From positions 1,452,501 through 1,516,500 of the forward strand of contig NC_022571.1 in NCBI RefSeq assembly GCF_000473995.1: 64,000 nt of DNA, read 5' to 3'. Each line of letters begins with the position of its first letter. Within the stretch, counting starts at the first letter, position 1. Below the pieces are notes generated by a model. The model did not search any database. It worked only from the letters and a program-made list of their open reading frames with translations, and was not told the origin of the DNA. The stretch comes from Clostridium saccharobutylicum DSM 13864. GTDB taxonomy: Bacteria > Bacillota > Clostridia > Clostridiales > Clostridiaceae. Below are positions 1 through 64,000 of this stretch, one piece after another. Position numbers and translations under genes: made by a program.

Positions 1-1
1 T

Positions 2-940
2 GGAAACAATACTGCACAGAATGAAACTTCTAATAAAGAAAGTACAGAAACTAAGGAAGTCAGCGTTGTAATCCCAGATGGACTTCCAGCTATATCAATA
101 GCTAAACTTATAAAGGAAAAGCCAGAGATTAAAAAAGGATATAGTGTTAATTATACTATAGAACAAAATTCAGATAGTTTATCTACAAGTGTAATGAAGG
201 GTGAGCCAGATATAGCAATTGTTCCTTCTAATTTAGCGGCTACTGCGTATAATAAGAATAAGCAATATAAAATAGCGGGAACTGTTGGATGGGGATCTTT
301 TTATATTGGAACAACTAAAGAAAATCAAAATATTGAAGATTTAAAAGGAAAAGAGATTTATAACATAGGTAAGGGATTAACTCCAGATATAATTGCTAAA
401 ACTATACTTAAGGATAAAGGAATTAATGTTGATAAGGATGTTACTTTTAGTTACGTAGAAGGAGTAAATGAATTAGCACCAATTATTTTATCTGGAAAAA
501 CAGATTATGCAGTTATACCAGAACCAGCATTATCTACAGTTCAAGCAAAAAATTCAAATTTCAAAACAATGTTAGATTTAAATGAGGAATGGAAAAAAAT
601 AAATAATTCAGAATATGGATATCCACAATCAACAATAATTGTGAAGAGTGATTTGTATGATAAGGATAAGGATTTTGTTGACCAGGTTTTAAATCAAATT
701 AAAATAAGTACAGAGTGGGCATATAATAATAAAGAAACTTTAGGAGATTACTGTGAAGAAATAGGAGTTTCAGCTAAAAAGCCTGTAATAATGAAATCTA
801 TAGATAAATCAAATATAAAATATGTTCCAATTAAAGAATCATATAAGGAATATAAAACGTATTTTGAAAAGCTAAATTCATTTGATCCTAAAACAATAGG
901 AGGAAGTTTACCTGATGATGAAATATTCATGGAAAAGTAG
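2..940 (+). CDS. ABC transporter substrate-binding protein, NitT/TauT-like (5' end cut by window edge)
   Basis: Open reading frame runs from the window edge to a TAG stop, so the signal peptide and lipobox are missing; 312 residues are visible. The first visible residues are a Ser/Thr/Asn/Glu-rich linker as found after a lipoprotein signal. The mature part starts near VSVVIPDGLPA and has the two-lobe periplasmic-binding layout, with the segments PDIAIVPSNLAA and TDYAVIPEPALS typical of the SsuA/ThiY/NMT1-like clan. It lies directly before a permease and an ATPase of the same transporter class and overlaps the permease start. The ligand (sulfonate, nitrate, pyrimidine or other) cannot be read from sequence. 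Family call is firm, substrate unknown. Confidence 0.85.
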   Translation, partial: GNNTAQNETSNKESTETKEVSVVIPDGLPAISIAKLIKEKPEIKKGYSVNYTIEQNSDSLSTSVMKGEPDIAIVPSNLAATAYNKNKQYKIAGTVGWGSFYIGTTKENQNIEDLKGKEIYNIGKGLTPDIIAKTILKDKGINVDKDVTFSYVEGVNELAPIILSGKTDYAVIPEPALSTVQAKNSNFKTMLDLNEEWKKINNSEYGYPQSTIIVKSDLYDKDKDFVDQVLNQIKISTEWAYNNKETLGDYCEEIGVSAKKPVIMKSIDKSNIKYVPIKESYKEYKTYFEKLNSFDPKTIGGSLPDDEIFMEK

Positions 941-1670
941 AGTATATATCTTAATATCATGCTTATTTTTTATAGCATTATGGCAAGTAAGTGCAATAAT
1001 AATTGATAATGATATATACATTCCAAGAATACAACAGGTAATTAAATCTATTGTAGAGATTGTTAATGAACCAGATTTCTTTAAAATAGTATTAAGTAGT
1101 TTTTATAGAACTGCTATTAGCTATATTTTAGCTTTAGGATGTTCTATGATTTTAGGGGTACTCTCAGTAGTGTATCCCTTTTTTAAGTATTTATTAAGCC
1201 CTTTAAATTCTTTTGTTAAAACAATACCAACGATGGTACTTGTTGTTTTAGCTTTGGTTTGGTTTACTAAAGATAGTGCACCATTTGTAGTTGGGTTTGC
1301 TATTACGTTTCCTATTCTTTATGAAGGTGTAAGAAATAGCATTATGCAAATTGATAAAAAATTAATAGATATGACCGAAATTTATGAAGTTGAATTAATA
1401 GATAAAATAAAAAAAATATATTTTCCGGTTATGAAATTTTATTTTATGAGTATTTTTGTATCGACATTTTCTTTGACATTTAAGGTGGTAATTGCTGGAG
1501 AAATACATGGTCAACCTAAATTTGGGATAGGAACTCATATACAATTAGAAAAGGTTAATTTTAATGTATCTGGGATTTTTGCATGGATTATAATTATTAT
1601 GTTTATATCATTAATATTTGAGTTGATAAATAGGTTTTTACAAAAAAAGATATATAGGTGGAATAAATGA
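915..1670 (+). CDS. ABC transporter permease, SsuC/TauC-like
   Basis: A 251-residue membrane protein with about six hydrophobic segments. It carries the BPD_transp_1 coupling region around residues 150-195 (MTEIYEVELIDKIKKIYFP), where the EAA-type loop docks on the ATPase. Length is normal for this family. The start ATG lies inside the end of the binding-protein gene, and an AGGAGG Shine-Dalgarno at 899-904 supports it, so translation is probably coupled. The stop overlaps the next start as ATGA. It would form the membrane channel of a nitrate/sulfonate/taurine-type importer; substrate unknown. Confidence 0.88.
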   Translation: MMKYSWKSRVYILISCLFFIALWQVSAIIIDNDIYIPRIQQVIKSIVEIVNEPDFFKIVLSSFYRTAISYILALGCSMILGVLSVVYPFFKYLLSPLNSFVKTIPTMVLVVLALVWFTKDSAPFVVGFAITFPILYEGVRNSIMQIDKKLIDMTEIYEVELIDKIKKIYFPVMKFYFMSIFVSTFSLTFKVVIAGEIHGQPKFGIGTHIQLEKVNFNVSGIFAWIIIIMFISLIFELINRFLQKKIYRWNK

Positions 1671-2335
1671 AAATAGATATTAACAATTTAAATAAATCTT
1701 ATGGAAATGAAAACATTTTTAGAAACTTTAATTTAGAATTTAATGATGAAAAGGTAAATTGTATAGTTGGGCAATCTGGATGTGGTAAGAGTACACTTTT
1801 GAATATTATAGCAGGATTGGAAGAAATAGATGCTGGCGATATAAGTGGATATTTGAAAAGAGATATAAGTTATATATTTCAAGAGGACAGATTGATAGAA
1901 TGGCTGACTGTTAAGGAAAATTTAGAACTTACATTAAAAAAGTATTTTGATAAAAATTTATTAGAAAAAGAAATAGAAAAAATATTAAGCTTAGTAGGTA
2001 TAAACAATATTAAAAATAAATATCCAAATGCATTAAGTGGTGGAATGAGGCAAAGAGTTAATATAGCACGAGCTTTTGGAAAACCTTCTAAAATAATTTT
2101 AATGGATGAACCATTTAAATCTTTAGACTATAAGTTGAAGTATACAATAATAGATGAATTTAAGACTATATTAGAGAGAAAAAAAAGAATGGTCATTTTA
2201 GTAACGCACGATGTAGATGAAGCTATATATTTCCAGGGAAATGTTATAATATTTGGTAGTAAACCCGTAGAAATCAGAGGAGTATTTAATAAAGAATTAT
2301 ATAAACATAAAGATGAAATTTTAAAATTAATATAA
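1667..2335 (+). CDS. ABC transporter ATP-binding protein, SsuB/TauB-like
   Basis: A 222-residue ATPase with Walker A GQSGCGKST (about residues 35-43), Q-loop FQEDRLIEW, signature LSGGMRQR, Walker B KIILMDEP and switch histidine in VTHDVDEA. The Q-loop followed by R-L-x-W is characteristic of the nitrate/sulfonate/taurine subfamily. The start codon overlaps the permease stop by four bases (ATGA). With the two genes upstream it makes a complete three-gene importer. The transcript probably ends in the large palindrome beginning about 20 bases after the stop codon. Confidence 0.92.
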   Translation: MKIDINNLNKSYGNENIFRNFNLEFNDEKVNCIVGQSGCGKSTLLNIIAGLEEIDAGDISGYLKRDISYIFQEDRLIEWLTVKENLELTLKKYFDKNLLEKEIEKILSLVGINNIKNKYPNALSGGMRQRVNIARAFGKPSKIILMDEPFKSLDYKLKYTIIDEFKTILERKKRMVILVTHDVDEAIYFQGNVIIFGSKPVEIRGVFNKELYKHKDEILKLI

Positions 2336-2356
2336 CTATAGATGAATAACTTATAA

Positions 2357-2599
2357 CTTAAACTTATGTGATGACTTACCGAAAGAAGCTGTATTCTTTT
2401 TCTCGGTTGCTATATAATTTGGCTGTGGATTTCTACCAGTCGAAGTTGCACCTATTCATGCATGTTCCTCAAGCAAATTGATGACAAGCATGAATGGAAC
2501 AACTTCGGCTGAAGAAATGCCTACAGCTCAATTATAAATGCAATACTCCGAAAAAGAATACAGCTTCTTTCTAATATAGAATATATTGCAAAGTTTAAG
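2357..2599. repeat. Element E1: long imperfect palindrome, about 243 bp
   Basis: The two halves are inverted copies over almost the whole length. Outer ends are CTTAAACTT and AAGTTTAAG; inside them GAAAGAAGCTGTATTC (2380-2395) pairs with GAATACAGCTTCTTTC (2556-2571), and CGAAGTTG (2441-2448) pairs with CAACTTCG (2500-2507). The apical stem is TTCATGC/GCATGAA. Read on the minus strand, the centre (TTGAGGAACATGCATGAA) resembles the conserved loop of elements E2 and E4-E7, but less closely. It lies directly after the ABC operon and may also end that transcript. No coding potential. MITE-like or structured-RNA origin is inference. Confidence 0.7.
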
Positions 2600-2616
2600 C
2601 ATAATTATTAGTTTGT

Positions 2617-2871
2617 TTATCCATATATATATATTTTGCTTCCAACTAAGATAAAAAAAAATCCTGCTAACATGAAGCTTGAAATACTTAGCAATTTTTT
2701 ATTGTCATTTAATAAATTAATGCCAAGGAAAGTATTACAAAGCCCTAAACATATAAAAATAAACGGGAAACAGTCATTAGGATTTGAGTTACTTTCTATT
2801 AAATTTAATGATAAAATAGGCAATGTTATAGCTAAAATAAAATTAATTATATAAAAAGTTTTTTTGATCAA
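2617..2871 (-). CDS. Small three-helix membrane protein (possibly DUF3953-like)
   Basis: An 84-residue, strongly hydrophobic protein with three predicted membrane helices (about residues 5-23, 36-54 and 62-82) separated by short polar turns. The start is TTG, preceded by AAGGTGGTG at a suitable distance; no better start is present. Convergent with the ABC operon and alone in its transcript. Size and layout resemble small DUF3953-type proteins of Firmicutes, but I cannot confirm this without a profile search. Function unknown. The opposite-strand frame across the same bases is a shadow. Confidence 0.6.
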   Translation of the reverse strand: MIKKTFYIINFILAITLPILSLNLIESNSNPNDCFPFIFICLGLCNTFLGINLLNDNKKLLSISSFMLAGFFFILVGSKIYIYG

Positions 2872-3159
2872 TATTACACCACCTTACAAATGGAAAATTA
2901 TGTATCGCAATATTTAAATTATATACAAGCTAATTAAATTTTATTCCTAAAAAGAAAGAATTTTAATATTAGGCGCACTAAAATTATATGGGGGAATGCA
3001 AGCTGACATGAGAAGATATATATTTAGTGTATTATTAATATTGAACAAAAATTAGAACAAATGAATACCTTAATACATAAGGAGAAAAAATTGTATATAG
3101 AATTGTAATTTGAAATTTTATTGATTAAAAGAAAAAAATTAATAATGGAAGGTGTGTTC

Positions 3160-3480
3160 ATGATTACAAATATAAATGATGAAAATTTTCAAAAGGAAGT
3201 TTTAGAAGAAGAAAAATTAGTTTTAGTAGATTTTTCGGCATGGTGGTGTGGTCCTTGTAAAATGGTAGCACCTATACTAGAGAGAATATCAAATGAAAAT
3301 TGTAATATAAAGATTACTACTATTGATGTTGATAGAAGTCCAGTTGCTTCAATAAGATATCAAGTACAAAGCATTCCTGCAATTAAGTTTTTTAAAAATG
3401 GAGAAGTTGTAGATGAAATAATAGGATTTGCACCAAGAAAACAAATTGAAGAAGTTATAAATAAAAATTTATATAATTAA
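3160..3480 (+). CDS. trxA: Thioredoxin
   Basis: A 106-residue single-domain thioredoxin. The active site is WCGPCK near residue 29, preceded by DFSAW, and the cis-proline loop is QSIPAIKFF. It reduces protein disulfides in the cytosol, normally with electrons from thioredoxin reductase, which is not in this window. I start at ATG 3160, behind GGAAGGTG; a TTG 13 codons earlier would add a charged tail absent from the family and lacks a ribosome site. Length is typical. It is monocistronic, with AT-rich sequence on both sides. Confidence 0.93.
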   Translation: MITNINDENFQKEVLEEEKLVLVDFSAWWCGPCKMVAPILERISNENCNIKITTIDVDRSPVASIRYQVQSIPAIKFFKNGEVVDEIIGFAPRKQIEEVINKNLYN

Positions 3481-3644
3481 TATTTGCTAAAAATTATATA
3501 AAGGCATATTTAAATGTGAATGGATAATAAAAATAAATTTTCAAGGAAATATTAAAATTTATTAATACAGTATTATATGTAAATTAAAATATAAAATAAA
3601 TAGTTATCTTAAAATTTTTATTTTCAATAAATTTTAAGCATATG

Positions 3645-3850
3645 AAAAACAACAAGTCCCAAATGTTATGATTATCTTTCATTAGGCAAGGAAGCAGATT
3701 TGATTCATAGCAGTTCTATTAGAGCAATCTGATGATGAGCAGAGAACTTAAATCTATGATTTGATGATGGCCGCTTATTCTGTCAGTGTATGCGCATCAA
3801 GCATTTTATGATGGAAAATAATCATGATAGATGGACTTGTTATTGATTTT
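3645..3850. repeat. Element E2: palindromic element carrying both internal modules (minus orientation)
   Basis: Outer arms pair over about 30 bp: AACAAGTCC...ATGATTATCTTTC on the left with GAAAATAATCATGAT...GGACTTGTTATT on the right. Inside, on the minus strand, the conserved loop CTAATAGAACTGCTATGA (3722-3705) sits on a CAGATT/AATCTG stem and is followed by TTCCTTGCCTAATG. A diverged form of the second module (GAATAAGCGG, minus strand, about 3770) precedes it, the same order as in element E7. The gap 3481-3875 holds no gene. Confidence 0.75.
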
Positions 3851-3875
3851 AACTTAAGAAAACTATACTTGATTT

Positions 3876-4298
3876 TTAAATCTTTTTTAGAGAATTAAGT
3901 TTGGAAATTTTCTCATATATAGTGTACATGTCAATATTAGAATTGTTTGTAGAATCATTAAGTTTATTTGTTAATGCATTCTTTTCAGAAGTAGAATCAT
4001 TTAAAATATCTTCGTTAGAATTAGAAGTTATTGTTTTACAACATTTCTGATTATGAAGTTTTATTTCATCATCTATATTGTTTGAGATTACAGGTGAGAA
4101 TGTTTTTGAATCAGAATGTTGTGTTTTATTGGATTTAAGAGAGTTTAAAGTGTTTTTAAAGGAGTTAGAGTTATTAGTTTTTTTGGTAGAGGCAATATAC
4201 GTATTATTAGTATATGGTCTTTTAGTTATATTATTATTTGTACTAATTGCAGTTATAATGCAATTGTTATTTGAAACTAAGTTGATTTTATTAGACAT
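3876..4298 (-). CDS. Low-complexity Asn/Ser/Thr-rich hypothetical protein
   Basis: A 140-residue protein very rich in Asn, Ser, Thr and Lys, without a signal peptide, membrane helix or recognisable domain. A short ordered-looking C-terminus ends MYTIYEKISKLNSLKKI. I place the start at ATG 4298, because an AGGAGG site lies just upstream on the minus strand; an ATG 24 codons earlier adds a hydrophobic stretch but has no such site and runs into a repeat remnant. Two cysteines occur together in QKCCKT. Function unknown. It sits between two copies of the same repeat end and may be lineage-specific. Confidence 0.5.
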   Translation of the reverse strand: MSNKINLVSNNNCIITAISTNNNITKRPYTNNTYIASTKKTNNSNSFKNTLNSLKSNKTQHSDSKTFSPVISNNIDDEIKLHNQKCCKTITSNSNEDILNDSTSEKNALTNKLNDSTNNSNIDMYTIYEKISKLNSLKKI

Positions 4299-4344
4299 AC
4301 ATATTCCTCCTTTAGATATGAACACAATATTTATAATTTGAGCT

Positions 4345-4397
4345 ATTAGGCATATTATAAAAATAATCATGATATTTTGGACTTGTTATTTTCTTTA
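4345..4397. repeat. Deletion derivative of the E2-type element
   Basis: ATTAGGCA followed shortly by AAATAATCATGATA and TGGACTTGTTATT. These are an interior piece and the right end of E2, joined with the middle missing. It lies just upstream of the Asn/Ser-rich gene's start, so that gene is bracketed by E2-type ends. The rest of the gap 4299-4604 is AT-rich with no gene. Confidence 0.6.
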
Positions 4398-4551
4398 ATG
4401 TGCCTTATTTATATAATCGAAATGTTATTGGAAAAGTTTACTGAATATTAAGATAATTTTGGATTTAATATATAATATTACTAAAGAAAGATTTGAATGC
4501 GTCATTAAGATTATTTTTTATAAAGATTTAAAATAGATATGTGCAATAATA

Positions 4552-4592
4552 AATAGAGAAAAGTACATATTGAAATGTCTTTTCTCTATTTA
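4552..4592 (-). terminator. Rho-independent terminator of ilvE
   Basis: AAATAGAGAAAAG (4552-4564) pairs with CTTTTCTCTATTT (4580-4592); T-rich sequence follows on the minus strand. It starts 13 bases past the ilvE stop codon. Confidence 0.8.
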
Positions 4593-4604
4593 TTGTTAAA
4601 TTTA

Positions 4605-5633
4605 TTATTTTACTTCATAAATCCAACCTTCTGGAGCTTCTACATCACCAAGTTGAATTCCGTAAAGAATATCATATAATTTTTTTATAGTAGGACCTAC
4701 TTCAGTTTCACTATGGAATACATGTCTTTTACCTTCATAATCAATGGCACCGATTGGTGTTATTACAGCAGCAGTACCACAAGCACCTGCTTCTTTGAAT
4801 TCATCTAAATTATCAACAAAGACCTCTCTTTCATATACTGGCATCTTTAAGTAATGTTCAGCAATATAAAGTAAAGAATATTTAGTTATACTTGGTAAAA
4901 TTGAAGATGATTTTGGTGTAACAAATTCATTATTCTTAGTTATTCCAATAAAGTTTGCTGCTCCAACTTCATCAATTTTTGTATGAGTTGCAGGATCTAA
5001 ATAAATACAATCTGCATATCCATCTTTAGCAGCTTTTGCGTGAGCTTGTAATGATGCAGCATAGTTACCTCCAACTTTTTGTTTACCAGTTCCGTGAGGT
5101 GCAGCTCTATCATATTCATCTTGAACAATAAACTTACAAGGTTTTAAACCACCAGAGAAATAAGGTCCAACTGGCATACAAAATACTGTAAATATATATT
5201 CAGGTGCAGGTTTAACTCCTATATTATGTCCAACACCCATAATGATAGGTCTAATATATAAAGTAGCACCAGTACCATAAGGTGGAACATAGTCTATATT
5301 AGCTTTTACAACTTGCATAATAGCATCGATAAATTTTTCTTCAGGTACATGTGGCATAAGAAGTTTGTCACAGCTATCATTCATACGAGCTGCATTTCTA
5401 TCTGGTCTGAATAATTGTACTTTTCCTTCTTTTGTTCTATAAGCTTTTAAACCTTCAAAAGAACTTTGACCATAATGAAGGACGGTAGAAGCCTCGCTTA
5501 TATGAAGCATATTGTCTTCAGTAAGTTTTCCTTCATCCCATTTTCCATCTTTCCAAACTGAAATATAACGAAAATCTGTTTTGATATAATCAAATCCTAA
5601 TTTACTCCAGTCTATATCTGTTTTTTTCCCCAT
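4605..5633 (-). CDS. ilvE: Branched-chain amino acid aminotransferase
   Basis: A 342-residue fold-type IV PLP enzyme, the usual length for type 2 IlvE. It swaps amino groups between 2-oxoglutarate/glutamate and the keto acids of Leu, Ile and Val. Recognisable blocks are the N-terminal HYGQSSFEGLKAYR, the PLP-lysine region GTGKQKVGGNYAAS and the C-terminal GACGTAAVITPIG. I start at ATG 5633, with GGAGG eight bases upstream; a GTG five codons earlier overlaps that ribosome site. Monocistronic, with a clear terminator. No T-box leader is visible in the short upstream gap. Confidence 0.95.
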   Translation of the reverse strand: MGKKTDIDWSKLGFDYIKTDFRYISVWKDGKWDEGKLTEDNMLHISEASTVLHYGQSSFEGLKAYRTKEGKVQLFRPDRNAARMNDSCDKLLMPHVPEEKFIDAIMQVVKANIDYVPPYGTGATLYIRPIIMGVGHNIGVKPAPEYIFTVFCMPVGPYFSGGLKPCKFIVQDEYDRAAPHGTGKQKVGGNYAASLQAHAKAAKDGYADCIYLDPATHTKIDEVGAANFIGITKNNEFVTPKSSSILPSITKYSLLYIAEHYLKMPVYEREVFVDNLDEFKEAGACGTAAVITPIGAIDYEGKRHVFHSETEVGPTIKKLYDILYGIQLGDVEAPEGWIYEVK

Positions 5634-5703
5634 TTTATATTCCTCCACATCTATATTGGCTTATTGCCATTGTTTATTAATAACATATATTTTAGCACTA
5701 CTA

Positions 5704-5743
5704 AAAAAAAAATTCCACAATTCAATAAAAAAGGTGGAACTTT
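5704..5743 (-). terminator. Terminator of nadE
   Basis: On the minus strand GTTCCAC pairs with GTGGAA, followed by nine T residues, downstream of the nadE stop. A-rich sequence on the other arm could let it work in both directions. Confidence 0.7.
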
Positions 5744-5826
5744 TTTAGTAAAAGTGTAAATTTTTATAAATAAGCCTAAAGCATTAGCAATAATTTAAAA
5801 TTTTTTAATAGGCTGATATTAAAAAA

Positions 5827-7725
5827 TTAATTCCAAGGCACAGCATCGGATGGCATGCGCCAATCACCTCTTGGGCTTAAAGAAATGCTACCTACTTTAG
5901 GACCATCAGGAAGAGCGCTTCTTTTAAATTGTTGAGTAAAAAATCTATACATGAATTTATCTAACCATTTTTTAATTTCTTCTTCGCTATAATCATTTTT
6001 AAATGCTGTTTTAGCTAAGAAAAAGATTCTTTCTTTTGTAGATCCGTGTTTTATAAAATGGTACAAGAAGAAATCATGAAGTTCATAAGGGCCAACTATA
6101 TCTTCGGTCTTTTGAGTTATTTCACCATTTTTATCTTTAGGTAATAATTCAGGGCTAACAGGTGTATCTAATATATCCATAAGAGTATGGCTAACAATTT
6201 CATTAGATTCATTTTGAGCCACGTATTTAACCAAATATCTAACTAGTGTTTTTGGAATTGAAGGATTTACAGAATACATTGACATATGGTCTCCATTATA
6301 AGTACACCAACCAAGTGCAAGTTCTGATAAATCACCAGTACCAATTAAAAGGCCTCTTTCTTTATTTGCAATGTCCATTAAAATTTGAGTTCTTTCTCTA
6401 GCTTGAACATTTTCGTAGGTAACATCATGTATTTCCTTATCATGACCTATATCTTCAAAATGTTGAAGAGATGCTTTGACAATATTTATTTCTCTAAGAT
6501 CAGTTCCGAGTTCTCTGCATAAATCTAGAGCATTATTATAAGTCCTATCAGTAGTACCAAATCCAGGCATAGTTATAGTTACGATGTTCTTTTTATCTAA
6601 ATTCAGAAGCTCAAAAGTTTTAACAATTACAAGAAGAGCTAAAGTAGAATCTAATCCACCTGAAATTCCAATCACCGCTTTTTGGGATTTTGTATGTTCT
6701 AGCCTTTTGGCTAAGCTTGAAGCTTGTATATTGAAAATTTCTTTACAACGCATTTCTCTTTCTTTTTCAATGCTAGGAACAAATGGATGTCTATCGATAA
6801 ATCTATCAAAACTTTTTAATGAAGTATTACTAAACTCAAATTCGATTAAATGTGGTTTTTTATGTATCATTTTAGAAGAATCTCTAAAGCTAAGATTTTT
6901 CATTCTCTCAGATTTTAATTTAAATACATCGACTTCAGAATAAATGACTTCATTATCTCTTTGAAATCTTTTATTTTCTTTTAATAAAGAACCATTTTCA
7001 CTTATTAATAGATGTCCGCTAAATAAAACGTCAGTTGTAGATTCATGAACTCCAGCAGAAGCATAAATATAACTGCACATAGTTCGAGCACTTTGATTTG
7101 CGATAAGGTTTTTTCTATAATCCATCTTACTTACTAATTCGTTAGAGGCTGATAAGTTACCAATTATATGAGCACCCATAAGAGAAAGGTAAGAGCTTGG
7201 TGGGATTGCTACCCATAAGTCTTCACAGATTTCAACTCCAAAATTAGCTACATTAGAAGAGAAAATTAAATTTGTACCAAATGGAATGTTTTTTTGATAA
7301 GGTAAATCAATTATATCATTTTCTATAGAGATTCCTTCAGTAAACCATCTTTTTTCATAAAATTCGCTATAGTTAGGAATATAAGATTTTGGGACTATTC
7401 CTAAAATAGATCCTTTGAATAAAAGAAAAGCACAATTATATAAAACGCTATTTGAAATAAGTGGAGCACCGATTGCAATTAGCATATCATCATCTTTACT
7501 GGCAGATAATATTTCCTTGATTCCATATAATGATTTGTTTAATAGATATTCTTGTAAAAACAAATCACCACAAGTATAAGATGTAACGCATAGTTCTGGA
7601 AAAACTATAAATTTACTTCCTTTATTTTTTGCATCATTTATACATTTAATTATATTGTCAACATTATAATCAACATCACTAACCCTAGTTTTGGGACAGG
7701 CAGCCGCTACTTTAATAAAGTCCAT
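5827..7725 (-). CDS. nadE: Glutamine-dependent NAD+ synthetase
   Basis: A 632-residue two-domain enzyme that converts deamido-NAD+ to NAD+ using glutamine. The N-terminal half (about 1-290) is a nitrilase-type glutaminase with PELCVTSYTCGD (catalytic Glu) and VEICEDLW (nucleophile Cys). The C-terminal half (about 330-632) is an ATP-pyrophosphatase synthetase with GISGGLDSTLAL and the GTGDLSELALGWCTY block. Length matches the long bacterial/eukaryotic-type NadE. The start ATG has AAGGAGTGA upstream. It faces ilvE's promoter with its own terminator between, so it is probably monocistronic. Confidence 0.96.
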   Translation of the reverse strand: MDFIKVAAACPKTRVSDVDYNVDNIIKCINDAKNKGSKFIVFPELCVTSYTCGDLFLQEYLLNKSLYGIKEILSASKDDDMLIAIGAPLISNSVLYNCAFLLFKGSILGIVPKSYIPNYSEFYEKRWFTEGISIENDIIDLPYQKNIPFGTNLIFSSNVANFGVEICEDLWVAIPPSSYLSLMGAHIIGNLSASNELVSKMDYRKNLIANQSARTMCSYIYASAGVHESTTDVLFSGHLLISENGSLLKENKRFQRDNEVIYSEVDVFKLKSERMKNLSFRDSSKMIHKKPHLIEFEFSNTSLKSFDRFIDRHPFVPSIEKEREMRCKEIFNIQASSLAKRLEHTKSQKAVIGISGGLDSTLALLVIVKTFELLNLDKKNIVTITMPGFGTTDRTYNNALDLCRELGTDLREINIVKASLQHFEDIGHDKEIHDVTYENVQARERTQILMDIANKERGLLIGTGDLSELALGWCTYNGDHMSMYSVNPSIPKTLVRYLVKYVAQNESNEIVSHTLMDILDTPVSPELLPKDKNGEITQKTEDIVGPYELHDFFLYHFIKHGSTKERIFFLAKTAFKNDYSEEEIKKWLDKFMYRFFTQQFKRSALPDGPKVGSISLSPRGDWRMPSDAVPWN

Positions 7726-8079
7726 ATAATCACTCCTTCTAGCAATAAATTCTTAAATTACGATTTTAAAATTTTTTATACATAATTTACTTTTACTTGG
7801 TGAAATAAATTTATTTAAACTAACTATTATAATTTAGTTATGTATAACATTGATAATTTTGGTATGCTTTTTCACTTTATAGTAATCTTTTTCTTTATTA
7901 TCGTCAAGATTTAGATATTTTTATGTATAGTAATAACATATATTTATAGAAATTGGATTTGGAATAATTTTAAAATAAATAAGATACATTTGAAAATTAT
8001 ATATGTAATAAAATTAATTAGAATTAATACTAAAAAAAGCAATATGAGAATATTATTACTGATAGGGGGAGGCGATAAT
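7726..8079. other. Divergent intergenic region nadE / nfeD
   Basis: AT-rich sequence between divergent genes that must hold promoters for both. I cannot pick a convincing -35/-10 pair and see no riboswitch, repeat or small gene. A frame open from 7990 only extends the downstream membrane gene and lacks a ribosome site. Confidence 0.4.
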
Positions 8080-8502
8080 ATGAATTTGCTTGTATTTTGG
8101 TTAATTATTGTAATTTGTACATTTGTTATAGATATATTAACCAGTAACTTTTGTTTTGTGTTATTTTCTATAGGTGCTATAGTAGCAGCTATATGTGGAA
8201 TATTTGGAATGTCATTTATGATGCAAATAATAATTTTTGCAATAATAAGTATCGTGGCATTAATAATAGGATATCCAATACTGAAGAATAAAAATATACG
8301 TATGTGTAAAAAAACATTACTTATGGAAGAAACTTATATTGGAAAAGTAATGAAGAGTGAAAATGAAATTTCTGATAAAGCTCAGATTAAAGTTAATGGA
8401 GAATATTGGACTGCAATAAATGAAGGGGAGGTAATACATCCAGGTGAAAAATTTGTTATTACAGGGATTGAAGGTATTAAACTAAAAATAAAAAAAGCAT
8501 AG
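8080..8502 (+). CDS. NfeD-like membrane protein
   Basis: A 140-residue protein with two to three N-terminal membrane helices (about residues 3-20, 26-44 and 48-68) and a small C-terminal soluble domain ending GEKFVITGIEGIKLKIKKA, the OB-fold tail of NfeD proteins. The family partners SPFH/flotillin-like proteins in membrane microdomains, and such a gene follows six bases later. The ATG at 8080 is chosen because GGGGGAGG precedes it; the frame is open 30 codons further upstream without support. Biochemical role unproven. Confidence 0.8.
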   Translation: MNLLVFWLIIVICTFVIDILTSNFCFVLFSIGAIVAAICGIFGMSFMMQIIIFAIISIVALIIGYPILKNKNIRMCKKTLLMEETYIGKVMKSENEISDKAQIKVNGEYWTAINEGEVIHPGEKFVITGIEGIKLKIKKA

Positions 8503-8514
8503 GGGGAGTTGGAA

Positions 8515-9462
8515 ATGGCTTTACTAGTAATACTAGGAGTACTATTAATATTGATATTAATAGTAGTGTTATCGTCAATTAAAATTGTAAATACAGGATA
8601 TTTATATGTAGTAGAAAGGTTTGGGCAATTTGATAGGATTTTGGAGCCAGGATGGCATTTTATATTACCATTTGTAGATTTTGTGAGAAGAAGAGTATCA
8701 ACAAAACAACAAATACTAGATGTGCCACCACAATCAGTTATAACTAAAGATAATGTTAAAATTTCTGTTGATAATGTTATTTTTTATAAATTGTTAAATC
8801 CAAGAGATGCTGTTTATAATATAGAGGATTTTAAATCGGGAATAGTATACTCTTCAACAACAAATATGAGAAATATAATTGGAAACATGACATTGGATGA
8901 AGTATTGTCAGGAAGAGACAAAATAAATTTAGATCTTTTAAGTATTATAGATGAAGTTACTGATGCTTATGGTATAAAAATACTTTCTGTAGAGATTAAA
9001 AATATAATACCACCGGCTGAAATTCAACAAGCTATGGAAAAACAAATGAGGGCTGAAAGAGATAAGAGAGCTATGATTCTTCAGGCGGAAGGATTGAGGC
9101 AATCGCAAATTGAAAAAGCAGAGGGTGAAAAACAGTCTCAAATCTTAAAAGCAGAAGCAGAAAAGCAGGCAAATATAAGAAGAGCTGAAGGATTAAAGGA
9201 ATCTCAATTATTAGAAGCAGAAGGTAAAGCTAAAGCAATAGAACAAATTGCTATTGCAGAAGCTGAAGCTATTAGGAAAGTAAATACCGCCATTATAGAA
9301 TCTGGTACTGATGAGCGAGTTATTGCATTAAAACAAATTGAAGCGCTTAAGGAAATGGCGAACAGTCCTGCTAATAAGCTTATATTACCAAATGAGACAT
9401 TGTCATCACTAGGAAATATAGCTGCAATAGCGGATACATTAAAAGGCGTTATAAACAAATAA
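8515..9462 (+). CDS. SPFH/band-7 domain protein (QmcA/stomatin-like)
   Basis: A 315-residue protein: one N-terminal membrane helix (about 2-22), the SPFH domain (about 25-190, with GYLYVVERFGQFDRILEPGWH and QILDVPPQSVITKDNV), then a long Ala/Glu/Lys/Gln-rich helix (about 190-260) made of near-repeats such as AEGEKQSQ and AEGLKESQ, and a hydrophobic end. This architecture forms oligomeric membrane rings thought to organise microdomains or regulate proteases. Start is ATG 8515 behind GGGGGAG; a TTG two codons earlier overlaps that site. It forms a two-gene operon with nfeD and is followed by a terminator. Confidence 0.9.
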   Translation: MALLVILGVLLILILIVVLSSIKIVNTGYLYVVERFGQFDRILEPGWHFILPFVDFVRRRVSTKQQILDVPPQSVITKDNVKISVDNVIFYKLLNPRDAVYNIEDFKSGIVYSSTTNMRNIIGNMTLDEVLSGRDKINLDLLSIIDEVTDAYGIKILSVEIKNIIPPAEIQQAMEKQMRAERDKRAMILQAEGLRQSQIEKAEGEKQSQILKAEAEKQANIRRAEGLKESQLLEAEGKAKAIEQIAIAEAEAIRKVNTAIIESGTDERVIALKQIEALKEMANSPANKLILPNETLSSLGNIAAIADTLKGVINK

Positions 9463-9482
9463 ATATAAGAAAAATAATTAAG

Positions 9483-9520
9483 CAACAAATAGATAAATAT
9501 AGCTATTTGTTGTTTTTGTT
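9483..9520 (+). terminator. Terminator of the nfeD-SPFH operon
   Basis: CAACAAATAG pairs with CTATTTGTTG, followed by TTTTTG, 20 bases after the SPFH stop. Confidence 0.85.
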
Positions 9521-9571
9521 CATATTTAGAAATAAAAAATAACTTTAATGAAAGATTTAATTAAGGAGCAT

Positions 9572-9679
9572 GAAAATAAATAACAAGTCAAATTTGCTGT
9601 GAATCGCTTACTCAGTGAGCAAATTCAAGTCGAGATTTCTATGATAAAAAATAGACAGGTAAATGGATTTGTTATTTTC
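9572..9679. repeat. Element E3: short palindromic element with second module only
   Basis: Ends are GAAAATAAATAACAAGTC on the left and GGATTTGTTATTTTC on the right, inverted to each other. The interior 9601-9620 is GAATCGCTTACTCAGTGAGC. Its reverse complement recurs at 38968-38987 in element E7 with one mismatch, and flanking CGACTTG is also shared. The first-module loop is absent, so this is a shortened member. With the terminator before it, it fills the 331-base gap after the SPFH gene. Confidence 0.7.
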
Positions 9680-9793
9680 TGAATGTTACTAAGAGAATTT
9701 GTGATAAAACTTGCTTTGTTTAGCTGTGTTGAAATAGTGAAAAAAAAGTATTAATATATACTTATCAGTATAAAAAACAGCTGAGGTGAAAAA

Positions 9794-10303
9794 ATGAAGA
9801 AAAAAAACATAGTTAGTATATTAATGTGCATGGTATTATCTTTTTCTTTATTTGGATGTAGTTTTAAAGATGATTATATAATTCAAACAAAAGAAAATAC
9901 TGATGAAAAACCATCAGGTGATAAAGTCAACGAAGTATTTAATTCAGAAAAAATGAAAGATCTAATGGATAAGTTGAAATCTACGCCTAAAAAGATTTCG
10001 GACAAGGCAGATGAAGTTGACAGTGATACTACAAGAATGATGAATGAATTAAATGATAAGGCTGATGAATTAACTGATGCAATAAATGATGCTGATGTTG
10101 ATGGGAAAAGTGAGGATATAAAAGCTAAATTTGATGACATATCGGATGAACTTGATAAAGTAAATGAAAAAGTTAATGATGCAAAGGAAAAATCAGATAG
10201 TTTTGAAAATCCTGTTGATGAAACTAAAATTACTGATACAGTAGATGAATTTACATCTCATATGAATAACTTAGAAAATGCATTAAATAGAGTAGGAAAA
10301 TAA
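9794..10303 (+). CDS. Secreted helical lipoprotein of unknown function
   Basis: A 169-residue protein with a lipoprotein signal: basic KKKN start, hydrophobic stretch, lipobox LFGC with Cys22. The mature part is acidic, rich in Asp, Lys, Glu and Ser, and predicted helical with coiled-coil character (repeated DKADE, DKVNEK and DDISDELDK-like segments). No enzymatic motif is present. GAGGTG lies ahead of the ATG. It should be anchored to the outer face of the membrane. It stands alone, with E3 before it and a strong terminator after it. I do not recognise the family. Confidence 0.7.
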   Translation: MKKKNIVSILMCMVLSFSLFGCSFKDDYIIQTKENTDEKPSGDKVNEVFNSEKMKDLMDKLKSTPKKISDKADEVDSDTTRMMNELNDKADELTDAINDADVDGKSEDIKAKFDDISDELDKVNEKVNDAKEKSDSFENPVDETKITDTVDEFTSHMNNLENALNRVGK

Positions 10304-10363
10304 CATAATAAAGATTAAATTCAGAATTAATATGTATTTGTTAGACTTTTTTTAGACGAGGAT

Positions 10364-10411
10364 GAGAAAAAACAATATATAATTTATAGATTATATATTG
10401 TTTTTTCTCAA
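10364..10411. terminator. Terminator after the lipoprotein gene
   Basis: GAGAAAAAACAATATATAAT pairs perfectly with its inverted copy across the loop TTATAG; A and T runs in both arms allow action in either direction. Confidence 0.85.
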
Positions 10412-10521
10412 TTTAATTTAGTAGGTGAAATACATGAAAGAAAACAGAAAAAATGCTTGATTCTTTTACTTTAGTATGATAAAGTAGTGAATAGAAAAAG
10501 CGATGCAAAGGGGAAATAATT

Positions 10522-11364
10522 ATGAAGATAAATAAATTACTTAAAAAGTTAGCTATTGTTGGAGTTGTAGTTACTTTAGGAACAAGTTTAGTAGCATGTG
10601 GTGGAAATTCAGCTGCAAATAAATCGGGTAATTCTAAAGCAGAAGCAAGTACATTAGATAAAGATGAATTGGTAATAGGTTTAGATGATACATTTGTACC
10701 AATGGGATTTAAAGATGATAGTGGAGAATTAGTTGGATTTGATGTTGACCTTGCAAAAGCAGTTGGTGAGAAGCTTAATAAAAAAATTAAATTTCAAGCT
10801 ATTGACTGGAGTATGAAGGAAAGTGAACTTAAGAATGGAAATATAGATTTAATATGGAACGGATATTCAATTAATGATGAAAGAAAAGAAAAAGTTGATT
10901 TTTCAAAGCCATATTTGAATAATACACAAGTAATAGTAACTTTAGCTGATTCTTCTATAAATACTAAAGAAGATTTAGCAGGGAAAAAAGTTGGAGCACA
11001 AGATCAATCTACTGCAGTAGATGCTGTTGAAAATGATAAAGATAACATAATGTCAAAATTTAATGGTGGAAATCTTGTTACATTTGCAGATAATAATGAT
11101 GCTTTAATGGATCTAGAAGCAAAAAGATTAGATGCCATTGTTGTAGATGAAATCTTAGCTAGATATTATATAAAAGCAAGAGGCGAAGAAAAGTATAAAA
11201 TATTGAAAGATAACTTTGGTCAAGAGCAATATGGTGTGGGAATAAGAAAAGGCGATACTAAGTTTGTAGATGCATTTAATAATGCTTTAGATCAAGTTAT
11301 TGCAGATGGTAAAGCAGCAGAAATATCAAAAAAATGGTTTGGACAAGATATTGTTATTAAATAA
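10522..11364 (+). CDS. Polar amino acid ABC transporter substrate-binding lipoprotein
   Basis: A 280-residue family 3 solute-binding protein. The signal peptide ends in lipobox LVACGG with Cys26. The mature part shows ELVIGLDDTFVPMGFKDDSGELVGFDVDLAKAVGEK near its start and DLIWNGYSINDERKEKVDFSKPY, diagnostic of the His/Gln/cystine-type binders. It captures the ligand outside and delivers it to the permease encoded next. The exact amino acid is not determinable by eye; this subgroup often binds cystine or another polar amino acid. AAGGGGAAA precedes the ATG. Confidence 0.92.
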   Translation: MKINKLLKKLAIVGVVVTLGTSLVACGGNSAANKSGNSKAEASTLDKDELVIGLDDTFVPMGFKDDSGELVGFDVDLAKAVGEKLNKKIKFQAIDWSMKESELKNGNIDLIWNGYSINDERKEKVDFSKPYLNNTQVIVTLADSSINTKEDLAGKKVGAQDQSTAVDAVENDKDNIMSKFNGGNLVTFADNNDALMDLEAKRLDAIVVDEILARYYIKARGEEKYKILKDNFGQEQYGVGIRKGDTKFVDAFNNALDQVIADGKAAEISKKWFGQDIVIK

Positions 11365-11418
11365 TATCTTAGGATAATAGATGTGGTTTTTTTGGAACAA
11401 TAAAGAGGAGGAATAACT

Positions 11419-12060
11419 TTGAGTTATATTTTAGAATTAATGCCTCAAGTATTAGAGGGGCTTAAGGTAACATTAGAAATTTTTGCATTAACATTAACAC
11501 TATCGATTCCACTTGGAATACTTGTAGCGGTAATGAGAGTTTCGAAATCTCTAATGCTAAGTAAAATAAGTGGGGTATATGTACTTATAATGAGAGGAAC
11601 TCCGTTATTGTTACAAATCATTGTTATATTTTTTGGATTGCCTATAGTTGGAATTACCTTTGATAGATTTCCAGCAGCAATTTTAGCTTTTACTTTAAAT
11701 TATGGAGCGTATTTTGGCGAAATATTTAGAGCAGGAATAATGTCTATTGATAATGGTCAAATAGAAGGAGCGCAGGTTTTAGGATTAACTACTAAAGATA
11801 CATTTTTTAGAATAATACTTCCACAGGCATTTAAAAGAGTACTTCCACCTGTTGCAAATGAAATAACTACTTTAGTAAAAGATACATCTTTGGTTTATGT
11901 ATTGGGATTAGATGAATTACTTAAGCTTGGAAAAATTGCAGCAAATAGAGATGTTTCATTGATGCCACTTGTAATAGTTGGTGCGGTATATTTAATAGTA
12001 ATAGCAGTTTTAAGTCAGATATTAAAAAGAGTGGAACAGAAGTATAATTACTATGAATAA
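11419..12060 (+). CDS. Polar amino acid ABC transporter permease
   Basis: A 213-residue His/Glu/Gln/Arg-type permease with about five membrane helices. The cytosolic coupling loop GAQVLGLTTKDTFFRIILPQAFKRVLPP is conserved, and RGTPLLLQIIVIFFGLP is a family signature. The start is TTG, supported by AGGAGGAATAAC directly upstream and by the family-typical N-terminus (LELMPQVLEGLKVTLEI). It lies between the binding protein and the ATPase, as in most amino acid importers. Confidence 0.93.
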   Translation: MSYILELMPQVLEGLKVTLEIFALTLTLSIPLGILVAVMRVSKSLMLSKISGVYVLIMRGTPLLLQIIVIFFGLPIVGITFDRFPAAILAFTLNYGAYFGEIFRAGIMSIDNGQIEGAQVLGLTTKDTFFRIILPQAFKRVLPPVANEITTLVKDTSLVYVLGLDELLKLGKIAANRDVSLMPLVIVGAVYLIVIAVLSQILKRVEQKYNYYE

Positions 12061-12075
12061 ATTGGAGGAACATAA

Positions 12076-12756
12076 ATGCTTAAGGTTAGAGGAATAAAAA
12101 AGAAATTTAAAAATATAGAAGTTTTAAAAGGTGTAGACCTTGAAGTAAGAACTGGAGAAATTTTAGTTGTTGTTGGGCAATCTGGTGGAGGAAAAACTAC
12201 ATTACTTAGGTGTGTAAATGCATTAGAACATTGTGATGAAGGCGATATAGAAATTAACGATAAGTTATTATGCAAAAATGGAAAATATGTGGATAAAAAG
12301 GAGCTTAAAGAAATAAGAAAAGATGTAGGTTTTGTATTTCAAAATTATAATTTATTTCCGCATATGACTGTGCTGGAAAATTTAATAGAAGCACCTCAAA
12401 GAGTATTAGGATGTTCAAAAGAGCAAGCTGTGAAAAAAGCAGAAGAAACTCTTGGTTTTTTAGGATTAGTAGATAAAAAAGGAAATTATCCTTTTGAATT
12501 ATCAGGAGGTCAAAAACAAAGAGTTGCAATTGGAAGAGCACTTGTATTGGAACCAAAGATAATGTGCTTTGATGAGCCGACATCGGCGTTAGATCCAGGA
12601 TTGACGGAAGAAGTAGCTAATTTAATAAAAAGTCTCAGTGAAAAGGGCATGAGTATGATGATTATAACTCACGATATGAACTTTGCAAAAAAGATAGCTG
12701 ATAGAATAGTTTCTATGAATAAAGGACAACTTCAAGAAGGGATAATTTTTGAATAA
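12076..12756 (+). CDS. Polar amino acid ABC transporter ATP-binding protein, GlnQ-like
   Basis: A 226-residue ATPase with Walker A GQSGGGKTT, Q-loop FQNYNLFPHMTVLENL, signature LSGGQKQR, Walker B IMCFDEPTSALDP and switch histidine in IITHDMNFA. The NLFPHMTVLEN segment is typical of the amino acid subfamily. It follows the permease by 15 bases with GGAGGAAC as ribosome site and completes the importer operon. It ends 12 bases before a palindromic element that may act as terminator. Confidence 0.94.
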   Translation: MLKVRGIKKKFKNIEVLKGVDLEVRTGEILVVVGQSGGGKTTLLRCVNALEHCDEGDIEINDKLLCKNGKYVDKKELKEIRKDVGFVFQNYNLFPHMTVLENLIEAPQRVLGCSKEQAVKKAEETLGFLGLVDKKGNYPFELSGGQKQRVAIGRALVLEPKIMCFDEPTSALDPGLTEEVANLIKSLSEKGMSMMIITHDMNFAKKIADRIVSMNKGQLQEGIIFE

Positions 12757-12768
12757 TATTATGAGGGT

Positions 12769-12911
12769 GAAAATAAATAACACGTCCAATTTGCTATGTA
12801 TATTATTCATTAGGTAAGGCGAGGAAGTGCCTTCATAGCGAGTTCATTAAGTCAATTTACTGACATATCATAATTGGAAATAGGCAGACAGATTGATTTG
12901 TTATTTATTTG
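12769..12911. repeat. Element E4: palindromic element, first module, minus orientation
   Basis: Ends are GAAAATAAATAACACGTC and GATTTGTTATTTATTTG, inverted, the same terminal type as E3. Inside are TTCATTAGGTAAGG and the loop TCATAGCGAGTTCATTAAG (12833-12851), whose reverse complement aligns with the conserved loop of E2 and E5-E7. The stem under the loop is poor here, so the copy may be decayed. It begins 12 bases after the ABC ATPase stop codon. Confidence 0.7.
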
Positions 12912-12936
12912 AAGATGTTTTATAGATAAAAACTTT

Positions 12937-13045
12937 AATAGAACAAGCACTTGATTTTATAAAATATAAAAGTTGAATAAATGCTTTAGATACAAAACAA
13001 TAAATTCAGCATTTTAATGTTTAATCAATAAGTGTTTGTTCTATT
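12937..13045. repeat. Inverted repeat of a further type, terminator-like
   Basis: AATAGAACAAGCACTTGATT (12937-12956) pairs with the right arm 13023-13045, which contains AAGTGTTTGTTCTATT; about 17 positions pair. Then GTTATTTTT follows. The roughly 66-base interior is AT-rich. It may be a second terminator of the amino acid ABC operon or another small mobile palindrome. Terminal sequence differs from E1-E7. Confidence 0.5.
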
Positions 13046-13208
13046 GTTATTTTTACAATATATGATAATGAGGTATTGATTGCGTTATAGAAGATTATAA
13101 AATGCTAAATTCGAAAAAAAGTTAAAAAAATTTAAAAATTATATACTTTTTTTAATTAATTTTAAAATGAGAAGGTTTAAAATTATAAAATTTTTATTAT
13201 GATTTGTG

Positions 13209-13237
13209 TTGAATTATAGAATAAAGTGTGGTATTCT
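13209..13237 (+). promoter_or_regulatory. Promoter of the zinc-ribbon gene with about 100-base leader
   Basis: TTGAAT (13209-13214), 17-base spacer, TATTCT (13232-13237) with an extended TGG just before the -10. The leader from about 13245 to 13345 is less AT-rich than its surroundings and contains CCTCTGtttCAGAG, a small hairpin. Confidence 0.5.
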
Positions 13238-13345
13238 TAAAGAGTAAGATAATTCAAGATTTAATCAATACTGTACATTCGCCTCTGTTTCAGAGATTGG
13301 GTCTAGTATCGGGTTATGTCTTTGGAAAAAGGGAGGATTTTTATA

Positions 13346-13513
13346 ATGGAAGATAGAACTTTAGTATGTAAAGATTGTGGAAAGGAATTCATTTTCACAG
13401 TTGGAGAACAAGAATTCTACAAAGAAAAAGGATTTGACAACGATCCAGTTAGATGTCCAGATTGTAGAAGAGCTAGAAAGCAACAAAGAAACAATAGAAA
13501 CTTCGACAGATAG
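13346..13513 (+). CDS. Small zinc-ribbon protein
   Basis: A 55-residue protein with two Cys pairs, CKDCGKEF and CPDCRRA, spaced as a zinc ribbon, plus a basic C-terminal tail (RRARKQQRNNRN). It matches the small probable zinc-ribbon (zf-trcl) family common in Clostridia. The start is ATG 13346 with GGGAGG upstream; an ATG ten codons earlier would place the ribosome site inside the gene. Function unknown; binding to nucleic acid or ribosome is only inferred from charge and fold. Confidence 0.85.
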   Translation: MEDRTLVCKDCGKEFIFTVGEQEFYKEKGFDNDPVRCPDCRRARKQQRNNRNFDR

Positions 13514-13521
13514 TAGACTAT

Positions 13522-13550
13522 AGGGCCATAAGATATTCTTATGGCCCTTT
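13522..13550 (+). terminator. Terminator of the zinc-ribbon gene
   Basis: AGGGCCATAAGA pairs with TCTTATGGCCCT across a three-base loop, followed by TTCTTTTT, nine bases past the stop. Confidence 0.92.
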
Positions 13551-13715
13551 CTTTTTATATAAATTTAATTGGAGTGAGCTTAATTATGTATAAATAATTA
13601 AGTTTGATTTTTCTGTTTTGATTCTGCTATTAGATATGGTGTCTTCTGTGATTGTTGTTTTTTACAACGGCACTTAGTGAACTAAAATATTTATAGAGTT
13701 AATTATGATTAAAAG

Positions 13716-13761
13716 ATTACTATAAGAGTTAAACTTTATACTTTTATAGTAATTTTTTTTT
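13716..13761 (+). terminator. Orphan terminator-like hairpin
   Basis: ATTACTATAAgAG (13716-13728) pairs with CTTTTATAGTAAT (13741-13753), followed by a run of eight or more T. The nearest gene upstream already has its own terminator, so this one could end an unannotated small RNA or be a decayed remnant. Confidence 0.55.
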
Positions 13762-13824
13762 GTAGTAATTGTTAAGTTATTGGTAATACTAGTTCTATGA
13801 TTAGTATTGGATTGTTATATTTTG

Positions 13825-13989
13825 TTAAGGCACAATCAAAAAAATAATAGACCAGTATACGTGTATATTTCGCGTCATACTGCGTCGGCAAATTCTGCTA
13901 ATAGACCCGCTATGAGCAGAATTCGCCTCCTTGTGTGACGCGAAATATTCTACGAATCTTTGGTCTATTATTTTTTTTCGTGTGCCTAA
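13825..13989 (+). repeat. Element E5: palindromic element, second terminal type, first module
   Basis: Ends TTAAGGCACA and TGTGCCTAA are inverted; next inward AAAAAAATAATAGACC pairs with GGTCTATTATTTTTTT. The middle arm TTTCGCGTCA pairs with TGACGCGAAA. The apical stem AATTCTGCT (13891-13899) pairs with AGCAGAATT (13915-13923) around loop AATAGACCCGCTATG, followed by CCTCCTTGTGTGACGCG. It is a near-complete palindrome of 165 bp. A minus-strand frame across it is the palindrome itself, not a gene. Confidence 0.8.
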
Positions 13990-14238
13990 GCTGCAAAAAT
14001 TACTATTATATTGAGACAATGTTTTTATTACATTGCAGAAACATATATATCATAAATAAATTTAATCTTGTTAATTTATATAAAAAAATACTTGTGGTTT
14101 TTAAGTTCTAGAAAAATCATAAGTCGGTTATTGTTGGCGATAATTAAAAGAAAAATTAAATATACGAATTATGTTATTAAAAAAACGAGATTAAGTTCGG
14201 TAAAATAAAGAAATAAAGAAAAAACAATATGAATTTAG

Positions 14239-14265
14239 TTGACAATGTACGTGTTAGATGATAAT
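14239..14265 (+). promoter_or_regulatory. Possible purL operon promoter
   Basis: TTGACA (14239-14244) and GATAAT (14260-14265); the 15-base spacer is shorter than ideal. About 100 bases upstream of the purL start. Downstream, CGAATA-AA-TATTCG (14301-14314) is a small palindrome that could be an operator. Confidence 0.35.
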
Positions 14266-14370
14266 CTTAGAATATAGATACGAAAGTTAATGAAGTGTAA
14301 CGAATAAATATTCGCTATTACAATGATGTAATGATTAAGCTAAATCTCATGATATTTTGGAGGAATTAAG

Positions 14371-17300
14371 ATGTTAGATATTAGAAGCGTATTCGTTGAA
14401 AAGAAAAAAGGATTTAATGTTGAGGCTCAAAGTTTATTAAATGATTTTAAAGAAAACTTAGGAGTGATCGGCTTAGAAGATATAAGAATTGTTAATAAGT
14501 ATATTATTTCAGATATATCCGAAGAGTATTACAAGAAAGCATTACATACAATTTTTTCTGAAGCAACAGTAGATATAGTTTACGAATCAAAATTACCAAC
14601 TAATGAAGGAGAAGTAGCTTTTGGTGTAGAATATTTACCAGGTCAATACGATCAAAGAGCAGATTCAGCGTCTGAGTGTTTAGCTCTTTTAACAGCAAAA
14701 GATAAAGTTGAAATAAAAACAGCTAAAATAGTAGTATTAAAAGGAAACATTTCACAAAGTGATATTGAAAAAATTAAGAGTTATTACATAAATCCAGTTG
14801 ATTCAAGAGAAGTAGATATAGATAGCAAAGATTTATCATCAATATCAAACATGCCTAAAGATGTTCTAATCTTAGAGGGATTCACAAAAAAAGCATTGGA
14901 AGAATTAAAAGATTTTCACAGTGAACAAGGATTAGCGATGAGTATTGATGATCTTGTCATGATACAAGATTATTTTAAGAAAGAAGAAAGAGATCCAAGT
15001 ATAACTGAAATTAAAGTAATAGATACATATTGGTCAGATCATTGTAGACACACAACTTTTTCAACTATATTAGAAGATGTACAAATTGAAAATAGTGTAT
15101 TTACAGAACCGATAAAGAAAAGTTATGAAGCATACATAAAATCAAGAGAATATGTTTATGAAGATAAAGAAAAGAATAAAACTTTAATGGATATGGCTGT
15201 AATAGCTATGAAGGAACTTAGAAAAAGAGGAAAACTTGAAGATTTAGATATCTCAGAAGAAATAAACGCTTGTTCTATTAATGTAAAAGTTGAAACCAAT
15301 AATGGTATTGAAGATTACTTAGTAATGTTTAAAAATGAAACTCATAATCATCCAACTGAAATTGAACCTTTTGGTGGAGCAGCAACTTGTCTTGGAGGAG
15401 CTATAAGAGATCCATTATCAGGAAGAACTTATGTATACCAAGCGATGAGAGTTACAGGGGCAGCAGATCCAACAGTACCAGTTAAAGATACCTTAAAAGG
15501 AAAGCTCCCTCAAAGAAAAATAACATTAGGAGCAGCTCATGGTTATAGCTCATATGGTAACCAAATTGGTCTTGCAACAGGAGAAGTAAGAGAAGTATAT
15601 CATCCAAATTATGCAGCTAAGAGAATGGAAGTAGGAGCAGTTATTGCAGCAGCACCAAAGGAAAATGTAGTAAGAGAAGAACCTGTATTAGGCGATGTAA
15701 TTATCTTACTTGGTGGAAGAACAGGAAGAGATGGTGTTGGTGGAGCAACAGGTTCATCTAAAGAACACACTGTAGATTCAATAAATGAATGTGGAGCAGA
15801 AGTTCAAAAAGGTAATGCACCTACTGAAAGAAAACTTCAAAGATTATTCAGAAATTCAAAAGTAGCTAAAATGATTAAGAGATGTAATGATTTTGGTGCA
15901 GGTGGGGTTTCAGTTGCAATTGGAGAACTTTGCAGAGGTTTAGATATAGATTTAGATAAAGTGCCAAAGAAATATGAAGGTTTAGATGGAACAGAACTTG
16001 CAGTTTCAGAATCGCAAGAAAGAATGGCCGTGGTTGTAACTAAGGAAAATGCAGATGAATTTATAAGACTTTCAAATGAAGAAAACTTAGAGGCTAATTT
16101 AGTTGCACATGTTACAGATACTGATAGATTAAGATTATTCTGGAGAGGAAAGAACATCGTTGATTTAAAGAGAACTTTCTTAGATACAAATGGGGCTACT
16201 CAAAAAACTAAGGTAGTTGTTGAATCACCAAAAGCTTATCCATATACAGTAGCAGAGATAAATGTTAAGGAAGAATGGATTAATACATTAAAGAATTTAA
16301 ATGTTTCTTCACAACAAGGATTATCTGAAAGATTTGATGCAACAATTGGCGGTGGAACAGTGCTTATGCCATTTGGAGGTAAATATGCAAAGACACCAGC
16401 AGAAGGCATGGCAGCCAAAATACCTGTACTTGGCGGAGAAAGTAAGGATGCTACAATAATGACATTTGGATTCAATCCAAATCTTGGTATGTGGAGTCCA
16501 TATCACATGGCATATTATTCAGTAGTTGAATCTGTAACTAAGCTTACAGCTATGGGAGGAGATTACAGAAAAGCAAGATTAACTTTCCAAGAATATTTTG
16601 AAAAGTTAGGCGTTGATCCTAAGAGATGGGGAAAACCATTTGCAGCATTACTTGGAGCTTATGAAGTTCAAATGGAACTTGGAATTCCAGCAATAGGTGG
16701 TAAGGATTCTATGTCAGGAAGTTTTGGGGATTTAGATGTACCTCCAACACTAGTATCTTTTGCAGTAGGAGTTGAAAAGGCTGGTAAGATAATATCACCA
16801 GAATTTAAGAAAAATGATTCTACTTTAGTCTTATTGCAAACTGAAAAATTAGAAAATGGAACAATTGATATTGATAAGTTTAAGAACAATTTAGAAACTT
16901 TATATAGATTAATCCAAGAAGAGAAGGTAATATCAGCATCATCAATTAAGTTTGGTGGAGTTGCAGAAGCAATTACTAAGATGACACTTGGAAACAGAAT
17001 CGGAGCAGAAATTGAAAATGTAACAAAAGAAGATTTATTCGGATTAAATTATGGAAGCTTAGTAGTAGAAGTTAAGAATGCGGTAAATGTAGAAGAAACA
17101 TTTAAGGACTGTTTATACAAAGTAATAGGTAAAACAACAGCTTCTGCTCAAATAACATCAAAGCAATTTGATTTGAATTTAAATATTGAAGAATTAGAAA
17201 ATGTCTATGAAGAAAAATTAAACAAAGTATTTGGAATAAAAACACCTGATACAGGTAAAAAAATAGAAACACCTTTAACAGAAGTGAAGATTTGGAAGTT

Positions 17301-18117
17301 ACCTAAAATTAAAGCGTCGAAGCCAAAGGTTGTAATTCCAATATTCCCAGGAAATAACTGTGAATATGATTGCGCTAGAGCTTTTGAAAAAGAAGGCGCA
17401 GAGGTTTCACAAGTAGTATTTAGAAATATTACTAAAGAAGCGTTAAATGAGTCTATAGACAGGTTAGCAAATGAAATTAATAGTGCTCAAATACTTATGA
17501 TTCCAGGTGGTTTCTCAGCAGGTGATGAACCAGATGGTTCTGGTAAATTTATTGCAAATGCTCTTAGAAATAAAAAAATAAGTAACGCAGTAATGAAACT
17601 TCTTAAGAATAGAGATGGATTAGCATTAGGTATTTGTAATGGCTTCCAAGCGCTAATTAAATTAGGATTAGTACCATATGGGGAAATAGTTGATATAAAA
17701 GAGGATATGGCAACATTAACTTATAACAATATTAACAGACATATGTCTTCGATAATAAGAACAAGAGTTACTTCAAATAAATCACCTTGGTTTAGTGAAG
17801 TAAAAGCTGGAGATATACATTCAGTTGCAATTTCACATGGTGAAGGTAGATTTGTTGCACCAGAAAGCTTAATTAAAGAATTAATAGATAATGGTCAAGT
17901 AGCGACTCAATATGTTGATTTTGATGGAAATGTATCATTAGATATGCCATTTAATCCAAATGGTTCAATGTATGGAATAGAGGGAATTACAAGCCCAGAT
18001 GGAAGAGTGTTAGGTAAGATGGCTCACTCAGAAAGAATTGGAGAAAATGTTTATAGGAATATTCCGGGAGATTTTGATCAAAAGATTTTTAAAGCTGGAG
18101 TTGAATACTTCAAATAA
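14371..18117 (+). CDS. purL: Phosphoribosylformylglycinamidine synthase, single-chain
   Basis: A 1248-residue enzyme that makes FGAM from FGAR, glutamine and ATP, the fourth step to IMP. It is the large fused form: PurS-like N-terminus (about 1-150), linker with TYWSDHCRHTTF (about 225), two AIRS-type synthetase halves (FKNETHNHPTEIEPFGGAATCLGG; FGAGGVSVAIGEL) and a class I glutaminase at the C-terminus with nucleophile Cys1089 in LGICNGFQALIKLG and HGEGRF. Bacillus splits this into PurS, PurQ and PurL. Start ATG has GGAGG seven bases upstream. First gene of the pur cluster. Confidence 0.97.
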   Translation: MLDIRSVFVEKKKGFNVEAQSLLNDFKENLGVIGLEDIRIVNKYIISDISEEYYKKALHTIFSEATVDIVYESKLPTNEGEVAFGVEYLPGQYDQRADSASECLALLTAKDKVEIKTAKIVVLKGNISQSDIEKIKSYYINPVDSREVDIDSKDLSSISNMPKDVLILEGFTKKALEELKDFHSEQGLAMSIDDLVMIQDYFKKEERDPSITEIKVIDTYWSDHCRHTTFSTILEDVQIENSVFTEPIKKSYEAYIKSREYVYEDKEKNKTLMDMAVIAMKELRKRGKLEDLDISEEINACSINVKVETNNGIEDYLVMFKNETHNHPTEIEPFGGAATCLGGAIRDPLSGRTYVYQAMRVTGAADPTVPVKDTLKGKLPQRKITLGAAHGYSSYGNQIGLATGEVREVYHPNYAAKRMEVGAVIAAAPKENVVREEPVLGDVIILLGGRTGRDGVGGATGSSKEHTVDSINECGAEVQKGNAPTERKLQRLFRNSKVAKMIKRCNDFGAGGVSVAIGELCRGLDIDLDKVPKKYEGLDGTELAVSESQERMAVVVTKENADEFIRLSNEENLEANLVAHVTDTDRLRLFWRGKNIVDLKRTFLDTNGATQKTKVVVESPKAYPYTVAEINVKEEWINTLKNLNVSSQQGLSERFDATIGGGTVLMPFGGKYAKTPAEGMAAKIPVLGGESKDATIMTFGFNPNLGMWSPYHMAYYSVVESVTKLTAMGGDYRKARLTFQEYFEKLGVDPKRWGKPFAALLGAYEVQMELGIPAIGGKDSMSGSFGDLDVPPTLVSFAVGVEKAGKIISPEFKKNDSTLVLLQTEKLENGTIDIDKFKNNLETLYRLIQEEKVISASSIKFGGVAEAITKMTLGNRIGAEIENVTKEDLFGLNYGSLVVEVKNAVNVEETFKDCLYKVIGKTTASAQITSKQFDLNLNIEELENVYEEKLNKVFGIKTPDTGKKIETPLTEVKIWKLPKIKASKPKVVIPIFPGNNCEYDCARAFEKEGAEVSQVVFRNITKEALNESIDRLANEINSAQILMIPGGFSAGDEPDGSGKFIANALRNKKISNAVMKLLKNRDGLALGICNGFQALIKLGLVPYGEIVDIKEDMATLTYNNINRHMSSIIRTRVTSNKSPWFSEVKAGDIHSVAISHGEGRFVAPESLIKELIDNGQVATQYVDFDGNVSLDMPFNPNGSMYGIEGITSPDGRVLGKMAHSERIGENVYRNIPGDFDQKIFKAGVEYFK

Positions 18118-18274
18118 ACCAATGAAAAATTCAAGATATTCTGTAGAGCATATCATAAAATTCTAAGAATATAAGAATATTTATTCTTCACAAGAATGTA
18201 AGAAGTAAAAACATTTGAAATTATTTTGAAGTGTAAATATACATTAGATGTTTTAAATAATAGGAGGTCTTTTT

Positions 18275-18754
18275 GTGGAAGTAGCAATATTTTTTGGAAG
18301 TAAATCTGATACAGAAGTTATGAAAGGTGCAGCTAATGCTTTAAAAGAATTTGGAGTAACATATAAAGCATTTGTTTTATCAGCTCATAGAGTGCCAGAA
18401 AAATTAGAAGAAACTTTAAAAGAAGTTGAGGAAGCAGGATGCCAAGTTATAATTGCGGGAGCAGGTCTTGCAGCTCATTTGCCAGGAGTAATTGCTTCAA
18501 AAACAATACTTCCTGTAATAGGAGTTCCAGTTAAAGCTGCTTTAGAAGGTGTAGATGCACTATATTCCATAGTACAAATGCCAAAATCAATTCCAGTTGC
18601 AACTGTTGGAATAAATAATAGTTACAATGCAGGGATGCTAGCAGTTCAAATGTTATCAGTTAATAATAAAGAGTTAAAAAATAAATTAAAAGAATTTAGA
18701 ATAAATATGAAGAAAAAATTTATTGAGGACAATGCGGAAGGGGTAGAACTATAA
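18275..18754 (+). CDS. purE: 5-(carboxyamino)imidazole ribonucleotide mutase
   Basis: A 159-residue PurE with [11 protein letters not shown] near the N-terminus, SAHRVPEKL and [17 protein letters not shown], the substrate-binding signatures of the class I (mutase) type rather than the class II carboxylase. It moves the carboxyl group to give CAIR. The start is GTG, with AGGAGG seven bases upstream. Its stop overlaps the purC start. Class I PurE normally needs PurK, which is not in this window; this PurE either relies on a distant purK or on unaided carboxylation. Confidence 0.93.
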
Positions 18755-19461
18755 TGGAAAAATTAGAAATGTTATATGAAGGAAAAGCAAAGAAGATATA
18801 TAAAACAGACAAGGCTGATGAAGTAATAGTATATTACAAAGATGATGCAACAGCATTTAATGGAGAAAAGAAAGGTCAAATCGAAGATAAAGGTGTTATG
18901 AATAATGAAATCACATCAATCTTATTTGAACTATTAGAAAAAAAGGGTATAAAAACTCATTTTATTAAAAAACTAAGTGATAGGGAACAACTATGCAAAA
19001 AAGTTGAAATAGTACCACTTGAAGTAATCGTAAGAAATGTTGCAGCTGGTAGTATGGCTAAGAGATTAGGTCTTGAAGAAGGATATAAACTTAAAACTAC
19101 AGTATTTGAATTTTCTTATAAAGATGATGAGTTAGGAGATCCATTAATAAATAGTTATCATGCAGTAGCAATTGGTGCAGCGACTTTTGAAGAAATAGAT
19201 ACAATTCTTGATATGACAGCAAAAATCAATGATGTATTAAAAGAAGTTTTTGCAGCACAAAATATCAACTTAATTGACTTTAAGATTGAATTTGGTAGAT
19301 GTAGTGATGGAACAATTGTTTTAGCTGATGAAATTTCACCAGATACTTGTAGATTCTGGGATGCAACTACAGGAGAAAAGTTAGACAAAGATAGATTTAG
19401 AAGAGATTTAGGTAATGTTAAAGATGCCTATGTTGAAATTTTAAAGAGAATTTCTAAATAG
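18754..19461 (+). CDS. purC: SAICAR synthetase
   Basis: A 235-residue enzyme joining CAIR and aspartate with ATP. Family blocks visible are [45 protein letters not shown] and [14 protein letters not shown]. Length is standard for the bacterial short form. The ATG shares one base with the purE stop, so the two are translationally coupled. After it comes a 357-base gap with a hairpin and element E6 before purF. Confidence 0.96.
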
Positions 19462-19628
19462 TGTTTATGAAACTTTCAATATTTAGAATAAGTAATTAAG
19501 AACAAATAATTTTTAAATAAAATTTTTTAGAAATTCCGTAGGGAAATACGAACATAAATCTCTGATTTTAGCACTTGATTTTTCTCTACGGAGATTTTAG
19601 CCTTAACTATATATTGTGTATTATAAAC
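19462..19628 (+). other. purC-purF spacer with hairpin
   Basis: An imperfect hairpin at 19534-19596 (TTCCGTAGGGAAA with TTTTCTCTACGGAG) lies 70 bases after purC. The T-run after it is weak, so it may attenuate rather than fully terminate. No gene. Confidence 0.5.
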
Positions 19629-19790
19629 TAAGGCACAATAAAAAAATAATAGACCAGTATGCTTGTCTATTTTGCGTCATACTGCGTCAGTAAAATCAAC
19701 TAATAGCACCACTATGATCTGATTTTACTTTCTTGACTGACACTAAATAAGCGTCGCATCTTTGGTCTATTATTTTTTTCATATGCCTAA
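19629..19790 (+). repeat. Element E6: palindromic element inside the pur cluster
   Basis: Same terminal type as E5: AAGGCACAATAAAAAAATAA on the left and an inverted copy ending TATGCCTAA on the right. The interior TGCGTCATACTGCGTC matches E5 closely. The apical stem TAAAATCA (19691-19698) pairs with TGATTTTA (19720-19727). The loop CTAATAGCACCACTATGA is conserved but the stem sequence differs completely from that of E5, then TTTCTTGACTGAC follows. It ends 28 bases before the purF start. Confidence 0.8.
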
Positions 19791-19818
19791 AATAATAAAT
19801 GACGAAAGGATTGTATAA

Positions 19819-21249
19819 ATGAATAATTCAAATTTTGAATTAATAATGGATCCAAGTAATGACAAATTTAAAGATGAATGTGGAGTATTTGGCGTTTATG
19901 CTAATAATACTATAGATGTTGCATCAATGACTTATTACGGACTTTATGCTCTTCAACATAGAGGACAGGAAAGTGCAGGAATAGCAGTTGCAAATGGAGA
20001 AAAAATTGATATACATAAAGGTTTAGGTCTTATTACAGAGGCGTTTAAGCAAGAAGATTTAGAAAAATTAAAGGGACGCATAGCTGTGGGTCATGTAAGA
20101 TATTCAACAGCTGGAGGAAAAGGCATTGAAAATGCTCAGCCTATATTAGTTTCATCTAAAATGGGACCAATAGCTATGGCTCACAATGGAACTTTAGTAA
20201 ATGCTGATGTTATAAAAGAACTGCTTGAAGATGGAGGACAAATTTTCCATACTACAACAGATTCAGAGGTAATCGCTTGTTTAATAGCTAGAAGTGCTAA
20301 AAAAGGTTTTGCTAAAGCAGTAATTGATGCTATGTCAGCTGTTAGAGGATCATTTGCATTAACTATCATGTCGAAAGACAAGTTGATTGGAGCTAGAGAT
20401 CCACATGGAATTAGACCACTTTGTTTAGGAAAAATAGAAGAAGGCTATGTACTAGCTTCGGAGAGTTGTGCCTTAGATGCAATAGGTGCTGAATATGTAA
20501 GGGATATAGAACCTGGAGAAATAGTGATAATAGATGAACAAGGAGTAAATTCATATAGATATTCTGAAAATACTAAATGTCAAACATGTGCTTTTGAATA
20601 TATTTATTTTGCTAGACCAGATTCAAAAATTGATGGACTTGAAGTTCATACAACAAGAGTAAAAGCAGGAGAACAGTTATTTAAGGAACACCCATTAGAT
20701 GCGGATGTTGTTATTGCGGTTCCAGATTCGGGAATACCAGCTGCCATAGGATATGCAAAAGCTTCTGGAATACCTTATGATACTGGATTTATCAAGAATA
20801 GATATGTAGGAAGAACATTTATATCACCATCTCAGGAAATAAGAGAAAGAGCAGTTGCAGTAAAATTAAATCCGCTAAAGGTAAACTTGGAAGGAAAAAG
20901 AGTTATACTTATTGATGATTCAATAGTAAGAGGAACTACTTCAAAGCATTTAATTGAATCGCTTAAACGTGCAGGAGTAAAAGAAGTTAGTTTCTTAATT
21001 GCATCACCAAGCGTTAAATATCCATGTTATTTTGGAATAGATACACCTTATAGAAGTGAACTTGTTGCTGCAAACCATACTGTAGAAGAAATCAGAGATA
21101 TGATTGGAGCAGATTATTTAGGATACTTAAGTGAAACTGGAGTATATAAGAGCTGTGAAGATAGAGAAGGATTCTGCATGGGATGCTTTAATGGTGTTTA
21201 TCCAGTAGCAACGCCAATAGAAGAAATATCAAAAGATCTTGAAAGGTAG
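19819..21249 (+). CDS. purF: Amidophosphoribosyltransferase
   Basis: A 476-residue enzyme of the committed step, PRPP plus glutamine to phosphoribosylamine. A 20-residue propeptide precedes Cys21 (DECGVFGVYAN), the N-terminal nucleophile after cleavage. The phosphoribosyltransferase part carries the PRPP motif VILIDDSIVRGTT. Cysteines in CQTCAFEY and near the C-terminus (SCEDREGFCMGC) match the [4Fe-4S]-containing Bacillus-type enzyme. The ribosome site is a modest GAAAGG. It is followed nine bases later by purM. Confidence 0.97.
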   Translation: MNNSNFELIMDPSNDKFKDECGVFGVYANNTIDVASMTYYGLYALQHRGQESAGIAVANGEKIDIHKGLGLITEAFKQEDLEKLKGRIAVGHVRYSTAGGKGIENAQPILVSSKMGPIAMAHNGTLVNADVIKELLEDGGQIFHTTTDSEVIACLIARSAKKGFAKAVIDAMSAVRGSFALTIMSKDKLIGARDPHGIRPLCLGKIEEGYVLASESCALDAIGAEYVRDIEPGEIVIIDEQGVNSYRYSENTKCQTCAFEYIYFARPDSKIDGLEVHTTRVKAGEQLFKEHPLDADVVIAVPDSGIPAAIGYAKASGIPYDTGFIKNRYVGRTFISPSQEIRERAVAVKLNPLKVNLEGKRVILIDDSIVRGTTSKHLIESLKRAGVKEVSFLIASPSVKYPCYFGIDTPYRSELVAANHTVEEIRDMIGADYLGYLSETGVYKSCEDREGFCMGCFNGVYPVATPIEEISKDLER

Positions 21250-21258
21250 GATTAATAA

Positions 21259-22260
21259 ATGATTACTTATAAAGAAGCCGGAGTTAATATAGAAGAAGGA
21301 TATAGATCAGTAAAATTAATAAAGGAATATGCAGCTAGAACAATGAGTGAATATGTTCTAAATGGTCTTGGTAGTTTTGCAGGAATGGTAGAGTTACCAG
21401 AAGGATATAAAAAACCTGTTTTAGTTTCAGGAACTGATGGAGTTGGAACAAAGCTTGAAATAGCATTTAAGAACAAGAAATATGATACAGTTGGAATAGA
21501 TTGTGTAGCTATGTGTGTTAATGATATATTATGTCACGGAGCAAAGCCATTATTTTTCTTAGATTATATTGCTTGCGGAAAGCTTGAAGCTGAAGTTGCA
21601 TCAGATTTAGTTAAGGGAATTGCTGATGGATGTCTTGATTCTGATTGTGCATTAATTGGTGGGGAAACAGCAGAAATGCCAGGATTTTATGATGAAGGCG
21701 AATATGATATGGCTGGTTTTGCAGTTGGTATAGTAGATAAAGATAAGATTATAAATGGTAGCAATATTAAAGAAGGCGATAAACTAATTGGTATTGCATC
21801 TTCTGGAATTCATTCTAATGGATATTCACTTGTTAGAAAGGTATTCCCAGATTTAAACGAGGATTTTAATGGAGAACCAGTATGGAAAACATTACTTACA
21901 CCAACTAAAATATATGTTAAACCAATACTTAAGTTATTAGAAAACTTTGATATTAAAGGAATGGCACATGTTACAGGTGGTGGATTTATTGAAAATGTTC
22001 CAAGAATGTTTAATGGTGCAGATTTTACTGCTGTAATTAACAAGGATTCATATCCATTACCAGCAATATTTGAGAGAATAGTTGAAAAAGGTGTAGATAA
22101 GGATCATATGTATAATACATTCAACATGGGAATAGGATTTGTTCTTGCTGTTGAAGAGAAGGATGTTGAATCTATTAAGAAAGCTTTAGTAGAAATGGGT
22201 GAAAAGGCTTATGAAATAGGATATGTAACATCTGGAGGTGAAGGTGTTTGTTTAAAATAG
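21259..22260 (+). CDS. purM: AIR synthetase
   Basis: A 333-residue AIR synthase that cyclises FGAM with ATP. Visible blocks are SGTDGVGTKLEIAF, CVAMCVNDILCHGAKPLFFLDYIACG, GGETAEMPG and HVTGGGFIENVPR, all standard for PurM. Length is standard. It follows purF by nine bases and its end overlaps purN, in keeping with tight co-translation. Confidence 0.97.
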   Translation: MITYKEAGVNIEEGYRSVKLIKEYAARTMSEYVLNGLGSFAGMVELPEGYKKPVLVSGTDGVGTKLEIAFKNKKYDTVGIDCVAMCVNDILCHGAKPLFFLDYIACGKLEAEVASDLVKGIADGCLDSDCALIGGETAEMPGFYDEGEYDMAGFAVGIVDKDKIINGSNIKEGDKLIGIASSGIHSNGYSLVRKVFPDLNEDFNGEPVWKTLLTPTKIYVKPILKLLENFDIKGMAHVTGGGFIENVPRMFNGADFTAVINKDSYPLPAIFERIVEKGVDKDHMYNTFNMGIGFVLAVEEKDVESIKKALVEMGEKAYEIGYVTSGGEGVCLK

Positions 22261-22859
22261 CAGTTTTAGCTTCAGGAGGAGGAACAGATCTTCAGTCTGT
22301 AATAGATGCAGTAGAGAGTAAATACATTAATGCTAAAATAGAAATGGTTATAGGCAGCAAAGAGGGCATTTATGCCCTCGAAAGAGCTAAAAAACATAAT
22401 ATAGACACATTTGTTGTTAGCAGGAAAGAGTATAAAGAAAAATCCTCAGATAAAATATTAGAATTAACAAAAGGTAAAGTTGATTTAATAGTTCTTGCAG
22501 GATTTTTATCAATCTTAGATGGAAAAATATTAAAAGAATTTGAAGGTAAAATAATAAACATTCATCCATCATTAATTCCATCTTTTTGTGGACCTAATAT
22601 GTATGGATTAAAAGTTCATGAAGCTGTAATTAAGAGTGGAGTGAAATTTTCAGGTTGTACTGTTCATTTTGTAAATAGTGAAGTGGATGGAGGTGCTATA
22701 ATCCTTCAGGAAGCTGTTCCAGTTTATTTTGAAGATGATGCGGAAACTCTTCAAAAAAGAATACTAGAAAAAGAGCATATAATACTACCTAAAGCAATAA
22801 AATTACTTAGCGAAGGTAAAGTAAAAGTTAGTGATGGTAGAGTTAAGATAGAAGAATAA
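22248..22859 (+). CDS. purN: Phosphoribosylglycinamide formyltransferase
   Basis: A 203-residue folate-dependent GAR transformylase. Motifs: [16 protein letters not shown] at the N-terminus, [12 protein letters not shown] with the catalytic Asn and His, and [18 protein letters not shown]. It starts with TTG inside the last codons of purM (13-base overlap), behind GGAGGTG. The TTG is needed to retain the nucleotide-binding beta strand [34 protein letters not shown] segment replaces the more usual LLPSFPG form, a common clostridial variant. Confidence 0.93.
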
Positions 22860-22873
22860 GAGGAGGCCTTTTC

Positions 22874-24376
22874 GTGAAAAAGAGAGCTTTAATAAGTGTA
22901 TTTGATAAAGATGGAGTTTTAGATTTTGCTAAATTCCTAGTATCTAAAGATGTTGAAATTGTATCAACAGGGGGAACTTATAAATATTTAAAGGAAAATG
23001 GTTTAGAAGTAATTGAAATTAATGAAGTTACTAATTTTCCTGAAATGTTAGATGGAAGAGTTAAGACTCTTCACCCATTAGTTCATGCAGGAATATTAGC
23101 GATAAGAGATAATGAAGAACATATGAATACATTAAAAGGTAGAGATATTCATACTATAGATTATGTAGTTGTAAATCTTTATCCATTCTTTGAAAAAGTT
23201 AAAGAAGATTTAGAATTTGAAGAAAAGGTTGAATTTATCGATATTGGTGGCCCTACAATGCTTAGAGCTGCAGCTAAAAACTTCCAGGATGTTGTAGTAA
23301 TTAGTGATAAAAATGACTATAAAGTTGTTATGGATGAAATTGAATCAAATGGAGAAACTTCTTTAAAAACTAAGAAGAGATTAGCTGGTAAGGTATTTAA
23401 TCTTATGAGTGCATATGATGGTGCTATTTCTAATTTCTTATTAGATGATGAAGAATATCCAGAATATCTTTCGGTTTCATATAGGAAGATGCAAGGTCTT
23501 AGATATGGTGAAAATTCACATCAAAGTGCAGCTGTTTATTCTTCAACAATGCGTGATGGTGCAATGAATACTTTTGAGACTTTAAATGGTAAGGAATTAT
23601 CTTATAATAATTTTAAAGATGTTGATATAGCTTGGAAATGTGCTAATGAATTTGATGAACCATCATGCTGTGCATTAAAACATAATACACCTTGCGGTGT
23701 TGCAGTTGGAACGCATTCTTATGAAGCTTATATGAAAGCGTATGAAGTAGATCCAACTTCAATATTTGGTGGAATTGTTGCGTTTAATAGAAAAGTAGAT
23801 AAGAAAACTGCAGAAGAAATGGTTAAGATTTTCTTAGAAGTTATAGCTGCACCAGAATATGATGAAGATGCTTTAGAAGTATTGAAGACAAAGAAGAATT
23901 TAAGAGTTCTTAAGTTCAATAATACTCCAAAAGCTGATAAATATATGGTTACAGTGGATGGAGCAATGCTGGTTCAAGAAGAAGATAACAAATTAATTGA
24001 AGAAATAAAAGTTGTAACAGAATCTAAACCTACTGATGAAGAAATGAAAGATTTATTATTTGGTATGAAAGTAGTTAAGTATGTTAAATCAAATGCTATA
24101 GTAGTTGCTCATAATGGAATCGCATTAGGTATTGGTGGAGGTCAAGTTAATAGAATTTGGCCAACAGAAGATGCGTTAAGAAGAGGAAAAGGTGCTACTA
24201 TACTTGCATCTGATGCATTTTTCCCATTTAGAGATGTTGTAGATCAAGCAGCTCAATATGGAATTAAAGCTATAATTCAACCAGGTGGATCTATGAGGGA
24301 TCAAGAATCAATAGATGCTTGTAATGAACATGGAATTGCGATGGTATTTACAGGATACAGACATTTTAAACATTAA
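22874..24376 (+). CDS. purH: Bifunctional AICAR formyltransferase / IMP cyclohydrolase
   Basis: A 500-residue enzyme for the last two steps to IMP. The N-terminal cyclohydrolase (about 1-190) has [18 protein letters not shown] and GRVKTLHP. The C-terminal transformylase has [24 protein letters not shown] and [18 protein letters not shown]. The start is GTG, behind GAGGAGG, with the expected [12 protein letters not shown]-terminus. Length is standard. A hairpin follows before purD. Confidence 0.96.
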
Positions 24377-24500
24377 TAATAAAGTTTACTAATATATATA
24401 TTTCAATATAAATTTTTGATTAAAATTAACTTGTTATATTTATTTTACTGTAATTTATTTTTGCAATATATATTAAGGTACATTTTAATTCTACAAACTA

Positions 24501-24571
24501 AAATGAAGAATAAAAATCTTACGATGTTTTTAGAAAGAGTAATCTAAAATTTCGTAGGACTTTCTTCATTT
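24501..24571 (+). terminator. Hairpin between purH and purD
   Basis: AAATGAAGAA (24501-24510) pairs with TTCTTCATTT (24562-24571), and CTTACGA with TCGTAGG inside it; a short T-rich tract follows. It may partly terminate the pur transcript, so purD could have lower or separate expression. Confidence 0.5.
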
Positions 24572-24663
24572 ATATAGGGATTAAAAATGTTAGAATTAAT
24601 TTAAGTAATTTCTTCTAGCTATATTCAAAAAGATAATAATTAAAATTTTGGAGGTATGTATTT

Positions 24664-25914
24664 ATGAAACTTCTTTTAATTGGTTCCGGTGGTAGAGAAC
24701 ATGCTTTAGCTTGGAAATTTGCACAAAGTAAAAAGGTAGAAAAAATATTTGTTGCACCAGGTAATGGTGGTACAGCAATTGAAAATAAATGTGAAAATGT
24801 AAACATCACTGATATTGATGAATTAGTTAAATTTGCACAAAATGAAAATGTAGATCTTACTGTAGTAGGACCAGAAGATCCTTTAACAAAGGGTATAGTA
24901 AACAAATTTAAAAAAGAAGGATTAAAAATATTTGGACCAGCTGAAAATGGTGCAAAACTTGAAGGTAGTAAGAGTTTTTCTAAGGAATTTATGAAAAAAT
25001 ATGGAGTTAAAACAGCTCAATATGAAACATTTACTAATGTAGATGAAGCTCTTAAATATTTAGAAATTTGTGAATATCCAACAGTTGTTAAAGCTGATGG
25101 ACTTGCAGCAGGTAAAGGTGTTGCTATATGTGCTAATAAACAAGAAGCTGAAGAAGCTGTAAAATCATATATGGTAGAGGATATATTTAATGGTGCAGGC
25201 CAAACTATAGTGATTGAAGAATTCTTAGAAGGGGTAGAAGCTTCAATTCTTTCTATAACAGACGGGAAAACAATAATTCCATTTATATCAGGAAAAGATC
25301 ATAAGCAAATTTTTGATGGTGGTAAAGGTCCAAATACAGGTGGAATGGGAGTTTTAGCCCCAAATCCGTATGTTACAGAAGCGGTAATGAAAGAGTTTGA
25401 AGAGAATATAATGGCTAAAACATTAAATGGAATTAAAGAAGAGGGATTTGATTATAAGGGAATTATATTCTTTGGAATTATGATAACTAAAAAAGGAACG
25501 TATCTTTTAGAATATAATGTAAGAATGGGAGATCCTGAAACTCAATCAGTTCTTTATTTAATGGAAAGTGATTTAGTAGAAGTTATAGAAGCAGCTTTAA
25601 GAGAAGAACTAGATAAAATAGAAATAAAGTGGAAAGATGGAGTTTGCATTAATGTTGTTCTAGCATCTAATGGATATCCAGGTAATTTCACTAAAGGCTA
25701 TGAAATAAAGATAGATGAAAAAGTTAAAGATAAGGTGTTTTTGGCAGGTGCTAAATTTGAAAATGGTATTTTAAAGACTAATGGTGGCAGAGTATTATCG
25801 GTTATAGGTCTTGGAAAAGATACTGAAGAGGCTAGAAAAGACGCTTACAATAATATTAAGTATGTTCAATTTGAAGGAGCATATTGTAGAACAGATATAG
25901 GAACACATATGTAA
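24664..25914 (+). CDS. purD: Phosphoribosylamine-glycine ligase
   Basis: A 416-residue ATP-grasp enzyme that makes GAR from phosphoribosylamine and glycine. It begins with LLIGSGGREHALAWKFAQS; the ATP-grasp core shows VVKADGLAAGKGVAIC, ISGKDHKQIFDGGKGPNTGGMG and YNVRMGDPETQ. Length is standard. GGAGGTA precedes the ATG. Last gene of the pur cluster, 287 bases after purH, with a terminator downstream. Confidence 0.97.
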   Translation: MKLLLIGSGGREHALAWKFAQSKKVEKIFVAPGNGGTAIENKCENVNITDIDELVKFAQNENVDLTVVGPEDPLTKGIVNKFKKEGLKIFGPAENGAKLEGSKSFSKEFMKKYGVKTAQYETFTNVDEALKYLEICEYPTVVKADGLAAGKGVAICANKQEAEEAVKSYMVEDIFNGAGQTIVIEEFLEGVEASILSITDGKTIIPFISGKDHKQIFDGGKGPNTGGMGVLAPNPYVTEAVMKEFEENIMAKTLNGIKEEGFDYKGIIFFGIMITKKGTYLLEYNVRMGDPETQSVLYLMESDLVEVIEAALREELDKIEIKWKDGVCINVVLASNGYPGNFTKGYEIKIDEKVKDKVFLAGAKFENGILKTNGGRVLSVIGLGKDTEEARKDAYNNIKYVQFEGAYCRTDIGTHM

Positions 25915-25945
25915 AAAACAGACATTATTTAAAAGTTACAAACAT

Positions 25946-26003
25946 AAAAAATAAGTTATCTAGATAAGAAAAAATATTAATATCTATATGACTTATTTTT
26001 TTG
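25946..26003. terminator. Terminator after purD
   Basis: AAAAAATAAGT pairs with ACTTATTTTTT around an AT-rich loop, followed by more T. The rest of the gap up to 26264 is very AT-rich with no gene, repeat or clear promoter. Confidence 0.7.
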
Positions 26004-26264
26004 TTTTTTATTTAAAACAATCTGTAGTCAAACAGTCCAAAGAAAAATTGGATTATCATAGTTGATATAAAAAAATAATTATGATATTGTAAAAATATCT
26101 ACATTAATATAGCTGATAAATAAATGTAGTAAAATATAAATATTAAGAGAATAAAATAAAAAAATAGCATAATGTATTAAATTAAAATATTATTAGATTT
26201 AATAACTACTAAAAAATTAAAATTTATTTTATTCATTTAAAAATAATAAAGGTGAAACAATATA

Positions 26265-27182
26265 ATGAAAAATAAAAATTATTTATACATTAATTATTTA
26301 AATATGGCAAGAAACTCAAAGATAGAAAAGAATTTGTTAAAAGCACTTAGTTTCTATAAAAAAGCATATGCTTTGAAAATTGGAAAAGATGACATTGAAC
26401 TTCTGATGGATATGGCTTTAATATATGATAAGATTGGATTGAAAAATGAGGCGGAAGAAAAGTATTTTGAAGTACTGAAATTAGATGAAGATGATGCTAG
26501 AGCTTACTATGGATTAGCTGTAATTTATGATGAAAATAATGAATTGTATAGGGCAAAAAGATATTATAAAAAAGCAATCGAAAAAGATCCAAATTATGAT
26601 AAAGGATATTTTTTTCTAGCTAATATATATGATGAATTAGGTGAAAAAAATAAAGCTATTGAAAATTATAAAAAAGTTATAGAATTGAATAAAACAGATT
26701 TATGGGCATATGCTAATTTGGCGTGCATTTTAGAAGAGTTAGATAATAATGAAGAAGCGTTATTATATATTGATAAAGCATTAAAAATAGATTCTAATAA
26801 TTATAAGATATTTTTTAATAAAGGAGTTATTTTAAATAAATTAAATTCCACATATGATAGTATTAAGTGTTATGAAAGATCAATAAAAATAAATCCTAAA
26901 TATCCATATAGTTATTTGAATTTAGCTGTTATATATAGAGAAAATGGAGAGTTTTATAAAGCTATAGAGGTAATTAATGAAGGTATAACAGAAAATAAAG
27001 ATGAAGGTTTTTTATATTACAATAGGGCATGTTTTTATGTAAACATAGGAGAAGTTTTATTGGCATTTGAAGATATAAAGAAGTGTATAGAATTAGACGA
27101 ATCATTTTTAGATTATATGAAAAAAGATGAGGAATTAAATCCTATAAGGAGACTTGAAGAATATAAAAGTCTTTTCAATTAG
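26265..27182 (+). CDS. Tetratricopeptide repeat protein
   Basis: A 305-residue protein made almost wholly of about eight 34-residue TPR units, for example AEEKYFEVLKLDEDDARAYYGLAVIYDE and KAIEKDPNYDKGYFFLANIYDEL. No signal peptide or enzymatic domain. TPR arrays bind partner proteins; the partner cannot be inferred. AAAGGTGAA precedes the ATG. It stands alone between long AT-rich gaps. Confidence 0.88.
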   Translation: MKNKNYLYINYLNMARNSKIEKNLLKALSFYKKAYALKIGKDDIELLMDMALIYDKIGLKNEAEEKYFEVLKLDEDDARAYYGLAVIYDENNELYRAKRYYKKAIEKDPNYDKGYFFLANIYDELGEKNKAIENYKKVIELNKTDLWAYANLACILEELDNNEEALLYIDKALKIDSNNYKIFFNKGVILNKLNSTYDSIKCYERSIKINPKYPYSYLNLAVIYRENGEFYKAIEVINEGITENKDEGFLYYNRACFYVNIGEVLLAFEDIKKCIELDESFLDYMKKDEELNPIRRLEEYKSLFN

Positions 27183-27536
27183 AAATTTGTAATAAACATA
27201 AAACAATAAAAAAATACAATCTTTTTTATATGAAAAACTAATAAGAAAAATAGGGCGTTGGAATTAATAAAAAATTTAAATTTTAAATAGTGCAAATTAA
27301 TTAATGAGTGTATTTTTATAAGGTGTAAAGTTTTTATTTTAAATCTTTGTGTTTTAATGCTGATATGCTTATATATAATAGTAGATATTTTTTATTTTGA
27401 TGCAAATTTATTATATTTATAATTATCTATTTTATTAATATTACTAAAAATAAAATAAACTTATTTAATGAAAATATTCTAAAAAATTATTAACAATGCA
27501 ATAAACATCTCATATATATGTATAGGGGGAATGTTT
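27183..27536. other. AT-rich gap with no feature seen
   Basis: About 354 very AT-rich bases between the TPR gene and a membrane protein gene. I see no open frame with a ribosome site, no repeat-family member and no terminator with a convincing stem. Only AGGGGGA at 27524-27530 is assignable, as the next gene's ribosome site. Confidence 0.5.
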
Positions 27537-27953
27537 ATGGTGAGCATTTTATTAATTTCTATTGGAATTACATTTATAATACTTGGAATTATGATTTTTA
27601 TAGATAAATTAAAATTATTGAGAACAGGGGTAAGAACTGAAGGTGAAGTTGTAGATTTTGAAAAAAAAATCGAAGCGTCTATAAGTGAAGAAAAAGAAAT
27701 TCTATATATAACAGTTTATAAACCAATAATAAGATTTAAGGCAGAAAATGGGGCAATTAGAACTATAACGTATGATGCTGTCAATAGCAATAAAATATAT
27801 AAAATTGGTGATAAAGTTACATTAATATATAAGGCGGAAGAGTTAGAAAATGTTGAAATAAATGATATACAAAATATATTTGGAGTATTGTGTAAATTAA
27901 TTGCTATGGGAATTATATTTATAATTTTTGCATTAGTATTATCGTTGGTATAA
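27537..27953 (+). CDS. DUF3592-like membrane protein
   Basis: A 138-residue protein with one N-terminal (about 2-22) and one C-terminal (about 115-136) membrane helix and an intervening soluble beta-rich part (RTEGEVVDF, YKPIIRFKAENG, YKIGDKVTLIY), the layout of DUF3592 proteins. I choose ATG 27537, six bases after AGGGGGA; an ATG two codons earlier touches that site. Function unknown. The downstream terminator is shared with the convergent lipoprotein gene. Confidence 0.7.
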   Translation: MVSILLISIGITFIILGIMIFIDKLKLLRTGVRTEGEVVDFEKKIEASISEEKEILYITVYKPIIRFKAENGAIRTITYDAVNSNKIYKIGDKVTLIYKAEELENVEINDIQNIFGVLCKLIAMGIIFIIFALVLSLV

Positions 27954-27991
27954 TTTGGCGATTAATTCAGACAAAAACGCTAAAAATCGTA

Positions 27992-28028
27992 AAAAGGACA
28001 AGCTTTTATAAAAACTTGTCCTTTTTAA
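27992..28028. terminator. Bidirectional terminator
   Basis: AAAAAGGACAAG pairs with CTTGTCCTTTTT around an 11-base loop, between convergent genes. Confidence 0.9.
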
Positions 28029-28034
28029 GGTTCT

Positions 28035-28667
28035 TTAATTTCTATATTGAATATTAGATAAATCACCTACATGTTCATAATCTATAGTTTTGCCGTTGTA
28101 TAAAAATCTAACGCCGTCAATCCATTTTAGATTGGATTTGTTGTTTGATTGAAGAAAATTTTCTATTAGAGTATTTGCGGTTAAGGTGCCACCTGTAGAG
28201 CCTTGAAATTTAGGTAACCATTTATTGGCACCATTATCAACTAAGTTTATTGTGGCTATTTTCTTGCTATTCTTAGTATCGATAGATTTAATTTCGATAG
28301 GTAATTTGTTGAAATTTTTTTCGGACACAGCTTTGGAAAGTGCTTTAAGTTTACTTTCTAAACTTAAGTTTTCATCAACTTCAATAGTACCACATTCGTT
28401 AGGTTCTAAAGTATCAACATTAACATTGTAAATTGAAAGTTTTACCTTGTTGATTTTTGTCTCTTCTTTTTTTTCTTCTTCTTTAGGCTTAGTGTTAGTA
28501 TTAGTGTCAGAAGTTACAGAAGAAGTTGAATCATCTGATTTTTCTTGTTGCACAGGAGCATTACTACTATTAGAGCTAGTATTACTTTCGGGTTTTGTTG
28601 AGTTGCAACCAACCATTGTTGTAAGACTTAACATCAAAACTGTAGTTAAAATTAGTTTTCTAGTCAT
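28035..28667 (-). CDS. GerMN-domain lipoprotein
   Basis: A 210-residue lipoprotein: signal peptide with lipobox MVGC (Cys21), then a Ser/Thr/Asn/Lys/Glu low-complexity linker (about 22-70), then one GerMN-like domain (about 72-205) with ESKLKALSKAVSE, TINLVDNG, GSTGGTLTANTLIENFLQ and DGVRFLYNGK. GerMN domains occur in the Bacillus germination/sporulation protein GerM and other cell-surface proteins. A sporulation role is possible but not shown by context. GGGGGTG on the minus strand precedes the ATG. Confidence 0.75.
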   Translation of the reverse strand: MTRKLILTTVLMLSLTTMVGCNSTKPESNTSSNSSNAPVQQEKSDDSTSSVTSDTNTNTKPKEEEKKEETKINKVKLSIYNVNVDTLEPNECGTIEVDENLSLESKLKALSKAVSEKNFNKLPIEIKSIDTKNSKKIATINLVDNGANKWLPKFQGSTGGTLTANTLIENFLQSNNKSNLKWIDGVRFLYNGKTIDYEHVGDLSNIQYRN

Positions 28668-28782
28668 GGTATGTACACCCCCTTATGTTAAATATAAAAT
28701 TAGGTGATTTTTTTTATTTATTATAACAGATATACCTTAAATTTAAAAGATAGCTAGGGTTTTGACGGAAAAGAAGAAAACA

Positions 28783-28825
28783 TTGACAATTTATTTTTGG
28801 TGTAGTATATTTTGATTATCAAAAT
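28783..28825 (+). promoter_or_regulatory. fab operon promoter with overlapping palindromic operator
   Basis: TTGACA (28783-28788), 17-base spacer, TATATT (28806-28811). The perfect 17-bp palindrome ATTTTGATTATCAAAAT (28809-28825) covers the -10 box end and the likely start point. Its TTTGAT/ATCAAA half-sites resemble those of FabT of streptococci, and fabT is the next gene, so autorepression is likely. Confidence 0.75.
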
Positions 28826-28905
28826 ATTTGATGTTAAAATATTTTTGCACCAATGTTATTTTATTATGATAAAAATAGTCTCATTGATGGGTGGAGGAAG
28901 AGTGA

Positions 28906-29355
28906 ATGGATATAAGAAGAACAGTGATTAATGACTTGTTGGTGCAGTTATTTAGTGATGTCTTACAAATCGAAGAATATGCTTTGAAAAATGGTGTACT
29001 TTCAGATCTTTCCATTACAGAAGTGCATACAATAGAGGCTATTGGAATGTATAATGAAAGGACTATGTCGGAAGTAGCTCAAAGATTGAAAATTACTGTA
29101 GGTACTTTAACAACTGCGATTAGTAAATTAATCAAAAAAGAGTATGTAGAAAGAAAAAGAACAGAAGAAGACAGAAGAGTTGTATTAGTTAAACTAACAA
29201 AAAAGGGGAAATTAGCATTTAGACTCCATGAGAAGTTTCATGAAGATATGGTTAATACATCAATAGATGGATTAAGTGAAATGGAGGAAAAAATGCTAAT
29301 TTCTTCTTTAAATAAAATAAATAATTTCTTTAAAGAAAAATATGAATTGAAATAG
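28906..29355 (+). CDS. fabT: MarR-family fatty acid synthesis regulator, FabT-like
   Basis: A 149-residue winged-helix MarR protein (TMSEVAQRLKITVGTLTTAISKLIKKEYVERKRTEEDRRVVLVKLTKKG is its DNA-binding part, with the DRR wing). It is the first gene of the fatty acid operon, the position of fabT in streptococci, where FabT with acyl-ACP represses the operon. A palindrome over the operon's -10 box is its probable site. GGAGGAAGAG precedes the ATG. fabH follows 15 bases later. Confidence 0.88.
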   Translation: MDIRRTVINDLLVQLFSDVLQIEEYALKNGVLSDLSITEVHTIEAIGMYNERTMSEVAQRLKITVGTLTTAISKLIKKEYVERKRTEEDRRVVLVKLTKKGKLAFRLHEKFHEDMVNTSIDGLSEMEEKMLISSLNKINNFFKEKYELK

Positions 29356-29370
29356 TAAAAGGAGAAAACT

Positions 29371-30342
29371 ATGAATAATGTTAAAATTGCTGGGATTGGA
29401 GCTTATCTACCTTCTTTAGTAGTTACTAACGATAGAATAAGTGAACTTGTTGAAACAAATGATGAATGGATAGTTCAAAGAACAGGAGTTAGTGAAAGAA
29501 GAATTTCAGAAGGAGAAAATACTTCTGATATAGCTACAAAAGCAGCTAAAATTGCACTTGAGAGAGCAGGAGTTGATGCAAAAGATTTGGAATTGATAAT
29601 AGTTGCAACTATTAGTCCTGATATGTTTATTCCATCAGCTGCGTGTTTAGTGCAAAGTAACTTAGATGCAGATAAGGCAGCTTGCTTTGATATAAGTGTT
29701 GCATGTTCAGGGTTTGTATATGCCTTGGAAATAGCAAAGGGATTGATGAATTCTATGAACTATAAAAATGCTTTAGTGGTTGGTGCTGAAGTTCTTTCTA
29801 AAGTAACAGATTGGACGGATAGAGGAACTTGCATTTTATTTGGTGATGGCGGCGGAGCAGCTGTATTGAAACAAAGTGAAACAAAAGGTATTATTAAATC
29901 ATATTTAAGAGCAGATGGAAAGAAAGGGAATGCACTGACTATAGGTGGGCCAGACATTGATACTCCTTTTTCTAAAGAAAAAATATTAAAAGATAAATAT
30001 ATAAAAATGAATGGAAGAGAAGTATTTAAATTTGCAGTAGGTGCAATAGAAGAAGCTGTAAATGAAGTTATTAAAGATACAAATATTTCATTAGAAGAAA
30101 TTAAATATATAGTTCCTCATCAAGCAAATTCTAGAATTATAGAATTAGCAGCTGCAAAATTAAATTTAAATATAGATAAGTTTTATATAAATTTGGATAA
30201 AGTTGCTAATACATCATCAGCAACAGTTCCAATAGCATTAAATGAAATGTATGAAAAAGGTCTGTTAAAAAAAGGAGATAAAATTATTTTGGTTGCATTT
30301 GGTGGGGGATTAACTTACGGATCTACACTGTTAGAATGGTAA
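29371..30342 (+). CDS. fabH: 3-oxoacyl-ACP synthase III
   Basis: A 323-residue initiating condensing enzyme that joins acetyl-CoA (or another primer) to malonyl-ACP. The triad is Cys112 (VACSGF), His250 (VPHQANSR) and Asn280 (ANTSSA). N-terminal IAGIGAYLPSLVVTNDRIS and the WIVQRTGVSERR block are typical. AAAGGAG precedes the ATG. Second gene of the operon. Confidence 0.97.
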   Translation: MNNVKIAGIGAYLPSLVVTNDRISELVETNDEWIVQRTGVSERRISEGENTSDIATKAAKIALERAGVDAKDLELIIVATISPDMFIPSAACLVQSNLDADKAACFDISVACSGFVYALEIAKGLMNSMNYKNALVVGAEVLSKVTDWTDRGTCILFGDGGGAAVLKQSETKGIIKSYLRADGKKGNALTIGGPDIDTPFSKEKILKDKYIKMNGREVFKFAVGAIEEAVNEVIKDTNISLEEIKYIVPHQANSRIIELAAAKLNLNIDKFYINLDKVANTSSATVPIALNEMYEKGLLKKGDKIILVAFGGGLTYGSTLLEW

Positions 30343-30399
30343 AAATGTAAATATAAATCAAAATGATTATTATATAAATGGAATTATGGAGGGGATATC

Positions 30400-30621
30400 A
30401 TGTTATTTGAAGAGATAAGAGAAGTTATATGTGAACAATTGGGAAATGAAAAGGATGAAGTTAAATTAGAAACAACATTTGAAGAATTAGGAGCTGATTC
30501 TTTGGATTTATTTCAAATTGTAATTGAACTTGAAGAAAAATATGATATACAAATTGAAGAGGTTGAAGGATTAAAGACTATAAAAGATGCAGTAGAATAT
30601 GTAGAAAAAAATAAAAAATAA
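30400..30621 (+). CDS. acpP: Acyl carrier protein
   Basis: A 73-residue acidic four-helix protein with the phosphopantetheine serine in GADSLDLF. It carries the growing acyl chain for the enzymes encoded around it. GGAGGGG precedes the ATG. It is followed by a 207-base gap before fabK, longer than other gaps in the operon. Confidence 0.95.
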   Translation: MLFEEIREVICEQLGNEKDEVKLETTFEELGADSLDLFQIVIELEEKYDIQIEEVEGLKTIKDAVEYVEKNKK

Positions 30622-30780
30622 ACGTGTTTTTTTAGTCCAAATATGAACTTATTTTGAATTTTTAGCAATTAGATTGATAAATAAATTTTATAATAGTAAA
30701 ATCTATTTATTATTGTAGATATATAATCCTATAATATGGTCAGATTTAAAATAAAATTATTCCATTAAATGTAGTAAATG

Positions 30781-30798
30781 CAACATTTGATAATGTTG
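30781..30798 (+). promoter_or_regulatory. Palindrome before fabK
   Basis: CAACATTTGATAATGTTG has 7-bp perfect arms around TGAT, just upstream of the fabK ribosome site (GGCAGGAGG). It could be a second operator or an mRNA hairpin. It shares TTTGAT with the operator before fabT but its symmetry centre differs. Confidence 0.4.
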
Positions 30799-30828
30799 TT
30801 ATATTGTTAGTGGCAGGAGGAACTTTTT

Positions 30829-31770
30829 ATGGAAAGAAATAGAGTATGTGAACTATTAAAAATAAAATACCCTATATTTCAAGGTGGTATGGCAAGAATT
30901 GCAGATGCATCGTTAGCAGCAGCTGTAAGTGAAGCAGGTGGACTTGGAATAATAACAGGTGCAGCACCAACAGAATGGGTAAGAGAACAAATTAAGGAAA
31001 CTAAAAAGTTAACTAATAAGCCATTTGGAGTAAACATAATGTTAATGGCAGAAAATGCAGATGAGATAGCAGATTTAGTATGTGAAGAAGAGGTTGCAGT
31101 TGTAACAACAGGTGCGGGTAGTCCTGGAAAATTTATGGAAAAATGGAAAAAACATAATATAAAGGTTATACCAGTAGTAGCATCAGTTGCGCTTGCTAAA
31201 AGAATGGAAAAAGCAGGGGCAGATGCAATTATTGCAGAAGGGACTGAATCAGGAGGTCATGTAGGTCAGTTAACAACAATGACTTTAGTTCCACAAGTTG
31301 TAGATGCAGTTAATGTGCCAGTTATAGGAGCAGGTGGTATTGGAGATGGCAGAGGAGTAGCTGCGGCATTTATGTTAGGAGCTGAAGGGATTCAAGTTGG
31401 AACAAGATTTTTAGTAGCAAAAGAATGTACAGTTCATCAAAATTATAAAGACAAAATATTAAAAGCAAATGATATAGATACAGAAGTTACTGGAAGATGT
31501 ACAGGACATCCAGTGAGGGTTCTTAGAAACAAACTTGCAAGAACTTATTTAAAGTTAGAAAAAGAAGGAATGCCAGTTGAAGAAATTGAAAAACTTGGAA
31601 TAGGGGCATTAAGAAAAGCAGTTGTAGAAGGCGATGTAGATAATGGGTCACTTATGTCAGGGCAAATTGCAGGTTTAATTAATAAAGAACAAACAAGTAA
31701 AGAAATAATCGAAGAATTGTTTAAGGGAGCAGAAGAAAGATTTAAACTATTTGGAGGTAAATATGAATAA
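30829..31770 (+). CDS. fabK: Enoyl-ACP reductase II, FMN-dependent
   Basis: A 313-residue nitronate-monooxygenase-like TIM-barrel flavoprotein that reduces enoyl-ACP, replacing FabI. Visible: [40 protein letters not shown] and [31 protein letters not shown] (FMN phosphate site). No fabI is in the window. FabK-type reductases are known to be insensitive to triclosan. The start follows AGGAGG. Confidence 0.95.
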
Positions 31771-32701
31771 AAGTAAAACAGCTTTTCTTTTTCCAGGCCA
31801 AGGAGTTCAAACTGTTGGAATGGCTAAGGAACTTTGTGAAAATATATCAGAATGTAAAGCGATTTTGGATAAAAGTGAAGAAATTTTAGATATGCCTATA
31901 AAAAAATTAATGTTTGAAGGACCTGAGGAATTATTAACTGCAACAGAAAATGCACAACCAACGATTCTTGTTGCTTCACTTATTGCATTAAAAGCATTAG
32001 AGATTAATGGAATAAGTGCTGATTATACTGCAGGACTTAGTTTAGGTGAATATTCATCATTAATATATGGAGGAGCACTTTCTTTAGAAGATGGATTATT
32101 ACTTGTAAAAGAAAGAGGAAGAATAATGGGTAGTGCATTGCCAGAAGGATTAGGAACAATGGCTGCTATATTAAAGTTAAATGATGAAAAATTAAAAGAA
32201 CTATTAGATAGAGCTGGAAAATTTGGTATAATAGAAGGTGCTAATTTCAATTGCCCAGGTCAAGTATCTGTTTCGGGAGAAAATAAAGCTGTAGAAGAAG
32301 CAGTTAAAATTGCGAAAGAGCTTGGGGGATTAGGAATACCATTAAAAGTTAGTGGTCCATTCCATAGTTCATTACTAGCACAAGCAAGTGAAGAATTTTA
32401 TAATACTATAAAAACTGCTAATATTGGAGAAGTAAATAAAATAGTATATTCAAATGTTAAGGGACTTCCATATGATAAAAATGATGACATTAAAGATTTA
32501 TTAAAAAGACATATAAGATCTTCAGTGCTTTTTGAAAAGACTATAAATCATATGATTGATAGTGGAGTAGATACATTTATTGAAGTTGGACCTGGAAAAG
32601 CATTGAGAGGTTTTGTTAAGAAAATAAATAAGAGTGCTAATCTTTTAAATGTTGAAGATATGCAATCATTAGATAATACAATCAACAAGTTAAAAGCATA
32701 A
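31763..32701 (+). CDS. fabD: Malonyl-CoA:ACP transacylase
   Basis: A 312-residue transacylase that loads malonyl groups onto [16 protein letters not shown] opens the protein. The nucleophile elbow reads GLSLG, with Leu where many homologues have His (GHSLG); Ser remains. GPFHSSLL supplies the catalytic His. Start ATG 31763 lies within the last codons of fabK (8-base overlap), behind GGAGGTAA; a frame four codons longer lacks a site. Confidence 0.94.
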
Positions 32702-32780
32702 AATTTTGGAATTATAGATTAATTTTTTTGGATTTATAGAATATGTAATAAAATGTTTTAAAAGAGAAGGAGACAATTAT

Positions 32781-33521
32781 ATGCTAAAAGGAAAATGTGC
32801 AGTTATTACAGGTGCAGCAAGAGGAATCGGAAAAGCAGTCGCATTAAAATTAGCATCACTTGGTGCGAATATAGTTTTAAATTATAGAAGTAGCGAAAAA
32901 GAAGTCAAGGAAGTAGAAAATCTTATAAAAGATATGGGTGTAGATGTTATAAGTGTAAAAGGTGACATTTCTAAATTAGATGAAGTGGAAAATCTTGTAT
33001 CAGTAGCTAAAGAAAAGTTTGGATGCATAGATATCATGGTAAACAATGCTGGAATTACTAAGGATACATTAATTCTTAGAATGAAGGAAGAAGATTTTGA
33101 TACTGTTATTGACATAAATTTAAAAGGAGTATTTAATTGTTTAAAATGCATTACTCCAATCATGGTTAAACAAAAACATGGGAAGATAATAAATCTTTCA
33201 TCAGTAGTTGGAATTTCAGGAAATGCTGGTCAAGTAAATTACTCGGCTTCTAAAGCAGGGGTAATTGGTATGACAAAATCTCTTGCGAAGGAAGTTGGAT
33301 CAAGAGGAATTAATGTCAATGCTGTAGCACCAGGTTACATTGAAACTGATATGACAGAATCTTTAGGAGATAAATATAAAGAAGAAGTTAAGAAAAACAT
33401 ACCACTTAAGAAATTAGGAAAACCAGAAGATGTTGCAAATGTTGTAGCTTTTCTTTCAAGTGAAGCTTCAGACTATGTTACAGGTCAAGTTATCCAAGTT
33501 GACGGTGGAATGTTAATGTAA
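32781..33521 (+). CDS. fabG: 3-oxoacyl-ACP reductase
   Basis: A 246-residue short-chain dehydrogenase using NADPH to reduce 3-oxoacyl-ACP. It has TGAARGIGKAVA (cofactor loop), NNAGIT, the catalytic Ser in NLSSVVG, YSASK (Tyr and Lys) and the C-terminal VTGQVIQVDGGMLM. Length standard. GAGAAGGAG precedes the ATG. Confidence 0.96.
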   Translation: MLKGKCAVITGAARGIGKAVALKLASLGANIVLNYRSSEKEVKEVENLIKDMGVDVISVKGDISKLDEVENLVSVAKEKFGCIDIMVNNAGITKDTLILRMKEEDFDTVIDINLKGVFNCLKCITPIMVKQKHGKIINLSSVVGISGNAGQVNYSASKAGVIGMTKSLAKEVGSRGINVNAVAPGYIETDMTESLGDKYKEEVKKNIPLKKLGKPEDVANVVAFLSSEASDYVTGQVIQVDGGMLM

Positions 33522-33539
33522 TGGAGGAAGAGTAGGATT

Positions 33540-34775
33540 ATGGAAAGAAGAGTTGTTATTACAGGAATGGGAGCACTAACTCCTATAGGAAATGATGTTA
33601 ATACATTTTGGAATAATGCTAAAGAAGGCAAATTAGGAATAGATTTCATTACTTTAATAGATCAAGATTTAATTGATGTAAAGATTGCGGCAGAAGTTAA
33701 AGATTTTGATGCTGATACATTAATAGGTAAAAAAGAGTCAAAGAGATTAGATAGATTTGCTCAATTTGGTTTAGTTGCATCAGATGAAGCTATAAAAAAT
33801 TCTGGAATAGATTTAGAAAAAGAAAATTTGGATAGATTCGGAGTTATGCTAGGATCTGGAATAGGTGGATTTGAAACTATTGAAACTGAAGCTAGTAAAA
33901 TAGCTACTGGAAAATCTAAGAGAGTATCTCCATTTTTTGTTCCTATGACAATAATAAATTTAGGAGCAGGAAATGTAGCAATTAAATATGGATTAAAAGG
34001 ACCTTGTACATCAGTAGTAACTGCATGTGCTACTGGTACAAATAATATTGGTGATTCATTTAGATTAATAAAACATGGTTATGCAGATGTAATGCTTGCT
34101 GGTGGAGCAGAAGCGCCTATAACTAGATTAGGAGTTACAGGATTTAATAGCATGAAGGCATTAAATACAGACAATAATCCAAAGAAAGCGTCTATTCCTT
34201 TTGATAAAGATAGAAGTGGATTTGTAATGGGTGAAGGTGCAGGACTTGTAGTACTTGAATCATTAGAACATGCACAAGCTAGAGGTGCGAATATAATAGC
34301 AGAAGTTGTAGGATATGGTTCAACTTGTGATGCTTATCATATAACATCACCTGCACCAGATGGTAGTGGCGCAGCAAAAGCAATGGTAGATGCTATCGAG
34401 GAAGCAGGAATTAAACCAGAAGATATTTCATATATAAATGCACATGGAACTTCAACACAATTAAATGATAAATTTGAAACTGCAGCAATAAAAAAAGTGT
34501 TTGGTGAAAATACTGAGGTTCCAATATCTTCTACAAAATCAATGACAGGTCATCTTTTAGGTGCAGCGGGAGCTATTGAAACAATAATATGTGCAAAGGT
34601 TCTTCAAGAAGGGTTTATTCCGCCAACAATAGGTTATGAAACACCTGATGAAGGATTAGATTTAGATTATGTACCGAATGTTGGAAGAAAGCAAAATGCA
34701 GAATATGCTTTAACTAATTCATTAGGATTTGGTGGTCATAATGCAACTTTAGTTTTAAAAAAGTGGAATGAATAG
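33540..34775 (+). CDS. fabF: 3-oxoacyl-ACP synthase II
   Basis: A 411-residue elongating condensing enzyme. Nucleophile Cys163 is in VTACATGTN; the two His are in NAHGTSTQLND and SMTGHLLGAAG. The N-terminal RRVVITGMGALTPIG is typical. GGAGGAAG precedes the ATG, 18 bases after fabG. Confidence 0.97.
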   Translation: MERRVVITGMGALTPIGNDVNTFWNNAKEGKLGIDFITLIDQDLIDVKIAAEVKDFDADTLIGKKESKRLDRFAQFGLVASDEAIKNSGIDLEKENLDRFGVMLGSGIGGFETIETEASKIATGKSKRVSPFFVPMTIINLGAGNVAIKYGLKGPCTSVVTACATGTNNIGDSFRLIKHGYADVMLAGGAEAPITRLGVTGFNSMKALNTDNNPKKASIPFDKDRSGFVMGEGAGLVVLESLEHAQARGANIIAEVVGYGSTCDAYHITSPAPDGSGAAKAMVDAIEEAGIKPEDISYINAHGTSTQLNDKFETAAIKKVFGENTEVPISSTKSMTGHLLGAAGAIETIICAKVLQEGFIPPTIGYETPDEGLDLDYVPNVGRKQNAEYALTNSLGFGGHNATLVLKKWNE

Positions 34776-34790
34776 TCAGGAGGTTAAGTC

Positions 34791-35291
34791 ATGGAATTTG
34801 AAAATATTAAAGAACTTATAAATTTAGTCAACTCTTCAGATTTAGCATTTTTTGAACTTTCTAATGGGAATGATCATATAAAAATGGATAAGTCATTTAA
34901 CAGGGGAGTTAGTGATACTAATTTAAATAATACAAAAACTATTAATAGTCCTGTTGTTTCAATAGCAACTTCAGAAAATATTCCTGTAAAAAAAGAAGAA
35001 GTAAAAAAAGTCGAAAAAGAAGTTGCTCAAGAAAAAGAAGATGATGAAAACACAAGTGTTATAACTTCACCAATGGTAGGAACATTCTATTCATCAGCTT
35101 CTCCTGAAAGCCCAGCATTTGTAAAAGTTGGAGATGAGATTTCTAAAGGAAAAATTATTTGTATAATTGAAGCCATGAAGCTTATGAATGAGATAGAAAG
35201 TGAATTTGATGGAACAATTGTCAAATGTTTAGTTAATGATGGAGATATGGTAGAGTACGGACAGCCATTATTCAAAATTAAGGGGGAATAG
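34791..35291 (+). CDS. accB: Biotin carboxyl carrier protein of acetyl-CoA carboxylase
   Basis: A 166-residue protein: N-terminal helical part, Lys/Glu-rich linker (about 65-85), then the biotinyl domain with biotin-Lys in EAMKLMNEI and the opening [10 protein letters not shown]. Carries CO2 as carboxybiotin between AccC and AccA/AccD. CAGGAGG precedes the ATG. Confidence 0.95.
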
Positions 35292-35294
35292 AAA

Positions 35295-35723
35295 TTGCTT
35301 AATATAAAAGAAATAAAAGAAATTTTGCCTCATAGATATCCAATGTTATTAATAGATAGAGTAACTGAAATGGATATTGAAGACAAAATGTTTGTAAGAG
35401 GATATAAAAATGTTTCTGCGAATGAAGCATTTTTCCAAGGTCATTACCCAAATGAACCAATTATGCCTGGTGTTTTGCAAATTGAAGCATTATCACAAGC
35501 AGGCGCGGTTGCTATTCTTTCAATGGAAAAGTTTAAAGGAAAAACTCCGTTATTTGCAGGTACTAATAAAGTAAGATTTAAAAATAAAGTAGTACCAGGA
35601 GATAGATTAGATTTATATTGCGAAATTATAAAACTTAAGGGACCTATTGGAATTGGAAAAGGAATAGCAACAGTTGATGGTAAAGTGGCTTGTGAAGCTG
35701 AAATATTATTTGCTATAGGATAG
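35295..35723 (+). CDS. fabZ: 3-hydroxyacyl-ACP dehydratase
   Basis: A 142-residue hot-dog fold dehydratase. The catalytic His is in [17 protein letters not shown], which also holds the acidic residue. N-terminal [14 protein letters not shown] is typical. The start is TTG behind GGGGGAATAG, three bases after accB. Placement among acc genes is common in Firmicutes. Confidence 0.95.
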
Positions 35724-35732
35724 GTGATAGAA

Positions 35733-37085
35733 ATGTTTAAAAAAGTGCTAATTGCAAACAGAGGAGAAATTGCTGTTAGAATAATTAGAGCTTGCAAAGA
35801 AATGGGAATACGTACAGTTGCTGTTTATTCTGAAATAGATAAAGAAGCACTTCATACACAATTAGCAGATGAAGCTGTATGTATTGGTCCAGCAATGCCT
35901 AAAGACAGTTATTTGAATATAACTAATATTTTAAGTGCATGTGTTTTAACTGGAGCTGACGCTATACATCCTGGATTTGGTTTTTTATCAGAAAACTCTA
36001 AATTTGCAAAGATGTGTAGGCAATGCAATATAAAATTTATAGGACCTGATCATGAGACTATTGACTTTATAGGAAATAAAGCTAAGGCTAGAGAAATTAT
36101 GAAATTTTCTGGAGTTCCTGTAGTACCAGGATATGAAGGAGAAATAAGAAACGAAGAACATGCTTTGGAGTTAGCTAAGGAAATTGGATATCCTATAATG
36201 ATAAAAGCATCTGCAGGTGGCGGTGGAAAAGGAATAAGAATTGCGAATAACGATGAAGAATTCTTAATGGGATTTAAAACTGCTAAAGCTGAAGCAAAAG
36301 CTTGTTTTGGTGATGACAATTTATATTTAGAAAAGTTTGTTCAAAAACCAAAACATATTGAATTTCAAATATTAGCTGATGAATATGGGAATGTAATACA
36401 TTTAGGTGAAAGAGAATGTTCAATGCAAAGAAAAAACCAAAAGGTTTTAGAAGAAGCACCATCTAATGTATTGACTGAAGAATTACGTTCTAAGATGGGC
36501 GAAATTGCTAAGAAAGCAGCTCTTGCAGTAGATTATAAAAATGCTGGAACTATAGAGTTTTTATTCGATAAAGATAACAATTTTTATTTCATGGAAATGA
36601 ATACTAGAATACAAGTAGAACATCCAATAACTGAAATGATTACTGGTGTAGATTTGGTAAAAGAACAGCTACGAATAGCTTCAGGAGAAAAACTAAGATA
36701 TACACAAGAAGACATCAAGCTTAAAGGCCATGCAATAGAATGTAGAGTAAATGCAGAAGATCCTGATCATGATTTTAGACCTTGTCCTGGTAAAATCGAG
36801 GAACTTTGTTTACCAGGTGGTATGGGAGTAAGAATAGATTCAGCTATATTCTGCGGATATAAAATACCTCATTGTTACGATTCTATGATAGCTAAAGTAA
36901 TTACTTTTGGAAATGATAGAAATGAAGCTATTATTAAAATGAATAGGGCATTATCTGAATTTGCAGTAGGCGGAGTACAAACTAATATTAATTTTGAACT
37001 TTCTATACTTGAAAGTGAAGAATTCTTAAAGGGAGAATACGATACTTCATTTTTAGCAGAAAAGATGGTGAAGAAGAATGCTTAA
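35733..37085 (+). CDS. accC: Biotin carboxylase subunit of acetyl-CoA carboxylase
   Basis: A 450-residue ATP-grasp enzyme that carboxylates the biotin on AccB. Visible: [47 protein letters not shown] (ATP loop), [40 protein letters not shown]. Start ATG 35733 follows TAGGTGA; a GTG three codons earlier overlaps it. The end overlaps accD by eight bases. Confidence 0.97.
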
Positions 37086-37953
37086 GGATTTGTTTATAAA
37101 AAGGCAATATGCAACTGTAAAGCCGTCAGCATTAAAAAAAAGTGTACCAGAAGAGAAGCCTAATATTCCTTCTGGTATGTGGACAAAATGCGATAATTGT
37201 AACGGTATGATTTATTATGAGGATTTAGAAAATTCAAAATACGTTTGCACAAATTGTGGTCATCACTTTAGATTAAACGCAAAAGAAAGAATAAAAATTT
37301 TCTTTGATAAAGATACTTTTAAAGAACTTTGGAAGGATTTAAAAACAACAAATCCTCTTAATTTCCAAGGATATGAAGAGAAAATGAAGAAAAGTAAATC
37401 TAAAACAGAAAGTTCAGAAGCAGTTGTTACTGGTATTGGGAAACTAAACGGTATAGAAGTGGCTTGTGCGATTATGGATAGCTTTTTTATGATGGGAAGT
37501 ATGGGAACTGTAGTAGGAGAAAAAATCACTAGATTGATTGAATATGCTACAGAACAAAAGTTACCAGTTATTATTTTCACCACATCTGGTGGAGCTAGAA
37601 TGCAAGAAGGAATTTTTTCACTTATGCAAATGGCAAAGGTGAGTGCAGCATTAGCTAGACATGATCAAGCAGGACTTTTATATATTTCTGTATTAACAGA
37701 TCCAACAACTGGCGGAGTAACTGCAAGTTTTGCCATGGAAGGTGATATTATTTTAAGTGAACCTAATGCATTAGTTGGATTTGCAGGAAGAAGAGTAATC
37801 GAAAATACAATTAAAGAAAGTCTCCCAGATAATTTCCAAAAGGCAGAATTCCTACTTGAGAAGGGATTTGTTGATGCCATTGTTCAAAGAAAAGATATGA
37901 GAGCATGTATATATAAAATTCTTATTTTACATGGAGTGAGAAATTATGAATAA
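37078..37953 (+). CDS. accD: Acetyl-CoA carboxylase carboxyltransferase, beta subunit
   Basis: A 291-residue crotonase-fold subunit with an N-terminal zinc ribbon ([13 protein letters not shown]...[10 protein letters not shown]) and the oxyanion-hole region [21 protein letters not shown]. With AccA it moves CO2 from carboxybiotin to acetyl-CoA. It overlaps accC before and accA after, each by eight bases. Confidence 0.97.
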
Positions 37954-38764
37954 AGATTTTATTACAGTTAGTTCTGTAGCATGGGATAGTGTTGAAATTG
38001 CAAGGCATAAAGACAGACCAACAGGTAAATACTATATAGATAATCTGTTTAAAGATTTTATTGAATTTCATGGTGATAGAGCATTTGGAGATGATAAGTC
38101 TATAATTGGCGGAATAGCATCTCTTAATGATATAAATGTTACAGTTATAGCGATAACAAAAGGTTCAAATACTTCTGAAAATATAGAAAGAAACTTTGGA
38201 ATGCCAAATCCAGAGGGATATAGAAAAGCGCTAAGGCTTATGAAGCAGGCTGAAAAATTTAAAAGACCTATAATTTGTTTTGTTGATACTCCAGGTGCAT
38301 TTCCAGGGCTTGGTGCAGAAGAAAGAGGCCAAGGTCAAGCTATAGCAAATAATCTTTTTGAATTGAGTAGAATAAAGACACCTGTTATATCAATAGTTAC
38401 TGGTGAAGGTGGCAGTGGCGGCGCACTCGCTTTAGCAGTTGCTGATAGAGTTTTTATGTTAGAACATTCAATATATTCAGTTCTTTCGCCAGAAGGATTT
38501 GCATCGATATTGTGGAAAGATGCTACTAGAGTTAAAGAAGCAGCAGAAGTTATGAAAATTACTGCTAAGAATTTAAAAGATTTCAATATAATTGATGATA
38601 TAATTAAAGAACCTAGAGGTGGAGCGCATAAAAATCCACTTAAGACTGTTGAGTTTATGAAAAAATGCTTAATAGATTCTTTAGGGGAATTAAGAAAAAT
38701 GGACTTAGACTCTTTAGTTAATGAAAGATATAATAAGTTTAGAAAAATGGGAAATTTTTATTAA
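37946..38764 (+). CDS. accA: Acetyl-CoA carboxylase carboxyltransferase, alpha subunit
   Basis: A 272-residue subunit completing the carboxyltransferase. Visible: [74 protein letters not shown] and [22 protein letters not shown]. It is somewhat shorter at the N-terminus than the E. coli protein, as in other Firmicutes. Last gene of the operon, with a terminator 35 bases on. Confidence 0.97.
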
Positions 38765-38798
38765 TGAAATTATAACTTATATTTTTATGTTATAAAGA

Positions 38799-38846
38799 AA
38801 AGGTATGAAATTTAAGAAATTTATCTTAAATTTTATATCTTTTTTT
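38799..38846 (+). terminator. Terminator of the fab-acc operon
   Basis: AAAGGTATGAAATTTAAG pairs with CTTAAATTTTATATCTTT (one G-T and one mismatch), then TTTT. Confidence 0.85.
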
Positions 38847-38890
38847 GTAAATGTTTTTTAAATTTTCGTGTGATATAATAATATATAGAG

Positions 38891-39173
38891 TTAAGGTACA
38901 ATAAAAAAATAATATACCAGTATGCTTGTTTATTCTGCATCATATAAAGAAAGCCCGACTTGCATATGCTCGCTGAGTAAGCGATTCGCACAAAATCAAA
39001 GATTGCAATGTGTGAAAATTCTGCTAACCAAATATAAAAATTCGAGCATTACTTTTGGTTATCTGTTTATAAGCAAATTTAGCTAATTGGAACCGCTATG
39101 AGCTAAATTTATATCCTTGTCTAACGCGTTATATGCATCGCATTTTTGGTTTATTATTTTTGCTTATGTCTAA
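38891..39173 (+). repeat. Element E7: largest palindromic element, both modules, upstream of hutP
   Basis: Ends TTAAGGTACAATAAAAAAAT and the inverted right end TATTATTTTTGCTTATGTCTAA are of the E5/E6 type. It holds an extra block of about 120 bp absent from E5 and E6. That block contains GCTCGCTGAGTAAGCGATTC (38968-38987, the E3 module), a TTCGCACA/TGTGTGAA hairpin and an AACCAAA/TTTTGGTT hairpin. The first module follows: stem AAATTTAGCT (39075-39084) with AGCTAAATTT (39101-39110), loop AATTGGAACCGCTATG, then ATCCTTGTCTAACGCG. The right end is two bases from the hutP GGAGG site. Confidence 0.8.
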
Positions 39174-39189
39174 TTGGAGGTGCTCATAT

Positions 39190-39603
39190 ATGGAAAGTAA
39201 TAGTACAAAAATTGCTAAGATTGCTACAAAAATGGCGGTATGCGATAGAAGTGAAGAAGATGAATTTAAAAAGATATATTCACAAAAAGGTATAAAAGTT
39301 ACAGCAGTAAATATAGGAGGTAATATTAATTCATCTGTATCTAAAATATTAGAGAGTGCTTTGGTTGCATCTAAAAGGAACGGATTGATTAGGGAAGAAC
39401 ATTTACATGAAGGAGCTGTAATAGGAGCAACAAGAGATGCGATAATTCAAATATCTAACAAAGCTAGCGGACAAAATGTTGGAGGGAAAATTGGTATTGC
39501 AAGAGGTGGAGAACATATATCTGTTTGCATATTTTTAAGTATTGGATTATTACATTTGGATGAGGTTGTTATAGGCATAGGACATAGATCGTTACCAATA
39601 TAA
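39190..39603 (+). CDS. hutP: HutP-family RNA-binding antiterminator (orphan)
   Basis: A 137-residue HutP homologue. In Bacillus, HutP with histidine and Mg2+ binds hut mRNA and prevents termination. Features seen: EEHLHEGAVIGATRDAI with the metal-binding His region and a C-terminal GIGHRSLPI typical of the family. No hut genes are in this window, so its RNA target is unknown. ATG 39190 is chosen because GGAGG precedes it; the frame is open upstream into element E7 without support. Its 5' untranslated region would consist largely of E7. Confidence 0.85.
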   Translation: MESNSTKIAKIATKMAVCDRSEEDEFKKIYSQKGIKVTAVNIGGNINSSVSKILESALVASKRNGLIREEHLHEGAVIGATRDAIIQISNKASGQNVGGKIGIARGGEHISVCIFLSIGLLHLDEVVIGIGHRSLPI

Positions 39604-39645
39604 TTATAATATAAATTGAATTATTTAGTGTTATAGATTGGCGTA

Positions 39646-39749
39646 ATTTAATTTAATGAAATTTTATAAATTTTTTTGTATAAACAGTATTTATAATGAG
39701 CTGTTTAATAAATAAAGTATCAGTTTTATATAATTTCATTAAATAAATT
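39646..39749. repeat. AT-rich inverted repeat, about 104 bp
   Basis: Arms of about 26 bp around ATTTAATGAAATT (left) and AATTTCATTAAAT (right), with three or four mismatches. Interior AT-rich. No similarity to E1-E7 seen. Confidence 0.5.
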
Positions 39750-39835
39750 TATTGTGCAATCTTTTTTTATAAATTTATAATTAAAAACTAAAAATATAAG
39801 ATGATTTTATAAGCATTATAGGATCTAAGAGGCTG

Positions 39836-39873
39836 GAAAATAAACTTTATTAAATATTGACTTGTTATTTTTA
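39836..39873. repeat. Deletion derivative with E3/E4-type ends
   Basis: GAAAATAAA (39836-39844) and GACTTGTTATTTTT (39859-39872) are the two terminal repeats of the E3/E4 type, with almost nothing between. Confidence 0.45.
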
Positions 39874-40181
39874 TGCTTTTTATCACATAATAAATATAAA
39901 CTTACAATTAACTTAATTATGAAATTTTCTCAATTAGTAAAATAACTTTGGCTGCTTATAGTTAAAAATAAAGTTCAGCACCAATGTGTGTAAAAAATTG
40001 GACATGAATTTAATCTTTTTTAGAAATTTACATAAAATTATCAAAATAATATAGTTTTTATGCTATAATGTTACTTATTTAGGAATCTTAGAAATAAATA
40101 ATTTTTGGAAAACTTTATTATTTTTAAAAATATATAAAATACGATTTGAATGTAATTATAATGGCATAAAGAGGTGATAAT

Positions 40182-41426
40182 ATGAGACCGTTGGCAGACT
40201 CAATGAGACCAACTAAATTAGAAGATTTTGTTGGGCAACAACATATACTAAGCAAAGGAAAGCCATTATACAATTTGATAAATAGCAAGAATATATGTAA
40301 CTGTATATTTTATGGACCACCTGGCACTGGAAAAACAACTTTAGCCAATATAATGGCTAATTATGTTGATAAAAAGTTTTATAAGTTAAATGCTACTACT
40401 GCATCAGTAAAAGATATTCAAGACATAACTAATAATATGGATAATTTGATTAGTTATACTGGAGTGGTTTTATACATAGATGAGCTTCAACATTTTAATA
40501 AAAAACAACAACAAGCACTACTTGAGTTTATTGAGGATGGAAGAATAACTTTAATTGCAAGTACAACTGAAAACCCATATTTTGTTATACATAAAGCTAT
40601 AATAAGTAGGTGTAATATATTTCAATTTAAGCCGCTCGAAGCGTCTGATATTGTAGTTGGTCTTGAAAAATCCATAAGAAAATTAATAGATAAAGGAATT
40701 GAAGTTGAGTATTCAGATGAAGCACTTAAATATATTTCAGATATTTCACAAGGGGATTATAGAAAAGCGTATAATATTTTAGAATTGGGAATAAATTCTC
40801 AGGTCAAATTAGTTAGGCAGATTTCAAAAGAATATATAGAAAGTTTGGGTCAGTCTAATATGAGAAGTGATAGTAGCGGAGATGAATTTTATAATTTATT
40901 AAGTGCACTTCAAAAAAGTATTAGAGGTAGTGATGCAAATGCAGCAGTTCATTATTTGGCTAGATTAATTAAAGGTGGAAATTTAACGGGTATAATTAGA
41001 CGAATGTGTGTAATTGCAGCAGAAGATATAGGGCTTTCTTCACCAAGTGCATTATCGGTTGTTAATTCAGGAGTGGAATTAGCGTTAAAGGTGGGATTAC
41101 CTGAGGCGAGAATAATATTATCAGAAATAGTTATATATTTATCAACTCTTCCTAAATCAAATAGTGCTTATTTAGCAATTAATTCTGCTATGAATGATTT
41201 AGAAAACATTAATTTTGGAGACGTACCTATGCATTTGAAGGATGCACATTATTCAGGAGCAGCGAAGCTTGGAGTTGGAGGATACAAGTATCCGCATGAT
41301 TATAAAAATCATTATGTAGAACAGGAATACTTACCAAAAGAATTAAAAGACAGAGTTTATTATGAGGAACAACATAATAAATATGAAGAAAGTATAAGGA
41401 AATATTGGACAGAAATAAAAAAATAA
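40182..41426 (+). CDS. rarA: Replication-associated recombination protein A
   Basis: A 414-residue AAA+ ATPase of the RarA/MgsA/WRNIP1 family, related to clamp loaders and acting at stalled replication forks. N-terminal PLADSMRPTKLEDFVGQQHIL, Walker A GPPGTGKTT, Walker B VVLYIDELQHF, sensor 1 STTENP, and the C-terminal helical region with AEDIGLSSPSAL and LPKSNSAY typical of RarA. AGAGGTG precedes the ATG. It ends 80 bases before iscR with its own upstream gap, so it is probably monocistronic. Confidence 0.94.
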   Translation: MRPLADSMRPTKLEDFVGQQHILSKGKPLYNLINSKNICNCIFYGPPGTGKTTLANIMANYVDKKFYKLNATTASVKDIQDITNNMDNLISYTGVVLYIDELQHFNKKQQQALLEFIEDGRITLIASTTENPYFVIHKAIISRCNIFQFKPLEASDIVVGLEKSIRKLIDKGIEVEYSDEALKYISDISQGDYRKAYNILELGINSQVKLVRQISKEYIESLGQSNMRSDSSGDEFYNLLSALQKSIRGSDANAAVHYLARLIKGGNLTGIIRRMCVIAAEDIGLSSPSALSVVNSGVELALKVGLPEARIILSEIVIYLSTLPKSNSAYLAINSAMNDLENINFGDVPMHLKDAHYSGAAKLGVGGYKYPHDYKNHYVEQEYLPKELKDRVYYEEQHNKYEESIRKYWTEIKK

Positions 41427-41435
41427 TAATTATGT

Positions 41436-41464
41436 TTGACAAAAGCCGAGTACTTTGGTAAGAT
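41436..41464 (+). promoter_or_regulatory. iscR operon promoter
   Basis: TTGACA (41436-41441), 17-base spacer, TAAGAT (41459-41464). The spacer holds CCGAGTACTTTGG, a partial dyad placed where an Rrf2/IscR dimer would block the promoter. IscR site identity is inferred. Confidence 0.65.
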
Positions 41465-41506
41465 ATAAATGAAAATTATTATCGAATATAAAAAGGGGTG
41501 AGGAAA

Positions 41507-41959
41507 ATGAAACTTTCAACAAAAGGAAGATATGGAGTTAGGGCTATGGTTGATTTAGCATCTAATTATGGTGATGCCCCTGTTTCAATAAAAACAATAT
41601 CAAAGAGAGAAAATCTTTCTGAGTACTATTTAGAACAACTATTTAGCCCTCTTAGACGTGCAAATATTATAAGAAGTATAAGAGGGGCTCAAGGTGGATA
41701 TGTTTTATGTAAGCCACCATCGGAAATAACGGTTGGCGATATTATGACTATTTTAGAAGGGCCAATTGAAATAGCAGACTGCATTGATGGCGTTGAGTGT
41801 GAGAGCTCAGATTGCTGTGCAACAAAAGCAGTGTGGGAAAAGATTAAAAATAGCATAGATGGTGTCATGAATTCAATAACATTGCAAGACATACTAGATG
41901 ACTATGAAGAAATTAAGAAAAATAATATTGGTATCAAGATTGCGGATAGGAGTGAATAA
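41507..41959 (+). CDS. iscR: Rrf2-family iron-sulfur regulator, IscR-like
   Basis: A 150-residue winged-helix regulator beginning MKLSTKGRYGVRAMVDLA. Three clustered Cys for a cluster ligand (DCIDGVECESSDCC, about residues 95-108) mark it as the Fe-S sensing type rather than CymR. ATG 41507 gives the canonical N-terminus; a GTG three codons earlier overlaps the ribosome site. First gene of iscR-iscS-iscU-mnmA, which it probably represses when cluster-loaded. Confidence 0.92.
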   Translation: MKLSTKGRYGVRAMVDLASNYGDAPVSIKTISKRENLSEYYLEQLFSPLRRANIIRSIRGAQGGYVLCKPPSEITVGDIMTILEGPIEIADCIDGVECESSDCCATKAVWEKIKNSIDGVMNSITLQDILDDYEEIKKNNIGIKIADRSE

Positions 41960-41961
41960 TT

Positions 41962-43143
41962 ATGAAAAATGTATATATGGACTATTCGGCTACAACTTAT
42001 GTTAAGCCTGAAGTGCTAGAAGAAATGTTACCTTACTTCACTCAAAAGTTTGGAAACCCATCTTCATTTTATGGAATATCAAGAGAAACAAAAAAAGCTA
42101 TAGATAAAGCTAGAGAGCAAGTTGCAAAAGCATTAAATTGTTTACCAGATGAAGTTTATTTCACAGGTGGTGGTTCGGAAGCAGATAACTGGGCTATCAA
42201 GGGAATTGCTTCTGCTCACAAAAATAAAGGAAATCATATAATAACAACAAAAGTAGAACATCATGCAGTTCTTCATACTTGCCAATACTTAGAGAAGAAT
42301 GGATTCGATGTCACTTATCTAGATGTTGATGAAGAAGGATTCATAAATTTAGATGATTTAAGAAATGCTATAACTGATAAAACAATATTAGTGTCTATTA
42401 TGTTTGCTAATAATGAAATAGGAACAATCCAACCAATAAAAGAAATCGGTGAGATTTGTAAGGAAAAGAAAGTATTTTTCCATACAGATGCGGTGCAAGC
42501 GGTTGGAAATATACCAGTGGATGTTAAAGAAATGAATATAGATATGCTATCTTTAGCAGGGCATAAGATTTATGGACCTAAGGGAATAGGTGTATTATAT
42601 ATTAAAAAAGGAATTAAAATTGATAATTTAATTCATGGTGGAGCTCAAGAAAGAAATAGAAGAGCTGGAACAGAAAATATAGCATCTATTGTAGGTATTG
42701 GTAGAGCAATAGAACTTGCTCATAATAATTTAGAAGAACATATGAAAAAATTAACTGCTTTAAGAGATAAGTTGATGGATGGTCTTTTAAAGATTCCATA
42801 TACTAGATTAAATGGACCAAGAGGAGATAAAAGATTACCAGGTAATGTGAATGTATGCTTTAGATTTATTGAAGGAGAATCTATTCTTCTATCACTAGAT
42901 TTTAAGGGGGTATGTGCATCAAGTGGTAGTGCTTGTACATCAGGATCGTTAGACCCATCTCATGTATTACTTGCTATAGGACTTCCGCATGAAATTGCTC
43001 ATGGATCATTAAGACTTACAATGGGTGAAGGATCAAGTGAAGAAGATGTAGATTACGTGCTTGACGTTGTACCACCAATTATTGAAAGATTAAGAAATAT
43101 GTCACCATTATGGGATGACTTCATTAAGAAAGGGGAAAATTAA
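41962..43143 (+). CDS. iscS: Cysteine desulfurase
   Basis: A 393-residue PLP enzyme that takes sulfur from cysteine for Fe-S clusters and tRNA thiolation. PLP-Lys202 lies in SLAGHKIYGPKG and catalytic Cys325 in SSGSACTSG on the flexible loop of group I desulfurases. It starts two bases after iscR. The next genes use its persulfide: iscU (cluster scaffold) and mnmA (2-thiouridine). Confidence 0.97.
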   Translation: MKNVYMDYSATTYVKPEVLEEMLPYFTQKFGNPSSFYGISRETKKAIDKAREQVAKALNCLPDEVYFTGGGSEADNWAIKGIASAHKNKGNHIITTKVEHHAVLHTCQYLEKNGFDVTYLDVDEEGFINLDDLRNAITDKTILVSIMFANNEIGTIQPIKEIGEICKEKKVFFHTDAVQAVGNIPVDVKEMNIDMLSLAGHKIYGPKGIGVLYIKKGIKIDNLIHGGAQERNRRAGTENIASIVGIGRAIELAHNNLEEHMKKLTALRDKLMDGLLKIPYTRLNGPRGDKRLPGNVNVCFRFIEGESILLSLDFKGVCASSGSACTSGSLDPSHVLLAIGLPHEIAHGSLRLTMGEGSSEEDVDYVLDVVPPIIERLRNMSPLWDDFIKKGEN

Positions 43144-43144
43144 T

Positions 43145-43576
43145 ATGATATATAGTGAAAAAGTAATGGAACATTTCCAAAATCCAAGAAATGTTGGAGA
43201 AATACCAGATGCAAATGGTGTGGGTGAAGTAGGAAATGCTAAGTGTGGAGATATAATGAAAATATACTTAAAGGTTGAAGATAACATCATTAAAGATGTT
43301 AAATTTAAGACTTTTGGTTGTGGATCAGCTATTGCATCATCATCAATGGCAACTGAATTAATTAAAGGAAAAACTTTAGATGAAGCATGGGAATTAACTA
43401 ATAAAGCTGTAGCAGAAGCATTAGATGGGCTTCCACCAGTAAAAATGCATTGTTCAGTGCTTGCAGAAGAAGCTATTCATAAAGCTATAAATGATTATAG
43501 AGTGAACAATGGTTTAGAAGCAAAGCCAATGGAAGAACATGGCGATGACTTACATGATATGGTACATGGAGAATAA
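43145..43576 (+). CDS. iscU: Iron-sulfur cluster scaffold IscU/NifU N-domain
   Basis: A 143-residue scaffold protein beginning [19 protein letters not shown]. Three conserved Cys in [17 protein letters not shown] and HCSVLAEEA ligate the nascent cluster. It has a short acidic/His C-terminal tail ([14 protein letters not shown]) beyond the core. ATG 43145 is preceded by AAAGGGGAA and sits directly after the iscS stop; ten extra upstream codons in frame lack a site. Confidence 0.96.
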
Positions 43577-43587
43577 TAGGTGAAAAT

Positions 43588-44664
43588 ATGAAGAAAAAAG
43601 TTTTAGTAGGTATGAGTGGGGGAGTAGATAGTTCTGTTGCAGCATACTTATTGAAAGAGCAAGGATATGAAGTTATCGGAGCGACAATGCAGATTTGGCA
43701 AGAAGACAAGGAATTCGAAGAACGTGAAGGGGGATGCTGTTCCCTTTCAGCTGTCGAAGATGCAAGAAGAGTATGTGATAAATTAGATATACCTTTTTAT
43801 GTTTTAAATTTTAGGGATTATTTTAAAGAAAAAGTTATTGATTATTTTGTTCAAGAATATATAGATGGAAAAACGCCTAACCCTTGTATTGAGTGTAATA
43901 AACATCTAAAATTTGATGAACTTTTAAGAAGAGCTAGAGGAATAGGTGCAGATTATGTTGCTACAGGTCATTATGCTAAAATTGAGAAGCGTGATGGTAG
44001 ATATCTTTTGATTAGATCTGATGACGATCGTAAAGATCAAACATATGCTTTATATAATTTTACACAAGATCAATTAGCACATACATTAATGCCTTGTGGT
44101 GATTATGAAAAAACTAAAATAAGAGAAATAGCCAAAGAAATTGGTTTAGCTGTTCATAATAAAAAAGATAGTGAAGAAATATGTTTTATATCTGATAATA
44201 ATCATGGAAAGTATATTTCGGAATCAAAACCTGATAGAGTTAGAATGGGAAATTTTGTTGATAGAAATGGAAATATACTTGGAAAACATAAAGGAATTGT
44301 ATATTATACTATAGGACAAAGAAAAGGACTTGGTCTTGCGCTTGGCAGGCCGGTTTTTGTAACTGGAATAAATGCAAAAACTAATGAAGTTATAATAGGA
44401 TCAGAAGATGAAGTATTCAAAACCGATTTAATAGCAACCGATGTTAACTTTATACCTTTTGATAAATTAGAAAAAGAAATGAAAGTTGAAGCTAAGATTA
44501 GATATTCTGCTAAGCCTGCAAAGGCTGTCCTTTATCCATTAGAGAATGGAAGAGTTAAAGTTTCTTTTGAAGAAAAGCAAAGAGCAATAACTAAAGGTCA
44601 ATCCGTTGTGTTTTATGATGGAGAGATTGTAGTTGGTGGTGGAATAATCGAAAGTATACTTTAA
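43588..44664 (+). CDS. mnmA: tRNA 2-thiouridylase
   Basis: A 358-residue enzyme adding sulfur at U34 of Lys, Glu and Gln tRNAs. It has the PP-loop [12 protein letters not shown], Cys103 in [10 protein letters not shown] and Cys199 in EEICFISD, equivalent to the catalytic pair of E. coli. An extra CC near CSLSA follows the N-terminal region. The C-terminal part is the usual beta-barrel. Placement after iscS and iscU fits direct sulfur supply. A strong terminator follows. Confidence 0.97.
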
Positions 44665-44691
44665 AGTTATATTGATGTTATAATTTAACAA

Positions 44692-44732
44692 AGCTACCTC
44701 GAAGAAATTTGAGGTGGCTTTGTTAAATTACA
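44692..44732. terminator. Terminator of the isc-mnmA operon
   Basis: AACAAAGCTACCTC pairs with GAGGTGGCTTTGTT (one G-T) about 27 bases after mnmA. The T tract is short. Confidence 0.75.
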
Positions 44733-44832
44733 GGCAAATTATTATAAATTGTGAAATTTATTTTTATCTTAAAAAGAATTATTTTCCTTTTTAATGGGTA
44801 ATATATAAGTATTAAAATCATGGAGGGAAATA

Positions 44833-45333
44833 ATGTTTAAAACTAGAGATTTCTATTTAAAAAAAGTTTATAATGTTGATGGTAAAAAAATCGGAACAAT
44901 AGAAGATTTGTATATAGATTTTTATTTGGGAAAAATTTTGGGTTTTAAAATATCAAATCATGTTTTGTTTTCTAAGAAAGATTATGTTGCCATGGAAGAT
45001 GTTATAGATATAGGTGAAGATGTAATTATAAATGATATAAAAAAAGATAATGGATTAGAATTTAAAGAAATCAAGGATATGGAGGTTATAGATACATTAG
45101 GAAGTGTAAAAGGAGTATTGGAGGACTTGATAATAGATAAACAAGATTATTCAATAAAAGGTATAGTAATAAGTTCAGGATTAATAGATAAGATGATAAA
45201 GGGGAAGGAAATAATTCTATTAAATAGATGCATATTGGGAGAAAAATACATATTATATACAGGAAATGAGGGCGTTTTGTTTAAATCTATGCCTCATAAT
45301 ATTGAAAGTTATCATGGAAGTAAGAAAGCATAA
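44833..45333 (+). CDS. PRC-barrel domain protein
   Basis: A 166-residue protein with two PRC-barrel-like repeats: residues about 1-70 (VYNVDGKKIGTIEDLYIDFYLGKILGFKIS) and 80-150 (VIDTLGSVKGVLEDLIIDKQDYSIKGIVIS). No signal peptide or membrane helix. PRC barrels occur in RimM and photosynthetic H subunits; here the role is unknown. GGAGGG precedes the ATG. The end overlaps the following transporter gene. Confidence 0.82.
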   Translation: MFKTRDFYLKKVYNVDGKKIGTIEDLYIDFYLGKILGFKISNHVLFSKKDYVAMEDVIDIGEDVIINDIKKDNGLEFKEIKDMEVIDTLGSVKGVLEDLIIDKQDYSIKGIVISSGLIDKMIKGKEIILLNRCILGEKYILYTGNEGVLFKSMPHNIESYHGSKKA

Positions 45334-46339
45334 AACAATTTTACTAATAATAATTTTATTATGCATTTTAGGGCTTATTACATTGTATTATTTTAATAGT
45401 TCGATAAAAACAACTATAAATATTATTTTAATATCTTTTGTTTTAGCGTACACATTAAATCCTATTAGAAGTATTTTTGAAGCTAAATTTAAACTTAGTA
45501 AGAGAGCAGCATCTATATTAGTTATATTGATGATAATTGGGATGTGCATTACTTGTATTATTTCAATAATGCCAACATTATTTACAGAGATATCAAACGT
45601 AAGCAATATATTTGATAATATAGAAAGTTTTTTAGAAGGCATATATGAAAAATTTAATTTGGCGCATATTCCTGGAGCTAATACACTATATAATGAAATC
45701 TTAGAAAAAGGGAATTTGATTTTAGCGAATTTTTCTGAAAATGCTATAAATAATCTTATAAAAATTAGTAGTAATTTAATAACTTTTGCTATTGTTCCTA
45801 TTATGATGTATTATTTTCTTTGCGATGGTGATAGAATATATAATAAGGTTTTATTACTATTGCCAACAGAAAAAAGAACGATAGTTAAAAAAATTTTAAA
45901 TGATATAGATAAAATATTAACAAGATATATTGCAAGTCAACTGTTATTGTGTGGGTTTATAGGAGTACTAACATTTATTTTACTCATAATATTTAGAGTT
46001 AAATTTCCATTATGGATTTCAATATTAAATGCAATATTTAATATAATACCATATTTTGGCCCAATATTTGGTGCTGTACCCGCAGTAGTAGTAGCACTTC
46101 TCGATTCACCTATTAAAGCACTTTGGATTGTTCTGGGAATGTTTATAATTCAGCAGATAGAGGGAAATATTTTATGCCCTAAGATAACTGGGGATAGCAC
46201 TGATATACATCCGTTTGTAATAATAATATTATTATTAATAGGAGATAAACTTGGTGGTTTTGTAGGAATGATATTGGTTGTGCCTATCGCTGTTATGTTA
46301 AAAGTCCTATATGATGATATAAATTATTATTTGTTTTAA
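45314..46339 (+). CDS. AI-2E family transporter
   Basis: A 341-residue integral membrane protein with about seven helices: paired helices at the N-terminus (about 8-25, 30-46, 62-84), a soluble insertion with amphipathic helices (about 90-200), then DKILTRYIASQLLLCGFIG and the conserved IPYFGPIFGAVPAVVVALL and HPFVIIILLLIGDKLGG segments. Family members export signals or ions; the substrate is not deducible. I favour ATG 45314, overlapping the PRC-barrel gene by 20 bases; an in-frame ATG 16 codons earlier adds an unlikely Cys-rich stretch. Confidence 0.85.
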   Translation: MEVRKHKTILLIIILLCILGLITLYYFNSSIKTTINIILISFVLAYTLNPIRSIFEAKFKLSKRAASILVILMIIGMCITCIISIMPTLFTEISNVSNIFDNIESFLEGIYEKFNLAHIPGANTLYNEILEKGNLILANFSENAINNLIKISSNLITFAIVPIMMYYFLCDGDRIYNKVLLLLPTEKRTIVKKILNDIDKILTRYIASQLLLCGFIGVLTFILLIIFRVKFPLWISILNAIFNIIPYFGPIFGAVPAVVVALLDSPIKALWIVLGMFIIQQIEGNILCPKITGDSTDIHPFVIIILLLIGDKLGGFVGMILVVPIAVMLKVLYDDINYYLF

Positions 46340-46419
46340 AAGTTTAAAACATAATCAATAATTAACAAAATTTAAAAATAAAGTTAAATTAAGAATAATG
46401 TAGGTAATAAAGTTGGATA

Positions 46420-46448
46420 TTGACATAATTATTTATATGAAATATAAT
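46420..46448 (+). promoter_or_regulatory. alaS promoter
   Basis: TTGACA (46420-46425), 17-base spacer, TATAAT (46443-46448): full consensus match, ahead of the T-box leader. Confidence 0.85.
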
Positions 46449-46480
46449 TTTGATAAAATAATAAAATAATAAAATATTAA

Positions 46481-46680
46481 GCGATGAATAGGAAAAGTAG
46501 ATTTAGTGTAGACACTAAGAGAGGAAGTGGATGGTGAAAACTTCTTGCTATATTACTTCGAAGCTACCTAGGAGCTATAAATTACTAAGTGATGTATAAA
46601 TTTATACATAATTAGGGTGGTACCGCGGAATTTTAGCTTTCGTCCCTTATTTTTTTTAGGGAGAAAGCTTTTTATTTTGT
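46481..46680 (+). ncRNA. T-box leader, alanine-specific, of alaS
   Basis: Contains the T-box AGGGTGGTACCGCG (46614-46627), stem I elements (GAATAGGAAAAGTAGATT start; GGAAGTGGATGGTGAAAAC) and a terminator, AGCTTTC/GAAAGCT with TCCCT/AGGGA (46635-46678) and T-run. A plausible specifier is GCT (Ala) at 46563-46565. Uncharged tRNA-Ala should favour the antiterminator and read-through into alaS. Between 46680 and 46884 about 200 bases of leader remain without further structure noted. Confidence 0.92.
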
Positions 46681-46884
46681 TTAGATAATTTTTGATTTTA
46701 TATACAAGGGATGTTCAAAAATGCTAAGTTAGTATGCTGATGTATTTAGAGGTTATACTTTACTAATATATTCAAGTAATAATTGTTATTATGTAGATAT
46801 ATTTTGTTTTTGACCGTAATATATATTGCACTTTGAAGTTGGTAGTTTTTTCTTATCCCTAATTACATACATGGAGGAATATTT

Positions 46885-49524
46885 ATGAAAATTACAAAAA
46901 CAAATGACTTGAGAGAAGCTTACTTAAAGTTCTTTGAAAGTAAAGGACATTTAAAGATAGATAGTTTTTCGCTAGTTCCAAAAAATGATAAGAGTTTATT
47001 ACTAATTAATGCAGGAATGGCTCCGTTAAAGCCTTATTTCACAGGATTACAAGAACCGCCAAGAACAAGAGTTACAACTTGCCAAAAGTGTGTAAGGACT
47101 GGAGATATTGAGAATGTAGGGATAACAAGTAGACATGGTACTTTTTTTGAAATGCTTGGAAACTTTTCTTTTGGAGACTATTTTAAAAAGGAAGTAATTC
47201 CATGGGCGTGGGAATTCTTAACAGAAGTTTTACAGATTCCTAAGGAAAAATTATATGTAACAATATATTTAGATGATGATGAAGCATATGAATTTTGGAC
47301 TACACTTACAGATGTAGATAAAACTCATATATTCAGATTAGGCAAAGAAGATAACTTCTGGGAGCATGGTGCTGGTCCTTGTGGTCCATGTACAGAAATT
47401 CATTTTAGTAGAACAGAAGAAGTTCCTGCTAATGCAGAAGAATTTGTAGAATTATCAGATGCAGATAAAATTATTGAAGTGTGGAATCTTGTGTTTACTC
47501 AATTTGACGGAGATGGAAAAGGCAATTATGAAAAACTTGCAAGTACCAATATAGATACAGGAATGGGACTTGAAAGACTTGCTGTTGTAATGCAAAATAA
47601 AAATAGCATATTTGAAATTGATACATTAGAAAACATATTAAAAGAAGTTGGTAACATTGCAAAGGTTAAATATGGAGAAGATTATAAGAGTGATGTTTCT
47701 TTAAGAATTATAACTGACCATATAAGATCTATAACATTTATGATTTCAGACGATATAATGCCATCTAATGAAGGAAGAGGATATGTTTTAAGAAGACTTC
47801 TTAGAAGAGCAGCAAGACATGGAAAAACTTTAGGAATCAAAGATGCGTTCCTTTGTAATTTATGTGATATAGTGATTAGAGATTGTAGTAGTGCATATCC
47901 AGAATTATTGTCGAGAAAAGAATATATTAAAAAGGTAATAAAAATAGAAGAAGATAAATTTAGAGAAACTTTAGATTCAGGAATGGAAATTTTAAATGGA
48001 TTTATAAGTGAATTAAAAGAAAATAATGAGAAAGTTCTTAAAGGTGCTGATGCATTTAAGTTATACGATACATTTGGATTTCCAATGGAATTAACAAAAG
48101 AAATATTGGAAGATGAAGGGCTCTCTTTAAAAGAAGAAGACTTCCATGAAGAAATGAAAATTCAAAGAGAAAGAGCTAGAAGCGCAAGAAAGACATCTAA
48201 TTATATGGGAGCAGACGTAAAAATTTCAGATTCTATAGGTGCAGATATTGAAACTATTTTTGATGGATATGAAAATGATAAGCTGACAGCAGAAGTTAAA
48301 GTACTAATTGAAGGTGAAGATTTTGTAGATAGTATAACTGAAGGGAATAAAGCTATTATAGTTACTGATATCACTCCATTCTATGCTGAAATGGGAGGAC
48401 AAATAGGTGATACTGGTTATATATTCAATGACAGCTTTAAAGCTAAGATAGTTGATACTAAGAAAAACATTGGTGGAAAAATAATTCATTTTGCTGAAGT
48501 TTTGTCTGGTGAAGTTAAAGTTAATGATAAAGTGAGTTTAGAAGTAGATAAAGAAAGACGTGAAAGTATAAAGAAACATCATACTGCAACTCACTTATTA
48601 GATAGAGCGTTAGTTGAAGTTCTTGGTTCCCATGTACATCAAGCAGGATCATATGTAAGTAGTGATAGATTAAGATTTGACTTTTCTCATTTCGAAGGAA
48701 TGACAGAAGAGGAAATTATTAAAGTTGAGGAGTTAGTTAATGAAGCAATCACAAGTGTAACTCCTGTTGTAACAAAGGTTATGGATCTTCAAGAAGCTAA
48801 GAATACTGGAGCAATAGGAATATTTGATGATAAATATTCTGACAAGGTTAGAGTGGTAATGGCTGGAGAATATTCAAAGGAACTATGTGGTGGTACACAT
48901 ATAGACAATACAGGTAAGATAGGATTGTTTAAAATTGTATCAGAAAGTGGAATTGCAGCAGGAACCAGAAGAATAGAAGCTGTAATCGGCAAAGAAGCTT
49001 ATAATCTTGTGAATGAAAAGAAAGATTTATTAAAAGAAATTTCAAATAAATTAAAATGTTCAGAAAAAGAAGTTTTAGGTAAGCTTGATCAACAAGTTAA
49101 GGAATTAAAAGAAAAGGAAAAAGAAATAGTAGCTTTAAAGGCTAAGTTTGCATCAATGGGAATAGATGATATAATAGTATCAGCAAAAGCTATAAAAGAT
49201 ATTAATGTAATATCATATGAATTAAAAGACGTTGATGCAGATGCATTGAGAGAGGTTTGCGAGAAAGTAAGAGATAGGGTTGACAATAGCATAGTTTTAC
49301 TTATGAGTGAGAACAATGGGAAAGTTATTATCTGCGCGATGGCAACTAAAGATGCAGTGGCTAAAGGAGCTCATTGTGGTAAGTTGATTAAAGAAGTATC
49401 CGCTATTCTTGGAGGCGGTGGTGGTGGAAGACCAGACATGGCTCAAGCAGGTGGAAAATTACCAGAAAAAATAAAAGAAGCTATTAGCGAATCTTATAAA
49501 ATAGTTGAAACTTTGGCAAAATAG
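46885..49524 (+). CDS. alaS: Alanyl-tRNA synthetase
   Basis: An 879-residue class II synthetase: catalytic core (about 1-240, with [16 protein letters not shown] and [13 protein letters not shown]), tRNA-recognition domain, editing domain with [12 protein letters not shown] near residue 565 and [10 protein letters not shown], coiled linker (about 710-760) and C-Ala domain ending in [15 protein letters not shown]. Length and order are standard. It is preceded by its T-box and GGAGG. It opens the conserved Firmicutes block alaS-ireB-ruvX. Confidence 0.98.
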
Positions 49525-49633
49525 TATACTTTTTAGGTAATATAGAGTATAATCTAAGTATAGATTAAGTGAATATATTTTAAATATAAAGTTAATAATA
49601 AATATGGATATCGTTTCCTTAGATACAAAGTAA

Positions 49634-49662
49634 GGGGGTGAGCTGCATTAGGCAGCCGTGTT
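49634..49662 (+). promoter_or_regulatory. ireB ribosome site with hairpin in the spacer
   Basis: AAGGGGGTGA (from 49632) is followed by GCTGC-ATTAG-GCAGC (49642-49656), then the ATG at 49663. The linear distance from GGGGG to ATG is about 24 bases, too long for normal initiation; folding the 15-base hairpin would shorten it to about nine. No other ribosome site is nearer the ATG. Confidence 0.55.
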
Positions 49663-49920
49663 ATGAGTAATAATATTGAACATACAATGCAATTTGATTT
49701 TACTAAGAATAAAGAAGATCTTACAAAAACAATATTAACAGAGGTTTATAATTCATTAAAAGAAAAAGGATATAACCCTATAAATCAATTAGTTGGATAT
49801 TTGATTTCAGGAGACCCTACTTACATTACTAATTACAACGGAGCAAGAGCTTTAGTAAGAAAACTCGAAAGAGATGAGATACTAGAAGAAGTTATAAAAT
49901 CTTATTTAGAGATAAAGTAG
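49663..49920 (+). CDS. ireB: IreB family regulatory phosphoprotein (UPF0297)
   Basis: An 85-residue protein matching the UPF0297/IreB family: [54 protein letters not shown]. In Enterococcus, IreB is phosphorylated on threonine by the PASTA kinase IreK and affects cephalosporin tolerance. Tandem Thr in the N-terminal region fit that. The place between alaS and ruvX is conserved in Firmicutes. Its ATG has an unusual spacer hairpin upstream. Confidence 0.93.
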
Positions 49921-49957
49921 AGAGTGCCCGTTTAGAACGGGCACTCTTAATTTTTAA
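49920..49957 (+). terminator. Terminator-like hairpin between ireB and ruvX
   Basis: AGAGTGCCCGTT pairs perfectly with AACGGGCACTCT around TAG, then AATTTTT. It starts at the ireB stop codon and ends 14 bases before ruvX, so some read-through or a separate ruvX promoter is needed. Confidence 0.85.
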
Positions 49958-49970
49958 GAGGTGCTGAAAT

Positions 49971-50384
49971 TTGAGAATACTTGGACTAGATGTAGGATCA
50001 AAAACTATAGGAGTAGCAGTTTCAGATCCGTTAGGATTTACTGCACAAGGTTTAACTACAATAAGAAGAACTAATAAAGAAAAAGATATTGAAGAAGTGA
50101 AAAAGTTTTGTGATGAATATAATGTTGAAGTTATAGTAATTGGACTTCCAAAGAATATGAACGGAACAATAGGACCATCTGGAGAAATTACAATGGCTTT
50201 TGGAGAGTTGATAAAAGAAAAATTAAACATAGAAATAAAGTTTTGGGATGAACGTTTAACTACTGTTGCAGCACACAAAGCTATGTTAGAAGCTGATTTA
50301 TCAAGAAATAAAAGAAAGAAGATTGTAGATAAAATAGCATCAACATATATACTTCAAGGATACTTAGATATGATTTCAAGATAA
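49971..50384 (+). CDS. ruvX: Putative pre-16S rRNA nuclease, RuvX/YqgF
   Basis: A 137-residue RNase H-fold protein: [19 protein letters not shown] with the first catalytic Asp, [27 protein letters not shown] with the second acidic site and [17 protein letters not shown]. The start is TTG behind GAGGTGC, required to keep the first beta strand. Essential in E. coli for 16S 5' end maturation. Confidence 0.95.
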
Positions 50385-50589
50385 AATCATCTTAAAGTTA
50401 AATTGTTATGATATTATAATTTGATTTTAATGACAATCTTTGAATATAAATAAATTTAAAGATGAAAATAATAATATGTTGTATAAATATTATTATATAG
50501 ATTGTGTATAATTAGCAGTTATTTTTAACATTTTATTATAATAATAGAATGGTGCTACATACATAAGTGGATAAAGGAAGGAAAAAAAT

Positions 50590-50868
50590 ATGGATAAAAA
50601 CGCAAAATATGTGTATATACCTGATGAAGACGGAAATGACGTTAAGTTTGAGGTTATAATATACTTTGAAATAGAAAAATTAAAAGGTCAATATATAGTT
50701 GCAACACCAGCATTTGATGATAGTGATGAGGCATATGCTTTTAAAATTTTTAAAGATGAAGATGGTAGTGAAGTGTTTGTAGCACTAGAAGATGATGATG
50801 ATGAATTTGCAATGGTATTAGAAACTTATGATACTCTTATGAATGAAGACGGTTTATTTGAGGAGTAG
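50590..50868 (+). CDS. DUF1292 protein (YrzB-like)
   Basis: A 92-residue, very acidic protein with the DUF1292 pattern: YVYIPDEDGNDVKFEVIIYFEIEK, YAFKIFKDEDG and FVALEDDDDEFAMVLETYDTL. Bacillus yrzB occupies the same place after yrrK/ruvX. Function unknown. GGAAGGAAA precedes the ATG. Confidence 0.9.
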   Translation: MDKNAKYVYIPDEDGNDVKFEVIIYFEIEKLKGQYIVATPAFDDSDEAYAFKIFKDEDGSEVFVALEDDDDEFAMVLETYDTLMNEDGLFEE

Positions 50869-50883
50869 ATATAAATTGAAATA

Positions 50884-50924
50884 ATTGTGAAATAGTCTTG
50901 AAATTTAGAAGATTATTTCACAAT
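50884..50924 (+). promoter_or_regulatory. Hairpin upstream of fur
   Basis: ATTGTGAAATAGTCTT (50884-50899) pairs with AAGATTATTTCACAAT (50909-50924), one mismatch. No T-run follows, so it may be an mRNA element or operator rather than a terminator. Confidence 0.45.
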
Positions 50925-50964
50925 ATAAATTTAATACAAATAATTATTAGGTGAGGTGTTATAT

Positions 50965-51429
50965 ATGGATCAACCAAATTTAATTGATATGAATGCCTTA
51001 AAAGAAGATTTAAAAAAAAAGGGTTATAAATTAACTCCTCAAAGAAGATCTATTGTTGATGCAATTATTAAGAATGAAGGTAAGCATTTAACTGCAGAAG
51101 AAATATATGATGAAGTAAAACAAAACTGTCCTGAAATAGGATTGGCGACAGTATATAGAACTATTATTTTATTAGAAGAGCTTGGAGTTATATCTAGATT
51201 AGATTTAAATGATGGATGTAGCAGATATGAAATTGTGCATTCTGATGAAACACATAGACATCATCATCTTGTATGCAACATTTGCCATAAAGTATCAGAA
51301 GTTCAAGATGATTTATTAGAAGAACTTGAAACAGAAATTGAGCAACAATATAAATTTAAAATTTTAGACCATAGTGTAAAGTTCTATGGTATATGTGAAG
51401 AATGTCAAAAAAAGCTAAATGATGAATAA
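50965..51429 (+). CDS. fur: Fur-family metal-dependent repressor
   Basis: A 154-residue regulator: winged helix (YKLTPQRRSIVDAIIKNEGKHLTAEEIYDEVKQNCPEIGLATVYRTIILLEELGVI), the metal region HRHHHLVCNICHKVSEV and a second Cys pair in YGICEECQKK that would bind structural zinc. By eye it could be Fur, Zur or PerR; the position after the ruvX-DUF1292 genes is typical of clostridial Fur. ATG 50965 follows GAGGTG. Confidence 0.9.
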   Translation: MDQPNLIDMNALKEDLKKKGYKLTPQRRSIVDAIIKNEGKHLTAEEIYDEVKQNCPEIGLATVYRTIILLEELGVISRLDLNDGCSRYEIVHSDETHRHHHLVCNICHKVSEVQDDLLEELETEIEQQYKFKILDHSVKFYGICEECQKKLNDE

Positions 51430-51494
51430 AAGGACTTTATATTTTTAGAAAGAGCCTTTGTTTATAAAATAATATAGAAAAAAGGAGGGGAAAT

Positions 51495-53162
51495 ATGAAA
51501 AATGAAAGAGCGAAGATAAAAATAATTCCTCTTGGTGGTATAAACGAAATAGGAAAAAATATAACAGCTATTGAATACAAGGAAGACATTGTAATAATAG
51601 ACTGTGGATTGAAATTTCCAGATGATGATATGTTTGGAATAGATATTGTAATACCGGATATTTCATATCTTCTAAAGAATTCGGAAAAAATTAAAGGAAT
51701 ATTTTTAACTCATGGACATGAAGACCATATAGGAGCATTGCCATATGTGTTAAAGCAGCTAAATGTTCCTGTTTATGGTACTAAACTTACTCTTGGAATA
51801 GTTGAAACAAAGTTAAAGGAGCACGGTTTACTAAGTTCAACAGAATTAATAAGAGTAAAACCAAAAGACATAATTAAATTAAGCAGTGTTTCAGTAGAAT
51901 TTATAAAAACGAATCACTCAATTGCTGATTCAGTTGCAATTGCAATTCATACACCTCTTGGAGTAGTACTTCATACAGGAGACTTTAAGATTGATTACAC
52001 TCCAATTGATGGAGAAATGATGGATTTTGCAAGATTGGCAGAATTGGGAAGAAAAGGTGTTCTAGTTATGATGGCCGATTCAACAAATGTTGAAAGACCA
52101 GGATATACTATGACAGAAAGAGTTGTTGGTGATACTTTCCTAAGATTATTTAATAAAGCAAATGGGAGAATTATAGTTGCTACGTTTGCATCTAATGTTC
52201 ATAGGATACAGCAAATTATTACAGCAGCTCAGGCTCATAATAAAAAAGTAGCAGTATCAGGAAGAAGTATGGAAAATATTGTTCAAGTGGCAATAGAACT
52301 AGGTTATATTACTCTTGAAAAAGATGTACTTATTCCTGTTGATCAAATTTCAAAATATCCAAATGAAAAAGTCGTAATAATAACAACAGGCAGCCAAGGA
52401 GAACCAATGTCAGCATTGGCTAGAATGGCAGCATCAGAACACAGAAAAATTAATGTAGTGCCTGGAGATACAGTTATTATTTCAGCTACACCAATTCCAG
52501 GAAATGAAAAATTTGTTTCAAAAGTTGTAAATCAACTCTTTAAAAAAGGCGCTGAAGTTATATATGATTCTTCAGAGAAGATTCATGTTTCAGGTCATGC
52601 GTGCCAAGAGGAATTGAAATTAATGCACTCATTGGTTAAACCAAGATTCTTTATACCGGTTCATGGTGAATACAGACATTTGAAAAAACATGGTGAATTA
52701 GCAATGGAACTTGGATTACCAGAAAAGAATTTATTGATTCCTGAAAATGGAGATGTCATCGAGTTAGCAAGAAATTATATTAAGAAAAATGGTACTGTTA
52801 CTTCAGGGCAAGTTTTTGTTGATGGTCTTGGTGTCGGTGATGTTGGAAATATTGTATTAAGGGATAGAAAACATCTTTCTCAAGACGGTATTTTAACGGT
52901 TGTTGTTACAATTGAAAAACAAACAGGTAGAGTTGTATCTGGACCAGATATAATATCTAGAGGATTTGTTTATGTAAGAGAATCAGAAGGACTCATGGAT
53001 GAAGCAAGAGAAATTGTTAAAGTTGTATTAAGAGATTGTGAAGAAAAGCAAATCACTGATTGGGCAACATTGAAATCTAAAATGAGAGATGAACTTAGAG
53101 AATTTCTTTATGAAAAGACTAAGAGAAAACCGATGATATTACCAATTATCATGGAATTTTAA
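51495..53162 (+). CDS. rnj: Ribonuclease J
   Basis: A 555-residue metallo-beta-lactamase/beta-CASP nuclease for mRNA and rRNA 5'-3' decay and processing. The zinc motif is HGHEDHIGA from His73; further ligands are in VLHTGDFKID; the beta-CASP part has VSGRSMENI, TTGSQGEP and HVSGHACQEELKLM. The C-terminal domain is present. AGGAGGGG precedes the ATG. One copy is in this window. Confidence 0.95.
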   Translation: MKNERAKIKIIPLGGINEIGKNITAIEYKEDIVIIDCGLKFPDDDMFGIDIVIPDISYLLKNSEKIKGIFLTHGHEDHIGALPYVLKQLNVPVYGTKLTLGIVETKLKEHGLLSSTELIRVKPKDIIKLSSVSVEFIKTNHSIADSVAIAIHTPLGVVLHTGDFKIDYTPIDGEMMDFARLAELGRKGVLVMMADSTNVERPGYTMTERVVGDTFLRLFNKANGRIIVATFASNVHRIQQIITAAQAHNKKVAVSGRSMENIVQVAIELGYITLEKDVLIPVDQISKYPNEKVVIITTGSQGEPMSALARMAASEHRKINVVPGDTVIISATPIPGNEKFVSKVVNQLFKKGAEVIYDSSEKIHVSGHACQEELKLMHSLVKPRFFIPVHGEYRHLKKHGELAMELGLPEKNLLIPENGDVIELARNYIKKNGTVTSGQVFVDGLGVGDVGNIVLRDRKHLSQDGILTVVVTIEKQTGRVVSGPDIISRGFVYVRESEGLMDEAREIVKVVLRDCEEKQITDWATLKSKMRDELREFLYEKTKRKPMILPIIMEF

Positions 53163-53240
53163 ATTGCTAAGTTTATAATTAATTTGGAATTGACTTGACT
53201 TTTTTTTGTGGAAAGAGTACTATTATAAATAGTTGTGTAG

Positions 53241-53274
53241 GAAATTGGGTACTTTATGTATCCAATTTTCTTTT
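53241..53274 (+). terminator. Terminator after RNase J
   Basis: GAAATTGGGTAC pairs with GTATCCAATTTTC (one bulge), then TTTT. A possible promoter, TTGACT (53195-53200) with TACTAT (53218-53223), lies just before it, so this could instead be an attenuator for typA. Confidence 0.65.
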
Positions 53275-53457
53275 GGAAAAAAACAGTTATAGGTTTACAT
53301 TAAGTATTGGCAAGTTTATTTAACAAGTAATATAAATTAAATAATATGTACTTTATTTACAAGATATACTTAAATTTTTACTTATTTATAAACTTGACTG
53401 AGGATAAACTAATCTTAAAGAAAATTCACAGTTTAAATACTGTTTGGAGGAATTAAA

Positions 53458-55284
53458 ATGGAGTTAATTAAAAGACAAGATATAAGAAATATTGCGATCA
53501 TCGCGCACGTTGACCACGGTAAAACAACTTTAGTGGATGCTTTGTTAAAGCAAAGTCATGTTTTTAGAAGTAATGAAAAAGTAGAAGAAAGAGTAATGGA
53601 TTCTAATGATTTAGAAAAAGAAAGAGGAATTACAATACTTTCAAAGAATACTGCAGTAATGCATGATGGAGTTAAAATTAATATTGTAGATACTCCAGGA
53701 CATGCTGATTTCGGTGGAGAAGTAGAACGTGTACTTAAAATGGTTGATTCAGTTTTACTTGTTGTAGATTCTTATGAAGGACCAATGCCACAAACAAAGT
53801 TTGTTCTTAAGAAATCATTAGAATTAGGGCTTAAACCAATAGTTATAATAAATAAGATTGATAAACCAGATGCTAGACCAACAGAAGTTATTGATGAAGT
53901 ATTTGATTTATTCGTAGAACTAGGTGCAAATGATGAACAATTAGATTTCCCAATTCTTTATGCATCAGCTAGAGAAGGATTCGCTAAATATAATGTAGAA
54001 GATACAAATAATGATATGGCACCAGTATTTGAAACTATATTAAAGCATGTTGCACCACCAGAAGGATATATGGATGAACCATTCCAAATGCTTGTAACTA
54101 CATTAGATACAAATGAATATGTTGGAAAAATTGCAATTGGTAAGATTCATAGAGGAAAAGTTAAGAAAAATCAAACTGTTACATTAGTTAGACAAGATGG
54201 AACAACAGCTAATTATAAAATCAGTAGTTTATTTACATATAATGGATTAAAAAGAGTAGAAACAGACGAAGCAGGAATGGGAGATATTGTTGCATTAAGT
54301 GGTGTTCTTGATGCAAATATAGGTGAAACTATAGCAGATTCTACAGCACCAGAAGCATTACCATTTGTTGAAATTGATAAACCAACTCTTAGCATGAACT
54401 TTATGGTAAATGATTCACCATTTGCAGGTCAAGAAGGAGAATTTGTAACTTCAAGACATTTAAGAGATAGATTAATGAAAGAACTTGAAACTAATGTAAG
54501 TTTAAGAGTAAATGAACTTACTCCAGATTGTTTTGAAGTTTCAGGAAGAGGAGAACTTCATCTTTCAGTTCTTATAGAAACAATGAGAAGAGAAGGGTAT
54601 GAATTCCAAGTTTCAAAAGCTAATGTTATATTTAGAGAAGTAAATGGCCATAAGGAAGAACCAATTGAATACTTAACAATTGATGTTCCAGAAGAATTCA
54701 TGGGACCAGTTATGGAAAAATTAGGACCTAGAAAAGCTGAAATGGTTAATATGACATCAGCAGTAAATGGATATACAAGATTAGAATTTAAGGTTCCAGC
54801 TAGAGGACTTATTGGATTTAGAAATGAATTCATGACTGATACAAAAGGTAATGGAATAATGAACCATGTATTTGATAGCTATGAAAAATATAAAGGTGAA
54901 ATTCCAGGAAGAAGTAGAGGATCAATTGTTTCATTTGAAGCAGGCGACTCAATAGCATATGGATTATATAATGCTCAAGAAAGAGGACAATTATTTATAG
55001 GTGCTGGTGTTCCAGTATATGGTGGTATGATTGTTGGTGTTTCAGCAAGAGCAGAAGATATTGAAATAAATGTATGTAAAGGTAAAAAACTTACTAATAC
55101 AAGATCATCAGGAGCTGATGATGCGTTAAAGTTAACACCACCAATCGAAATGACTCTTGAACAATGTTTAGAATTCATAAATGCTGATGAATTAGTTGAA
55201 GTTACTCCAGAAAACATTAGAATGAGAAAAAGAGTATTAGATGCTGCTGAAAGAAGAAGAATGATCAGTAGAAATAAAAAATAA
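53458..55284 (+). CDS. typA: Ribosome-associated GTPase TypA/BipA
   Basis: A 608-residue translational GTPase: G1 [10 protein letters not shown], switch [10 protein letters not shown]3 [16 protein letters not shown]4 [10 protein letters not shown]5 YASAREG, then EF-G-like beta-barrel, domains III and V and the TypA-specific C-terminal domain ([30 protein letters not shown]). Acts in 50S assembly and stress or cold growth. GGAGG precedes the ATG. Confidence 0.97.
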
Positions 55285-55329
55285 TTTTTGATATAATATT
55301 TTAAACTCTAATTAAATTAATTATAATTA

Positions 55330-55360
55330 AAAGTAAATAGTCTTTTGGGCTATTTACTTT
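55330..55360 (+). terminator. Hairpin between typA and mltG
   Basis: AAAGTAAATAG pairs with CTATTTACTTT around a nine-base loop. A weak T tract follows. Confidence 0.7.
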
Positions 55361-55381
55361 AATTGTATTAGGAGAAAATTT

Positions 55382-56407
55382 ATGAAGAAATTTAAACCAT
55401 CTAGAAGGCTAATAGTATTATTTATACTTTTTTTAGCTATTATAGCATTAAGTTTTATAATTTCTTATAATAAAGTAATACAAAGGCCGTTAAAATGCGA
55501 TGAAGATAAAATTATTATAGAAGTTAAACAAGGCGAAGGCTTTTATGATGTATTGAACAGACTAGGTGATGAAAATAAACTATCAAATAAACTTTTGCTA
55601 AAGGTAAAGTTAAGTATAGATAAAAAAAATATAAGACTAAACGAAGGAATTTATCAAATAGAAACAGATACTACATTAGATGAATTAATAAATTCCTTAG
55701 AAAATACAGATGATAATAAATCGTTAGTAAAATTAACAATACCAGAAGGGTATTCAATAGAAGATATTGCAAAAACTGTAGAAGCAAAAGGATTATGCAG
55801 CAAAAAGGAATTTTTGTATGCAGTAAAAAATTATGACGTACCTGATTTTGTCAAAAAGAATGATAATAAAAGATATAATTTAGAAGGATTTTTATATCCA
55901 GATACATATTTAATTGCAAATGAATCGGATGCAAATTATATAATTAGTATGATGCTGAATAGATTTAAGCAAGTTATGAAACAAGTAGAGAATGATACTA
56001 ATAGTGAAATAAAAGATGAAGATATAGAAAAAATAATAACTGTAGCATCTATGGTAGAGAAAGAAGCTAGAGTAGATTCAGATAGACCTTTAATTTCATC
56101 TGTAATTTACAATAGACTAGAAAAGGATATGAAGTTACAAGTTGATGCTGCAGTAATTTATGCTTTAGGATATCATGTAGATGTAGTGTTAAACAAACAT
56201 TTAGGAATAGATTCGCCGTATAATGTTTACAAGTATAAAGGCTTACCAATAGGTCCTATAGGTAACCCGGGAATACAATCTATTAAAGCTGCTTTATTAC
56301 CAGCAAAAACAAATTATATATATTATATATTGCAAAAAGATGGTTCGCATTATTTTACTGATAACTATGATGACTTCTTAAATAAAAAGAAAGAATTAGG
56401 ATATTAA
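55382..56407 (+). CDS. mltG: Endolytic murein transglycosylase MltG
   Basis: A 341-residue YceG-family enzyme: short basic N-terminus, one membrane helix (about 10-30), LysM-like region (EVKQGEGFYDVLNRLGDENKL) and catalytic domain with LEGFLYPDTYLI, the catalytic Glu in VASMVEKEARVDSDRP and VIYNRLEKDMKLQVDAAVIYALG. It cuts nascent glycan strands to set their length. Same order (mltG-trmR-trhP) as yrrL-yrrM-yrrN in Bacillus. Confidence 0.96.
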   Translation: MKKFKPSRRLIVLFILFLAIIALSFIISYNKVIQRPLKCDEDKIIIEVKQGEGFYDVLNRLGDENKLSNKLLLKVKLSIDKKNIRLNEGIYQIETDTTLDELINSLENTDDNKSLVKLTIPEGYSIEDIAKTVEAKGLCSKKEFLYAVKNYDVPDFVKKNDNKRYNLEGFLYPDTYLIANESDANYIISMMLNRFKQVMKQVENDTNSEIKDEDIEKIITVASMVEKEARVDSDRPLISSVIYNRLEKDMKLQVDAAVIYALGYHVDVVLNKHLGIDSPYNVYKYKGLPIGPIGNPGIQSIKAALLPAKTNYIYYILQKDGSHYFTDNYDDFLNKKKELGY

Positions 56408-56424
56408 ATTTTTGGAGGAAATTA

Positions 56425-57069
56425 ATGAGTAAAATTACATATGACTATATGGAAGATTACATTAGAGGTTTAATCCCTAATAGAGAGGGTCGATTAAAAG
56501 AAATAGAAGATCTTGCAAGGGAAAATGGTGTTCCTATAGTTCAAAAAGAAACAGGTGTATTTTTAGAATTTATGACAAGTATGAAAAAACCAAAGAGAAT
56601 ATTAGAATTAGGCACTGCAGTAGGTTTTTCATCAATATTAATGTATGAAGCAGCAGGAACAGAACCTGAAATTATAACAATTGAACGTGATGAAAAAATG
56701 ATAGAACTTGCAACATCTAATTTAGAAAAATTTAATTTAGGTCATAAAATAAAAATTGAAAAAGGTGATTGTTTAGAAATTTTAGAAAAACTAAATGAGC
56801 CATTTGATTTTATATTTATGGATGCAGGTAAAGGACATTATAATCATTTTTTACCTCATTGTTTAAGGCTACTAAGTCAAGAGGGAATAATTGTAGCAGA
56901 TAATGTTTTGTTTAGAGGAATGGTTGCATCACAGGAATTAGTTAAGAGAAGAAAAATAACTATAGTTAAAAGAATGAGAACATATTTAGATATGGTTACA
57001 CAAGATGAAAAATTAATTACATCTGTAATACCTATGGGTGATGGAATTGCAGTTACAAAGAGGAGGTAA
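56425..57069 (+). CDS. trmR: tRNA 5-hydroxyuridine methyltransferase TrmR (YrrM-like)
   Basis: A 214-residue class I SAM methyltransferase of the O-methyltransferase family 3 fold: ILELGTAVGFSSILM (SAM loop), ITIERDEKM, FDFIFMDAGKGHYNHFLP with metal-binding Asp, VADNVLFRG. Bacillus TrmR (YrrM) makes 5-methoxyuridine at tRNA position 34; the next gene provides the hydroxylation step, which supports this assignment over a catechol-type enzyme. GGAGG precedes the ATG. Confidence 0.88.
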   Translation: MSKITYDYMEDYIRGLIPNREGRLKEIEDLARENGVPIVQKETGVFLEFMTSMKKPKRILELGTAVGFSSILMYEAAGTEPEIITIERDEKMIELATSNLEKFNLGHKIKIEKGDCLEILEKLNEPFDFIFMDAGKGHYNHFLPHCLRLLSQEGIIVADNVLFRGMVASQELVKRRKITIVKRMRTYLDMVTQDEKLITSVIPMGDGIAVTKRR

Positions 57070-57075
57070 GCAAAA

Positions 57076-58311
57076 ATGAGAAAACCAGAAATTTTAGCAC
57101 CAGCTGGAAATTTAGAAAAATTAAAAATAGCAATAGATTTTGGAGCAGATGCAGTATATCTTGGTGGTAGTAAGCTTAATTTAAGAGCTTTTTCAAATAA
57201 TTTAACAAATGAAGAAATGGTAGAAGGAATAAAATATTGTCATGATAGAGGAAAAAAAGTATATGTAACTTTAAATGTTTTTGCAAGAAATCATGATTTA
57301 AAAGGTGCAGGAGATTATATTAAGGAGTTATATGATTTAGGGATAGATGCCATAATTGTGGCGGATCCTTCATTAATTTCTATAGCTAAAGAGGTGGCAC
57401 CCAAATTAGAATTACACTTAAGCACGCAAGCGAATACTGTGAATTGGGTTGCAACTAAGTTTTGGTATGATCTAGGAGTAAAGAGAGTAGTGTTAGCTAG
57501 AGAGTTAACATTTAATGAAATAAATACTATAACTTCTAATATTCCTGAAGGATGTGATATAGAAGCGTTTGTACATGGATCAATGTGTATTGCATATTCA
57601 GGAAGATGTTTAATATCAAATTATATGCTTGGAAGGGATGCAAATAAAGGTATCTGTGCAAATGCATGTAGATTTAAATATCATTTAATGGAAGAAACTA
57701 GACCAGGAGAATATTATCCAGTAATAGAAGACGATAATGGTACATACATAATGAATTCTAAAGATTTGTGCATGATTCATTATATACCTGAACTTGTTAA
57801 GAGTGGAATATATTCATTTAAAATTGAAGGTAGAATGAAGAGTGAATTTTATGTGGCTTCAGTTGTTAAGGCCTATAGAGAAGCTTTAGATAGCTACTGG
57901 GAGAATCCAGATAAGTTTGAATTTAAGCAAGAATGGATGGATATATTAAATAAAGTAAGTCATAGGCAGTATCATACAGGATTCTTCTTAGGAAAAAGCG
58001 GAGAACAGAATTATGATGAATCATCATATGTTAGAGATTATGAAATTGTAGGAATTGTTAAAGAATATGATGAAAAAACTCAAGTAGCAACAATTCTTCA
58101 AAAAAATAGAGTATTTGAAAGTGATGAAATTGAAGTGCTAAGAGCACAATCTCCATACTTTAAAATAAAAATTTCAGACATGTTTGATGTGGAAAAAAAT
58201 GTTGAGACAAATGTTGCTAATAGAGCACATATGATTTTTAAGGTGAAAGTTGATAAACCATTGCAAAAGAATGACATGTTAGTAAAAGAAAATAAAACTT
58301 TATCAGTTTAA
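57076..58311 (+). CDS. trhP: U32-family tRNA U34 hydroxylation protein TrhP
   Basis: A 411-residue U32 protein: ILAPAGNLEKLKIAIDFGADAVYLGG at the N-terminus; AFVHGSMCIAYSGRCLIS followed by GICANACRF, the four-Cys set for an Fe-S cluster; and FKIEGRMKSEFYVASVVKAYREALD. TrhP (YrrN/YrrO, YegQ) uses prephenate to form ho5U at tRNA position 34. Here one gene stands where Bacillus has two. AGGAGG precedes the ATG, seven bases after trmR. Older annotation calls these peptidases. Confidence 0.9.
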   Translation: MRKPEILAPAGNLEKLKIAIDFGADAVYLGGSKLNLRAFSNNLTNEEMVEGIKYCHDRGKKVYVTLNVFARNHDLKGAGDYIKELYDLGIDAIIVADPSLISIAKEVAPKLELHLSTQANTVNWVATKFWYDLGVKRVVLARELTFNEINTITSNIPEGCDIEAFVHGSMCIAYSGRCLISNYMLGRDANKGICANACRFKYHLMEETRPGEYYPVIEDDNGTYIMNSKDLCMIHYIPELVKSGIYSFKIEGRMKSEFYVASVVKAYREALDSYWENPDKFEFKQEWMDILNKVSHRQYHTGFFLGKSGEQNYDESSYVRDYEIVGIVKEYDEKTQVATILQKNRVFESDEIEVLRAQSPYFKIKISDMFDVEKNVETNVANRAHMIFKVKVDKPLQKNDMLVKENKTLSV

Positions 58312-58320
58312 ATCTAGGAA

Positions 58321-58375
58321 CAATAACAAGTTGAAAATTCAATGTATATTTTTTACGATGATTATTTGTTGTTTT
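58321..58375. repeat. Deletion derivative of the E2-type element
   Basis: CAATAACAAGT on the left and ATTATTTGTTGTTTT on the right match the two E2 ends (inverted orientation), with the middle missing. It starts ten bases after the trhP stop codon. Confidence 0.5.
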
Positions 58376-58423
58376 AAATATGTTTAAATGTAAAATAAAA
58401 TATAAATATTTATGAATAAAACA

Positions 58424-58463
58424 CCATTCCTAAGGCTACAATTTAGCTAAAGGGAGGTGTTTT
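58424..58463 (+). promoter_or_regulatory. Hairpin overlapping the PBP ribosome site
   Basis: AACACC and CCT on the left pair with AGG and GGTGTT on the right, so the stem would include the GGGAGG Shine-Dalgarno (58452-58457). Folding could limit translation of the following gene. Confidence 0.45.
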
Positions 58464-58466
58464 AAT

Positions 58467-60077
58467 ATTTTTACAAAGAAATTTGATAGAAAAAGAAGAT
58501 TATTACACGTTTTATCGGTGTTTCTTACAGTTATAATTATTTTAACTACAAGATTATATATACTACAAGTATATCCTTCTGAAAAAGTACAAGGATCATA
58601 TCAAAATCACCAGGAAGAAAATATAAGTAATATGAGTTATATGATTTTAGATACAAATGGGAAAGATTTAATGAAATATAATAAAAAATATGTGTTAGTA
58701 ATAGATACAAAGCCTTTTACTTTAAACAATTATGAAGAAACATTAGAAGATTTAATGGCTTTAAATTTTATAATGAAATCTGAAAATCCAAACTTTAATT
58801 ATACAGAAATAATGAAACAAAGTGGAAAGATATATTATGATATCTCAGAAGATACATATAATAAAATTAATAAATTAAAAAATATAAAGGGGATATACAC
58901 TTATGTTCGCGATGAAGTAGATACAAAGAAAGCGTGGAGTGTCAGTAGCATGCTTTCAACAATATTAGATAATGATAAGGAGCAAGGATCTTTAGAAGAT
59001 GAACTTTATAGTTATCTTCAATATAATGAGAAACCAAAAAGTGAATTTTATTTAGATGATAGAGCAGTATATGCAAAACAACAAGTAAACGTAAGTGATA
59101 ATAATAGAAATGTAAAATTAACAATAGATAAGGATATGGAAGATAAAATAAGAGAGATTTTAAATAAAGATGAATACTCTTATTTAAGCAATATAGGTGT
59201 TACTATAATGGAAGCGGATACTGGAAAAATAAGAGCTATGGTACAAAAGGATGAAAGTGAAGCTAATATAAATTTAGGAATACAACAAATAGGATATGAA
59301 CCAGGATCTATATATAAATCAATTACATTAGGTGCTGCACTAGACATGGGATTAGTAAATATTGATGATACATTTGTTGCTACAGGCAAAATAGATAAAA
59401 AAGCATATGGAAAATTAACAGTTGAGCAAGCATTTGAGAAATCATGCAACGATATCTTTGCAGAAATAGGATCAAAGGTCGGATATGATAATTTAATGAA
59501 ATATTCGCAGGAGCAAGGATTATATGATAAAGTTTTAAATTTAGATAGTGGAAATGTAAATGAATCAAAAGGTGTAAAACCAAGTGAGTCATCAGGAATG
59601 AATAATATATCAATAGGACAATGTATGAATGTAACTCCTGTTCAAATGTTGGGAAGTATAAATTCGATAACCAATAATGGAGTTTATGTAAAGCCATATT
59701 TAGTTGAGGGAATACTAGATAAAGACGATAATATGATTAAAGAATTTAAAACTGATGAAAAAAGAATTTATAGTGAAACTACAGCAAAATTAATACAGAA
59801 TTCATTGAGACAAGTTGTTAAAAAAGGAACTGGGATAAAAGCATACTCACCAAATTTAGATATAGGTGGTAAGACAGGGTCAGCAACCGGCAGCAATAAA
59901 GAGACACATGGGTGGTTTGTTGGATTTTTTAGTGTAGGTGGAAAAAAATATTCCATGGTAGTATTTACACCTAATATAGAATCAACAACAAAGAATGGAG
60001 ATAATGAAGATTTAGGAGGCGGAGATACAGCAGCACCAGTGTTTAAAGATATAGTACAGAAATTAAATGTGGGATAA
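58467..60077 (+). CDS. Class B penicillin-binding protein (SpoVD/PBP2-like), apparent ATT start
   Basis: A 536-residue transpeptidase for cell-wall cross-linking. Charged N-terminus (FTKKFDRKRR), one membrane helix (about 14-33), dimerisation region, then the transpeptidase domain with SxxK in GSIYKSI, SxN in SCND and KTG in GGKTGSA, so the active site is intact. The frame opens after a stop at 58431 and contains no ATG, GTG or TTG before GTG 58518, which would cut off the cytosolic tail and lacks a ribosome site. GGGAGG sits nine bases before ATT 58467. Position before sigK suggests division or sporulation use. Confidence 0.8.
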   Translation: MFTKKFDRKRRLLHVLSVFLTVIIILTTRLYILQVYPSEKVQGSYQNHQEENISNMSYMILDTNGKDLMKYNKKYVLVIDTKPFTLNNYEETLEDLMALNFIMKSENPNFNYTEIMKQSGKIYYDISEDTYNKINKLKNIKGIYTYVRDEVDTKKAWSVSSMLSTILDNDKEQGSLEDELYSYLQYNEKPKSEFYLDDRAVYAKQQVNVSDNNRNVKLTIDKDMEDKIREILNKDEYSYLSNIGVTIMEADTGKIRAMVQKDESEANINLGIQQIGYEPGSIYKSITLGAALDMGLVNIDDTFVATGKIDKKAYGKLTVEQAFEKSCNDIFAEIGSKVGYDNLMKYSQEQGLYDKVLNLDSGNVNESKGVKPSESSGMNNISIGQCMNVTPVQMLGSINSITNNGVYVKPYLVEGILDKDDNMIKEFKTDEKRIYSETTAKLIQNSLRQVVKKGTGIKAYSPNLDIGGKTGSATGSNKETHGWFVGFFSVGGKKYSMVVFTPNIESTTKNGDNEDLGGGDTAAPVFKDIVQKLNVG

Positions 60078-60148
60078 ATAAAATGAATAAGCAACTTTTT
60101 CTGAATTTAAACATATTATAATATCAAGCACTGTTATGGAGGAAAAAG

Positions 60149-60847
60149 GTGTTTATATTAAATGGTTTAATAGACCTAGTGTGCAATTCATTTTTTTTGA
60201 CGGGATATATAACAAGTAGTAATACGTTTCCCTTGCCTCTTGATGAAAGTGAAGAACAAATGTATTTAAAAAAACTTAAAGAAGGAGATAAAAATGCTAA
60301 GAATGTGTTAATAGAAAGAAACTTAAGATTAGTGGCGCATATTGTAAAAAAATATTCATTTCCGAATAAAGATGTAGATGAGCTAATATCAATTGGAACT
60401 GTTGGATTAATAAAGGCTATAGATTCATTTGATTCTAGTAAAGGAACTAGACTAGCAACTTATGCTTCGCGTTGTATTGAAAATGAAATTTTAATGTTGT
60501 TTAGAAATAATAAAAAGCAAAAGGGTGAAATTTACCTTCAGGACCCAATTGGTGTTGATAAAGAGGGAAATGAATTTTGTCTTATGGACATATTGAGCAG
60601 TGAAAAAGATTGTGTTTTAGAAAAAGTAGAAAATAATTTACAAGTTAGGGCTTTATATAAAAAATTAGGTGAATCTTTAACAAAAAGAGAAAGTTCTATT
60701 TTAATAATGAGGTATGGATTAATAGATGGAAAGTGTAAAACACAAAGAGAAATTGCGATAAGTTTAGGAATTTCTAGATCATATGTATCTAGAATAGAAA
60801 AAAAAGCTTTAAAAAAATTAAAAAAAGAATTATTTACAAAAAATTGA
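60149..60847 (+). CDS. sigK: RNA polymerase sporulation sigma factor SigK (pro-form, uninterrupted)
   Basis: A 232-residue sigma factor with the hydrophobic pro-sequence (about 1-20, FILNGLIDLVCNSFFLTGY) normally removed by SpoIVFB. Region 2 shows ERNLRLVAHIVKKYSFPNKDVDELISIGTVGLIKAIDSF and TYASRCIENEILMLFR; region 4 TQREIAISLGISRSYVSRIEKKALKKLKK. The gene is continuous, with no skin-type prophage. The start is GTG behind GGAGGAAA. Order PBP-sigK-ftsA-ftsZ-spoIIGA matches other clostridia. Confidence 0.96.
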   Translation: MFILNGLIDLVCNSFFLTGYITSSNTFPLPLDESEEQMYLKKLKEGDKNAKNVLIERNLRLVAHIVKKYSFPNKDVDELISIGTVGLIKAIDSFDSSKGTRLATYASRCIENEILMLFRNNKKQKGEIYLQDPIGVDKEGNEFCLMDILSSEKDCVLEKVENNLQVRALYKKLGESLTKRESSILIMRYGLIDGKCKTQREIAISLGISRSYVSRIEKKALKKLKKELFTKN

Positions 60848-61218
60848 GTGATATAATGTTTTATGAAACAAACCTCAAAGTTTTACTTAAATATACAAAA
60901 AGTAATTGTAATTCAGAGTTATGTGTATAATTATAAAAATAAGTGATATGTGTTTTTTGAGTGGTTATTGGAACTTTAGATTTATAGAAATGTTCATGTG
61001 TAAATTATTAAAATAATGGTCAAAAAAACATACCGCTTATTTTTAGTTTTTATAAAAACAAATATTATTTAATTAAAAATTGGTACATAGTTTTAGTGAT
61101 ATTATAAAATAAAATAATTTTTTTATTTTAGTTCATAATTAAAAGAGGAAATTTGATAAATATGTTGAATATATTTTTATCAGTAGATTTTTTCTGGCGG
61201 GAAGGGAAAGAAGTAATC
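60848..61218. other. Intergenic region before ftsA
   Basis: AT-rich, about 370 bases. No repeat-family member, riboswitch or small gene seen. It probably holds the ftsA-ftsZ promoter, but I cannot pick one with confidence. A frame open from 61153 only extends ftsA. Confidence 0.4.
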
Positions 61219-62469
61219 ATGCAACAAGAGATAATTACATCATTAGACATTGGTAGTAAAAAGTTATCAGCAGCTATGGCAGTTAAAGGTAAAGATGATG
61301 AAATTGAGATATTGGGAGTTGAGTTTTGCAAATCTGCAGGTGTAGAAAAGGGATTATTAACTGATATTGAGAAATGTAGAGTTACTGTAAATGATTTACT
61401 TAAGACTTTGGAAGAGAAAACAAGAAGAAATATAAAAGATGTATCTATTGGCATTTCTTCAAGAAAGGTTAGAATTACTGAAACTACGGTGGAGATTGGC
61501 TTGAAGGATGAAAAAGTTACAGGAAAAGATTTAAGAAGAGCTTTAGAAAAAGGTAAAAAAAATATTGCAATAAATGATGATGAAATTGTAATAGATTCAT
61601 TAATAAATTTTTATGTATTAGATGGAAAGGTGATGCATAAAGAAATATTAAATTGGAAAGGAAAAAAACTTGAATTAAATCTTACTTTTATAATTGCAGA
61701 GGGTAAAGAAATACAAAAATATTACGAATTATTTAAGGGAACTAACTATAATGTTAAATATATAAAGTTGAATGTAATATCTGGAAAACAAGTTTTTTTG
61801 AATGATAAAAATGCTATGGGTGAGATAGCTTTAGTTGATATAGGAGCAGGAGTAGTTGATATAGCACTATTTAGTGGTAATATTATTAAAAATATAAGTA
61901 ATATATCAGTAGGTGGGAATAATATATCTAATGACTTAGCTATTTGTGGTGGATTTTCATTTTTAGAGGCTGACAATATAAAAAAAATATATGCAGGAAA
62001 TTGTAAATCTTTATTTACAGATAATTCTATACCGGATAAGATTAGAGTTGGAACTATAGATATATCTAGAAAATTATTTTATGAAGTTACAAATGCTAGA
62101 ATTGAAGAAATTTTAAATCATGTTAATATACAGTTAAAAAAGACTGGTCATTATGATAGAATTTGTAGTATAATTTTATATGGAGATGGAGTAAGCTATT
62201 TTGAGGACATAAATGAAACCGTTGATAATATCTTTGAAAGAAAAACGAAGGTTATAACAAAAACTGATTTAGGAATAAAAAATTCAGAAAATATAACTTC
62301 TTTAGCAATAGTTAAAGAAGTGTATGATAGATTAAATTTATTAGGAGATAATAGTAAAGTTCCAATTGATGAAAGTAAAAAAATAAGTGAAACAGAAAAT
62401 TTACACAATAATGAAAGCGGAAATCATGTTTTAAAAAAGATTAAATGCTTTTTCGAGAAGATTTTCTAA
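61219..62469 (+). CDS. ftsA: Cell division protein FtsA (divergent)
   Basis: A 416-residue actin-like protein: [16 protein letters not shown] (phosphate 1), the 1C-like region (about 85-160), [17 protein letters not shown] (phosphate 2) and [15 protein letters not shown] (adenosine). The C-terminal [15 protein letters not shown] is an amphipathic helix of the kind that tethers FtsA to the membrane. It anchors FtsZ, encoded 14 bases later. ATG 61219 is chosen for the canonical DIGS distance and AAGGGAAAG upstream; ATG 61162 is an alternative. Sequence is less conserved than Bacillus FtsA. Confidence 0.85.
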
Positions 62470-62483
62470 AGGGAGGAATTGTT

Positions 62484-63611
62484 TTGTTAGATTTTGAAGC
62501 AGATATGCAAGAATTAACCAACATAAAAGTAATTGGTTGCGGTGGCGGTGGAAGTAATGCCGTAAATAGAATGATAGTAGAAGGATTAAAAAATGTTGAA
62601 TTTATTGCAATAAATACAGATAAGCAAGCATTATTGCTTTCTAATGCAGATCAAAAAATTCAAATTGGAGAAAAACTAACTAAAGGATTAGGTGCTGGTG
62701 CTAATCCTGAAATAGGAAAGAAAGCAGCTGAAGAAAGTAGAGAAGAAATTACAGCATCAATCAAGGGTGCTAATATGGTATTTATTACTGCTGGTATGGG
62801 CGGTGGAACAGGAACTGGAGCTGCTCCAGTTGTTGCAGAAATAGCTAAATCTATGGACATATTAACTGTCGGTGTTGTTACAAAACCATTCCCTTTTGAA
62901 GGTAAAAGAAGAATGAGACACGCTGAAATGGGAATTGAAAATTTAATGGAAAAGGTTGATACATTAGTTATTATTCCTAATGAAAGATTGCTTACAATGG
63001 CTGATAAAAAAACAACATTGTTAGATTCGTTTAAATTAGCAGATGAAGTTTTAAGACAAGGAGTACAGGCAATCTCAGATTTAATTACAATAACAGGGGT
63101 AATTAATGCTGATTTTGCTGATATAAAAGCTGTAATGCTTGATAAAGGATTAGCTCATATGGGAGTAGGTTTTGGTAAAGGCGACACAAGAACTCAAGAT
63201 GCTGTTAAACAAGCGATATCATCTCCACTTTTAGAAACATCAATAAATGGAGCTACAGATGTTATTATAAACTTTACTGGTGGTGCAGATCTTGGAGCAT
63301 TAGAAGTTTATGATGCAGCAGATGTTGTTCGTGAAGCTGTTGATCCAGATGCAAACATAATTGTAGGAGCAGTAATTGATGAAACACTTACTGAAGAAAT
63401 AAGAATTACAGTAATAGCAACGGGATTTGAAAGTGAAAATGCTAGTGGTGGTTCAACCTTAGAAGAAGTTAAAAAAACACAGGTACAAGAAGTTATAAAA
63501 CAAGAAGTAGCAGCTACTGTTGAGCAAAAGGAACCAGAAACAAATTCAAATAGCTACGAATCAGATGATTTAGACATACCGGTTTTTTTAAGAAGGCAAA
63601 AAAAACATTAG
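62484..63611 (+). CDS. ftsZ: Cell division protein FtsZ
   Basis: A 375-residue tubulin-like GTPase: [17 protein letters not shown], the G-box [22 protein letters not shown] (T7 synergy loop), linker rich in Glu/Gln/Val and the conserved C-terminal peptide [12 protein letters not shown] that binds FtsA. The start is TTG 62484, seven bases after GGGAGG, giving the expected MLDFE N-terminus; 13 upstream codons overlap ftsA and are not used. Confidence 0.97.
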
Positions 63612-63622
63612 AATAACATAAG

Positions 63623-63657
63623 AAAAGATGTGGTAAATTAACCGCATCTTTTTTTAT
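63623..63657 (+). terminator. Terminator of ftsA-ftsZ
   Basis: AAAGATGTGGT pairs with ACCGCATCTTT (one G-T), followed by TTTT, 12 bases after ftsZ. Confidence 0.85.
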
Positions 63658-63785
63658 TCACTTTATCAAAGATATCTAATAAAAAATATTTTTAATATTA
63701 AATTAGTTTTGAATGGAATAAAGTTAATTAAAATGTAAATATATGAAAAAAAAGAAAATTAAAAAATAAGTTTAATCCATGTGAT

Positions 63786-63819
63786 TGCGACAAATTTTTA
63801 AGAGAAATAAGTCTATAAT
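63786..63819 (+). promoter_or_regulatory. Probable Spo0A-activated spoIIGA promoter
   Basis: TGCGACA (63786-63792) differs by one base from the 0A box TTCGACA. TATAAT (63814-63819) follows after 21 bases, much like the long-spaced Bacillus spoIIG promoter, where 0A boxes replace a normal -35. The -10 is 29 bases before spoIIGA. Confidence 0.55.
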
Positions 63820-63847
63820 AAAGTTTAAACAGATAGGGGGATTTAAC

Positions 63848-64000
63848 ATGATAATTTATGTGGATGTTTTAATTTTAGAAAATTTCATCGTAAATTTATT
63901 TTTGTTAACTTTAACTATGAGAGTTATAAAACATAAAAGTAAATTAATTTTATTAATTACTTCTAGTTTTATTGGAGGAATGTACACAGTAGTAGTAATT
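63848..64000 (+). CDS. spoIIGA: Sporulation sigma-E processing peptidase SpoIIGA (3' end beyond window)
   Basis: Only 51 codons are visible. They encode MIIYVDVLILENFIVNLFLL and a second hydrophobic segment (LILLITSSFIGGMYTVVV), the start of the membrane domain of SpoIIGA (Bacillus begins with a similar KIYLDVIWLLNF). It would be the aspartic protease that activates pro-sigma-E, and sigE is expected next. AGGGGG lies nine bases before the ATG. The call rests on N-terminal similarity and the ftsZ-spoIIGA neighbourhood. Confidence 0.88.
   Translation, partial: MIIYVDVLILENFIVNLFLLTLTMRVIKHKSKLILLITSSFIGGMYTVVVI

Follow-up and report, generated by a model that had tools for sequence, protein, structure and literature searches.

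The palindromes in the intergenic gaps of the window (the whole stretch of 64,000 nucleotides from Clostridium saccharobutylicum DSM 13864 analysed here) are small gene-less mobile elements that belong to at least two unrelated families and are present in hundreds of copies. The palindromes of one family, AB, are very probably MITEs: they are gene-less, have imperfect terminal inverted repeats of about 26 bp, and would be moved in trans by a transposase into TWA, with duplication of this target. AB is a new MITE superfamily, the MITE itself being a known kind of element. No earlier description of the AB palindromes or of the second family, C, was found in open-licence PMC papers.

The first-pass annotation had placed ten palindromes of the window in a single family. 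This grouping was wrong: seven of them belong to the AB superfamily, one to the unrelated family C, and two are at chance level (Table 1). The family size of ten was also wrong; there are hundreds of copies genome-wide. The seven long palindromes (2357-2599, 3645-3850, 9572-9679, 12769-12911, 13825-13989, 19629-19790 and 38891-39173) were borne out. Many more copies were found by genome-wide search, with queries from three window palindromes matching many places, and the loop and terminal matches persisted on proper alignment. Five of the seven AB items (3645, 4345, 9572, 12769 and 38891) were scored against two AB consensus-like sequences, with shuffles as the control; their scores were 61.6 to 146.2, against shuffle maxima of 37.2 to 54.4. 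Of three short palindromes described as derivatives, 4345-4397 stood, whereas 39836-39873 (36.2 against at most 33.8 in shuffles) and 58321-58375 (36.8 versus 36.2) scored close to the shuffle maxima and are unsupported as AB derivatives. The palindrome at 2357-2599 was rejected as an AB member; it belongs to family C and spans about 2339-2623. Its fold z is -13.3, and that of the single strand at 38880-39183 is -0.24, single-strand folding alone being weak for some copies. The AB boundaries are slightly wider than first given, and the TWA flanks agree in four window copies (those starting at 4349, 13829, 19632 and 38895).

Table 1. Palindromic elements of the window, with their borders and consensus scores.
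Element	Position	Strand	Remarks
Family C palindrome, 285 bp	2339..2623	.	Ends TAGATgAAtAA / TTTATCcA; TA both sides; by ends unrelated to AB
AB, A type, module D inserted, ends eroded	3638..3850	+	Consensus score 135.2, shuffle maximum 44.6
Module D, diverged, within A-type element	3735..3810 (approximate boundaries)	+	D core at 3748
Short AB derivative, 56 bp	4349..4404	-	TTA both sides; 78.6, shuffle maximum 37.2
AB with module D remnant	9565..9689	+	TAA at 9562-9564 and 9690-9692 (by eye); 91.8, shuffle maximum 42.0
AB without module D, ends eroded	12768..12912	+	Just after stop codon 12754-12756; 146.2, shuffle maximum 42.2
AB, B type, 158 bp, full hairpin	13829..13986	-	TAA both sides (TSD-verified pair); related copies elsewhere in genome (query 19615-19805)
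AB, B type, 156 bp	19632..19787	-	TAA both sides, TSD-verified; in the 81-copy alignment
Composite AB, 276 bp: B-type ends, module D, further insert	38895..39170	- (from interior; ends ambiguous)	TAA both sides; BLAST fragments from A as well as B; 61.6, shuffle maximum 54.4

Family C is a second palindrome family, independent of AB, with ends like TAGATAAACAA and mostly TA at its borders. Within both AB and C palindromes lies a second repeat, module D, which is free-standing in other genomes. This unit of about 70 bases forms two hairpins, is sometimes tandem, occurs in 16 of 59 genomes, and looks like a REP-type repeat. The mixed modules of the first-pass annotation were thus correctly seen: module D is an extra module in A-type AB copies and also in C-type palindromes. 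This common module is what speaks for a single modular family comprising all window palindromes, a reading that is extremely unlikely: AB and C differ in ends, flanks, lengths and stems, an AB copy was found inserted into a C palindrome, and the nesting and the distinct ends already refute it. Two C-type palindromes contain a DUF772/DDE_Tnp_1_6 transposase gene, which we take to be of the IS1182 family. The flank of this gene is a C-type end, but the gene was rejected as the autonomous C element: both copies lie inside the palindrome.

The ends of AB are GGCACATGAAA / GGCACA(A/T)TCAAA. The 15-base end pattern, with at most one mismatch, had 781 matches in the genome versus 9 for the reversed pattern. 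The target duplication comprises three bases, TWA. In 864 kb of this genome, 47 pairs had TWA to the left and to the right, and the flanks agreed in 39 of them (Fisher p = 5e-6). Over 2.064 Mb, with the 864 kb included, 104 of 125 pairs agreed, as did 94 of 96 in 82 other loci (93 of 95 without one duplicate). A loose end pattern is perhaps behind some of the 21 pairs, among the 125, whose flanks disagreed. Because TTA/TTA and TAA/TAA are direct repeats, the flanks do not simply continue the inverted repeat. A TA duplication of the IS630 type was ruled out for AB, as three bases are duplicated and the middle base agrees.

We compared filled and empty sites using 135 joined flank pairs, and insertion was confirmed for AB. 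In one clean case the AB copy lies inside a family C palindrome, and the uninterrupted paralogue reads ...ACCGAAA[TAA]GGGTAATTC. In two others, a 225-bp copy is missing in a Clostridium MAG (locus L288, [TTA]) and a 39-bp copy is missing in C. uliginosum (L315, [TAA]). The junction alignment was not clean at L268, was clean on the right side only at L264, and at L042 the paralogous region has TTA versus TAA in the joined site. The same test gave no clean case for family C. At least 11 further AB copies in this genome, among the matches listed, are 95-97% identical over 156-158 bases; AB was recently active. The elements are short and multicopy, contain no transposase gene, and have terminal inverted repeats, target-site duplications and empty sites, as MITEs do; the non-autonomous MITE, one of the options of the first-pass annotation, is supported for AB by the 3-bp duplication, the terminal repeats, the copy number and the empty sites. 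The ends, the duplication, and the filled and empty sites were observed; we infer cut-and-paste by a DDE-type transposase encoded elsewhere, which would insert AB into TWA and duplicate it. By eye, the alignment suggests that internal deletion gave rise to the short AB elements of 32 to about 145 bp, and that the long ones, of about 220 to 290 bp, carry other small repeats, for example module D, in the inner hairpin.

Only one of 88 AB copies lies mostly inside an open reading frame of at least 80 aa, versus 70.7 expected (the 88 remain from 104 pairs after selection for end quality and length). This distribution points to purifying selection that would purge insertions within genes. When AB inserts into a TAA stop codon, duplication would restore the stop, so that insertion right behind a gene would be harmless. 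AB has no orientation preference, with 29 copies along flanking co-directional genes and 33 against; of the structured RNA that was another option of the first-pass annotation, a function for neighbouring genes is therefore unsupported. AB could also consist of extragenic palindromes of the REP/BIME type, that is, binding or terminator sites that spread without a cut-and-paste transposon. Module D, with its two hairpins and occasional tandem arrangement, fits this description, and to that extent the REP-like option stands; for AB it is very unlikely and largely refuted by the defined ends and the TWA duplication. Convergent gaps hold 10 of 87 AB copies, a share that does not exceed the proportion of such gaps among all counted (188 of 1359), and positions 2200-20000 hold six terminator-like sites versus 5.0 expected, which is no excess. 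The REP/RAYT paper (PMC3733652) does not mention Clostridium. The A-type AB element had no match in phages and plasmids, and an IMG/VR search with two end patterns returned 0 and 2 stretches.

The 158-bp AB core pairs over its whole length as a single hairpin and shows strong compensatory change. The alignment comprised 81 copies, after three of 84 (odd or composite) were dropped, and 40 of the 81 were given to the pair counter. Pairing was found in 91.3% of cells, and double-sided changes in 245 cells versus 90.1 in shuffles; none of 500 shuffles reached 245, and slid controls gave 30-41. RNAalifold, applied to the 81 copies, returned a partial structure and favours G-U, and was replaced by a Watson-Crick-only fold. 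Complementarity between the arms of this long hairpin was preserved as the sequence diverged.

There is some chance, well short of even, that the inner hairpin acts as a folded single strand of one defined strand (RNA, or single-stranded DNA in transposition) that is selected beyond mobility. In the Watson-Crick-only fold, inner columns have 240 G-T versus 83 A-C cells, and outer columns 71 versus 62. On internal tree branches, 36 inner changes from Watson-Crick lead to G-T and 16 to A-C (p = 0.008), and the asymmetry is present in copies from this genome (106:50) and from other species (134:33). Family C, a palindrome from the same genome, is without it (86 G-T versus 94 A-C, with 8 of 30 loci dropped for want of an orientation marker). 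However, the inner/outer split was picked after viewing the per-pair table, rare variants are without the G-T excess (27 versus 38), the difference between inner and outer events is weak (102:63 versus 55:52, Fisher p = 0.10), and the tree is merely a guide, as AB copies probably recombine. The absence of a bias toward host transcription direction also counts against a folded strand, as does the lack of an Rfam family at AB elements: the only match over the gathering threshold in the window is a T-box at 46475-46650, and none of five sub-threshold matches in 2200-20000 is at an element. The tolerance of G·U over A·C in the inner part of AB, and not in family C, is post hoc and suggestive. A further proposal is that AB represents a transposon class that spreads via one folded strand: a transposition machinery that duplicates TWA would recognise the 158-bp hairpin, with its compensatory change and one-strand G·U tolerance, in the form of single-stranded DNA or RNA, and the hairpin would also offer a landing platform to module D, a second parasite common to an unrelated palindrome family. 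We consider this improbable.

We searched for the transposase that would move the AB MITEs. The earlier statement that the window contains no transposase holds for the five Pfam families searched (PF13586, PF01609, PF13359, PF13340 and PF13358). No autonomous AB copy was found in 2.064 Mb (40% of the genome) and 82 other loci. AB end pairs 0.6-4 kb apart with equal flanks numbered 24 in the 2.064 Mb and 42 in other loci, and contained 30 and 43 reading frames of at least 170 aa, respectively; Pfam was searched with 20 of these 73, and the others were assessed by eye from the first residues. They comprise one Mutator/IS256-type transposase in this genome, one phage integrase in the other loci, two proteins without a Pfam family, and otherwise families without a transposase name. 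The Mutator/IS256-type transposase (PF00872) was rejected as partner: it has its own ends (GGGACAGTAG...) and lies about 40 bases past a complete short AB copy, and the two other copies of this insertion sequence in the 2.064 Mb lack bordering AB ends, one lying within an AB element. The phage-integrase gene (PF00589; L286) lies next to an AB left end, and the supposed second "end" matches poorly and overlaps the gene. Of families that give TWA/TNA duplications, PF13359 and PF13340 were found in none of 11 AB-carrying genomes and PF13586 in none of 36 genomes; DDE_3 (IS630) transposases had no match in this genome at E <= 0.001. Inverted repeats around 34 places with DDE_Tnp_1 (four in the 2.064 Mb and 30 loci elsewhere, some cut by contig ends) included no GGCACA-type repeat among those listed (up to four per place). 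Six transposase-like groups of multicopy genes in the 2.064 Mb, four of them Pfam-confirmed, were also without AB ends.

A 3-bp TWA/TNA target duplication, like that of AB, is made by Tourist-type MITEs of PIF/Harbinger and by IS5/IS1031 elements; their terminal repeats are other than those of AB, and no DDE_Tnp_4 or DUF4096 match was found in the 11 AB-carrying genomes. According to excerpts of PMC2229807 and PMC3049150, RUP of Streptococcus pneumoniae measures 107 bp and has more than 100 copies; like AB, it is AT-rich, intergenic and multicopy, with terminal repeats, a target duplication and a hairpin with paired ends, and mobilization in trans has been proposed (for RUP, by an IS). In contrast to AB, with its TWA and no partner found, RUP has a TA target and a partner, IS630-Spn1, with similar ends; neither the TA duplication nor the IS630 (DDE_3) transposase of the RUP/Correia type was found here. 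BOX of streptococci, as described in part of PMC3049150, is likewise modular, structured, variable in length and nested with other repeats. By that description, BOX length derives from internal boxB copies, whereas AB length derives from deletion and from insertion of the independent repeat D, which is shared with unrelated palindromes. In the stem-loop-replacing transposition of IS1272 (excerpts of PMC5678879), palindromes are targets, and here two C-type palindromes contain a DUF772/DDE_Tnp_1_6 gene; this likeness bears on C-type palindromes as targets rather than on how AB, with its target duplication, moves.

One inserted repeat common to two unrelated palindrome families amounts to parasites on parasites. 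AB numbers hundreds of copies, some of them 97% identical, and its missing transposase is a gap that can be tested. If it holds, the strand asymmetry of the hairpin would tie the mobility of a target-duplicating element with inverted ends to a folded single strand. These Clostridium palindromes now have a defined boundary, target and history, which allows annotators to mask them and comparative work to date their insertions.

The first-pass annotation had described ten palindromic elements between the window genes as one modular family. Eight of these could be placed, and they fall into two superfamilies instead of one: seven belong to AB, which has A-type and B-type members, and one to the unrelated palindrome family C. 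The short items at 39836 and 58321 scored barely above shuffles and were not retained as members. Further copies exist in the genome (G000; one contig of 5,107,814 bases, with the window at 1452501-1516500): searches using one element per sort as query returned at least 74, 91, and 77 matching pieces, which are lower bounds since only 40 candidates were scored out of 328, 246, and 271, respectively. The window also contains a 54-base palindrome with 87% complementary arms and without AB ends, located behind an ORF ending at 27953, which is perhaps a terminator, and a T-box leader (119.6 bits) upstream of an 879-aa ORF at 46885.

Locations of the palindromic elements and associated features
Feature	Location	Remark
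AB members	window 3645, 4345, 9572, 12769, 13825, 19629, 38891	
C member	window 2357	
54-base palindrome	window 27982-28035	
T-box leader	window 46475-46650	
IS256-type ORF	G000:C1 1578299-1579537	in loop of B-type element
DUF772 transposase, copy 1	G000:C1:2675624-2676952	
DUF772 transposase, copy 2	G000:C1:3432989-3434455	L243:16489-17955
422-aa DDE_Tnp_1 insertion sequence	L129:5546-6814	
AB left end near integrase gene	L286:3656-4417	Clostridium MAG

In canonical orientation, the AB elements read GGCACATGAAA...TTTGA(A/T)TGTGCC. The 15-base end pattern (at most one mismatch) occurs 382 + 399 times in the whole genome, versus 7 + 2 times for the reversed control. The outer flanks carry TTA or TAA (TWA) at both sides as a direct repeat. 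The first 864 kb of the genome contain 23 TTA/TTA, 16 TAA/TAA, and 8 mixed pairs; in the contiguous 2.064 Mb (40% of the genome) that take in this stretch, the flanks were equal in 104 and unequal in 21 of 125 pairs. Elsewhere, at 82 loci (two viral contigs and 80 out of 106 stretches of genome contigs), the flanks were equal in 94 and unequal in 2 cases (93 versus 2 with duplicates removed). Because equal flanks are direct repeats, TWA is a target duplication and not an extended inverted repeat.

Filled and empty sites were compared using 135 joined flank pairs, for which many spanning matches were the sites themselves or repeats; clean cases had a single TWA at the empty site. One family C palindrome is interrupted by a TAA-flanked AB copy of 158 bp, and an uninterrupted C paralogue has a single TAA there. 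A 225-bp copy of this genome is missing from a Clostridium MAG, and a 39-bp copy is missing from C. uliginosum; conversely, a C. beijerinckii copy is missing from this genome, with the right flank alone clean. In the paralogous region L042 the alignment spans one junction, with TTA in place of TAA. The L268 junction gave no clean alignment, other junctions were weak, and none was taken as support.

In this genome, the size distribution of the equal-TWA pairs has its maximum at 150-160 bp and additional clusters around 50, 220, and 30 bp; some long rows of this list are spurious. In the other loci, 150-159 bp was most frequent (47/94). Five rows of 32-35 bp retain both ends and the duplication, and are most simply read as internal deletions. 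The 158-bp element was matched in 23 of 68 genus genomes (E <= 1e-4, with scoring limited to 12 candidates in each genome), and the matches listed for this genome include at least 11 further copies with 95-97% identity to the query. An A-type query (E <= 0.001) had matches in 13 of 59 relatives, this genome counted; the sole match beyond the genus among them covers 35 bases, which we take as chance. The 80 records listed for the exact AB left end carry Clostridium names, apart from one MAG named Bacillota bacterium.

With crude ORF calls (>=80 aa) that cover 80% of bases, only 1 of 88 good copies lies mostly within an ORF; randomly placed copies would do so in 70.7 cases on average, and never in fewer than 61 over 300 trials. 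Gene orientation around the copies is close to background, and direction relative to flanking co-directional genes was unbiased (29 with, 33 against). On the stop-codon side, a hand count gave distances of 0-6 bases in 17 of 82 cases and 0 in 7; in these seven the stop codon is the duplicated TAA.

The 81 copies of about 158 bp with equal flanks form one hairpin of 64 pairs spanning the whole element, in a fold restricted to Watson-Crick pairs that favors neither strand. In 40 of these copies (66 pairs), 91.3% of cells are paired. Both sides were altered in 36 pairs versus 25.2 in shuffles, with 245 versus 90.1 doubly changed cells; 0/500 shuffles reach these values, an excess that may also stem from relatedness of the copies. 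Sliding the partners gave 14-20 pairs and 30-41 cells, and the excess over this control is partly built in, as the structure came from the same alignment. G-T cells outnumber A-C cells by 240 to 83 in the inner pairs (from column 42) and by 71 to 62 in the outer ones. When changes are placed on the tree, those of inner pairs to G-T versus A-C number 36 versus 16 on internal and 66 versus 47 on terminal branches; the outer changes number 7 versus 3 and 48 versus 49. Family C (22/30 sequences) has 86 G-T and 94 A-C cells. These counts hint that source copies were selected as a folded single strand. However, the inner/outer split was chosen after the data were seen, rare variants lean the opposite way (G-T 27, A-C 38), and the inner versus outer event contrast has p = 0.10.

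Searches by transposase families, long end pairs, and multicopy genes in 40% of the genome and in other loci and genomes found no AB partner. The TWA target points to IS5/IS1031 or Harbinger-like enzymes; these families had zero matches in the genomes searched. One of the long AB end pairs of this genome has an IS256-type transposase between its ends, which was rejected as the partner: this insertion sequence has its own ends and adjoins a complete short AB copy. A further copy of it lies in the loop of a B-type AB element and has ACTATGAG on both sides, as judged by eye; AB hairpins serve as targets themselves. At L286, an AB left end lies about 150 bases from an opposite-strand phage-integrase family gene (PF00589); a proper right end was not seen at this locus. 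A transposase gene (DUF772, DDE_Tnp_1, DDE_Tnp_1_6), presumably IS1182-like, is located inside two family C-type palindromes that have ends like TATAGATATCCAA. This arrangement resembles the stem-loop-replacing insertion reported for IS1272 (PMC5678879).

The A-type copies (~224 bp) consist of the 158-bp core and a ~70-base insert, module D, a two-hairpin repeat that has one orientation throughout AB where core orientation was readable. Module D also lies within two family C-type palindromes, and is single or tandem in other genomes (loci L110, L364, L377, L379, L383, and others; tandem in L383). It is present in 16 of 59 genomes, and occurs in G001, G016, and G017, where the AB search gave no match. 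In L364 and L377 it is apparently directly behind a stop codon (frames unchecked). The 422-aa DDE_Tnp_1 insertion sequence (ends CAATGTCGTCAACTTA, flank repeat ~10 bp) has four more copies in the 2.064 Mb read; by eye, several of the five have module D-like flanks, as if module D were its preferred target. AB inserts in other species (L297, L307, L313, L319; L295, L299, L320) are a GCAGCTATGCTGC-rich module in either arm, and C. frigidicarnis copies carry long inserts with AATTGTCAATTCTCAATT-like repeats.

The AB family was not named in the literature search results (open-licence PMC papers, at listing level), and PMC3733652 has zero mentions of Clostridium. Among the possibilities raised in the first-pass annotation, the TWA target duplication and the filled and empty sites favor non-autonomous MITEs for AB. 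It is very likely that the AB elements are short non-autonomous transposons targeting TWA. As a kind, such elements are already known; as a superfamily, AB appears to be new, by its target, its missing partner, and its nested modules.
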